Shown here: positions 1-44,183 of the stretch, piece after piece
Layout: the number at the start of each line of letters is the position of its first letter
Position numbering within the stretch: the first letter of the stretch is position 1
Assembly (NCBI GenBank): GCA_026770585.1
Contig: MU646611.1
Span: forward strand, 151,884 to 196,066
Direction: 5' to 3'
DNA: 44,183 nucleotides
Origin: Baffinella frigidus
Taxonomy: Eukaryota; Cryptophyceae; Cryptomonadales; Baffinellaceae
Translations under genes and position numbers: made by a program
Notes under the pieces: model-generated
The model's input: the letters and a program-made list of their open reading frames with translations, nothing else
Databases searched by the model: none
Told to the model about the DNA's origin: nothing

Positions 1-283
1 CTCTCTCTCTCTCTCTATCTCCCTCTCGCTCTCTCTCTCTACGTACCCGTCTTCGTCAGCGCGGGTGGCGTGAAGCTCTCCCATCGATGGGCCGGACGCC
101 AGCTCAGTCCCGGTACCCGCTCTCTCTCTCGCTCTCTCTCTCACACTCTCTCTCTCTCACACACTCTCTCGCACACACACACTCTCTCTCTCTTGCTCTC
201 TCTCTCTCACACACACACCCTCTCTCTCTCTCACACACACACCCTCTGTCTCTGTCTCTCTCTCTCTCTCTCTCTCTACGCAC

Positions 284-389
284 CCGTCTTCGTCAGCGCG
301 CGTGGCGTGAAGCTCGCCCATCGAGGGGCCAGACGCCAGCTCAGTCCCGCTGTTCAGAAACAGCCGGATGCGACTCGCCGACTTCATGC
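284..389 (-). CDS. Atg8-like exon 4: LFLNSGTEL...GEL...DEDG
   Basis: The exon is 106 nt: 2 nt, 34 codons and 2 nt. It contains RIRLFLNSGTELASGPSMGE and then HATRADED plus a split Gly. This corresponds to Atg8 FVNN...PTSAxMGxLYxxxxDEDG. The acceptor is CTTGCAG and the donor GTGCGTAG. The final FLY...FG segment with the lipidation glycine must be beyond base 1. Several decayed copies surround it. Confidence 0.7.
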
Positions 390-1181
390 CTGCAAGAGAG
401 ATGGAGAGAGGCCTTTGTCAACACCAAAAACATTACTATAGAGAGCCATCACTACTATCCCGTAAGTGACCAACGGGCGAATAACCGCCCGTGGAAGCCC
501 TAGGCAGGTACTAGGGCCCTACGGTAGGGCGTATGAGCCTACTGATCACTTACGGGATAGAGAGAGACGTTTGTCCATACGAGGGGCCAGACACCAGTTC
601 AGTCCCGCTGTTCAGAAATAGCCGGATGCGACTCGCCGACTTCATGCCTGCACAGGTGCAGGGTTCAAGGTTCAGGGTGCAGGGTGCAGGGTGCAGGGTG
701 CAGGGTGCAAGGTTCAGAGTTGATGGGTGAGTGGATCCTGGAGGTCGTGGTTTTCCGTTGCGCCAGGGGGTACTCATCCGACTTCATGTCTGAAAGAGAT
801 ATCACGAGCGGCCTGTGTCAATACCAACAAAATTACGACAGAGAGCCAACACGGTGGACTGCGAACCTTTCATCAAAAGTCAAGTTACCTGAGGACGATT
901 AAATAATGATTTTTCTAAGAAAATTGGTCACGTAACACCACGGAACAGAGGGTCAACCAAACCCCTGTAGCCCACCGTGTGGTACTATAGAGAGAGACGT
1001 TTATCCATACGAGGGGCCAGACGCCAGCTCGGTCCCGCTTTTCAGAAATAGCCGGATGCGGCTCGCCGACTGCATGTCTGGTGTCAGGGGTTAGGGGTTA
1101 GGGGTTGGGGATTGGGGTTGAGGGCGTAGGGTTAGGGGTTGAGGGCGCAGGGTTGGGGGTTGAGGGCGCAGGGTTGGGGGT

Positions 1182-1248
<67 letters not shown>

Positions 1249-4012
1249 GGGTGAGACTTGGGCTGCTGCGATGTGAGCAGTGTCACTGTGCGCGAGAAGC
1301 GTTGGGGCGATTTAAAAGGAACAACCCTCCCGCGTAGTGAGTCGAAGAGGCACCTGAACGGGCCCACGGGAGTTTTCGTGTTCGTTTCAATAAAGTGGTC
1401 TTCTCCCTCTCTCGCCCTCTCCCTCGCTGTCTTTCTCTCTCGCTCGCTTTCTCTCGCGCTCTCTCTCTCTCTCTGTCGTGGTGATCAACAAAGTTGAGTC
1501 GAAGAGGCACGAAGACGCACCTGAATCGGACCACGGGAGGCGTTTCGCGAGGACCGCTGCGAACTGCGTGATCGATAGCGTGCCTGCATTCGGGTTTGGG
1601 GTTTGGGGTGCTGGAGGGGGGGGTATTCAAAAGTCATGTTTTCGAGGGAAAACGGTATTCAAAAGTCGATTTTTACAGGAAAACGGCTCCAAGAACGCGC
1701 CAATGGCTCCAAGAACGCGTCAATGGCTCCAAAAACGCGCCTGGAATACCCTACCCAAGAGCCTGGCGAATCAGCCCACGGAAGGCGTTTCGCGAGGACC
1801 ACTGCAAACTGCGTGATCGATATCGTGCCTGCATTCGGGTGTGGGGTTTGGGTTTGCTTGGGTCTGCTTGAGTTTGTTTTGAGTTTGTTTGGGTTTGTTT
1901 GGGTTTGTTTGGGTTTGTTTGGGTTTGTTTGGGTTCGTTTGGGGGTTGGGGGTTGGGGGTTGGGGGTTTAGGGTTTGGGGTTTGGGGTTTAGGGTTTAGG
2001 GTCTAGGGTCTAGATTTAGAGTTTAGGGTTTAGGGTTTGGGGTTTAGGGTTCAGGGTTCAGGGTTTGGGATTTAGGGTTTAGGGTTTAGTTTAGGGTTTA
2101 GGGTTTAGGGTTTAGGGTTTAGGGTGTGGGGTGTGGGGTGTGGGGTGTGAGGTGTGGGGTTTGGGGTTTGGGGCTTATGGTTTAGCGTTTAGGGTGTGGC
2201 GTGTGCCTGGGACCATGAAACGCGGCTTCGAGGTTGCCGGCAGCGCAATTCCTGTTAGGGATTAGGATTTAGGGTTCAGGGTTTAGGGTGTAGAGTCCGT
2301 TAGGGTTTGGGGACCCTAACGGACCCTAAACCCTAACGATAGGGTCCCTGAACCCTGGAGATGAAGGGGACGCCCTTCCCTGTGTACCAAGGGGGGAGTC
2401 CTGTTTCGAGCAATGGATAAGATTCTAGTACAAATCGTTAAGATGGACTGTATCTGTGACGCCCCCTGTGGCTGCTAAGTGGATGGAGGCTAGGGTTCAA
2501 CAGGTAACAGTACAAACACGCCATCCTGACAAGGCGCACGACCATATCTAGGCGTGAGAGTAAGAAGAGGACGCGCCGTCGTGGAGGCGTGCGCAGGTGG
2601 CAGGGACGCCCATCCCTACGTACCAACGGTGGTTCCTATTTTGAACCCCTCACAGTGCACACACGCCATCTTGGGCTCGAAACACAACCCCCCCCCTGGT
2701 ACACAAGGTGCATCACCGTCGTGGAGGGGTTCGCAGATGACAGGCACACCCTTCCCTTCCCTGGTACCAAGGGTGGTTCCTATTTCGAGCTTCGCACAGT
2801 ACAAACACGCCATCCTGGCAAGGTGTGTGACCATATTTATCTCAGAAAACGAGTTCTAAAACTCGTTTTCTTAAGTCAATTCCTCTACAAATTCGTCAAC
2901 TGATTCTTTACTCTCCGCATAAGTTGACAAATTTGTAGGAGAATTGACTTAAGAAAACGAGTTTTAGAACTCGTTTTCTGAGATAAATATCTAGGCGTGG
3001 GAGTACTAAAGAAGAGGAAGCACCGTCGTGGAGGCGTTCGCAAATGACAGGCACACCCTTCCCCGCCGCGACGATCTTCGAGGCCATGGCTTTCCGCTGC
3101 GCCAGGGGGTGCTCATCCCGGAACTTGCTCCTGCCAAAAGTCATTTTTGGTATCGGTGGGCTCAACACCCCTTACCGAATACACCACCATATGGGATGCG
3201 GGTTCAGGGTTCAGGGTGCAGGGTTCAGGGTTCAGGGGTTGGTGGATCTTCGAGGCCATGGCCTTCCGCTGCGCCAGGGGGTGCTCGTCCCGGAACTTGC
3301 TCCTGTTGAATCAGGCTTCAGGATTCAGGAGGAGGTGGAGATCCAATCCATCCGGAAACACCTCGTAAGCGCGGCCGACTTGGGGTACAGTAAATAGCAC
3401 GATGCGTAGGGCATCCACACGAGGCTATCCATGCGAACAGAATAAAAGGGAATTTTAAAGTTTTGTGGGGAAATGATCACGGATAAGGTAACCGACCGAC
3501 CGCTGAGCGGTCGGTAACGTGATCATTTCCCCACAAAACTTTAAAAGTCCCTTTTATTCTGTTCGCATGGATAGCTTCGTGTGGATGTGCGGTGCTGGCG
3601 CTGGTTGTGTGGCAATAAATCACCAATCTCTCTAGGGTGAAGGGTGCAGGGGTGAGCAGATGTTGGACGCCATGGCCTTTCGCTTTGCCAGTTTAGGGCT
3701 TATAGTTTCATGGCCTTTCGCTTTGCCAGGGGGTGCTCTCCCCGGAACTTGCTCGTGCCAGATTGCAGCTGGGATCAAACACCGGATGCGCATGGTGCTT
3801 CTGCTGCCAGAGTCTCCCAGGCGCCACCTTTCAACCCAAACACCCAAACACGGGGTGCAGGTTTTCAGCAGGAGCCAGAACATTTCAACTTAAGTCAAGT
3901 GCCCCTGAAACCCAGTACCTTAAGTCGAATGCCTGCGCTGGGCGCAGGACCGTCTCAACGGAATGGCAACTTACTGCTGAGGACAACCAAGTTGCCATAC
4001 GGTAAAATATCC

Positions 4013-4047
<35 letters not shown>

Positions 4048-6840
4048 CGAGCGTGAGATAGATAGAGAGGGAGGGAGGGAGGGAGAGAGGGAGAGAGGGG
4101 GAGAGGGAGGGAGAGAGAGAGAGAGCGAGAGAAAGAAAGAGAATGATGAATGATGTAGTGGGATCACGTACCGGATGCGGATGGTGCTGCGGCTGCTCGA
4201 GTCTGGCCCGATCGTGTGCCGCCAGTCACCCATCGCTGTCGGAAGCGACTTCAGATCCTGCGGCACATATCCGCAGTAAATTCATAGTAAATGCATAGTG
4301 GATTCATTGTACGTTCATTGTAAATCCATAGTAAATTCATAGTAAATTCATGGTAAATTCATGGTGTTCATAGTGAATTCATAGTAAATTCATAGTGTTC
4401 GTAATTGATTCATAGTAAATTGGGTGTCCAATACATTTCATCATACGGTGTGCCGCCAGTCGCCCATCGCTGTCGGTAGCGACCTCAGATCCTGCGGCAC
4501 ATATCCGCCATAGTAAATTCATAGTAAATTCATAGTAACTCTATAGTAAATTCTTAGTAAATTCATAGTGAATTGACAGTGTTCATAGTGAATTCATAGT
4601 AAATTCATAGTAAATTCATGGCGACCCCAGCACCTGATGCAGAGCCGCCCGCCCGGTTGCGCCAAGAATTGAACTTTCCGTATCCTTAAACCCCCTTTAC
4701 AATCATTTGGCACGTACCCGATTGTGCCCAAGCGTGTCTTCCCACTGTTGACTGACGAGAGGCTGTCCCGGTACCACACGGTGGACTATGGAAAATTTCA
4801 TCAAAAGTCGACTTGCCTTGATGCAATTAACTTGAGAGATTTTATGGTGCAAGTTGGTCACGTACCCCCCTGGAATCCAGTCCTGGTACCAGGCCGAGAG
4901 GCTGTCCTGGTACTAGGTTCTGGTACTGTGAGGCTGTTCTGGTACTAGGCCTAGCTCTGCCTCACTCGGGTTGACTGAATACTCTCAAGTTGGCATGCTG
5001 GGTCCGCGGTACAAATCTAATTTCGAACCAAGACAGATTCTGTCCCGCTATCTTAGGCTCCCCACGCGGAAGGTAAGGGTGTATATGCTCTGTTATGCAT
5101 CAAGTGATGCTATCTTACGCCTTTTCATCAGGACAGATTCTGGTATGGTACGAGATGAAATCTGTTGAACTCGCAGCGGGAAAGAGCCCGGGCTCACCAA
5201 ACTGGTAGGCCCAAACAGACTGAGACAGTGCTAGGTACCAGGCCTACGCAGATTATAGAGGGGTTCAGCGTTTAGGGCTTATAGTTTAGGGCTTAGGTGT
5301 TAGGGTTTCGGGTTTCGGATTTGGGGTTCGCAAAATAGACTGAGACTATGGAGGGGTGGAGGGGGGTTCGCACGGCCTTGGGGTTTCAGGGTTTAGGGCT
5401 TAGGGTTCACGGTTTGGGGTTTGGGATTTGGGGTTAGACTGAAACTATGGAGGGGGGTTCGCACGGCCTCAGCGTCGAACTTGAGCATATCATCAACAGT
5501 CTGAATCTCGCGGCGCCCCCCCATCTCCTCATCCCACGCCTCCTCCCCCTCCGCCGCCGCCGCCTCATCCAGCTCCTAAAATGCATCAAAGTTGATCAGA
5601 GTTGATCGAAGCCGCCCTCCGGATGTCAACAGCCACTTTCAAAAGAAAGTCTAATCCCAAATTCCGCCTGGAAGCTTCCAAACGTCCGACACCCATCGAC
5701 CACGCCGCGTCACGCATCCCCGTCCTCGCTCCAAAGTTGACGGATTTGTACCGCAAACCCAGCATGTCAACTTAAGAATAGTCGGGGACGGAGATACACG
5801 TGCGCTGCATGGGGGCTCGCATGGCGGCTGATCAATCCGATCTTTCTAGCTCTGTTCGAGTTAAGTTTCGTCCCATTATTAAAAACACGTGCGCTGTATG
5901 GGGGCTCCCAGGGAGACTCATCAATCCGAGCTGTCCCCGGTACTCGCCCTGCAGCCTGAGATAGGTTCAGGGTTCAGGGTTTGGGGTTCGGGGTTTCAAG
6001 TGTATGGGGGTTAGGGGGGTTAGGGTTGAAATCGCGCCCTTCCTCGTCCCACGCCTCCTCGCCCTCTGCCGTCAAGTTCCTGCCGGCCCTAAAGTTAACT
6101 CCCCCATAAATCCGTTAACTTATGTGTAGAGTAAAGAATAAAGAGCGCTGCGTCAGCGAGCCCCCCCCCCCATGCCGTTCTGAGTCCACACGCCGTCAAG
6201 TTCCTGCCAGCCATGGCGTGTGGACTCAGAAAGGCATGGGGGGGGGGGGCTCGCTGACGCTGCGCTCTTTATTTTTTACTCTACACATAAGTTGACAGAT
6301 TTATGGTGGAGTTAACTTTGGGGAAACGACTTCTAAAACACTTTGTCTGAGATAAGACGCCGCGCTCCCAAGCCTCCTCGCCCTCTGATGCTGCCGCTTC
6401 GTCCAGCTCCTGAGACGGTATCAACCACCTTTAAACGCTGTCTCATAAAGAATTACATCACATAATTGCTGTGATAAATCTGTTTCACCTGATTTAAGTG
6501 GAAATCCTCGTCCAGCTCCTGCAAGCGTCGTTTCATTGATGCTCATAACCTTTTGGTATCACTCAACTCAAGGCGTAAGGGCCTATCTAGGACCTGTATC
6601 GAGAGTAAAGAAGAAAAGACGAAGAAGTCTGAGTTACGTCATCGTCCCACCCCTCCTCACCCTCCGCTGCTGCCGCTTCATCCAGCTCCGATCTCTGTCC
6701 TCACTCCAAAGTTGACGGATTTGTACCGCAAACCCAGCATGTCAACTTGAGAATAGTCGGTCAACACGCGCGCTGCTGGGAGCGTGTCGGGGACCGCTTT
6801 CGAGGGTGGGTTCCTCTGTCGCACGCAGAGCGAGAGAGCG

Positions 6841-6886
<46 letters not shown>

Positions 6887-9800
6887 GGGGTACCTCGAGG
6901 GCTTTGGCGCGCCGAGCCTCTTCCCTCCTCCCTCGGAGCCGCACTTCCTCCAGCTCCTGCAAGGGCATGCTGATTCAATGCGTGCGTTTCGTGGAAGGAG
7001 CGTCGACAGCGAGATGGCGTTCATTATGTCAGCCGTCCATGATGCTCAACACCGACAAAACCCGAGAGGGCACCTGCTGGTGCTCAACACCGACAAACCC
7101 CGAGCGTTGTTTCCACTGGCGCGTGATGGGGTGTCGGTGCAGGGCAATCGCAAGCGCGGGGTCGCTTGGGAACGACAGAGGTCGGGGTTGACCAGCCCGA
7201 GAGGGTCGATCGCTGATCCACCACCCATTTGGAGATCGGCGTCCTCATCCATCTGGCCCCCTTTTTCTGCCTTTGGAGATCCCATGCCCCCGCCCCGCAG
7301 CCCCAGCGCCAGGCCGCCGCCGCCGCCACAACCCCCCGACGCTATGATGCCCCACTGTTGCCTCATCGCCGCAGCCCCTGCCTGTTTCCTGCCAACGATC
7401 GGGTGTGGCGGGCGAACGGACGCATCTCCCGCAGCCGTCTTATCGGAGCGGATCCGGGAGCCCCGCTGTTCTGGGCATGGCACATGAGCTGCACAACCTC
7501 CCAGCGGCTCTCGCTGACCAACAATGCTGCAAGGTGGGTATCGCCACCCTCCTGAGCCGGAGGCCGTGGCATGAAGCTGGTGCGCTGCTGCGGGTCCAGA
7601 AATGAAGGCGGGATTGGTGTTGGAGGAGGATGAGATGATGAAGAACGTTGCTGTCCAGATAAGGCAGGATGCACCGTGGCGCAACGGGCCTCGCGCCATC
7701 CCCTCACCCCGCGCACCGATTTTTGGTGGCGGAGTTCCCCGCGAACTGCAGGATCATAACCTGTTGGATCGAACTGGTTCCAAAAAGGACCTAAAGGATC
7801 ATAACCTGTTGGATCAAACTCGGAACGGCGTGTCGTTGGCATATGTTGGGCGAAATTAAAACCTAAAGGACCTAAAGGGTACCTCAAGGACCTTTCTACG
7901 GAAAAGGGTGTCGTTGGCATATGTTGGGAGAAATTAAAACCTAAATGACCTAAAGGCTGTGGTTGGAGCTCTGATACAAGCCATGGGATACCACTATTGG
8001 GTTCTGGTGTGTGTGCGAGCCTGTACAGCCGGTTTTTTGAGCCGCCTGATCCAAATAACCTGTACTTTCGGTCATCTCAAGGCCTAAAAAAATCAAAAAT
8101 CTTCAAGGGGGGGGGGGGGAGAATATGGCCAGTTGAGGTGCGGGGAGTGGGGGGACAGGGGCTGAACTGGTTTGGCTGGAAGCAGCGCGGAAAGTTGGCA
8201 ACAGGATCGATGATTATTCCTCAGTGCTCCGGGTCCCGTTCGCGAGGTACGGCCCTGCTGATCCCTAGACCCCAAACCCCAAACCAGGTGATTTCGGTGG
8301 AGTAATGTATGTGGCCAGAACGTCGCACGTTGACACGAGGTCGTAGGTTGGTCAAACTCTATTTAATTCATTACAACTCATTTCTCATCCATTTCGTCCT
8401 GAAGTCTGCTCACGTAGTCGAATTCAGACTCGTCCGCTGCCCCCTCGTAGCCGTATTCCTCGTCGTCCTCTCCCCCCCCCCCCCGCGCCGCGTCCCTCTC
8501 AACCTCGCCCTCACCCTCACCCTCGCCCTCACCCTCGCCCTCACCCTCCTCGCGGGCTAGCTCAGCGCGCAACGCCTTCTGCACCTCCGTCTTGCCCTTG
8601 ATCATTTTGTAGCACTGCGCCGCGGCCTTGGAGCGGTTGGGCTTGAGGCGATGGAAGAGCGCGTCTTGAAGAACCTAGACTCCGAGCGGCTTCTGCGCAG
8701 CCCTCCCGGTGTCTAGCTCTGGCTGAGTAAATCCGGGGGGAACTTTATCTGGTGGAAGTATTTGTGAATATTTGTGCGGGGAGTGGGGGGCGCCGTGCAG
8801 CACCGATCACGGCGGAATTTTTTTTTTTTGAAAAAAATTGTAAAGCAAAAAGACTTAAATTGTGAGGATCCTCACAATTTTAAGTCTTTTTTTTGGAAAC
8901 CCTCCTGACATTTAAAAAAATTGGCCTAAGGGAAATTGTGAGGATCTCCGGACATTTAAAAAACTTGAGGTGACCGTTTTTTAGATCAGCCCGCTCAAAA
9001 AACCGGCTTTACCTTTTTGGTCTAACTCAAACACCCCAAGAGAACCACCCTGTATCCCCTCTTCACGGGCCTCTGCACTGGAGAGCTAAACGCGATCTGA
9101 AAGCAAAAATTCTTTTCCCGCAGTCTCTTTTCTACGGAAAGGCGTGTCGTTGGGCTATGTTGGGAGAAAGGACCTAAAGGTGCCTCCTTTTGAGGACTAC
9201 CCTTTAGCCGGTCGCTGCGAGCCTCTGCCCTTTAGGTCATTAAGGTTCTTCGAGCTCCCAACATAGGCGGACACCGGAACTTGTTCTGTAGGAAGGCCAT
9301 GCTTCCTTTCGGATCACGGAAGAGCTAAATGCGATCCGGAAACCCTGGACCAAATCCGAAAACCCTGGAAAAAACTACGCTTTTTCTGCAAATTCTTTCC
9401 CCGCACCCGGAGGCGAAAAAGGCTGCAGAATTTAACAGGTCAAACCGGTCTTATCATACACACACTTTCGCAACGTTTCACGACTATACGGGCCCCTTTT
9501 TCGAGATAAAGAAGAAACATTTCGATGTTTTCTGATGATTTCGACCAAACACCTCAAAATTTGTTTCTTCATGTAAAAAAAAACGCTACTTTTCACGGAA
9601 ACCTTCGTGAAACCGTAACCCTTTTGGTATCCGGGTGCGGTTCGGCAGGGTGAGGTGTTCGCCTATGTTGGGACAAATCAAAACCGAAAGGATCCTCTCA
9701 TCTGTGTATCCGCGACTGTAGAGTGAGTGCGATAAAACTTATTCGATTTAAAACATTTTCCAAATCGTGAAAATTTGTACCCGGACGTGACATGGTGATG

Positions 9801-10446
9801 GCTGAGTCTCTGAAATGGAGAGCAAAATTGGTTTCGATCTGTAAAACGCATTTCTTCTCCCCCGACGCTAGTGGGGCCGACGAGTATTGTAGATTTTGGG
9901 TTAGAGCGAAATTCACTTCAGGTCGGGGGATCGAAAAAAACGAAAAATCACATTGATATTTTACGTCCATCTAAAGTTTTATGTTATCTTACGCATGGAT
10001 TCGATGACAATATCGCGACTCCCACCCATGTGATGACATAAAGCGAATCATTTTCACGTTTTTTAGTTCCCCGATCCCCCGACCTGATCTCGAAAAATTC
10101 CGCGCTAACCCGAAATTTACAATACCAGCGAAGACCACCAGCCAGTTGCTGGCTCCCCAAGCAGTCTGTGGGTAGAGGGGTTCCCCTCTACCCACAGTAT
10201 CGGAGCTTGTAAGAGAAGAGTCCGTATTGATCTGTTGATGTCGGACCATAAACTGAAAAGCGTTCGGAGAGGGCTCGCAAGGTAACTGTCTCACGCCTAC
10301 GTGATGTGATCCGAAAGGAAGCATGGCCTTTCTACAGAACAAGTTGCGGTGTCCGCCTATGTTGGGAGCCCGAAGAACCTAAAGGACCTAAAGTGAGGTG
10401 CCTTGATGTGGCAGGAGCAGCTCGCGCGTGGCTGCTCAAGAGAGAC

Positions 10447-10509
<63 letters not shown>

Positions 10510-11628
10510 AACAGAGCGAGAAGGTCACTCACTCACTCACTCACTCAATCACATCGGTAGAGGGTAGAGAAAGAGAAGATGCACAAGGCGGAGATGCTAT
10601 TCGCCCCATGGGCCGTCCCCTGCGTTTCGGGGTTTAGGTTAGGGTTCAGGGTTCAGGGTTCAGGGTTCAGGGTTCAGGGTTCAGGGTTCAGGGTTTGTAT
10701 TTGGGGTTTTGGGGGTTTTGTGTTTAGGGTTTAGGGTTTTGGGATTTGGGGGTTCGGATTGGGGATTTGGGTTTTTGGTTTTGAGTTTTGGGTTTTGGGT
10801 TTTGCATTAAGGCCGGCCCCTGCTTCCAACCGTTAAGGCCGGCCCCTGCTTCCAACCTGGGATTCAATAAACCTTGAAACTCGAAACCCCAAACCTTGAA
10901 ACTCTAAACCCCAAACCCTAAACCTAAAACCCTAAACTCTAAACCATAAACCCTGAACCCTAAACCCTAAACCCTAAACCCTAAACCCGAAACCCGAAAC
11001 CCCAAACCCTGCGTTGAACCCTACATCGCAAATGCCCTCCCAACTGAGCAGGAATTAGTGTTTGGAGTTTAGGAATTTCGGGTTTAGGTTCAGTGTTTAG
11101 GATTTAGGGTGTTTAGGGTTTAAGGTAGGGGTTTACCGCCACGAAAAAGGCCATCAGGTCCAGGAACGGCATGTTCAACTGCATCAGGGTTTGGGGTTTA
11201 AGGGTTGGGGTTTGGGGTTCAAGGTTCAGGATGTTGGATTTAGGTTTTAGCGCTTGGAGTTTGGGGTTTGGGGTGTGGGGTTCAAAGTTCAGGATTAGGG
11301 GTTTAGGCTTTAGGGTTTGGGCTTGAGGGTTTTGGGTTTGGGGTTTGGGGGTCAAGGTTCAGGATCTGGAAATAAGGCTTTAGGCTTAAGGTTTTAGGTT
11401 TAGGGTTCATGGTTTAGGGTGTAGGGTTTAGGGTTTAGGGTTTAGGGGCTGGGATTTGGGGTTGAGGGATTTATGGTTTGGGGTTTCGGGTGAAGGGTTT
11501 ATGATTTAGAGTTTAAGGTTGACAGTTTGATGTTTAGGCATAAAGGTTCAGGATTTGGAGTCGAGGGGGGTTTAGAGCCGTGGGGTGGGGACCATGGCCA
11601 TCTCGTCGAACAGCAGATCGATGTTGCC
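284..11628 (-). CDS. Multi-exon gene ending in an Atg8/LC3-like domain (both ends incomplete)
   Basis: Ten minus-strand exons can be spliced by hand: 11593-11628, 11137-11178, 8414-8674, 6894-6956, 5465-5575, 4172-4257, 3024-3130, 2207-2251, 1521-1583 and 284-389. All junctions agree in phase and give 920 nt (306 codons plus 2 nt). The last four exons match the Atg8 ubiquitin-like fold in order (HPL, PVICER, RFMVP, ITQF, LFLNSGTEL, DEDG). Known Atg8 proteins are about 120 residues, act on autophagic membranes and are lipidated at a C-terminal glycine. That last segment would lie left of base 1. The N-terminal part is unrecognised, acidic and charged. No start codon was found upstream of 11.6 kb. 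Either this is an Atg8 domain with a long N-terminal extension, or two genes are being joined: the exon at 8414-8674 could instead read through to a stop at 8378. Confidence is higher for the Atg8 part than for the full chain. Confidence 0.6.
455..560. mobile_element. Palindromic MITE, family 1 (TA target)
   Basis: Terminal inverted repeats TATCCCGTAAGTGA / TCACTTACGGGATA enclose a core with CTAGGGCCCTACGGTAGGGC. The related, uninserted flank CTATAGAGAGAGACG is seen at 985-999, so the insertion appears to target TA. No coding capacity. Related copies lie at 12037, 12374, 15141 and 23593. Confidence 0.75.
735..776 (-). repeat. Chimeric fragment: Atg8 exon 1 piece fused to exon 4 start
   Basis: The sequence resembles the HPLAQRKA part of the 3024-3130 exon and runs directly into the start of an exon-4-like copy (ACTTCATGTCTG at 781-792). 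This places pieces of exons that are 2.5 kb apart side by side. Confidence 0.45.
1521..1583 (-). CDS. Atg8-like exon 3 of 4: TLSITQFAAVLAKRLPW
   Basis: The exon is 63 nt: 2 nt, 20 codons and 1 nt. ITQFAAVLAKRL matches the Atg8 helix xTVGQFxxxIRKRI. The acceptor is ATGCAG and the donor GTGCGTCTT. A second near-full copy lies upstream in gene sense at 1767-1828 but has no clear donor. A truncated 3' copy with donor lies at about 1350-1372. Confidence 0.68.
2207..2251 (-). CDS. Atg8-like exon 2 of 4: LPATSKPRFMVP
   Basis: The exon is 45 nt: 2 nt, 14 codons and 1 nt. IALPATSKPRFMVP corresponds to the Atg8 segment ending in K-[YF]-[LM]-VP. The preceding split Gly joins it to HDG. Only a GC donor (G|GCACACG) yields the continuous VPGTLSITQF, so this intron is inferred to be GC-AG. 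The acceptor is AACAG. The exon sits between blocks of telomere-like repeat. Confidence 0.68.
2345..2760 (-). repeat. Copies of the KGVPVICE exon end and following intron
   Basis: Three decayed copies (about 2349-2390, 2590-2635, 2725-2762) repeat the end of the 3024-3130 exon and the start of its intron. Between them lies the sequence ACCATATCTAGGCGTG (2541-2556), which is the unoccupied counterpart of the site carrying the element at 2837-2986. Confidence 0.6.
2837..2986. mobile_element. Inverted-repeat MITE, family 3, 4-bp TSD ATAT
   Basis: Near-perfect arms TTATCTCAGAAAACGAGTTC ... rc, about 65 bp each, with a short loop containing TTCTTTACTCTCCGCATAA. The element is flanked by ATAT (2833-2836 and 2987-2990). 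The unoccupied site exists at 2541-2550. Another copy lies at 18559-18966. Confidence 0.85.
3024..3130 (-). CDS. Atg8-like exon 1 of 4: HPL...PVICER
   Basis: The exon is 107 nt: one base completing a split Arg, 35 codons and one trailing base. It reads SKFRDEHPLAQRKAMASKI and then GVPVICERLHD. This matches the N-terminal helix and first strand of Atg8 (E-HP-[FL]-xx-R, then PVI-x-E-[KR]). The acceptor is GGCAG and the donor GTGCTT. The linker between helix and strand is about one residue shorter than in typical Atg8. Supported by family motif and exact phase on both sides. Confidence 0.72.
3243..3760 (-). repeat. Upstream copies of the HPLAQRKA exon
   Basis: Copy 3245-3302 keeps its acceptor (CAACAG) and the reading frame. 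Copy 3663-3760 is interrupted by a telomere-like stretch (GTTTAGGGCTTATAG) and then repeats its own end. The intact exon is the one nearest the gene's 3' side. Confidence 0.65.
3411..3588. mobile_element. Inverted-repeat element with about 70-bp arms
   Basis: The arms read CCACACGAGGCTATCCATGC inward through TTTTGTGGGGAAATGATCAC, with a centre CCGACCGCTGAGCGGTCGG. No coding potential. It lies in the intron before the HPLAQRKA exon. Confidence 0.75.
4172..4257 (-). CDS. Exon immediately preceding the Atg8-like domain
   Basis: This exon has 28 codons plus 2 nt. The acceptor is GCCGCAG and the donor GTACGTGATC. It reads DLKSLPTAMGDWRHTIGPDS and ends in STIRI plus a split Arg. The split CG|G codon is completed exactly by the next exon. 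The internal Met (AMGDW) is a candidate start for a short, conventional Atg8 protein. Copies of its 3' end with donor lie at 3781-3833, and of its body at 4447-4497. Confidence 0.6.
4278..4622. repeat. AT-rich ATTCATAGTAA minisatellite
   Basis: Degenerate tandem ATTCATAGTAA units (about 11 nt) at 4278-4430 and 4512-4622, separated by a copy of exon 4172-4257 (4447-4497). The exon copy and the minisatellite therefore appear to have duplicated as one unit. Confidence 0.75.
4969..5225. mobile_element. Repeat element with AAGTTGAC...GTACCGC hairpin
   Basis: This is the reverse-oriented copy of a family also seen at 5720-5785, 6700-6765, 21437-21556, 27835-27895 (partial) and 34165-34235. Hallmarks are CTCAAGTTGGCATGCTGGGT at one end and GGGAAAGAGCCCGGGCTCAC at the other. 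Non-coding. Confidence 0.5.
5465..5575 (-). CDS. Exon, acidic segment ending IQTVDDMLKFDAEA
   Basis: This exon has 37 codons in phase 0, a TTTTAG acceptor and a GTGCGAACC donor. It begins ELDEAAAAEGEEAWDEEM and ends with a more ordered stretch, REIQTVDDMLKFDAEA. Three upstream partial copies (6639-6688, 6358-6411, 6039-6083) repeat the 5' part, and one downstream copy (5366-5378) repeats only the last codons plus donor. Confidence 0.6.
6092..6346. mobile_element. Large nested inverted repeat
   Basis: The outer arms are AAAGTTAACTCC...GTAGAGTAAAGAATAAAGAGCG and their complement. The inner arms include GAGCCCCCCCCCCCCATGCC and GTCCACACGCC. The TTACTCTACACATAAGTTGACA part resembles the loop of family 3, so one element may have been inserted in or fused with another. 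Confidence 0.65.
6894..6956 (-). CDS. Exon, charged helix (ELEEVRLRGRREEARRAKAL)
   Basis: This exon has 21 codons in phase 0, a TTGCAG acceptor and a GTACCC donor, followed in the intron by a (GA)n tract (CT in gene sense). The alternating acidic and basic residues suggest a coiled coil. It joins in frame to the exon at 5465-5575. Confidence 0.55.
7046..7699 (-). other. Open reading frame of doubtful coding status
   Basis: This is a 217-codon minus-strand frame between two supported exons. It includes a plausible stretch (SPKAEKGGQMDEDADLQMGG) but also Gly/Cys-rich low complexity. Another minus frame and a plus frame are also open here because the DNA is GC-rich. No acceptor/donor pair keeping phase 0 with its neighbours is obvious. 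A short direct repeat around GTCGGTGTTGAGCA (7035-7100) resembles the exon-end duplications seen elsewhere. It may hold an exon. Confidence 0.25.
7735..8377. other. No clear gene; fragments of the GACCTAAAGG repeat family
   Basis: 7735-7960 carries two copies of GGATCATAACCTGTTGGATC and two of GTGTCGTTGGCATATGTTGG, related to the ends of the element at 9229-10398. 7961-8377 holds a poly-G run and nothing else I can support. Confidence 0.5.
8414..8674 (-). CDS. Exon with basic N-part and GEGEGE acidic tract
   Basis: This exon has 87 codons in phase 0. It starts after a CTAG acceptor with VLQDALFHRLKPNRSKAAAQ, continues through a basic region, then a (Gly-Glu)n tract encoded by a six-base repeat, and a DDEEYGYEG acidic tail. 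A strong GTGAGC donor follows SEFDY. If that donor is not used, the frame runs eleven more codons to a TGA at 8378-8380 and this would be a terminal exon. The composition suggests a disordered acidic linker. I do not recognise the family. Confidence 0.5.
8845..8893. repeat. Perfect palindrome within hairpin
   Basis: 8857-8880 is a 24-bp perfect palindrome centred on GGATCC, extended by AGACTT/AAGTCT arms. It is flanked by A/T runs. Probably a decayed MITE core. Confidence 0.6.
9229..10398. mobile_element. 1.17-kb non-autonomous element with about 90-bp TIRs
   Basis: Left arm 9229-9317 and right arm 10306-10398 are inverted copies sharing GAGCTCCCAACATAGGCGGA, GGCCATGCTTCCTTTCGGAT and CTTTAGGTC. 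The interior has no credible ORF but contains internal inverted segments (9905-9935 against 10068-10095) and a hairpin at 10166-10197 with 15-bp arms. A solo end lies at 15806-15903. The transposase type cannot be told. Confidence 0.75.
10441..10511. repeat. (GA)n microsatellite
   Basis: About 70 nt of almost pure GA. The same type occurs at 6830-6885. CT tracts occur at 1-44, 120-280, 1400-1475, 30658-30770, 37455-37580 and 41100-41165. Apparent (SL)n or (ER)n reading frames here are artefacts. Confidence 0.9.
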
Positions 11629-11800
11629 CTGAACCCTAAACCCAAAACCCTAAACCCAAAACCCTAAACCCAAAACCCTCAACTCAAAACCCTAAACCCT
11701 AAACTCTAAACCCTAAACCCTAAACCCTAAACCCTAAACTCTAAACCCTAAGCCCTAAGCCCCAAGACCTAAACCCTAAACCCTAAACCCCAAACCCTAG
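10620..11800. repeat. Telomere-like repeats with local orientation switches
   Basis: Plus-strand GGGTTTAGG units fill 10628-10800 and 11040-11580. The opposite orientation (CCCTAAA) fills 10860-11030 and 11629-11800. Elsewhere in the window the C-rich unit is on the sense strand of the host gene, so the two flipped blocks are exceptions. A 24-nt direct duplication containing GGCCGGCCCCTGCTTCC lies at about 10808-10857. Confidence 0.75.
11137..11628 (-). CDS. Two short 5' exons of the minus-strand gene
   Basis: Exon 11593-11628 (12 codons, GNIDLLFDEMAM) has a CAG acceptor and a GTCCCC donor. Exon 11137-11178 (14 codons, LNMPFLDLMAFFVA) has a GCAG acceptor and a GTAAAC donor. Both are phase 0 and hydrophobic or amphipathic, and read like one helix when joined. 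The intron between them is degenerate TTTAGGG-type repeat on the plus strand, which is CCCTAAA in the sense of this gene. A possible further 15-nt exon upstream, near 11820-11836, is too short to support. Confidence 0.45.
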
Positions 11801-12036
11801 GTTTCGTATACTTCCGTGAGAGGACTCTGCAGAACCCTAGCGATGCCTGGGTAAAACTGGGCTCGCTATAAAATGCATTTAGATCAGGAAATCTAGGGCT
11901 GAAGTGCAACTAAAATACATTTATGGTGAGCCCACTTTCACGAGGCAGAGCTTGAAACCATCTAGCGGGGTACCTTTCTGATAATATTCTGATAAGACAA
12001 CGCCCCCCAAAGGACCACCTCAGGATCCTGGGGATA
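11801..12036. other. No gene recognised
   Basis: Mixed-composition DNA between the telomere-like block and the first of two family-1 palindromes. I see no ORF or splice-consistent exon that can be defended. Confidence 0.4.
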
Positions 12037-12137
12037 TCCCTTAAGTGGCCAGTAGGCTCATACGCCCTACCGTAGGGCCCTAGGACCTGCCTAGGACCTC
12101 TTGGCCGACAAATTCGAGGGCATGGCCACTCAAGGGC
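12037..12137. mobile_element. Palindromic MITE, family 1
   Basis: TATCCCTTAAGTGGCC ... GGCCACTCAAGGGCTA, with core CCCTACCGTAGGGCCCTAGG and CCTGCCTAGGACCTC. Degenerate right end. Confidence 0.75.
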
Positions 12138-12373
12138 TAGATGTACAGGGGTACATATATCTAGTGTCTTGCAGTAGGGCTAGGCCCAGAAGCCGAGGAC
12201 TACCCTAGGGGCGCTTCGAGTGTTTTTGCGGGGAGGGAACAATGAAAGAGTTTACAGGCTTTCCCCTGAATCCACCCTAGTGTCCTCTGAGACCTCTGAG
12301 AGAGACCTTTCTCACTACCAACACGCCCGCCATTCATGCATTGTGTACTAACGGTTCGGGGTGGGGGGGGGTA

Positions 12374-12474
12374 TCCCTTAAATGGCCAGTAGGCGCATAC
12401 GCCCTACCGTAGGGCCCTAGGACCTGCCTAGGACCTCATGCGGGTCAAATTTGACCGGCTGGCCACTTAGGGGA
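12374..12474. mobile_element. Palindromic MITE, family 1
   Basis: TATCCCTTAAATGGCC ... GGCCACTTAGGGGATA with the same core as the copy at 12037-12137 and TA at both borders (12372-12373, 12475-12476). It lies immediately left of the N gap. Confidence 0.8.
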
Positions 12475-12481
12475 TAGGGGG

Positions 12482-13001
12482 NNNNNNNNNNNNNNNNNNN
12501 NNNNNNNNNNNNNNNNNNNNNNNNNNNNNNNNNNNNNNNNNNNNNNNNNNNNNNNNNNNNNNNNNNNNNNNNNNNNNNNNNNNNNNNNNNNNNNNNNNNN
12601 NNNNNNNNNNNNNNNNNNNNNNNNNNNNNNNNNNNNNNNNNNNNNNNNNNNNNNNNNNNNNNNNNNNNNNNNNNNNNNNNNNNNNNNNNNNNNNNNNNNN
12701 NNNNNNNNNNNNNNNNNNNNNNNNNNNNNNNNNNNNNNNNNNNNNNNNNNNNNNNNNNNNNNNNNNNNNNNNNNNNNNNNNNNNNNNNNNNNNNNNNNNN
12801 NNNNNNNNNNNNNNNNNNNNNNNNNNNNNNNNNNNNNNNNNNNNNNNNNNNNNNNNNNNNNNNNNNNNNNNNNNNNNNNNNNNNNNNNNNNNNNNNNNNN
12901 NNNNNNNNNNNNNNNNNNNNNNNNNNNNNNNNNNNNNNNNNNNNNNNNNNNNNNNNNNNNNNNNNNNNNNNNNNNNNNNNNNNNNNNNNNNNNNNNNNNN
13001 N
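12482..13001. other. Assembly gap (Ns)
   Basis: 520 unresolved bases. Any upstream exon of the minus-strand gene or of the ankyrin gene could be hidden here. Confidence 1.
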
Positions 13002-13100
13002 CAAAACCCCCCCCCCCACCTAGGCCCCCACGTTGCGATGTGAGAAAGGGCCCTTCTGTGCAGCCTAAAATGACGATTTGCCCACAAAAACGTATATTCA

Positions 13101-13248
13101 GTGCTTTACAAATCTAATGAGCTCCCACTATCAATATACGATGTATACTTGGTGATATTTATATATGACTCTGGACAGTTGATATACGACTCTGGACAGG
13201 TGATATACGACTCTGACCTTTCGATATGCATATCTTCTTGTCTCCCGC
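13101..13248 (+). pseudogene. Separated 5' part of the ankyrin reading frame
   Basis: An ATG-started frame (13101) with a three-fold IYDSGQ-type repeat from a 19-22 nt tandem DNA repeat. It runs up to the target duplication of the 309-bp insertion at 13249. Removing the element and one TSD copy (317 nt) makes this frame continuous with the ankyrin ORF (283 codons in total). With the element present the frame shifts and terminates in the insert. Whether it was ever translated is uncertain, because the peptide is low complexity. Confidence 0.35.
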
Positions 13249-13557
13249 TAGGGTTGTGTTATCGGCTGGGGGGTGATAGCATATCGGAGCTATCGGCAAT
13301 CTATCGGCTGCCAGCCGATAGAACCGATAGCGATAACTCCCCTCAGGGGAGCCTCAGGGTGTACCCTAGGACCCTACTGTAGTCTTATGCCTAGGGCCCT
13401 ATTGCTGTCTCAGCACCTCAGGGGGTGGGCGTTTTCTTATGAGCGAGGTACCCCTTTAGGGAACCACATCTTAGGTTACAGGGTAAGGTCCGATAACAAA
13501 AGTTATCGGGCCCCAGCCGATAGAACCGATAGCGATAGAACCGATAACACAACCCTA
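13249..13557. mobile_element. hAT-like MITE with 8-bp TSD, with a nested palindrome remnant
   Basis: Ends are TAGGGTTGTGTTATCGG and CCGATAACACAACCCTA, flanked by TCTCCCGC at 13241-13248 and 13558-13565. An 8-bp TSD is typical of hAT transposons. Sub-terminal CCAGCCGATAGAACCGATAG is repeated in both halves. The centre (about 13337-13456) contains a right end of the GGGGTACCTCGCTCATAAG family, apparently a nested insertion. No transposase. Confidence 0.8.
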
Positions 13558-13565
13558 TCTCCCGC

Positions 13566-14269
13566 CTCCCGATGCGTCCATCACGGTAACCCGCTGCCAG
13601 GGCACCGGCATAGACTTCGAGGAGGAGGAATACGGCTCTGCCGACGGGGAGGAGGAGCCTCTCCTTTTCGCCGCCCGCATGGGTCACGTGGAGGAGGTTC
13701 GGCGATTGCTGGGCGCTGGTGCAGACGTGGCAGAGATACCCAGTCCACACTCTGGCTCCCCGCCCGCATATTCAGACGCGGGACAGACGCCACTCTACGC
13801 GGCTTCTTGGGAAGGACACGCGGAAATCGTCAGCATGTTGCTCGAGGCGGGGGCTGACCCGAGTGCAACCACTCCGGCGTGCCATGCTCACGACACGCCC
13901 CTCCATATCGCTGCGCACATGGGCAACGAGCGCGTGGTGAGAATGCTGCTGGACGCGGGAGCCGACACTGCGGCGAAGAACAGTGACGGGAGCTTTCCAC
14001 TTCACGCGGCTGTTGGAGAGGGTCGCGAAGAGACGATCAAGCTCCTGCTGAGTGCCGGGGCGAACGCAGTGGTGAGGGACTGGTTCGGGAGGACGCCACG
14101 GTTGCGCGCGGAAGAGGAGGGGTTGATCCAGATCGCGGCGATCCTGCTGGCTGCCGAGCGCGCGCGGAGCGTTGCGTTTGCGATGGGGCACCATGAACGG
14201 CTCGGCGCGGCGTCCTTGGTACGGGGGCTGGAACCAGAGGTGGTGCGAATGGTGCTCGACCTTGTGTGA
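13566..14269 (+). CDS. Ankyrin-repeat protein, 5' end disrupted
   Basis: The frame is open from the transposon border. The first internal ATG is at 13679 (196 codons); upstream codons EEEPLLFAAR complete the first repeat, so the original start was earlier. About five ankyrin repeats are visible: GHVEEVRRLLGAGADVAE, then GQTPLYAASWEGHAEIVSML, DTPLHIAAHMGNERVVRMLL, SFPLHAAVGEGREETIKLLL, and a weaker RTPRLRAEEEGLIQIAAILL. TPLHxAA and LLxAGAD consensus residues are kept in the middle repeats. Ankyrin stacks mediate protein binding; no enzyme domain is fused. No introns, and GC-rich. It ends at TGA 14267-14269. The 309-bp element separates it from a compatible upstream frame, so the present product, if any, starts internally or begins after an acceptor near 13606. 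Confidence 0.75.
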
Positions 14270-14317
14270 AAGGGCCACCGGTGCCAGCGTCTCTGTCCTG
14301 GAGACACTTGGGACCTA

Positions 14318-14906
14318 CCCCCGCTGTGGTTTGATGTAACCACTCACAGGACAGCGTGGGAATTTCCAATAAGAATCATGAGTAAAAATCCTTAATTCTA
14401 TCCCCCTGTAAGAATCGCCAGCTCCGAGTCTCACACCGACGTTGCACGTGTGTCCTGAGTTTCTTCCCCTCCACGTGCCGCCCCACAGAAAGGCTGACCA
14501 GCCAATTAGTCTACCAGCGTCCTCTCGTCTTTTCACACACACTGTCCCTAGGGTGGTCCTATGCTTCTCGGCACAGGCCTACGGTAGGGCCCTCGGGCGG
14601 TGCGTATCCTTACTTTCGAGTAACCCCTGTAAGCCCTAAACCCTTAACCCTAAATCCTGTTTAACCTGGGTGTTTGACCAGATTTGAACAGTGGGTCGCC
14701 AGGCCACATAAAACCTCTGAGAGAGAAACCTTTAGTTCTACCGCAGAAATTTGGTTGTTTGTCACCCATTTATGGGGCGGCACGTGGAGGGGAATAAACT
14801 CAGAACATACCGAGGTGTCAGACTCGGATCCTGACGATTGTAATGGGACATTTCCACTCGAGCACCACGCTGCCCTGTGAGTTGTCACATCACACCACAG
14901 CGGGGA
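14318..14906. mobile_element. 589-bp TIR element, TA target
   Basis: The left end CCCCGCTGTGGTTTGATG and right end rc of ACATCACACCACAGCGGGG form TIRs of about 60 bp (with ACTCACAGGACAGCGTGG). A second inner pair contains CCCCTCCACGTGCCGCCCCA (14468-14487 against 14774-14793). TA flanks both ends (14316-14317, 14907-14908). No ORF. It begins 48 bp after the ankyrin stop. Confidence 0.75.
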
Positions 14907-14908
14907 TA

Positions 14909-15026
14909 CGGGGGTACCTCGCTCATAAGAAAGCGCCCCCCCTAGGACCCTACAGTAGAGCTATGCCTAGGGCCCTATGGTTGTCCCAGGGGGGGGGGGG
15001 GGGTTCTTATGAGCGAGGTACCCCTG
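14909..15026. mobile_element. Palindromic MITE, family 2 (GGTACCTCGCTCATAAG)
   Basis: GGGGTACCTCGCTCATAAGA ... TCTTATGAGCGAGGTACCCC with core AGGACCCTACAGTAG...GCCTAGGGCCCTA. TA at both sides; the left TA is shared with the element at 14318-14906. Confidence 0.85.
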
Positions 15027-15140
15027 TACCGCATCGTCACTACAACAGAGCCTCGGGGAGGGGCGTCGTAGTATGTGCAAGACAGAAGTTTGATGCATAC
15101 ACAGCACGACAGGCACGGCATGGGGCGGCGCGTGACCCTA

Positions 15141-15242
15141 TCCCTTAAGTGGCCAGTAGGCGTACATACGCCCTACGGTAGGGGCCTAGGACCTGCCTAG
15201 GGCGAGTTAGGGCGAATATTCGCCCTATGGTCACTTAAGGGA
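15141..15242. mobile_element. Palindromic MITE, family 1
   Basis: TATCCCTTAAGTGGCC ... GGTCACTTAAGGGATA with TA borders and the shared core CTACGGTAGGGGCCTAGGAC. Confidence 0.82.
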
Positions 15243-15293
15243 TAGGGGTTACCTTGCGGTAGGACCCGACACAGGACATGTGGGAAGGTGGTA

Positions 15294-15410
15294 CAGGGGT
15301 ACCTCGCTCATAAGAAACGCCCATCCCCCTAGGATCACCTTAAGGTCGTAGGCATAGACCTACTGTAGGGTCCTAGGGGGGGGTGGTTTGTTATGAGCGA
15401 GGTACCCCTT
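15294..15410. mobile_element. Palindromic MITE, family 2
   Basis: CAGGGGTACCTCGCTCATAA ... TTATGAGCGAGGTACCCCTT, TA at 15292-15293 and 15411-15412. Core CTAGGATCACCTTAAGGTCG. Confidence 0.85.
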
Positions 15411-15479
15411 TAGGACACGCCACAGGACGTGTTAGTAGTAATAAAGGGTTCTCGCTGGGTCGGAATCCGATTCACACTA

Positions 15480-15723
15480 CAGGGTTACCTCGCTCATAAG
15501 GAGCCCCCCTCCCCCCAGGACCACCGTAGGGCCCTATGTATTGGCCTGCGTTTGTTACTACGCTAGACCTGAGGGGAGGCAGTCGCAAAAGTCAACTCAC
15601 CCCCACCATTGAGTCAACGTTTGGTGGAATCCCCCCATTTTGGGGGATACGGCCTATGCCCCAGGCATAGGCCTACTGTAGGGTCCTAGGAGGAGACGCT
15701 TTCTTATGAGCGAAGTACCCCTG
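15480..15723. mobile_element. Family 2 MITE enlarged to 244 bp
   Basis: CAGGGTTACCTCGCTCATAA and TTATGAGCGAAGTACCCCTG ends enclose extra sequence, including an IR around AGTCAAC...GTTGACT-like segments (15590-15625). It is probably a family 2 copy carrying another small insertion. Confidence 0.7.
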
Positions 15724-16267
15724 CACACCTAGCAAGGGCCAACCGTTACGTAGTCCCAGAGGGACTACGAGCGAGGTACCCCTGTGCTGCACCTATCAGC
15801 GAGGTTTTAGGTCCTTAAGGTCCTTCAGGTTGTTCGAGCTCCCAACATAGGCGGACACCGGAACTTGTTCCGTAGAAAGGCCGTGCTTCCTTTCGGATCA
15901 CATCAAGCCCCCCTGTACAGAGGATCGCGGCAGAACCTAATTCTGTAAAATTGGACAGGGGAAGATCTGCTGTTGTTTAAATTTTGGTACCAAAATCCAT
16001 TTTTTGGTACAAAATTTTGTTATCAGGATTTTCGGCCAATTCGCTTTCGGTTGGCCGAAAATTCCAGAAATGCCGTACAACTTGGACACGGCGACGCTAA
16101 TTTCGGCTGTGCTCATTTAGGCCCATCAAGGTTCTTTACATGTAGCTCAAGTGATCCTGGTCGAGCTGATCCCTAATGAGTTGAGCTGAGCTGCGGAGTT
16201 CTTGTTGAGTTGAACCGGATCATTGGCTCAACTCACGTAATCAATTAACCTTAATGAACCTCCAGTA
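15724..16267. other. Intergenic; element fragments
   Basis: A solo family 2 end lies at 15758-15783. A solo end of the 9229-10398 element family lies at 15806-15903. A TTGGTACCAAAATCC / TTGGTACAAAATTT region and a TTGGCCGAAAAT inverted pair lie at 15980-16065. No gene. Confidence 0.55.
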
Positions 16268-16433
16268 ATGAGCTCCCAGCCCTGCCCCAAAGTTGCCTTG
16301 GGAGGCGACACGCGAGAGCAGAAGATGCTCGAGAGAGAGAGAGAACAGCTCTTCATTGACATGAACATGAAGGCACGACAGCGTCAAGCTTCACCAGGGG
16401 GGGCGAGAGGTGCATGGGCTGTGCGGGGCACTG
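16268..16433 (+). pseudogene. Possible gene start cut by a family 2 MITE
   Basis: An ATG frame reading MSSQPCPKVALGGDTREQKM then LEREREQLFIDMNMKARQRQ runs into the element at 16434 and terminates within it. The charged helical composition is protein-like. Removing the element does not restore an obvious long frame, so this may be a relic or chance. Confidence 0.3.
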
Positions 16434-16551
16434 CAGGGGTACCTCGCTCATAAGCAACCGCACCACCCTAAGACCCTACAGTAGGACGATGCCTAGGACC
16501 CTATGGTGGTCCTAGCGGGGGGGGAAGTTTCTTATGAGCGAGGTACCCCTG
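16434..16551. mobile_element. Palindromic MITE, family 2
   Basis: CAGGGGTACCTCGCTCATAA ... CTTATGAGCGAGGTACCCCT with core CCCTACAGTAGGACGATGCC. TG on the left and TA on the right, so the target duplication is imperfect. Confidence 0.82.
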
Positions 16552-17099
16552 TAGCCCGAGAACCCCGAAGGGTTCAGGAAAGGAGGAGAGCACCACTTCA
16601 TCGTGGGTCAGGTTTCAACCAACTCGGGCCAGAGTCATATATCACCAAGTATACAACGTACGTGTTGATAATACGAAGACAATTTCAACACGAAACACGG
16701 ATCTCGGATCTCCAGATTTCCAGGCTGCCATTTTTAAGTTGTCTGCAGACAAAAAACAATAAGGCACTTGTAGCCGATTCTCGGTACAAAAGATCCATGT
16801 TTGAGAGTTTTAGAACTACTTTTAAAAAACAAGTACGCTTGAGGGCAATCGCAAAAGTCAACCCCCCCCGGGCGCAACGTCGACTTTTGCCAACTTCCCG
16901 GGATTCTTGAGTTGACTTTTGATTGAGTTGACTTTTGATTGACCACCGACTTGGTGCTTTGGGCCTTGTATTACACTCACATCGAAGGCCACGCCCACTT
17001 CACTCTTGAGGAGATGGGAACAATCTACGGATGAGCTCCCCGACCCGACCCAATGGGATCCGACCGAGTCACGCACCTCGATGGTCAAACGGTTAATGG
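16552..17099. other. Intergenic, no gene supported
   Basis: A plus-strand ORF crosses the end of the MITE but has no recognisable composition. GTTGACTTTTGATTGA is repeated at 16911-16945, with further inverted partners at 16853-16895. This is the 3' flank of the methyltransferase gene. Confidence 0.45.
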
Positions 17100-18419
17100 T
17101 CAAAGTGGACGTTTCGTGGCTACGATGAAGGCATTCGCGGGCGAAAGCACCTCCTGGTCGACGACGAGATCGACCGTGCCTTTCTCCCCCAGCTCGCTTT
17201 CGCACAGGTTCTTGAGGGTTTGCACCAGCACCTGGTACGGTTTGACTCCCCGCGCGCGCGCTGCCTGCATGATGCTCCCCCGAATCGACCCCTTGAGACA
17301 GCAGGGGCAGAGCGCGAGGCCATCAAGCCGCGGAGTGCAGGCGAAAATGTCGATCAGTCGGGGCGAGAGAGCTCCGCACAAGTGCGTCCCGATCACGATG
17401 GCCGCGCTGGCGTCCCCAGCGGCTTCGGCGAGAATGTCGGAGGCGTCGGGAGAGAACACGTCGAAGCATCTGAAGTCGAGGTTGGGGATCGCGGCCACGT
17501 GCTCCAAGCCCATCTCGCCGTTGCAGTCGAACATTGTGACCTTTGCCGCTGGGAGCATGAGCGCTAGGAGCGACGCCGTCATCCCCTTTCCGGAACACAT
17601 GTCGAGGATGGTGAGGCCACGCCCGTCTTCGCACACGTGACCGAGCGCCGATAGAATTCCGCGCACCTGCGCAGCCATCGCGCAGGCTTCCGTGATCTCC
17701 TTGTGCCCATTCTTCATCGCCAGGAGCCTCCGCAGCGCGTCGCTTGCCAGCATGGGCGCCAGAAGCGGGCCTGCGAGGAACTTCGATAGGTACGGCGACT
17801 TTCCCGCGTGCGCCTGGAGGCGGGCGATCTGCGTCGCGGCCGGAACCGTACTCCGCGTCTCCTCCTTCGCCTCCGCCCCACCCTCTTCTCTGCCGCGCGC
17901 GCCGCCCGCATCCTCCGCCGCGCGCGTGCCCTTGGCCGCGGTGTTGTGGCGCTGCGCGACGCCCCACACGGGCTCCCTCCCTCTCGTGCAGAGCCACCAC
18001 TCGCCGAGCAAGGCGCGCACCTCCCCGCGTGAGGGGTGCGTGCCACGGTCGCACTCGCCGGGGTCCTTCTTGCAGTGCCGCCTGAGCGGGGAGCCGAGCG
18101 CCGCGTTGACCGCGCCGCCGCACGCGCCCGTGATGTGCAGCTTGGTGCCGCCGCAGTTGCACTCCTGCCCAACTTCCCAGCGCAGGTGCTCGAAGCACAC
18201 GAGCTCCGTGGCATCTTGGTTGTCGATTGTATCCTGCAGCTCTGTGAGTCGGCTCGTCGCAATGATCTTCCACGCAGCGACGAGCAGCGCCTCGTCGTCA
18301 GGCGCCGCGACGCTGAAAAAGGGGAGCGTGCCTTTTTCGCCGCGGTACCGAACCATGATCCTCACTTTCTTGGGAAGAGACCGAGGTGCACGCGCGAGAC
18401 CACGAAATTTGATGGTCAA
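17100..18419 (-). CDS. SAM-dependent methyltransferase, PF13679 (Methyltransf_32)-like
   Basis: An intronless 439-codon ORF with ATG at 18417-18419 and TGA at 17100-17102. The C-terminal half shows a class I SAM fold: motif I LTILDMCSGKGMTASLLALM (about residues 269-288), an acidic residue after the next strand in TMFDCN (295-300), then IVIGTHLCGALS (341-352) and LALCPCCLKG (368-377). The HLCG and PCC pair is typical of Methyltransf_32 and of Trm13-type tRNA methylases; I cannot say which substrate. The N-terminal half (1-200) is specific, with a Cys-rich ECNCGGTKLHITGACGG patch (86-102), possibly metal-binding, and a charged low-complexity linker (160-190). Its 5' end faces the TPR gene 625 bp away. 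The strong plus-strand shadow frame (17692-18846) is a GC artefact. The frame is intact. Confidence 0.78.
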   Translation of the reverse strand: MTIKFRGLARAPRSLPKKVRIMVRYRGEKGTLPFFSVAAPDDEALLVAAWKIIATSRLTELQDTIDNQDATELVCFEHLRWEVGQECNCGGTKLHITGACGGAVNAALGSPLRRHCKKDPGECDRGTHPSRGEVRALLGEWWLCTRGREPVWGVAQRHNTAAKGTRAAEDAGGARGREEGGAEAKEETRSTVPAATQIARLQAHAGKSPYLSKFLAGPLLAPMLASDALRRLLAMKNGHKEITEACAMAAQVRGILSALGHVCEDGRGLTILDMCSGKGMTASLLALMLPAAKVTMFDCNGEMGLEHVAAIPNLDFRCFDVFSPDASDILAEAAGDASAAIVIGTHLCGALSPRLIDIFACTPRLDGLALCPCCLKGSIRGSIMQAARARGVKPYQVLVQTLKNLCESELGEKGTVDLVVDQEVLSPANAFIVATKRPL

Positions 18420-19044
18420 GTCTCTTCCCTCTCAAACCCTCCCCTGGCTGCCGCCCAAGCTGGACTGCCAAGCGATTCGGGGCGCTACCCGCCCAAGGGC
18501 GGCGTGGAGGTGGGGCCCAGCCAGAAAGTGGTGCGACGTCGGTGCGACACCAGGATTTTTATCTCAGAAAACGAGTTCTTCCCCGATTGACTTTACAAGT
18601 GATTTTACCGCGGCCGAACATTCTCTCTTCGGACCGATTGACTTTCGATTGCGGGTTTTACGTTTCTCGGGCACTTGTACAAGATGTCGCCCGAAATCGG
18701 GCAGCCTGCGGCGCAAAAAGCCAGATACAAACACTCGCAAAGTCAATCGGGAAGAAATGGTTTCTTCCCGAGTTGGCAGCTGTAGAACCGCTCCCAACTC
18801 GGGAAGAAACCAAGGGATTGAACCTATGAAGAAACCATTAGTCTAAAACTCGTTTTCTTAAGTCAATTCCCCTACAAAACTTATTCTTTACTCTCCGCAT
18901 AAGTTGACAAATTTGTAGAGGAATTGACTTAAGAAAACGAGTTTTAAAACTCGTTTTCTGAGATAAATTTCGGGGAACTCCCTCACAACCAGTGCAAGAG
19001 GACCGACGAGGCCGTTCCCCTCCAAGCCTCGCTGTCCCTCTGGC
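18420..19044. promoter_or_regulatory. Divergent intergenic region (methyltransferase / TPR gene)
   Basis: 625 bp separate the two ATGs. Apart from the element at 18559-18966 there are about 140 bp before the methyltransferase and 78 bp before the TPR-gene ATG. No TATA box stands out. It is inferred to hold both promoters by position only. Confidence 0.4.
18559..18966. mobile_element. Family 3 MITE enlarged by a nested element, 4-bp TSD ATTT
   Basis: The ends TTATCTCAGAAAACGAGTTC / rc match the 150-bp copy at 2837-2986. TSD ATTT at 18555-18558 and 18967-18970. The left arm is split after GAGTTCT by about 260 bp (18580-18842). That insert has its own inverted arms, CCCCGATTGACTTT / AAAGTCAATCGGG, and a hairpin GGTTTCTTCCCGAGTTGG. 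The element fills most of the space between two divergent start codons. Confidence 0.82.
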
Positions 19045-20491
19045 ATGGCAGACGCTCCCACCTCTCCGGTGGTGGGATCCAGGACCCAGGGAGGTTCCGC
19101 GCGTTCGGTGTCGAGCAGGCCTTCGGGTACAGAGGAGCAGAACAAGGATCTGGTGGCCGGGGAGAGGTCGTTCCGCCTGGCGGAGGTCTCCGTTGCGCGC
19201 ACCGGGCTCGAGGTGAGGGCCCCGCAGGAGAGCGTGCGAGCTGATGCGCCAGCCCTTGCTGCACCCCTCCGCCGGGAAGCGTCAGGATGGCAAAGAACCA
19301 TTTCTTTCCCTCATAATGTCGTCTCACCCTCGTTAAAACTCATCTCTTGTTCTCTTGGCAGATCGCTGAATGGCAAGACGCGCTTCCGGAAGCGCGGAAA
19401 CACCTCAAGAATGCGCGCGTTTCCTTCACGGTTTCCCCCAGCACAACCTCCTTGAAGCTCCCTTTTGGAAGCCTCCCTAGCCCGCTCTCCTAGCTGTGTT
19501 TGAAAAGAACAACATGTGTGCGTCGCGAGGCAGCTTTTGTGCTTTGCTGCAAACACAGCCATCACGCTGGAAGGCCTGGCTGGGCGTGAACGAGGAGGGC
19601 TGCGGATGATAAATGATGGAACTGGCAGATTGAAGCAGCCAGGGTCGAAATTAAAAACCGCCGATTGAGTGGTGGTCGCGCGGTTGGGGGGATCTCTACA
19701 GCTGTAGCTCCTGCCTTGAGGCCGTGGAGGGCACATGACCGATGGATGACTTTCGCACGGACGTGGTTTGTTGACAGCGATCAACCGCCAACAATCTGCG
19801 CCTGCGTTCGAGCAGGTGGCAGGCGTGCTCACGGAGCGCAAGCCCAGCATGGCGGAGCTTGCTCGCCGCATCGCGGAGGCGGAGGAGGTCCAGCTCTGCC
19901 TCGGTTTTATTCTGACTAACGGCTTTCTATTCGCCCTTTTGCACTGAATTCCTTCTTTTAAATACTTTTAAGGACGAGCCAGAATAAAACTCAGGCAGAG
20001 CTAGGAGGTGCATGGCGGAGCTTGCTCGCTGCATCGCAAAGGCGGAGGAGGTCAATGCGCCCCCACACATACTATTCCCGCGAGCACTGTTAATTAGGAG
20101 GCCTAATTAAATGTACTATGCCCTAGCTAACTTCTCCTATTCAACTCCTATTGAAAAGGACCTGGTTCAGTGATCTTCCGAGATTAAAGGGGAGATGGCC
20201 ACCAGCCCTCAGACGTGAATCAAACCGCGATATGGAGACTTGTGGCACTCCTTAGTCTGGTGATGTCACGGGTTTGGCAACACCGCGAGTTCTCTCTGAC
20301 GCATTCAGAGATCGGAAATCGGCGGCTTGCCGCCAGAGCTGAGCCTCGGACGGTCGACGTTGCCACCGGCGGTGGCCCGCCCATGTTGTGTGGACACGGC
20401 TGGACCTGCACTGGACCTATTGGTATCGTCGATAACATGCACCTACTTGCAGGAGGCGAAATCGCGCATGGCAGAGGGGGACGCCCTCCGG
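19045..20491 (+). CDS. TPR gene exons 1-4 (start, conventional first intron)
   Basis: ATG at 19045 starts MADAPTSPVVGSRTQGGSAR, a Ser/Thr/Gly-rich N-terminus of 56 codons, with donor GTGAGG. Intron 1 (19213-19361) is ordinary, ending in a pyrimidine-rich TTGTTCTCTTGGCAG. Exon 2 is IAEWQDALPEARKHLKNAR. Exon 3 is VAGVLTERKPSMAELARRIA plus EAEE. Exon 4 is EAKSRMAEGDALR. All are phase 0, and together they read as a charged helical region. The intron after exon 3 carries a hairpin element and a copy of the exon end. Confidence 0.68.
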
Positions 20492-23400
20492 GTAAACCCT
20501 ACACCCTAAACCCTAAACCCTAAACCCTACACCCTAAACCCCAAACCCCAAACACTAAACACTAAACAATAAACACTAAACAATAAACACCAAACAATAG
20601 ATCTGACCCCAAACTCCTCACCAGGAGAAGATGAAAGAGTACGGGGACTACATTGGGTTTCTCGCCTCGAGCGAGGCACACCCTCAACCCTAAACTGATG
20701 AAAACCCGAGTGTATTTATCGGACGTGCCCCGTACTAAAGTTGGACACGCTAGTACTCAATTAGGACGCGCCTGAATTTGGTTCAGGTCGTATGGGGACT
20801 ACATCGGGTTTCTTGCCTCGAGCGAGGTACGCCCTACAGCGCCACTGTTAGGGTTTGGGGTTTAGGAAAAGTTTAGGGTTTAGGGTTTCTCGCGTCGAGC
20901 AAGGTAAACCCTTAACTCTGACCTCTTCTTACACCCTAAACCCTAAGCCCTAAACCCTGAACTCTAAACCCTGAACCCTAAACCCTACACCCTACACCCG
21001 AAACCCTGAACCCTCAACCCTCAACCCTAAAACATCAACCCTATACCCTAAACCCTAAACCCTAAACCCTAAACCCTAAACCCTAAACTCTGAACCCTGA
21101 ACCAGGAGGGCTGGCTGCTCCGTCGGGAGGTGTACGGCCAGGGCTCTGACGAGGTCCACTACACCCTAAACCCCAAACCCTCAACCCTACACCCTACACC
21201 CTAAACCCGGGTTTTTCGCGTCGAGCGATGCGGGCTGGCTCATCCGGAGGGAGGTCTGACGAGGTGCTAAGCCCTATCATCGTATCATCATATCTCCACC
21301 TAGACCCTAAACCCTAAACCCTAAAACCTCGACCCTACACCCTAAACCCTAAAACCGGCCAGGGCTCTGACGAGGTCCGTCTCTGTCCCACTTGTTTTGG
21401 GCTCACGAAATTGGTGAAACTACTCCAGAATCTGCGTCAGTTAGCCTCAGTCTATTTGGGCTCACCAATTTGGCGATCCCAGGCTCTTTCCCGCTCTGAA
21501 GTTGACGGGTGTGTACCGCACACCCAGCATGTCAACTTGAGAATAGTCGGTCAACGAATATTAGGGAGTGTGCGGACTGGATCGGGTTTCTCGTGTCGAG
21601 CAAGGAGGGCTGGCTTAATCCGGGAACAAGTATTTTTCTTCTAAACGCTTGCAATGAAAATTACTACACAACGGGTCACGTCCGAAGCAATCATGTAGTA
21701 ATTTTCGTGCATATTTTTTAAAAGAAAAATACTTGTTCCCGGATGAGGCTGTTCAGGAGGCCAGGGCTCTGACGAGGTGCAACGTCAGAGCCGGGCCTCT
21801 CACCTCCTCCTATGCTGGGCAGGTTGAGGTGCATATCGGAGAGATGGTCGAAGTGATCAACGCCACCGCCGTGCATCTAACTGCCCAGATGTCCCCGAGT
21901 GGCGCGGACGTCTCGGCACACCACGCGTGGTTCCTCCCCTAAACCCTAAACCCTAAACCCTAAACCCTAAACCCTAAACCCTGCACCCTAAACCCTAAAC
22001 CCTAAACCCTAAACCCTAAACCCTGCACCCTGAACCCTACCAACGCCACAACCGTAACCCTAAACCCCCATCCCTCAACCAGGTTCCTCCTGCAGCGTGC
22101 GGACCTGCTCACCCAAACGGGCGCCGACGTCTGGAAGGTGCGTTCAACAGGCGAATAGACGGACACCGCCCCCATATTTGGATTTTCTTGTCAGCAAAAG
22201 GCCGTTTAATATCATTTGTAAACGAAGCGATGCGGTATCGCAACGGTTCGTCTCTGCACACCTCCTCCCCCAAACGGGCGCCGACGTGTGGAAGGTCTAG
22301 CTCTGCCCGAGTTTGATTCTGGCTCGTCCTTAGTAGCCCCTGTAATGTCAAGTGACACCTGCAATGTGTAACCCCTGTAATTTCGAGTAACCCCTGTCCA
22401 CTTAGCAGCCTCCGCGGTCTCCACGGGTGCAGTCCATCTAAACGATTCGTAGTAGAATCTTATCCATTGCTATGGATTCCAACCGGAATTTCCCCCGAGG
22501 ATCCGGGGGAAAACATCTTCGGTCGCTGCTAAGTGGAATGTACCCCACAGGATGGTGCACGGCGCGGCCGCAACCCTCAGCAACCTCGGGTCTTTTGGCG
22601 GGAAATGTAGCGCAATTTTGGCGGGAAACGTAGGGCTATTTCGGCGGGATTCCCGTACCCCCCAAACCCTCGCCCAAACCCCCGCAGAACGGCGCACGTC
22701 GCGGCCTGCTCCGCGCTGCAACCCTGAGCAACCTTGGGGTGCCCCCAACCCCTAAACCCAAACCCAACCCCTGCAGGACGGGACACGGCGGGGCTGATTC
22801 CGCGCCGCACTCCGGGTTGATACTCCGGGTTGATCCGTATTCAAATCCGGGTTGATCCGTAATAATTCTCCGGGTTGATCCGTAATAATACTCTGGGTTG
22901 ATCCGTATTAATACTCCGGGTTGATCCGTAATTAACGCAGTTTCCCGACTGTCCCGTGAACCTTCTCATTTCCAGGACGGCGCTCGGCGTGGCCTGCTCC
23001 GCGCCGCAACCCTCAGCAACCTCGGCTGCTTCCTCATCAAGGCACCCCCCCTGACCCTCAACCCTCAACCCTCCACCCTCCACCCTCCACCCTCAACCCT
23101 CAACCCTCAACCCTGCACCCTCCACCCTCCACCCTCAAACCTCCACCCTCCACCCTCCACCCTCCACCCTCCGAAACCCCAAACGCGGACAGCGGACGCG
23201 TGCCTGTAGAGTTGTTTCGCAGAGGAGAACAGGGATCCGTGCGGCCTATGATGTACTTCTAGTGGACGTGTCTACGTCACTCCGGTCGTCCTACACGGAA
23301 CTGTATCCTCAGATGCTCCGCGGCGCAACCCTGCGCAACCTTGGGTGCTTCCTCTTGAAGGCACCCCCCCCCGACAACCCTCAACCCTAACCGCTAACCC

Positions 23401-25412
23401 CTAAGCCCTAAACCCTACACCCTGCACAATGCACACCGCACCCTCAGCCTAACCCCTCCACCCTCCACCCTCCACCCTCCACCCTCCACCCTCCACCCTA
23501 ACCCCCAACCCCCAACCCCCAACCCCGCCACCAGCGCAACCGCCTCCTCCCGGTGCGCGCATCCCTAGAGGCCGCGCTCGCCCTAGCTGCTATCCCTTAA
23601 GTGACGAGTAGGCTCATACCCCCTACCGTAGGGCCCTAGGACCTGCCTAGGACCTCTCTCGAGGCCGCGCTCGCCCTAGAGCTTCTCTTTACGCCCAAAA
23701 GCCATTGACAATGTTGATAGAATTATACGCCCTTAACAAACACATCATATGGTCGCCGTCCTGACGCATGCGTGGGGGGCACGCCAGGCCAGAAACGACA
23801 TGTTCATGTACGCGTCCATGTACGAGTAACGTTGATTCTCACCCGGGAAACATGCCACAAGTCTAGGAGTTGGCGGGGTTGCTGGGCGCGATAATGCTAA
23901 CCCCTCCAACCTTCACCAGCGCAACCGTCTCCTCCCGGCGCTCGCCTCCCTCGAGTCCGCGCTCGCCCTAGAGGTTTCAACCCTAAACCCTGAACCCTAA
24001 TCCCGAAACCCGAAACCCGAAACCCTAAGCCCTAAACCCTCAACCCTAAACCCTCAACCCTAAACCCTAAACACCAAACCCTAAACCCTAACCCTTAAAC
24101 CCGCAACCCTAAACCTTAAACCCCAAACTCTCAACCCGCAACCCGGAACCCTAAACCCGAAACCCGAAACAGCTGACCCTCCCCTCGGTGTCCGACCCCG
24201 CCGCGACGCACCTCAACCTCTGCGGGGTGCGAACCCCTAAACCCGAAACCCTAAACCCGAAACCCCAAACGCTAAGCCCTAAGCCCTAAACCCTAAACCC
24301 TAAACCCTAAACCCTAAACCCTAAACCCTAAACCCTAAACACTAAACCTCAAACTCTAAGCCCTGAACCCTAAACCCAACCCTGAACCCACCCCTGAACC
24401 CTAAACCCTAAACCCAACCCTAAACCCTAAACTTTAAACCTTGAACCCTAAACCCTAAACTCTTAACCTTGGACCCTAACCCATAAAACCTAACCCCTAA
24501 ACCCAACCCCAAACCATAAAATCTAAACCCCAAACCCTGACTCCTAAACCCCAAACCCTAAACCCAACACCCCACACCCTAAACCCTAAACCCTAAACCC
24601 CAAACCCTAAACCCCAAACCTCAAACCCCAAACCCTAACCCCTGAACCCTAAACAAGGTTCTCTCGCGCCTCGGACGGCACCACCGCGCGCTGCAGGCAC
24701 CCCCCTAAACCAAACACCCTACACCCGAATCCTCAGTAGTAACCCAAACACCCTACACCCGAATCCTCAGTAGTAACCCAAACACCCTACACCCGAAACC
24801 TCAGTAGTGAGGCCCTCTCCAGCGAGGGACGTGAGTGGCCCGCTGGCGTTAGCTTTGAAGCAGGCTGACGAATACTAGGTGGGAGAGAACTCCAGATCTT
24901 TGTAGTACCAAAACTCCCGCAGAGGGTCTTAGAATGTGGTCATGCTGACCAAACTGAGGTGCCGCCAACGATGCAGTGGTCAGTTTCGAGGTCAAGACTA
25001 AAGGTTAAACCCCAAACCCTAAAACTTAAACAGTTTAAAACCTTAAACCCCAAACCCTAAAACATGTCAAACCTTAAACCCCAAACCCTAAAACTTAAAC
25101 CCGGCTAAACCTTAAACCCCAAACCCTCAAACCCAAACATCCCGTATCCACCGCCTCCAGCCTCCTAGAATCCCATCTCGTCGGGTAGCTCCCTTTGGGA
25201 ACGCCACTTTTGGCGTTCAACTATGCCAAAAGTGAAAAATATCCTTATTCCTAAATAAATTAATTCATTCCAATGAATTGACCTTGATTCATTCCGATGA
25301 ATTGACGTTTGACGACCCCAAACAGCACGCAACCGCCGCATCTAACCTCCTCGAATCGCGTCTCGTCGATCTTGACGCGAAGCGGAAAGTCGCGCATGCT
25401 GCCGTGGTGACC

Positions 25413-25444
<32 letters not shown>

Positions 25445-28400
25445 ACCCTAAACCCTAAGCACTTACCCTAAACTCTAAACTCCAACCCCTAAACTCTCAA
25501 CCCCCAACCCTAAAAACCCAACCTTAAACCCCTAACCCTAAACGCCCAACCCTAAACCCCTAACCCTAAACCCCAACCCTGAACCCCTAACCCTAAACCC
25601 CTAACCCTTAACCCCCAACCCTAAACCCCAACCCTAAACCCCCAACCCTACCCCCCAAACCATAAACCCCCAACCATAAACCATAAACCCTAAACCGTAA
25701 ATCCCGAACCCTAAATCCTAACCCTAACCCCTTAACCCTAAACCCCAGCCCCTCATCCATCAACCCAAACCCTAAACCCTAACTCCTAACCCCTAACCCC
25801 TAACCCCTAACCCCCAACCCCCAACCCCTAACCCTTAACTCCTTACCCCCCAACCCCCTAAACCCCACCCCCTAACCCGAAACCCCAAACCCTAAACCAG
25901 GGGGCGGCTAGGAAGGCGCCGCTTGTCCCGGCGCGGTTCCCCCCAAACCCTAAACCCTAAACCCTCAATCCCAAACCCCAAACCCCAAACCCTGAACCCT
26001 AAACCCTAAACCCCAAACCCCAAACCCCACACCTCAGACCCTAAACCCTAAACCCCAAACTCTGAACCCCAAACCCTCAACCCTAAATCCTAAACCCTAA
26101 ACCCTGAACCCTACACCCTAAACCTGAAACTCTAAACCCTCAACCCTCAACCCTCAACCCTCAACCCTAAACCCTAAACCCTAAACCCTAAACCCTAAAC
26201 CCTAACCCCTAAACCCTAAACCCCAAACCCAAACCCTAAACCCAAAACCCTAAACCAGGGTGGCCACGCCAGCGACGGCGCGCAGCAGCTCCTCTGCGCA
26301 GTTGGCCGCGAGCCAGGCGCGTCCCAAATCGACTGCGTCTTTCTAATTTCCCTGGTACAAAGCGGACGGAATTCGTCCGCGGATTAGCACTGATTAGACC
26401 CAAACCGAGTTAGCCCACGGTTGATTTGAGATGCTGGGTATCGTTGCGTGGTGAGTGGGGGACCCACGGCGGCGACCGCGCGCTGCAGCACCCTACACCC
26501 TCAACCCTCAACCCTAAACCCTAAACCCTAAACCCTAAACCCTGAACCTCATACCCTAAACCCTAAACCCTAAACCCTAAACCCTAAACCCTGCACCTGC
26601 AGTTGGCCGCGAGCCAGGCGCGTCCCTGTTGCCAACCACACTTAACCGAAGGGCATGCATGGCATACATTGGTAGCCCGCGTCTTTCTAATTTCCCTGGT
26701 ACAAAGCGGACGGAATTCGTCCGCGGATTAGTACTGATTAGACCCAAACCGAGTTAGCCCACGGTTGATTTGAGGTCGTCTCGGCGCGCGTGCCCATACC
26801 GCTCAGTCAAACGTCGGATTGTTGGACGCAGGAGCTGGGGAGAAGGCGGAGAGAGTGAGGGCTCATAACTTTCGGATGTGCTAGGGTTCGATAGACGTTT
26901 CTAGCTGACCCATCCACGCAGGAGTAGAGAGGGTGGTGAACGAACGTGCTGCGGGGGTCGACGGACGAATGTGCTGATGGTGTGTCACATTAATGAAAAG
27001 CACCTTCCACATTAAAAGCGTTTTTAAGTCAATTCGCCTTGAAAATTATCAACTTATGGAAAAAAATATCCAAGTTTTTCATAAGTTGACAATTTTCAGG
27101 GGGGAATTGACTTAAAAACGCTTTTAATGTGGAAGGTGCTTTCCATGAACATGACTGAATTGGACGAACATGAGATGGCGGAGAAGCAGGCGAAGCGGGC
27201 GGAGCGGGTGGCGCGGGATGTTGACGCATAACGCCGTTCCATGTTACTCACTCTCACAGGGTTACTTACCGTCCTGGCGAAAACATCGTTCGGCTCAGTC
27301 AACAGTCGGAGTTTATCCGGGGAAACCTATTTTTCTTTCGTTTGATGGCAATCAAAATTACTACACAGATTCTTTTATATTACTAATAAGAACGAATTGT
27401 GTAGTAATTTTCGTTGCCATCAAATGAAAGAAAAATAGGTTTTCCCGGATAAGAGTGTTGGACGAACAGGAGATGGCGGAGATGGCCGAGCGGGTGGAGC
27501 GGGTGGCGCGGGTGGCGCGGGTGGCGCGGGATGTTGACGCATGAGGCCTGTCCATGTTACTCACTCTCACAGGTTGACTTACCGTCCTGGCGAAAACATC
27601 GTTTGGCTCAGTCAACAGTCGGAGTGTTGGACGAACAGGAGATGGCGGAGATGGCCGAGCGGGAGGCGATTGTTGCGCGGGCGGCGGCGGCTGGGGATGT
27701 GGAGGGGTTGGAGAGGGCTCGCGCGGAGGTCGACGCTGCCATCCGCCTCGACCTCCAGAGGTGCCCCCCCTCCTCTAGATATCACCTCCCGAAGGATGAC
27801 CTCCCAAAGGGGCCCCCCTTCCTCTAGATATGACTCAGTCTGTTTGGGCGAAGCGATTTGGTGAGCCCGGGTTCTTTGGAGCGGGAAAGTTGACGGGGTT
27901 GTGGACGCTGCCATCCGCCTCGACGTCCAAAGGTGTCCACAACCCGACCTCGGGCAGACCGGCCGAAGCTGATTTGCCCTGGATGTCCGCGCTCATACGT
28001 TTTGTAAGAGCTCGTACCCTCTCAGCAGCGGTCGAAGTCCTTTTCGCCTTAAAATCAAGGCGAAATTCCGGTTGGAATCAAGGGTGATGGATAGGATTCT
28101 AGTACAAATTGTTTAGATGGACTGTATTCGTGAAGCCCCCGATGGCTGCTAAGTGGTTTGATTAGTTTGGCGGTGTAATGCACACCCACTTTTTTCTGAG
28201 ATGGGTTAGGTGGTGGGGCTGACGCGCAACGTTGCAGGTTCGCGGCCGCGACGTTCAACTTGGGATATTCAAAGCTGACAGCTGACGCGAAACGGCGCGA
28301 TTCCACACGCGATTACTACACAATAATGATCATACTAGATATCGCGTACTTATCCCGCGAAACAGCGCCTTTCTGCGGTCGTGACACCATGAAACGTTGC

Positions 28401-30657
28401 AGGTTTGCGGTCGCGACGTTCAACGCGGGGTGCGAGATGGACGCGATGGACCACCTTGTCGACGCCTTCGAACACTATTCCCAAGCCGCGAAGGTTGCCG
28501 CACAGGTACAGCCTATATCCTTCTGGCAATGAAAATAACAAAACATGGTAATGAAAACAACAAAAACCCAAATCGCTAATTTTCAGGCTGCGAAGTCGCT
28601 TCTCAGGTGCTTTCTCGCTACACCCAACTTCTTAATTAGTGTGAGATGGACGCGTTAGACCATCTTGCCGACGCTTTCGAACACTATTCCCAAGCCGCGA
28701 AAGTCGCCGCGCAGGTGCTCCTTCTCTGCGCCCAACCGCACAGTGGGCTTCGAAGGAAATTTCGACCAGAGATCCGGTTGGAATGTCGGTTAAGAGATGT
28801 CTTTGTACCAAGACATCTTCTTAACCTTGGTACCAAGACATCTTCAGAAGCACACATTAGTGTGAGATGGATGCGTCTTGATTAGTGTGAGACGGATAAG
28901 CACTTCTTGATTAGTGTGAGATGGAACACCTTGTCGACGCGTTCGAACACTATTCCCAAGCCGCGAAAGTCGCCGTGCAGGTACAGCATACACCCAAATT
29001 CGACCCTCCGCAGGCAGAAAATGACTCAAGCCACATCCTCGATTTGGTCCACTGGATTTGGTCCAGCACTACTCCCAGGCTGCGAAAGTCACTTCTCGAA
29101 AATCGCTTCTCGAAAATCATTTCTCGAAAGTCACTTCGCAAGTGCCTTCTCGCTCCGCCCAATACCTGCGCCTGTCTACCCCAGTAGACCAGTCACCTGG
29201 GGGGGCGCGACTCTCCAAGGTTGCCGCGCAGGTGCTTACTCTCCCCGCCCAAGATCCCCTGCGGACCACAAAGCGATTTCACCTATGTAATTTACCCTAA
29301 AACTACCGCACGCGCTTGCGGGTCACTGCATGGTCCTCGTAAAAAAACAGCCCCCCCCCCAGCTTGCTAACACTGTTTCCAGTTTACTACAGATTGTTTC
29401 TCTGCCCGCGCGCCCATTCGGGAGCCAGGAAACATCTGCGTTGTTTCATACCACCAACCCTCACAGTCTGGGCAAATCCGGGAAAATGGCTCCAAAAATC
29501 CCCTTGAAGGCCGTCGGATTCCGACGGCCTCCAAGGGGATTTGGTGTTTTTGACTTTTTCGATTTGCCCAAGTTGTGAGGGTTGGTGGTAACTTTCACGA
29601 ATTGTGTACCTTTCACTCGTTGAACGTTGTTGGTGGTGATCTGTGCGGGAGCGTGTGCTGGTGTACGGCGAAGCGCACCCCTGAACCCTGCAGTTCCGCG
29701 AATCGTTTGGGATTGCCGGTTCAGGGTTCAGGGTCCAGGGTTCATGGTTCAGGATTGATGGTTGACGTTTGTGGGTTGCAAATTGAGGTGGGGGGGGTGG
29801 TCTGCGCAGGTATACGCAGAAGCGCACCCCTACATCCTGCAGTTCCTCGAAGCGTTGAGGGTGCAGGGTGCAGGATGATCTCATCCGGAAGAGTATTCAT
29901 AATGAATACGATTTCGGGGATCTCCGATCCGATTCCGGTGTATCTTAAGGCTCTAAATGAAGTCTAGATAGACGACTGTCTTATTTCTACCCTCAAGATA
30001 CACCAAAATCGTATTCATTATGAACACTCGGCGGGATTAGATCTGATCTGTCGGGCGGTCAGGTGTACGGAGAAGCGCACCCCTACACCCTGCAGTTCCA
30101 CGAAGCATCTGTCCAGTCGGAAAAGACTTCGCGTCGCGCGCGGCTGGTCTGAGGGTTCAGGGTTGATGGGTGAGGGTTCAGGGTTCAGGGTTCAGGGTTC
30201 AGGGTTCAGGGTTCAGGGTTCAGGGTTCAGGGTTCAGGGTTCAGNNNNNNNNNNNNNNNNNNNNNNNNNNNNNNNNNNNNNNNNNNNNNNNNNNNNNNNN
30301 NNNNNNNNNNNNNNNNNNNNNNNNNNNNNNNNNNNNNNNNNNNNNNNNNNNNNNNNNNNNNNNNNNNNNNNNNNNNNNNNNNNNNNNNNNNNNNNNNNNN
30401 NNNNNNNNNNNNNNNNNNNNNNNNNNNNNNNNNNNNNNNNNNNNNNNNNNNNNNNNNNNNNNNNNNNNNNNNNNNNNNNNNNNNNNNNNNNNNNNNNNNN
30501 NNNNNNNNNNNNNNNNNNNNNNNNNNNNNNNNNNNNNNNNNNNNNNNNNNNNNNNNNNNNNNNNNNNNNNNNNNNNNNNNNNNNNNNNNNNNNNNNNNNN
30601 NNNNNNNNNNNNNNNNNNNNNNNNNNNNNNNNNNNNNNNNNNNNNNNNNNNNNNNNN

Positions 30658-30720
<63 letters not shown>

Positions 30721-33700
30721 GCTCTCTCGCTCTCTCGCTCTCTCGCTCTCGCTCGCTCGCTCATCCCAGCCTTGCTCTCGAACTGACACAACCCTCACAA
30801 CACCAACTCAACCCCCCAACACAAAAACTCAAACCCCTAACCCTCTACGCCTCCCGGATACACATGGAAAGTGTGTGACGGAAGACAAGACATGAAAGTC
30901 ATTTCCAGAACGCAACCCCCTGACCCCCCACGCGCAAACCCCGAAATTCGGGCCATTTTTTGGACCCCAGTAATACCCGAAATTCGGGCCTGTAAAACTT
31001 TACCCCCCACGCGTCCCTGGGACACGGAACGTGACACCCTAAACCCTCAACCCTCAACCCTCAACCCTAAACCCTGCATCATAAACCCTAATTCCTCACC
31101 CCTAACCCCTAACCCCTACACCCTTAACCCTAAACCCTGAACCCTATACCCTATGCCCCAAACACAGGGCATGCGGGCCAAGGAAGACAAGGCAAAGGGG
31201 GTGCCGCACGGCTCGATCCCCTACGGGATCGGTTTCGTGGCAGGTAATCCCTAAAACCCCAAACCTTAAACCCTAATCAATCCTAAACCCCAAACCCCAA
31301 ATCCCAACCCCCAAATCCTAAACCCCAAACCCCAAATCCTAAACTCAATCCTAAACCCCAAACCCGAAACCCGAAACCCGAAACCCGAAACCCGAAACCC
31401 GAAACCCGAAACCCGAAACCCGAAACCCGAAACCCGAAACCCCAAACCCCAAACCCCAAACCCCAGGGCAAAACACGATAGTCGCTGGGTCGAGAGCGGG
31501 GATAGAGTACGGCTTTGTGACGGACGTCAAGAAAATCGCGGCGCCTCGGAGGTACGAGCGTCACGCAGGGTTCTCCTCGGACCTTATCTGAGGGTCTCTC
31601 ATGTACCAAGAATCGATTAGGATTTCCGTATGACCAGCCTTTGGGTGTGTGACGGACGTCAAGAAAATCGCGGTGCCTCAAAGGCGAGAGAGTCCTCCGT
31701 ACCCTAGGGTCCTTGGGATGGGCGTGCTGTCGGGCCTTAGGATGTCTATGGGTGGACGCTGGAATTCGGTCGTGTACCCTTAGATCTATCCGATCGGCGC
31801 GAGCCGAGCGGATTGGTGACCGATCCCGTATATCGGATCGGTTCATCCCGTATACCGATGAAATCTCATAGATGAAATCTCATACGGGATCGGGTTCGTG
31901 GCGGGGCAGAACATAATTATCGTTGGGAGCAGAGCGGGGATCGAGTACGGCTTTGTGACGGACGTCAAGAAAATCGCGGCGCCTCGAAGGTACCCCTTAT
32001 AGCAGCGCCCGAGTTCTATCTTCCCCTGATTTCCGAGGGGGTCATTTCAAGCCCTTGACCCTGAAATAACTTGAAATTTGTACCAGAATAGTTTAGATGG
32101 ACACATCTTCGAAGGCCCTAAGTGGAAGAGCCCCCCGTATTCATAGGGTAACTTCCCAAGTTCTGGGTAGTCGAGCCTACGGGTTTTGACCACGGCAGGC
32201 CGTAGGGCCCCTAGGCCTGGGTTTCTTGTAGGAGCATTAGGACTGTCCTACATTATCGCTGCCCTCTTGGGTAGAACGATGTGCAGAGAAGTTGCCCGCC
32301 GGAATAATCGACTACGCTAAAAACTTCAAGTAAAGTTTTAACCGTCAACGATTGACGATTTTGAATTATTTCCTCGCTTTACAGGAGGGAGGTGAGTCGC
32401 TTTACACCCTTCTCCCGGGTAGCCTGACGTTGATCGGGGGTTTGCAGAGAGCACTTGTGGGTGTCTCTCGGACGCATCTCGGTTTTCCCAGGGGGGTGAA
32501 TAGATGGCGTGAACACGTTTAAGTGTACATCCTGAGGGAAATATCGTTTTTCGAGAACCGGGTGTAAGCTGCCACAGGTTGTTAGGGGTCATCAGCCTGA
32601 CGTTGAGTGGGGTCGCAGATATATAATTTGGTCACGTTACCGCTGAATCTAGAAGTCCCGAAACCTTCGTAGTCCATCTCCCGGGTAGTCTGACGTTGAT
32701 TGGGGGGATGCAGAGAGCACGTGTCGGTGTCTTTCGGGCGCTACTCAGCAGAGGAGCTTCCTCCTGGGTAGAGCGCTGTGCAGCGAAATTGCCCGCCGGA
32801 ATAATCAACCACGCTGAAAACTTCAACGTTGAAGTTTTGCCCGTCATTTTTTAAGCATGTCCGGGTAGCCTGACCTTGGGCTTTTCGGGTGCAGAGAGCA
32901 CGTGTCGGTGCCTCTCGGACGCTACTCGGCAGTGGAGCTCCGGGACACCTCCCTCCTGGGTAGAGCGCTGTGCAGAGAAGTTGCCCGCCTAAATAATAAG
33001 AGAAAAAAAGTTGCCTGCCGGAATAATAATAAAAAGTTGGCTAAAATTTGAAGTTTAACCTTTATCTTTGCCCGATGTTTCGTTATTTCCGTGGCAACTT
33101 TCTGCACACCGTTCTAGCCTGACGTTGATCGGGGGTTTGCAGAGAGTACGTGCCTCCACCGATCCAGTCTGACTCCCCCCCTTGGTTTGGCAGAGAGCAC
33201 GTGTCGGTGCCTCTCGGGCGCTACTCAGCAGAGGAGCTACGCGACATGTTTCCTCCTCGCCCCACCAAGGTCACGTGACCCGTCCAATCGCAGAGAGAGA
33301 ATGCCTCCCAGAGCCTAGCCTGACGTTCCCATGAAACATCTCCGGGACATGGTTCCCCCACGCCCGATCAAGGTCTACCATCATTCCACACGAGAATGCT
33401 AGAGGGGCCTATTCAAAACCGAGATGCAGCCTTTGTGTAGTAACGTGCATTCCTTTGGAGCTGTTCTATGTTTTTTTTAGCACAGGCACGCGGTTGGAAT
33501 ACCCTTTCCTGGTACAATTGTTTACAACCCCACATGTAAATAGGGTCCTCTTGCAGAGGAGCTCCGCGCCATGTTTCCTCCTCACCCAACCAAGGTACTA
33601 CGCGGGAGGGGGTTCAGGGTTTAGAAAATTCAACGCGACCTCAGGTCGCGTTGGTGGAGCCATTTATTCTATCTTAAGTCTTGGGTTGATGCCTAAAATT

Positions 33701-36387
33701 GCACATCCTTGCTTATCTTAAGGCTAAGATATCAAAGAGTATCAAATCCCTAAAGCCTAGACATGATCTCGTGTAGTAATCTCGGAACATAACAGAATCT
33801 GTTAATACGTACACTCATCTAAGCCTTGGTATCATGCTTAAATATTTGTGTATATTAAGCGTTGGAAGCCTTAAGATACACAAAAGATTCTCGGGGACAT
33901 GTTTCCTCCTCGCCCAACCAAGTTCAACCCTTTTTAGTTCTGAATCTCATCTCGGAAGATAACTGAATCAGCTCCTTTTCAATAGGGGGTTGAATAGGAG
34001 AAATAAGTTAGGGCATAGTAAATTTACTTAGGACTCCTAATTAAATTAAAACGCTAAACAGGGAACTGATTCAATTATCTTTCGAGATGAAATCTCTGTC
34101 TGTATATCTCTCTTTCAATATCTCCGGAGGAGGCATAGGCACATAAAAAGGAGGACACTACCAGGCTCGTTTTTGCTCCAAAGTTGACGAATTTGAACCA
34201 CCCCCCCAGAACGCCAACTTGAGAATAGTCCGTCAGGCCGACTGGCCGGACAGCAGAACAGGAGCCCTAAACCCTAAACCCCAAGGGCCCTAAACCCTGA
34301 ACCCATAAACCCCAAGGGCCCGAAACTCTAAACCCCTCAACCTTAGGGCCCTAAACCCTAAACCCCTAAACCTTAAACCCCTTTTAGGAACCCTGAACCC
34401 TGAACCCCAAAGCAGACGGAGGAAGAGGCGCAGAAAGAGGAAGCCAAGAACCTCGCGATGCTCAACCGGCTCCAGGTGTGACCCCACCGGTTTAGGGTTT
34501 AGGGTTTAGACTGAGCCCTAAACCGGTGGGGGGTCTAAACCCTGAACCTTCAACCGGTGGGGGGTCTAAACCCTGAACCTTCAACCGGTGGGGGGTCTCA
34601 ACCCTGAACCTTCAACCGGTGGGGGGTCTAAACCCTAACACCTGAACCGGTGGGGGGGTTACGGTTTAGACTGAGTCAGAGGTAGGATGTGCCCAGTAAG
34701 CGTACCACCGGCGGAAGCGAACGGTGCGTAGTTCGTAGGTTGATCACTTTCCGGAGGGCAAGAACCTCGCGATGCTCAACAAGCGCCAGGTGTGACCGCT
34801 ACACACCCCGCGTGCCACGGAGTCTCCTGTCTTTGGTGTACTGCAACTTCTAGACCCCCACTCGTAGTTAGTGGTTTGATCACTTTCCAGAACGGGGGCA
34901 CACGCTCGTCGTGTGTTATTAGGACCTGTTTACAGGAATTATTAAAGAGGTTGATAACTCTAGGTGTGACCGCTACACGCCCCCAGTGCCACAGAGTCTG
35001 CTGTGTTTTGTGAAAGCCCCGTGCGCCACGAAATTCCTGGTCTTTTATTGACTTGTCTTACGTTGACTTGACTTTCGTCAACTTGTCTTTCGTCAACTTG
35101 TCGTTAGTTAACTTGTCTTTCGTTAACTTGGCTTTCGTCAACTTGTCGTTGGTTAACTTGTCTTTCGTTAACCTAGACACTCACACCAGGCCGAGGCTAT
35201 CAACCCTCCCACGCCGTTTTTCGTAGGAGCCCCCCCAGCCCCCTACAGCCCTACCGTAGTCAATACAGTAGACCTAGCCACCCGGTTCACAGTCCGTTGC
35301 CCTTTTAAAACTGACCACCCCTCCAGGCCGAGGCTATCAAACCTCCCACGCCGAAGCCCGGAAGCCACGCGGGAAGCAAGGCGGGGAGCAGAGCTGGCAC
35401 TGCGACTAGCCACGCAGAGGGGTCGCGAGGCGTTTCCGCCACGGAACGATCTCGAAGGGGGTCGTCACCGCCAGTGGGAGCAAAGGAGGAGAGCGCGGCG
35501 TCGGAGAGCGCTGTACGACGGAGTAAGGCCGCTGCGGCTATTGGTACGGCCACGTCCTCTAAACCCGAAACCCGAAACCCGAAACCCTGAACCCGACGGA
35601 GTAAGGCCGCTGCGGCTATTGGTACACCTCCAGCACCCCCGTGGTGCGTTCTCTGTAGGGAGGTATTGCCACATGGGGCCACGGTTCTGGATGGGAGCAC
35701 TATCCGGGCGTCGGAGAACGCTGTACGACGGAGTAAGGCCGCTGCGGCTATTGGTACGCCTCCTAGGCATCCAATACCCCTGTTGTGCGTTCTTTGCAGG
35801 GGGGTGTTGCCACGGTTCTGGAGGAGAGCGCTGTACGAAGGAGTGAGGCCTTTGCGGCTATTGGTACTCCTCCTGGAGACGTCCTATAAACCCGAAACCC
35901 AAAACCCGAAACTCGAAACCTGAAACCCTGAACCCTAAACCCTAAACCCTAAGCCCTAAACCCTGACCCTTGACCCCTTCACCCTAAACCTTGAACCCTG
36001 AACCCTAAACCTTAAACCTTAGACCCCACACCCTACCCCCTACACCCTACACTCTGAACCCTGAACCCTAAACCCTAAACCCTAAACCCTAGACCCCAAA
36101 CCCAAAACCCCAAACCTAGAACACCACACACCAAACACCAAACACCAACCCCTCAACCCCAAACGCAGCGCCGGGGGTGATGAGCGTGCGGAAGTTCGAG
36201 GCCACCACGGGAGGCCAGAGAAAGCTCTCTCTGCAAGATCTCAGGCCTCAGGGCGAGCCCGGGTAAGGACACCATGCCCCAGCCCCTAAAGTAGGCTATA
36301 TGAGGTTCGAAGCAAGCACGAGCGGCCAAAGAGAGCTTTCTTCGGATGATCTTATGACTGAAGGCCAGCCCGGGTGCCTACCGAACC

Positions 36388-36426
<39 letters not shown>

Positions 36427-39400
36427 ACCCCAAACCACAAACCCATAAGCCTAGACAACATGCCAGAGCCCCAGGAGGTGAGCTTGCTCTGCAAGATCTC
36501 ATACCGGAAGGCCAGAACGGGTGAGTACTGAACCCGAACCCCAGTTCATCTGGGCTCCGCGTTTAATAATTTTTGATGCTCTTTGTACTGGAGCGATTCG
36601 AGGCAAGCACGGGAGGCCAGCTTTCTCTGGAGGATCTAAGGAGGCATTGCCCGGGCTAGCGCGAGCCCGGGTGCGAGACTTTCGAGGCTTTCGAGGTAGC
36701 GGTGCCAGGGCGTGACTTTGTTTCGCCTCCTTCTTGCTTCTCGGCACCGTTCTCGTCAGCCCTGCAAATCCCCCCCCCCCCTGACCCCTTCACCCTAAAC
36801 CCTGGCTCGCGCTGCCTGGCTAGCGCGAGCCCGGGTGCGTTACAATTTTGAAAATATCGAGTTTTTTACCACGCTGCAGCCCCTCGTGTGTCGATATGTC
36901 AAGTCGCTGATTCTGTTTGTGCGGTGTGCGTATGATTCTTTGTGATTTGTCCGTTGGGTCGATGCGAGCACGGGGAGGTCAACTTTCTCGGGAGGATCTC
37001 ACGCCTGAGCCCGGGAGCGTGGCAAGTTTTGAAAAGGTTTTCAGGGCGAAAACGCCCGTGAAAAGCCCAGTGTCCAAGTGACAACACGCCTCAGCCCCTC
37101 GTGATGTCGATGCCACGCTGCTGATCCTGCGTGTGCCTTGTATCATACTAGCCATAGTAAAGCAAATGTGTAATAGTAAAGTAAATGTTTGGCAGTTTTC
37201 GTAGCCATCCACGATGTGTATGGTTATTTGTGATTGGTTCCCCCATTGGAGCCCGACGCTGAGGGGGGGGTGGGATTTGCAGGGCTGACGAGAACGGTGC
37301 CGAGAAGCAAGAAGGAGGCGAAACAAAGTCACGCCCTGGCACCGCTACCTCGAAAGCCTCGAAAGTCTCAATCGCGGCGTCTAGTGGGGGTGGGGAGGGG
37401 GAGGGGGATGAGGAGTTGGATGCGGTGTTGGATGCGGTGGGCCCCCGTTCTCTCTTGCTGACTCTCTCTCTCTCTCTCTCGCTTGCTCTCTCGCTCTCTC
37501 CTGCTGACTCTCTCTCTCTTTCTCTCTCTCTCTCTCGCTCTCTCTCCTCTCTCTCTCGCGCGCGCGCGCTCTCTCTCTCTAGGGAGGAGGGGGCGCATGA
37601 GTTGGATGCGGTGTTGGATGCGGTGAGCGCCCGTCCCAGCATTATTGTTTTGATTAAGGGCCGACGACTTAATTCCGGGGTCCACCTAATTACGGCATTC
37701 CGTAGGGTGCTACAATATGCAATACGGTAGGGTGATGGATGCGGTGCGCACCCGTTCCCGCATTGTTGCGTCGTTGACGTAGATTCCTGCCGTGTACGAA
37801 ATTTGGAAGCCCGCTTGAGGGTCCGAAGTGTCCTCTTTTGATTTGATGCAGTCTGTGAGGCGTTGGGAAAGAGATATCTAGGTCTCACTTTCACGGTCGA
37901 TACATCTTGTATGAAAGTGTAACGCATGCTCACGCCTCAATCCAAGCCACATCGAGCACGACTGATAAATAAAAAATGGCGCTGTCCCGAACAGGTTATG
38001 CTGGCGCACAGGTGTTGTGCGAGACACCCACTTCACTGCGGAACCGGATATTTTGTAAAAGTCAACACCCCCACAAATCTGTCAACTTTAGAAACGAGAT
38101 ACACCATCGGTGTACTTAGATTTTCGATTTTCGCCTTGAGTTGACTAATACAGAAACCACTGCACTTAAGTTGATGGTTCGACGTCATAAGTTTAATCAA
38201 TTCTCTTTCTTCTCACACAGGTCATGCCGGCATGGGATGGGAAGCACAGGCTCGAGCCGAACCTGCCAAACTTCAATGGCCCGCCGCCGCAACAATGTGG
38301 AATTTGTACCACGAAACCCTTTTAAAGCGAACCGTCGCGTTCTGAAAATCCCACTTGTGACCTGGCGCTGTCTCGACAGGTTATGCCCGCGTGGGATGGG
38401 CAGCACAGGCTCGAGCCTCTGGCGCTCACCGGACAGCAGAGCATCGAGGGCTTCTGGCTTGACAAGGTCTACCTCCCGAAATCCTTGGGCAGCCCGCTGT
38501 GTGGTGTGGGTCTCTCAGAGTCCTCCGTGGAGTCCGTGGAGTCCGTGGAGAGAAGCTGACTATGTTGTCCTGGCGTGGTGCGCAGGGGCATGGCGTCGCA
38601 TACCACGTGCGCCGCGTCGCCATTCTCCCCTCCGACCTCTCATCCGCCCCCCCCGCCGCCGATCCCGCCAACGCCAACGCCGGAAGATCTTTGAGTGGAG
38701 TACCTAACGCTAACCCCGCCGCTTCTGCCGCCGCTCCTCTAGTACCCTCAGGAGGAGCGATGGGCTCCTCAGCGGGCTTCAGGGTGCCGGTGATGTCGCA
38801 TGCGGATGTGAAACCCTAATCCCTAAACCCTGAGCCCTAAACCCCAAACCCTAAACCCCACATCCTGAACCCTTCACCCTAAACCTCAAACCCCAAACCC
38901 CAACCCCTGAATCCTAAACCCCAAACCCCAAACCCTAAACTCTCAACCCTCAACCAGGTTAAAACTGAGGGCTCGGCCGGGACGGCGGGGGCAAAGGGGG
39001 CGAAGCACTCGCCTTTCAAGGGAGGGATGGGTGGTGCTGGGGGGCTGTTTGAGCCTGTGGTGGGGATGGGAGGGGAGATGAGGCCGATGAACCCCAGGTA
39101 CACGTGGCCGCCACGGGTCTTGAGGGTCTTTACTGAATTGAGCACACCCGTTTGTGAGACTTTGTTAAGTGACTTGATTAAGTTGATAAAGTCACAAGCC
39201 TGGAGTGCTGTTGGAGCCAGCTGTTGGTGGAGGGGAGGGGAGATGCGGCCGATGAACCCAAGGCACACGCGACAGTCTTTGCTGAGTTGAGCATAACCTG
39301 TTTGTTGGCCTCCAAGGCGAGGCCGATGAACCCCAGATGCGTGCGATCCAGATGACAACGCTGAAGATAAGGGTGGATATGCTATTTTAGGCCTACACAC

Positions 39401-42400
39401 AAGGCTAAGGTGAGTGTATTTACCCACAGATTTTGTTATGTCCCGAGATTTGATTGCTGCTTGCCGTATCCCAGCTCTCCACTCGAGGCTAGAATGGGGA
39501 CCATTTTAAATGTGGGGTTGTAAAATTCAGTACCAGCCACGGGCAGGCGTGGTCACGTATCGGGCGGAATTCCGCCCGATACGTGACCAAACGTCCCCAT
39601 TTGTGTGAAAATTACTACACACCTCTTTTATTTTCTTCACTTGTAAGCGAATCCCTGTTTTAAAATAGTCACAGTTCTAGCCTCGCGTGGCTGCATCTGT
39701 CAATCTGGGCTTCTCGTGAAATGCATTTGGATGCTCTACATTTGAATGCTCGTGCCGTGTGTGCAATGGCCCGGTGGCACTGGGAGTTGAGACTGCTGAA
39801 TGAAGGCGGTGTTGCGCGGTTTAGGGTGTAGGGTTTAGGGTTTAGGCTCGAATAAACCCTCAACCCTCAACCCTAAACCCTAAACAACAAACCCTATACC
39901 CTACCCGAAACCCCAAACCCGAAACCCGAAACCCTGAATCCTGAACCCTAAACCCGAAACCCGAAACTCGAAACCCTAAACCCTAAACCCTAAGCCTTGA
40001 ACCCTAAACCCTAAGCCCCAAACCCTAAGCAGAGCGGCGCTGGAACCGGAGAGGATCAAGCATCTCGAGGAGGTTTCTGAGTTCCTCTATCGAAAGGTGC
40101 AAGTCCCTTCACACCCCTCTGATCAACCCCAAACCATTGTGGGTAGTGCGCCTGTGAAGAGGTGTCTGAGTTTCTCTATCGAAAGGTGGAAGTCCCTCTC
40201 TCGTGCGCTCTTTCTTTCACTCACTCGTCCACCCCCTTCTATCTAGCTATCTCGCTCTAGAGGAGGTGTCTGGGTCTCTCTACCGAAAGGTCTGTCACCC
40301 CTCCCCCTCCATTTCTTCCCTTTTTACAAAGTAAATCTACAAAAAAATTGGCCCCAGAAGCTCGACATTTCCGGTCTGTCGTGATATTCACAGTCCACAC
40401 GGTGCTGGGCAGATTGGCCCGATAGTGAATCAGCGATCATAGCATTAAGGTGATGCTGATGCAGCGATGTTCCGAACTCAGGTTGGCCCAGCGCCGGAGC
40501 TGATGATGACGGTTCGCTTCCGGTTCCTCTCGCACCGCGGATTCCAGGACTGGGACAAGGTCTCCTCAACCCTGAACCCTAAACCCTGAACCCTAAACCC
40601 TAAACACTAAACCCTAAGCCCTAAACCCTAGACCCTAAACCCTAAACCCTAAACTCTTCACTCAGCACGAACACAGCCCCTCTGTGTGTGCCATTTGGTT
40701 GGAACAACGGTTGCAATTCCGTGTGTCGCTTTACACGCGGTGTGGTGGGTCAGGGATGTGGCGAAAATCTAAACCCTGAACCCTGAACCCTAAACGTTAA
40801 ACCCTACACCCTAAACCCTGAACCCTGAACCCTAAACCCCACGCCCCAAACTCTGAACCCTAAACCCTAACCCCTGCACCCTGCACCCTAAACCCTAAAA
40901 CCTGAACACTAAACACTAAACCCTAAACCCCTGAACCCCTGAACCCTGCCCCTAAACCATGCACCCTCAACCCTCAACCCTCAACCCTCAACCTCGAGCA
41001 GGACGCGAGGGGGCAAGTCTGGGAGGAGAGCCTTGGCATCTCGGTCGGGCTCCCGCGTCCGCGCAGCGTATCCTCCGCTCCCTCCCTCCGTCCCTCCTTT
41101 CATCTCTCTCTCTCTCTCTCTCTCCCTCCCTCCCTCCCTCCCTCCCTCCCTCCCACCCTCCCTCCATTCATCCAGCCCTAGCTGGATCCCACAACCCTCC
41201 TTATGGTGACTGGCAGAAGCGGTAGGAGTTTGTGCGGTCGGGCTCCCGCATTCGCTCAGCGTGATTCCCTCCCCTAATCCCTAAAGCATATACCCTCAAC
41301 CCAACACACTAAACCCAGAACCCTCAACGCTAAACGCTAAAACCTAAACACTAAACCCCAAACCCTAACCTCTAAACCCTAAACCCACAACCCTTAACCC
41401 AAAACCCTAACCTCTGAATCCGAAACCATAAACCCTGAACCCTAAACCCCAAACCCTAAACCCTAAACCCTAAACCCTACACCCTCAACCCTAAACCCTA
41501 AACCCTAAACCCTAAACCCTATCAACAGCCGCAGGAAGAGAAAGAGCTGGAGCATCAACTGGAGAAATGGGATGACGCCGAAGAAGGGTGCGCATCCCTA
41601 AAATGATTAGCCATCATTTTTAAAAATGATTCAAAAACGTTAATTAGCCTGAGATGGAATCGCTCACTACCCTCAAATCGAATAGCTAGTCACCTTAAAG
41701 GGTGCGCTACCTGAACATGATAGCCTGAGATTGAATAGTGAACTACCCTAGAGTTGAATAGCTAGTCACCCCGAAACAAAAAAGGCCCGGGACCCGTCCC
41801 ATCTAATGCGGAAACTGATTCAATTTTAACCAATTTTAAACAACGTTTGGTATCGTTGAGGTCATTGCACCAGAACCTTCCAATTTTCACCAAATCAATT
41901 ATTATTTCCGTGGACAACGTTTCGCTCTGGAGGGGTCTCCGTTTCCAGGTCCGACGACGGCGAGCTAGACCAGCACTTTGCGGCTGTCGAGGAGTTGGAC
42001 TTCGGACGCGGCCATCATCACATCTCAGATTTTGGCTTGGCAGTGGAGCCATTTCTTACTTTTCGGGGATGAAATACCAGGATTGATACCGATTTTTTTA
42101 GATGGACGCTTTCCTTTAGATGGCCGCAAAATATTAGACTCTATTCGGTGACGCGATGGGTCTCTGTTTCCAGGTTCGACGACGGGGAGTTGGACTTCGG
42201 TCGAGGAGGGGGAGGGCGCGTCCAGCATCTTCACACTCCAACACTAACACAGCGAGCATTATCCATACCGATTCCAACACGCTACAGCTAGGATAATTTT
42301 ACACACTTTCCCCGACATTACAAGTGGCTTCTGACATTTGCTTTCCTGGAAAGGTTCGACGACGGGGAGTTGGACGAGCACTTCGCGGCGGTCGAGGAGG

Positions 42401-43543
42401 GGGAGGGCGCCTCCAGCATCGTGTCTGGCTCCATCAGCGGCTTCTCCTCCCTCGAATCGGTACGCGTGTAATTTAATGGATCCATTCCCTACCGAGAGCG
42501 AGTGTTTAATGGCTCCAATTCCCTTCCGGGAATGGCTCCAATTCCCTACCGGGGGCGAGTGTTGAAATTATCGTGGTCGAGGAGGGGGAGGGCGCGGCGA
42601 GTATCGTGTCTGGCTCCATCAGCGGCTTCTCCTCCCTCGAGTTGGTATCAATGATATTAACCCCAAACCCTAAACCAGCGTCGTTTGCCTAAACCCTAAA
42701 CTAGCGTCGTTTGAACATTTCCAGCGCCTTTTGGCAGCGACCCCCCCCCCTCCCCTCTCCGAGACTTGGAGCCTTTCCGGTATGGAAGTGGAACCATTGG
42801 CCTAATTTCTGAAGGCCCTCCCTCTTTTCCGCGGCGCTGCCAACACACCATCCTTCATCGTCTCTGTGACCAGGGGATTCAGGTCCCGAGTGACCCACCG
42901 ATTCACCCGTGCTTGATGCACCCAAAGTGTACACCCTGGGGGAAACCCCGTGCTGGGAAAACCTGCGATGCATGGCCTAATGCAGCGCAGACTCTTGTCC
43001 TGCTCTCCTCTAACTCGCGGGCGTGCGAACAGGCACCCACGCGATCGCCCAAGAGCGACAACAGACTCCTAGCGCATGTTAGTTCTTTGCGAGATACGAT
43101 GCATTATAAAGACAAGTTTTATTTTGTTGGCTACCCCTGCACACGAGCCTCGCGGAAACTCGTGTAACTCTCGAGGGAGAATACATTTTAAGTTTTCATT
43201 CGTTCCAAAAATAATTTACAGTGCGAAACGCCCCCCCCGCGATCGCCCCAGAGTGACAATCGCCCCCTAGCGCTGCCCCTCCATACCAGCCTCGCGGACA
43301 CTCCTCCAACTCTCGAAGGTCGCGTTTAATCCTCGGGAGTGCGAGCGCACATATACGTACGTATACTAAAACTCATATACGTATATATGTACGTATACTA
43401 CACATCATATACGTATTTTCCTGGAGCAGGGCCCACCGCGATCACCAAGGAGTGACAACAGACTGCTGGCGATGCCCCTCCACACGAGCCTCAAGGACCT
43501 TCGCCAGACAGTCTCGGACGAGTATGACGTCGACCTCGCCTCG
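19045..43543 (+). CDS. Giant multi-exon TPR-like protein (34 exons seen, 3' end beyond window)
   Basis: Exons chosen by acceptor/donor and phase: 19045-19212, 19362-19418, 19816-19887, 20453-20491, 20625-20675, 21106-21153, 21823-21929, 22083-22137, 22976-23041, 23920-23973, 24173-24226, 24658-24696, 25326-25406, 25901-25935, 26259-26320, 27625-27760, 28403-28505, 29810-29860, 31168-31243, 31467-31551, 33194-33269, 34416-34475, 35327-35543, 36169-36262, 37283-37436, 38380-38526, 38586-38807, 38958-39097, 40033-40096, 40482-40559, 41002-41067, 41535-41587, 42354-42459, 43430-43543. They total 3030 nt (1010 codons), all phases agreeing. TPR-like helices occupy about codons 180-430; later parts are Ala/Gly/Ser-rich or acidic. 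I do not recognise the full architecture; TPR stacks usually bind proteins. Introns are mostly telomere-like repeat plus exon copies. Alternative copies of several exons could be the ones used. Confidence 0.7.
19888..20052. mobile_element. Hairpin element plus duplicated exon-3 end
   Basis: CAGCTCTGCCTCGGTTTTATTCTG and its complement (AGAATAAAACTCAGGCAGAGCT, 19982-20003) bound about 115 bp directly after exon 3. Then 20011-20050 repeats ATGGCGGAGCTTGCTCGC...GGAGGAG followed by a GT donor. The element and the exon end were apparently duplicated together. A related end lies at 22302-22333. Confidence 0.6.
20625..21153 (+). CDS. TPR gene exons 5-6 with alternative donors
   Basis: Exon 5 (17 codons, EKMKEYGDYIGFLASSE) is followed by GCACAC, so its own donor would be GC. 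A copy at 20787-20826 has a normal GTACGC donor and could replace it. Exon 6 (16 codons, EGWLLRREVYGQGSDE) follows an ACCAG acceptor that terminates a telomere-like tract and has donor GTCCAC. Both are phase 0. Confidence 0.62.
20787..21776 (+). repeat. Copies of exons 5-6, including intron-free junctions
   Basis: Exon 5 copies lie at 20787-20826 and 20882-20903. Fused exon 5-6 copies without intron lie at 21210-21263 (GFFASSDAGWLIRREV) and 21572-21615 (ADWIGFLVSSKEGWL). Exon 6 ends with donor are at 21356-21374 and 21751-21776. Each ends in GACGAG|GT. The fused copies join at exactly the codon where the intron sits in the main copy. Confidence 0.78.
21616..21746. mobile_element. Inverted-repeat MITE, family 4, 4-bp TSD GGCT, inside an exon copy
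   Basis: Arms ATCCGGGAACAAGTATTTTT / rc, with inner ATTACTACA / TGTAGTAAT. GGCT at 21612-21615 and 21747-21750. Removing it gives GAGGGCTGGCTGTTC, aligning with exon 6 GAGGGCTGGCTGCTC, which proves the insertion point. Confidence 0.85.
21823..22137 (+). CDS. TPR gene exons 7-8 with a 153-bp telomere-like intron
   Basis: Exon 7 (35 codons plus 2 nt) contains EVHIGEMVEVINATAVHLTA and ends SAHHA plus TG. Exon 8 completes Trp and reads FLLQRADLLTQTGADVWK. The intron 21930-22082 is almost entirely CCCTAAA-type repeat, with donor GTTCCT and acceptor ACCAG. GGTTCCTCC occurs at both borders (21929-21937 and 22082-22090), like a target duplication. An exon 8 end copy with donor lies at 22249-22294. 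Confidence 0.68.
22340..22545. repeat. Interspersed repeat (GATTCTAGTACAAATCGT family), minus orientation
   Basis: CCACTTAGCAGCC ... CAGTCCATCTAAACGATTCG ... AGAATCTTATCCATTG is the reverse of segments at 2411-2484 and 28086-28157. A related GATGGACACATCTTCG...CTAAGTGG piece is at 32096-32134. Non-coding, type unknown. Confidence 0.5.
22551..23360 (+). repeat. Five copies of exon 9 (one intact)
   Basis: Copies at 22551-22593, 22688-22738, 22777-22814, 22976-23041 (intact, best acceptor) and 23312-23360 all preserve GACGGCGCxCGGCGxGGCCTG or the ACCCTSAGCAACCT core. The last two end in AAG|GCACCCCCC. A CCGGGTTGATCCGTAATAAT minisatellite of about 22 nt fills 22808-22935. Confidence 0.75.
22976..25406 (+). 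CDS. TPR gene exons 9-13: clearest TPR-like region
   Basis: Joined, these exons read DGARRGLLRAATLSNLGCFL IK, then RNRLLPALASLESALALE, then LTLPSVSDPAATHLNLCG, then VLSRLGRHHRALQ, then HATAASNLLESRLVDLDAKR and onward. NLGCFLxxRxRLxxALASLESALALE and HLNLCGVLSRLGRHxxALxHAxxAxxLLE match the TPR pattern (small residues at positions 8 and 20, AL at 20-21). Donors after exons 9 and 12 are GC. Exon 12's acceptor is AAG-type (AACAAG). Introns are long CCCTAAA tracts. A partial copy of exon 13 lies upstream at 25141-25182. Confidence 0.72.
23535..23973 (+). repeat. Exon 10 copies interrupted by a family 1 MITE
   Basis: A near-complete copy at 23535-23586 (CGCAACCGCCTCCTCCC...) is followed by a truncated palindromic element starting TATCCCTTAAGTGACGAGTA (23591-23656). 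Then GAGGCCGCGCTCGCCCTAGAG is repeated at 23660-23680, before the intact exon at 23920-23973. Confidence 0.7.
25901..27760 (+). CDS. TPR gene exons 14-16
   Basis: Exon 14 (GAARKAPLVPA plus CG) and exon 15 (VATPATARSSSSAQLAASQA) form an Ala/Ser linker. Exon 16 (44 codons) is a charged helix, LDEQEMAEMAEREAIVARAA then GDVEGLERARAEVDAAIRLD, ending in a split Arg. The exon 15 donor (GCGC|GTCCC) and exon 16 acceptor (CGGAG) are chosen because they fit phase; they are the weakest junctions of the model. Another small exon may lie between. Confidence 0.5.
26335..26774 (+). repeat. 96-bp direct repeat next to duplicated exon 15 end
   Basis: GCGTCTTTCTAATTTCCCTG through GGTTGATTTGAG occurs at 26335-26430 and 26679-26774, nearly identical. 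It includes GACGGAATTCGTC. Both copies follow GCAGTTGGCCGCGAGCCAGG (the exon 15 end) at 26300 and 26602, so an exon end plus its following intron was duplicated as a unit of about 350 bp. Confidence 0.85.
26996..27143. mobile_element. Inverted-repeat MITE with about 60-bp arms
   Basis: AAAGCACCTTCCACATTAAA ... GTTTTTAAGTCAATTC and complements, centre TTCATAAGTTGAC. It shares AAGTCAATT with family 3. It is inserted just before an exon 16 copy. Confidence 0.75.
27143..27543 (+). repeat. Two upstream copies of exon 16
   Basis: 27143-27228 and 27456-27543 repeat TTGGACGAACAxGAGATGGCGGAG and then expand GCGGGTGGC units. Each is followed by GTTGACGCAT and the same 80-nt stretch ending AACAGTCGGAG. 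A 3' copy of exon 16 (GTGGACGCTGCCATCCGCCT) is at 27901-27932. Confidence 0.75.
27313..27452. mobile_element. Inverted-repeat MITE, family 4, 4-bp TSD GAGT
   Basis: TTATCCGGGGAAACCTATTT ... AAATAGGTTTTCCCGGATAA with inner ATTACTACACA / TGTGTAGTAAT. GAGT at 27309-27312 and 27453-27456. The empty site GTCGGAGTGTTGGACG is present at 27618-27633. Confidence 0.86.
28227..29230 (+). repeat. Copies of exon 17
   Basis: 5' piece at 28227-28264, intact exon 28403-28505, then 3' pieces at 28641-28714, 28917-28980, 29066-29092 and about 29211-29232, most ending CAG|GT. The 5' piece lies before the intact exon and the 3' pieces after it. CTTCTCGAAAATC is itself tandemly repeated at 29090-29135. Confidence 0.78.
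28403..29860 (+). CDS. TPR gene exons 17-18
   Basis: Exon 17 completes the split Arg and reads FAVATFNAGCEMDAMDHLVD then AFEHYSQAAKVAAQ, a TPR-like unit (N-G-E-H...A-xx-Y-xx-A). Exon 18 is VYAEAHPYILQFLEALR; the HPYxLQF motif resembles the A-helix ends of kinesin-light-chain-type TPRs. Exon 17 donor GTACAG, exon 18 acceptor TGCGCAG. Confidence 0.68.
29451..29588. mobile_element. Inverted-repeat element CCACCAACCCTCACA
   Basis: Imperfect arms of about 65 bp with a perfect centre AAGGCCGTCGGATTCCGACG-GCCT. No TSD recognised. Between exons 17 and 18. Confidence 0.7.
29661..30108 (+). repeat. Three copies of exon 18
   Basis: 29661-29709, 29810-29860 (chosen exon) and 30061-30108 share GAAGCGCACCCCT(A)...CTGCAGTTC. 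The third copy is preceded by its own CAG and is also frame-compatible (VYGEAHPYTLQFHEAS). Confidence 0.72.
29891..30029. mobile_element. Inverted-repeat element GAGTATTCATAATGAATACG
   Basis: GAGTATTCATAATGAATACG and CGTATTCATTATGAACACTC arms, with secondary GGTGTATCTTAAGG / CTCAAGATACACC arms. Lies between copies of exon 18. Confidence 0.72.
30245..30657. other. Assembly gap (Ns)
   Basis: 413 unresolved bases between GGGTTCA repeats and a (CT)n tract. The left flank is GGGTTCAGGG, opposite to the usual sense orientation in this gene. Confidence 1.
31168..31551 (+). CDS. TPR gene exons 19-20
   Basis: Exon 19 is GMRAKEDKAKGVPHGSIPYG then IGFVA plus G. Exon 20 is QNTIVAGSRAGIEYGFVTDV then KKIAAPR plus AG. 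The junction (A-Gly-Gln) is confirmed by an intron-free copy at 31883-31989. The intron 31244-31466 is CCCGAAA/CCCCAAA repeat. The segment looks like a folded beta-rich piece; no family recognised. Confidence 0.72.
31640..31989 (+). repeat. Copies of exons 19-20, one perfectly intron-free
   Basis: 31883-31989 encodes YGIGFVAGQNIIIVGSRAGI then EYGFVTDVKKIAAPR, in frame for 35 codons plus 2 nt, with donor GTACCC at the same place as exon 20. 31645-31690 is a shorter copy of the exon 20 end. ATACCGATGAAATCTCATA-type repeats lie between. Donor and phase would let it serve as an alternative exon. Confidence 0.8.
32090..33193 (+). repeat. Tandem array of intron-exon 21 units
   Basis: About four repeats of roughly 220-260 bp, each with GGGTAGxCTGACxTTGATxGGG, GCAGAGAGCACGTGTCGGTG, GGTAGAGCGxTGTGCAG and TTGCCCGCCGGAATAATC. 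Each contains a candidate exon start (EHVSVPL...) that decays before a donor. No other gene is visible in this kilobase. Confidence 0.72.
33194..34475 (+). CDS. TPR gene exons 21-22
   Basis: Exon 21 completes Arg and reads EHVSVPLGRYSAEELRDMFP then PRPTK, donor GTCACG. Exon 22 is TEEEAQKEEAKNLAMLNRLQ, a charged helix, after acceptor AAAGCAG at the end of a telomere-like block, donor GTGTGA. Phases fit (2 then 0). Confidence 0.66.
33316..33920 (+). repeat. Downstream copies of exon 21 end
   Basis: ACATG...CCxCGCCCxAxCAAG occurs at 33338-33374, 33552-33594 and 33893-33920, the first two followed by GT. Between them lie AT-rich inverted segments (33620-33720, with TTAAGTCTTGG / CCTAAG motifs, and 33825-33880). 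Confidence 0.7.
33944..34100. mobile_element. TIR element TCTCATCTCGGAAGATAACTG
   Basis: TCTCATCTCGGAAGATAACT and AATTATCTTTCGAGATGAAA arms, with an AATAGGGGGTTGAATAGGAG interior. A degenerate relative in the other orientation lies at 20085-20190 (TTAATTAGGAGG...TTCTCCTATTCAACTCC). Confidence 0.65.
34490..35175 (+). repeat. Repeats after exon 22: AACCGGTGGGG units, exon copies, GTCAACTTGTCTTTC minisatellite
   Basis: 34490-34670 holds five ACCGGTGGGGGGTCTAAACC-type units. 34757-34791 is an exon 22 end copy (AAGAACCTCGCGATGCTCAA), and 34962-35010 repeats only the donor and intron start (TAGGTGTGACCGCTACAC). 35040-35175 is a GTCAACTTGTCTTTCGTTAA minisatellite. Confidence 0.72.
35327..36262 (+). 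CDS. TPR gene exons 23-24 (disordered Ala/Ser region)
   Basis: Exon 23 (72 codons plus 1 nt) starts AEAIKPPTPKPGSHAGSKAG, is Ser/Arg/Gly/Ala-rich, and ends VRRSKAAAAI plus a split Ala. Exon 24 (30 codons plus 4 nt) reads PGVMSVRKFEATTGGQRKLS then LQDLRPQGEP plus GG. Predicted to be disordered, with possible phosphosites (RRGSS). Confidence 0.68.
35594..35863 (+). repeat. Three extra copies of the exon 23 end plus donor
   Basis: 35594-35621, 35708-35753 and 35824-35863 each end GCGGCTATTG|GTAC, as does the real exon at 35543. Spacing is about 78, 132 and 110 nt. An upstream 5' copy (GCCGAGGCTATCAACCCTCC) is at 35179-35205. Confidence 0.8.
36301..37015 (+). repeat. Copies of exon 24
   Basis: 36301-36373, 36472-36520, 36592-36670, 36818-36834 and 36953-37015. 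The first four end xxCGG|GTGxG. The copy at 36301 is still open (RFEASTSGQRELSSDDLMTE). Confidence 0.78.
36680..37370. repeat. Large inverted duplication containing exon 25
   Basis: 36680-36786 is the near-perfect reverse complement of 37262-37368, including CTTCTTGCTTCTCGGCACCG and the exon 25 acceptor. About 475 bp lie between. The minus-strand copy is followed by telomere-like CCCTGACCCC in the usual plus orientation. Confidence 0.85.
37283..37436 (+). CDS. TPR gene exon 25 (charged, acidic end)
   Basis: 1 nt plus 51 codons with no internal ATG: ADENGAEKQEGGETKSRPGT then ATSKASKVSIAASSGGGEGE then GDEELDAVLDA. Acceptor TTTGCAG, donor GTGGGC. Extra copies of GAGTTGGATGCGGTGTTGGA plus donor lie at 37600-37622 and 37734-37742, separated by a (CT)n tract. 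The EELDAVLDA end could be a short helix. Confidence 0.72.
37745..38379 (+). other. Intron 25 remainder with exon 26 copies
   Basis: No separate gene. 37991-38020 and 38221-38262 are copies of the exon 26 start (GTTATGCTGGC; GTCATGCCGGCATGGGATGG). 38065-38170 is AT-rich with GTCAACTT/AAGTTGA hairpin remnants. Confidence 0.55.
38380..38807 (+). CDS. TPR gene exons 26-27
   Basis: Exon 26 reads VMPAWDGQHRLEPLALTGQQ then SIEGFWLDKVYLPKSLGSPL and CGVGLSESS, with GTGGAG chosen as donor because it gives phase 0; a GTGTGG donor 34 nt earlier is possible but breaks phase. Exon 27 reads GHGVAYHVRRVAILPSDLSS and then a long Pro/Ala/Asn linker ending FRVPVMSHAD, donor GTGAAACCCTAA running straight into telomere-like repeat. 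The first part of each looks folded. Confidence 0.62.
38958..40096 (+). CDS. TPR gene exons 28-29
   Basis: Exon 28 (46 codons plus 2 nt) is VKTEGSAGTAGAKGAKHSPF then a Gly/Met-rich GGMGGAGGLFEPVVGMGGEM and RPMNP. Exon 29 is AALEPERIKHLEEVSEFLYR plus K, a helix. Copies of the exon 28 end lie at 39208-39262 (followed by GC, not GT) and 39313-39335. Copies of the exon 29 end lie at 40155-40185 and 40259-40289, each followed by GT. Confidence 0.68.
39484..39685. mobile_element. TIR element with a 38-bp perfect palindrome
   Basis: CGAGGCTAGAAxGGGGACCA ... TTTAAAATAGTCACAGTTCTAGCCTCG arms. The centre 39551-39588 is a perfect 38-bp palindrome built on GGTCACGTATCGGGCGGAAT. Within intron 28. Confidence 0.72.
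40482..41587 (+). CDS. TPR gene exons 30-32
   Basis: Exon 30 is VGPAPELMMTVRFRFLSHRG then FQDWDK, aromatic-rich and folded-looking. Exon 31 is DARGQVWEESLGISVGLPRP plus RS, donor GTATCC. Exon 32 is EEKELEHQLEKWDDAEE plus a split Gly, a coiled-coil-like helix. Introns 30 and 31 contain CCCTAAA blocks and a CTC/CCCT tract. An exon 31 end copy with donor is at 41236-41260. Confidence 0.68.
41949..42643 (+). repeat. Four copies of exon 33 (5' copies before, 3' copy after)
   Basis: 41949-42001 and 42174-42231 have their own TTTCCAG acceptors and the start CGACGACGGxGAG. 42354-42459 is complete with donor. 42573-42643 has only the 3' half with donor GTATCA. The sided arrangement (acceptor copies upstream, donor copies downstream) is clear here. 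Confidence 0.8.
42354..43543 (+). CDS. TPR gene exons 33-34
   Basis: Exon 33 is FDDGELDEHFAAVEEGEGAS then SIVSGSISGFSSLES, acidic then Ser-rich. Exon 34 is GPPRSPRSDNRLLAMPLHTS then LKDLRQTVSDEYDVDLAS, donor GTATCG. No stop codon follows in frame before the donor, so the gene continues to the right. Confidence 0.68.
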
Positions 43544-44063
43544 GTATCGTAAACCCTACCTTACACCCTATACCGTACACCTTAAAACCCTGACCATAAG
43601 CCCTGAACCTCTAAAATCTTGAAACTGGGTGTATTGTCGAGCTCGACTCGGTACCTTTCATCATACACCCTGCATCCCTTCACCTTCAAACCCTGAAGCT
43701 AGACCAAATGAACCTGAATCCCTGAAACCCGAAATGACGTCTCGGACGAGTATGACGTCGACCTTGCCTCGGTACCCGAAGCCCGAAGCCCGAAACCCAA
43801 ACCCCGAAACCCGAAGCCTGAAACCCGAAACCCGAAACCCGAAACCCGAAACTCTCACTTTAAAACCCTGATCAGAAACCTTGCACCCGACACACTACAT
43901 CTTACAAGCATGACCCTAAACACTCAACCCCTAAAATCCTGGGCCCGAGTATGACGTTGGCCTCGGTACCTTACACCCTATACCCTACACCTCAAAACCC
44001 TGATCATAAACCCTACACCTCTAAAACCTTGAATCTGGGTGTATTGTCGAGTTCGCCTCGGTA
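43031..44063 (+). repeat. Copies of exon 34
   Basis: 5' copies at 43031-43110 and 43224-43330 (GCGATCGCCC...AGxGACAA). 3' copies with donor at 43637-43652, 43740-43774, 43945-43968 and 44043-44062, ending CCTCG|GTA or similar. A CATATACGTA/TACGTATA AT-rich stretch lies at 43345-43416. Confidence 0.78.
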
Positions 44064-44183
44064 GCCTAAACTCTACACCCTACACCTGCACCCTACACCC
44101 TACACCCTACACCCTACACCCTACACCCTACACACTACACACTACACCCTACACCCTACACCCTACACCCTACACCCTACACC
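43550..44183 (+). repeat. Telomere-like CCCTACA repeats to the window edge
   Basis: Degenerate CCCTACA/CCCGAAA units with exon-end copies between, becoming a fairly pure CCCTACA tract from 44063. By its continuity with the preceding introns this is intron, not a chromosome end. Confidence 0.75.

What the first reader, a model, noticed from the sequence alone, without database searches (positions are those of the whole stretch)
20787..44063. Nearly every exon is surrounded by decayed partial copies of itself, sided by splice site
For at least a dozen exons, the 3' end plus donor recurs two to five times downstream, while 5' ends plus acceptor recur upstream (clearest at 41949-42643 and 28227-29230). 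The minus-strand gene shows related copies, though less strictly sided. This looks like repeated tandem duplication across exon-intron junctions, leaving one complete exon in the middle. It would lengthen introns while keeping splicing possible, and supplies many spare splice sites.
Basis: seen in the sequence. Interest (0 to 1): 0.92.

Follow-up and report, generated by a model that had tools for sequence, protein, structure and literature searches.

The report
Exon-end copies piled into introns
In this unidentified eukaryote most exons of the gene examined are flanked by partial, decaying copies of their own ends, apparently left by repeated local DNA duplications that lengthen introns and record how they grew.

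Summary
Of 31 hand-drawn plus-strand exons, 22 have at least one same-strand copy; all 42 copies found lie within 900 bp. Of 34 one-ended copies, 23 are 3'-end copies downstream, 10 are 5'-end copies upstream, 1 is wrong-sided. Random 60-nt segments have a local copy in 11/60 (intron) and 3/40 (other) cases. Minus-strand exons and Pfam-defined kinesin, TCP-1 and myosin exons on other contigs show the same sidedness. Copies decay about 9% at all codon positions while exons differ mainly at third positions: neutral relics. Best explanation: recurrent short tandem duplications straddling splice junctions, with later insertion of TIR elements, telomere-like arrays and other DNA between copies. One locus is a clean 43-bp head-to-tail duplication split by a 115-bp TIR element with 5-bp target duplication. 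Unexplained: in most pairs homology stops a few nucleotides past the splice site (residual intron homology in 7/33 donor and 5/16 acceptor pairs). Intronless copies across two current exon junctions suggest intron gain. Donors show no sign of retention as spare sites. Closest precedent: Daphnia neointrons, with 4-12 bp repeats.

The parts
19816..19887 (+). exon a0 (VAGVLTERKPSMAELARRIAEAEE)
   Evidence: open frame, AG/GT
19890..20004 (.). 115-bp element with terminal inverted repeats (22 of 25 nt) and 5-bp target duplication GAGGT, between exon a0 and its tandem copy
20010..20052 (+). 3'-end + donor copy of exon a0, head-to-tail with the exon end (40 of 43 nt by my count) when the element and one target duplicate are set aside; one search reported it as 19990-20050
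20625..20675 (+). exon a (EKMKEYGDYIGFLASSE), with 3'+donor copies at 20790-20826 and 20883-20903
21106..21153 (+). exon b, with 3'+donor copies at 21356-21374 and 21734-21776
21209..21255 (+). intronless copy spanning the a|b exon junction
   Evidence: 32 of 40
21575..21615 (+). second intronless copy spanning the a|b junction
   Evidence: (35 of 42)
22976..23041 (+). exon e (DGARRGLLRAATLSNLGCFLIK), copies upstream 22563-22594 (internal part) and 22689-22737 (5' part), 3' copy downstream 23314-23360
23920..23973 (+). exon f; near-complete copy 23535-23586 upstream and the one wrong-sided 3' copy 23653-23681
26259..26320 (+). exon k; 3'+donor copy 26599-26621 (100%); intron homology resumes at 99% over 96 nt after unlike stretches just past the donor
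28403..28505 (+). exon m (FAVATFNAGCEMDAMDHLVDAFEHYSQAAKVAAQ); 5' copy 28228-28264 upstream; 3'+donor copies 28639-28714 and 28920-28980, more at about 28606, 29141, 29231 by eye
31244..31466 (+). intron o|p, a CCCTAAA-like array from donor to acceptor
31467..31551 (+). exon p; 3' copy 31643-31679, near-complete copy 31905-31989
31877..31934 (+). intronless copy spanning the o|p junction
   Evidence: (67 of 79, gapless across the junction)
33194..33269 (+). exon q (EHVSVPLGRYSAEELRDMFPPRPTK); 5'+acceptor copies 32448-32480, 32714-32758, 32895-32957; 3' copies 33553-33594 and 33896-33922
35327..35543 (+). exon s; 3'+donor copies 35636-35753 and 35823-35863, one more at 35594-35621; 5' copy 35186-35216
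38380..38466 (+). exon v; 5'+acceptor copy 38221-38258
40033..40096 (+). exon w3; 3'+donor copies 40156-40185 and 40249-40289
42354..42459 (+). exon x (FDDGELDEHFAAVEEGEGASSIVSGSISGFSSLES); 5'+acceptor copies 41949-42019 and 42174-42243; 3'+donor copy 42575-42640
43508..43543 (+). exon y; near-complete copy with donor at 43739-43771, shorter 3' copies ending near 43650, 43965, 44060 by eye
284..389 (-). minus-strand exon F1; 5' copies 566-647 and 1005-1076 (upstream on minus), 3'+donor copy 47-112
3023..3130 (-). minus-strand exon F4; 5' copies 3245-3302 and 3709-3754, 3' copies 2716-2756 and 2576-2616; distant internal copy 734-779
5470..5575 (-). minus-strand exon F7; 5' copies 6366-6409 and 6639-6688

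Best explanation
The copies are neutral relics of recurrent, short local tandem duplications (tens to a few hundred bp) with one breakpoint inside an exon and the other just outside it, past the donor or before the acceptor. Such a duplication leaves the full exon followed by a 3'-end copy with its donor, or preceded by a 5'-end copy with its acceptor. Sidedness and proximity therefore follow from geometry, and purifying selection only has to keep one complete exon. TIR elements, telomere-like arrays and other DNA then insert between copies, often right at the duplicated splice junction, and the intron grows. SHOWN: sidedness, proximity, neutral decay, one clean head-to-tail duplication split by an element, several copies with co-duplicated intron, and presence on other contigs. 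INFERRED: the molecular lesion (slippage or staggered-break fill-in), the order of events at most exons, and the cause of the junction-proximal breakpoints.
For: Only 1 of 34 one-ended copies is wrong-sided, and all 42 lie within 900 bp. Exon a0 is a 43-bp head-to-tail repeat around a 115-bp TIR element with 5-bp target duplication. A kinesin copy continues about 119 nt past the matched exon end, and acceptor-side kinesin copies carry tens of nt. Exon k's intron is 99% identical over 96 nt in the second copy. Codon positions 1, 2, 3: 51/556, 55/555 and 99/562 mismatches, p = 1e-5, for 35 of 42 copies. Of 17 Pfam-defined exons elsewhere, 8 have copies; of 17 same-strand copies 15 are anchored at or near the expected end, 2 are internal, 0 wrong.
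Against: Residual intron homology was found in only 7 of 33 adjacent donor pairs and 5 of 16 acceptor pairs. Matching past the donor is 0-16 nt, median 4, even at 94-100% exon identity (exons x, b). A plain tandem duplication of exon plus long intron should keep intron similarity of equal age. Intron segments have local copies less often than exons (11/60 against 22/31), which random duplication with equal detection would not predict. One wrong-sided copy (exon f) exists, and 9 of 31 exons show no copy.
Confidence: 0.72

Rival explanations
1. Each event is one act of staggered double-strand-break repair: filler DNA (telomere-like array, element or other) is inserted at a break with long overhangs, and fill-in turns the exon end into a long direct repeat on both sides of the insert. 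The exon is then followed by the insert, while the last copy keeps the old intron. This overlaps with the best explanation (both may act), so the odds are not exclusive.
For: It predicts the lack of intron homology after exon and copy (26 of 33 adjacent donor pairs). 9 of 32 classed spacers are rich in telomere-like repeats. Precedents: Daphnia neointrons (PMC4202315, passages) and telomeric-repeat insertion at staggered breaks with flanking duplication in horse (PMC7215372, passages).
Against: Overhangs of about 20-100 nt would be far longer than the 4-12 bp reported in Daphnia. Several copies carry co-duplicated intron. At a0 the insert has its own 5-bp target duplication inside a ready tandem repeat, so duplication and insertion were separate there.
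Confidence: 0.4
2. The copies come from spliced or partly spliced RNA reverse-transcribed into nearby introns.
For: Two junctions (a|b twice, o|p once) have intronless copies, and many copies stop near the splice site.
Against: Copies include the intronic donor GT or acceptor tract, are same-strand, sided and local; RNA copies should scatter. The fused copies equally fit intron gain after the duplication. Of 25 downstream 3' copies tested, 24 are not followed by the next exon's start.
Confidence: 0.06
3. The copies are kept by selection as spare or decoy splice sites, for example for staged splicing of long introns.
For: Many donors survive (GT 19, GC 3 of 26).
Against: That survival is near neutral expectation; exon-copy mismatches fit neutral decay of the copy at all codon positions.
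Confidence: 0.05
4. Assembly artefact (uncollapsed haplotypes, mis-joined contigs).
For: The assembly as held is rich in N: 13 of 20 sampled 10-kb stretches were all N (gaps and withheld stretches cannot be told apart).
Against: Copies differ by 0-27%, are partial and sided, and sided copies were found around exons on eight other contigs (C94, C6, C112, C506, C101, C197, C20, C175).
Confidence: 0.03

Closest known systems
Neointrons formed by staggered double-strand-break repair in Daphnia pulex (PMC4202315; passages read)
   Same: [quoted passage not shown] repeated staggered breaks are held to add internal repeats and lengthen young introns (55 of 90 have internal repeats).
   Different: Their exon repeats are 4-12 bp; here the median is 44 nt (19-108), with up to several copies per exon, most exons of a gene affected, copies carrying splice signals and sided by exon end.
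[quoted passage not shown] review PMC3443670, passages)
   Same: A duplicated segment crosses an intron-exon boundary (potato RdRp).
   Different: There the duplication creates a new intron. Here most copies lie inside an existing intron; introns do not begin or end with copies of the neighbouring exon as the AGGT model predicts.
Introners (PMC9860276, passages)
   Same: A TIR element with target duplication sits at an AG|GT site in exon a0's intron.
   Different: The exon-end copies are local and particular to each exon, not a dispersed element.
Interstitial telomeric sequences inserted at breaks (PMC7215372, passages)
   Same: Telomere-like arrays in introns; flanking duplication at some insertion sites (3 of 66 loci simple duplications in its Table 5).
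   Different: Here arrays fill whole introns and lie almost always in one orientation relative to the gene.
Direct repeats near splice sites (PMC11782384, abstract)
   Same: Direct repeats at intron borders.
   Different: They report 4-30 bp repeats around introns, not multiple sided exon-end copies.

Membership tests
Intron gain by tandem duplication, AGGT model | New intron starts with a copy of the next exon's start and ends with a copy of the previous exon's end | tested here: not met
   30 consecutive exon pairs: mean local scores 5.4 and 5.6 against 5.37 and 5.54 for mismatched pairs
Local tandem duplication | Head-to-tail copies, same strand, adjacent, with co-duplicated flank | tested here: inconclusive
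   Same strand and local: met. Head-to-tail: met at a0. Co-duplicated intron: only 7/33 donor and 5/16 acceptor pairs; 4 of 8 informative kinesin pairs
Staggered-break neointron (Daphnia type) | Direct repeat of exon-terminal sequence on the far side of an insertion | tested here: met
   23 downstream 3'-only and 10 upstream 5'-only copies, donor-side ones separated from the exon by other DNA
Staggered-break neointron (Daphnia type) | Repeat length 4-12 bp | tested here: not met
   median 44 nt, range 19-108; the search could not see repeats as short as 12 nt
Introner | TIR/TSD element whose insertion makes the intron | tested here: inconclusive
   One element with TIR and 5-bp TSD; it lies between an exon end and its copy, intron creation not shown
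Exon duplication / mutually exclusive exons | Complete duplicate exon with both splice sites | tested here: not met
   6 of 42 copies near-complete, the other 36 partial
Retrocopy | Intronless and dispersed copies | tested here: not met
   All 42 copies local and same-strand; intronless joins accepted only at a|b and o|p; poly-A not tested
Spare splice sites in use | Reads spliced at copy donors or acceptors | not testable with these tools
   no RNA data

The most novel reading that the evidence does not exclude
In this genome splice junctions are hot spots for a duplication process whose outer breakpoint falls within a few nucleotides of the splice site. That process, together with insertion of sense-oriented telomere-like arrays and TIR elements, is a main engine of intron gain and growth. 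The sided copies then form a stratified record: copies that predate an intron are intronless across its junction, copies that postdate it are not, so intron births can be ordered and dated inside one genome.
Probability: 0.35. Interest if true: 0.87.

Novelty: new variant of a known kind. Interest (0 to 1): 0.72.

Why it matters
How introns arise and lengthen is a long-standing question, mostly studied from rare recent events with short footprints. Here one gene carries dozens of readable footprints. Intronless fused copies may give internal pre-intron states without needing a relative, and the neutral copies supply a clock. If the junction-proximal breakpoints are real they point to a lesion tied to splice sites or to the AGGT sequence, which would be new.

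Tried and rejected
Rejected: RNA retrocopying, selection for spare sites, assembly artefact, whole-exon duplication (reasons given under rivals and membership). A hypothesis-free test of whether local repeat ends fall on GT or AG more often than expected was weak and mixed: GT 23 against 17.7 expected in 19800-44183, 18 against 9.5 in L010+L018, near or below expectation in most other sets. A test for intron starts and ends matching neighbouring exons was negative. In one search a loose criterion flagged 13 of 30 exon joins as having a junction-spanning match; I accepted only a|b and o|p. A stricter check bears this out: of 25 downstream 3' copies only the one at 21556 is followed by the next exon's start (12 of 18, best other exon 9), and of 16 copies with a 5' end only the one at 31905 is preceded by the previous exon's end (16 of 18, best other 9). 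Pfam scans of two of three plus-strand frames of 20787-35787 and of the three plus-strand frames of L018 gave little. A homology search with the methyltransferase gene to name the organism listed 30 proteins, of which the only one naming an organism was Prymnesium parvum at 35% identity, so the organism stays unidentified. A search for its SSU rRNA did not complete. Random sampling of 20 stretches was inefficient: only 7 of 20 held letters. My first flank comparison was spoilt by overlapping segments for its local scores and was redone without overlap; only its ungapped-run column is used.
Full report
What was checked. The window is C306:151884-196066 of a 382-Mb, 1364-contig assembly of an unnamed eukaryote. 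I printed all of it and drew 31 plus-strand exons from open frames with AG acceptors and mostly GT or GC donors. Frames of neighbouring exons fit together: exons a to j joined give a protein with weak TPR matches, below Pfam's cut-off, that span exon joins. Exon borders are by eye; one search lists donors GT 23, GC 3 and 5 others, the latter probably misdrawn by a few bases, as are the donors of minus-strand exons F4 and F7.

With a shuffle-based threshold, 22 of 31 exons have same-strand copies, 42 in all, every one within 900 bp; two opposite-strand hits were seen. With a slightly different threshold 1 of 31 exons also has a distant same-strand match and 2 of 31 an inverted one. Of the 42 copies, 23 are 3'-only and downstream, 10 are 5'-only and upstream, 6 are near-complete, 2 internal, 1 wrong-sided. 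Random intron segments have a local copy in 11 of 60 cases and other segments in 3 of 40, against 22 of 31 exons. Four minus-strand exons, picked because they showed self-matches, follow the same rule mirrored, with one internal copy 2.2 kb away.

It is not confined to this window. Exons defined by Pfam homology, not by copies, were taken from other contigs: all 10 TCP-1 matches and 7 of 45 kinesin matches. Two of the 7 (C112, C506) were picked because the listing showed a decayed second match. Copies were found at 3 of 10 TCP-1 and 5 of 7 kinesin exons, 3 of 5 without the two picked ones; so outside this gene the share with copies is nearer 6 of 15. Of 17 same-strand copies, 8 are downstream and all reach within 6 nt of the 3' end of the match; 9 are upstream, 7 of them at or near the 5' end (one begins 16 nt in) and 2 internal. 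None was on the wrong side. L036 is a minus-strand match whose locus is not flipped, so its hit is read as downstream; one inverted copy was seen at L033. A stretch placed without looking (L010) holds two myosin exons: the first has a 3'-end copy downstream, the second a 5'-end copy upstream and two 3'-end copies downstream. An exon in stretch L014, noticed through its repeats, has four downstream copies, two reaching the 3' end and two internal.

The copies are neutral relics. For 35 of the 42 copies (exons with an assigned frame), mismatches to the exon are 51/556, 55/555 and 99/562 at codon positions 1, 2 and 3. That is what one expects if the copy drifts about 9% everywhere and the exon changes mainly at third positions. 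It also supports the assigned frames. Donor GT survives in 19 of 26 downstream copies that reach the exon end, GC in 3 more, so there is no sign of retention beyond chance.

How they arose. A tandem duplication with one end inside the exon must put 3'-end copies downstream and 5'-end copies upstream. Copying from or to random places would not, and wrong-sided copies would not obviously be harmful. At exon a0, setting aside a 115-bp element with inverted ends (22/25) and one of its 5-bp target duplicates leaves a gapless 43-bp head-to-tail repeat, 40/43 identical by my count on the printed flanks. In L042 a downstream copy continues about 119 nt past the match and an upstream copy carries acceptor-side intron; L044 and L045 show the same on the acceptor side. 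These are 4 of 8 informative kinesin pairs, one of the other four being unclear because of telomere-like sequence; 6 further pairs of the 14 aligned (3 kinesin, 3 TCP-1) were uninformative because the aligner locked on shared flank.

What does not fit plain tandem duplication. Between neighbouring family members, intron similarity above the 98% level of unrelated pairs was found in only 7 of 33 donor pairs and 5 of 16 acceptor pairs, with telomere-like arrays masked. Ungapped matching past the donor is 0-16 nt with a median of 4 over 33 exon-copy pairs. Exon k shows one way this happens: its duplication is 99-100% identical, yet unlike stretches of about 10 and 53 nt follow the first 5 intron bases of exon and copy. 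So either inserts favour the duplicated splice junction, or many events are single insertions at staggered breaks. Of 32 classed spacers (one of 33 was too short), 9 are rich in telomere-like repeats and 3 are palindromic by a crude test that missed the a0 element.

Evidence on intron gain. Two copies downstream of exon b join the ends of a and b without the intron (32/40 and 35/42), and one copy joins o and p (67/79, gapless); singles out one a|b copy and the o|p copy from 25 and 16 tested. Copies of a's end inside the a|b intron are 90-92% identical to the exon over their length, while the fused copy at 21556 is 73%. This agrees with the fused copies being older than the intron, though the stretches are short; RNA origin is not formally excluded. 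Intron o|p is a CCCTAAA-like array from end to end.

Comparison with print. Ten searches of the open library listed no paper whose title or shown abstract describes exon-end copies of this length and density; subscription papers are not held. The nearest precedent is Daphnia (PMC4202315, passages read), where staggered breaks leave 4-12 bp exon-terminal repeats and repeated breaks are held to lengthen young introns. Potato RdRp (PMC4974935, abstract only) gives a duplication across an intron-exon boundary. The review PMC3443670, the introner paper PMC9860276, the telomeric-repeat paper PMC7215372 and a chlorarachniophyte genome paper PMC12730881 (not used further) were read in passages. I file this as a new variant of a known kind.

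Noticed in passing
19800-44183 and 1-11600; 13 non-overlapping stretches on other contigs: Telomere-like arrays lie almost always as CCCTAAA on the coding strand: 179 to 6 in the plus gene, 30 to 8 in the minus gene, 186 to 6 over 13 non-overlapping homology-oriented stretches, 103 of the 186 from L010. In this orientation the repeat unit holds no GT or AG, so it is splice-neutral; several introns are arrays from donor to acceptor (31244-31466, 23974-24172, 21930-22082).
   Followed up: partly
2833-2990, 3412-3587, 6087-6323, 18844-18969, 21613-21749, 26984-27155, 27313-27452, 29449-29590: Palindromic, MITE-like elements scattered through introns and intergenic DNA.
   Followed up: no
42021-42112: A dispersed repeat in the intron before exon x; the listing shows 42 further matches in the genome, mostly to this stretch, and is capped.
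   Followed up: partly
36675-36769 and 37275-37369: A 95-nt exact inverted copy covering the start of exon u, evidently recent.
   Followed up: no
17100-18362 (-) and 13562-14272 (+): A Methyltransf_32 gene and an ankyrin gene that each match as one open stretch, so look intronless beside intron-rich neighbours.
   Followed up: no
G000 assembly: Large parts read N: 13 of 20 sampled 10-kb stretches were wholly N.
   Followed up: no
window exons: Exons tend to end in AG (17 of 31) and begin with G (22 of 31) or GT (10 of 31), as if introns sit at AG|GT sites.
   Followed up: partly
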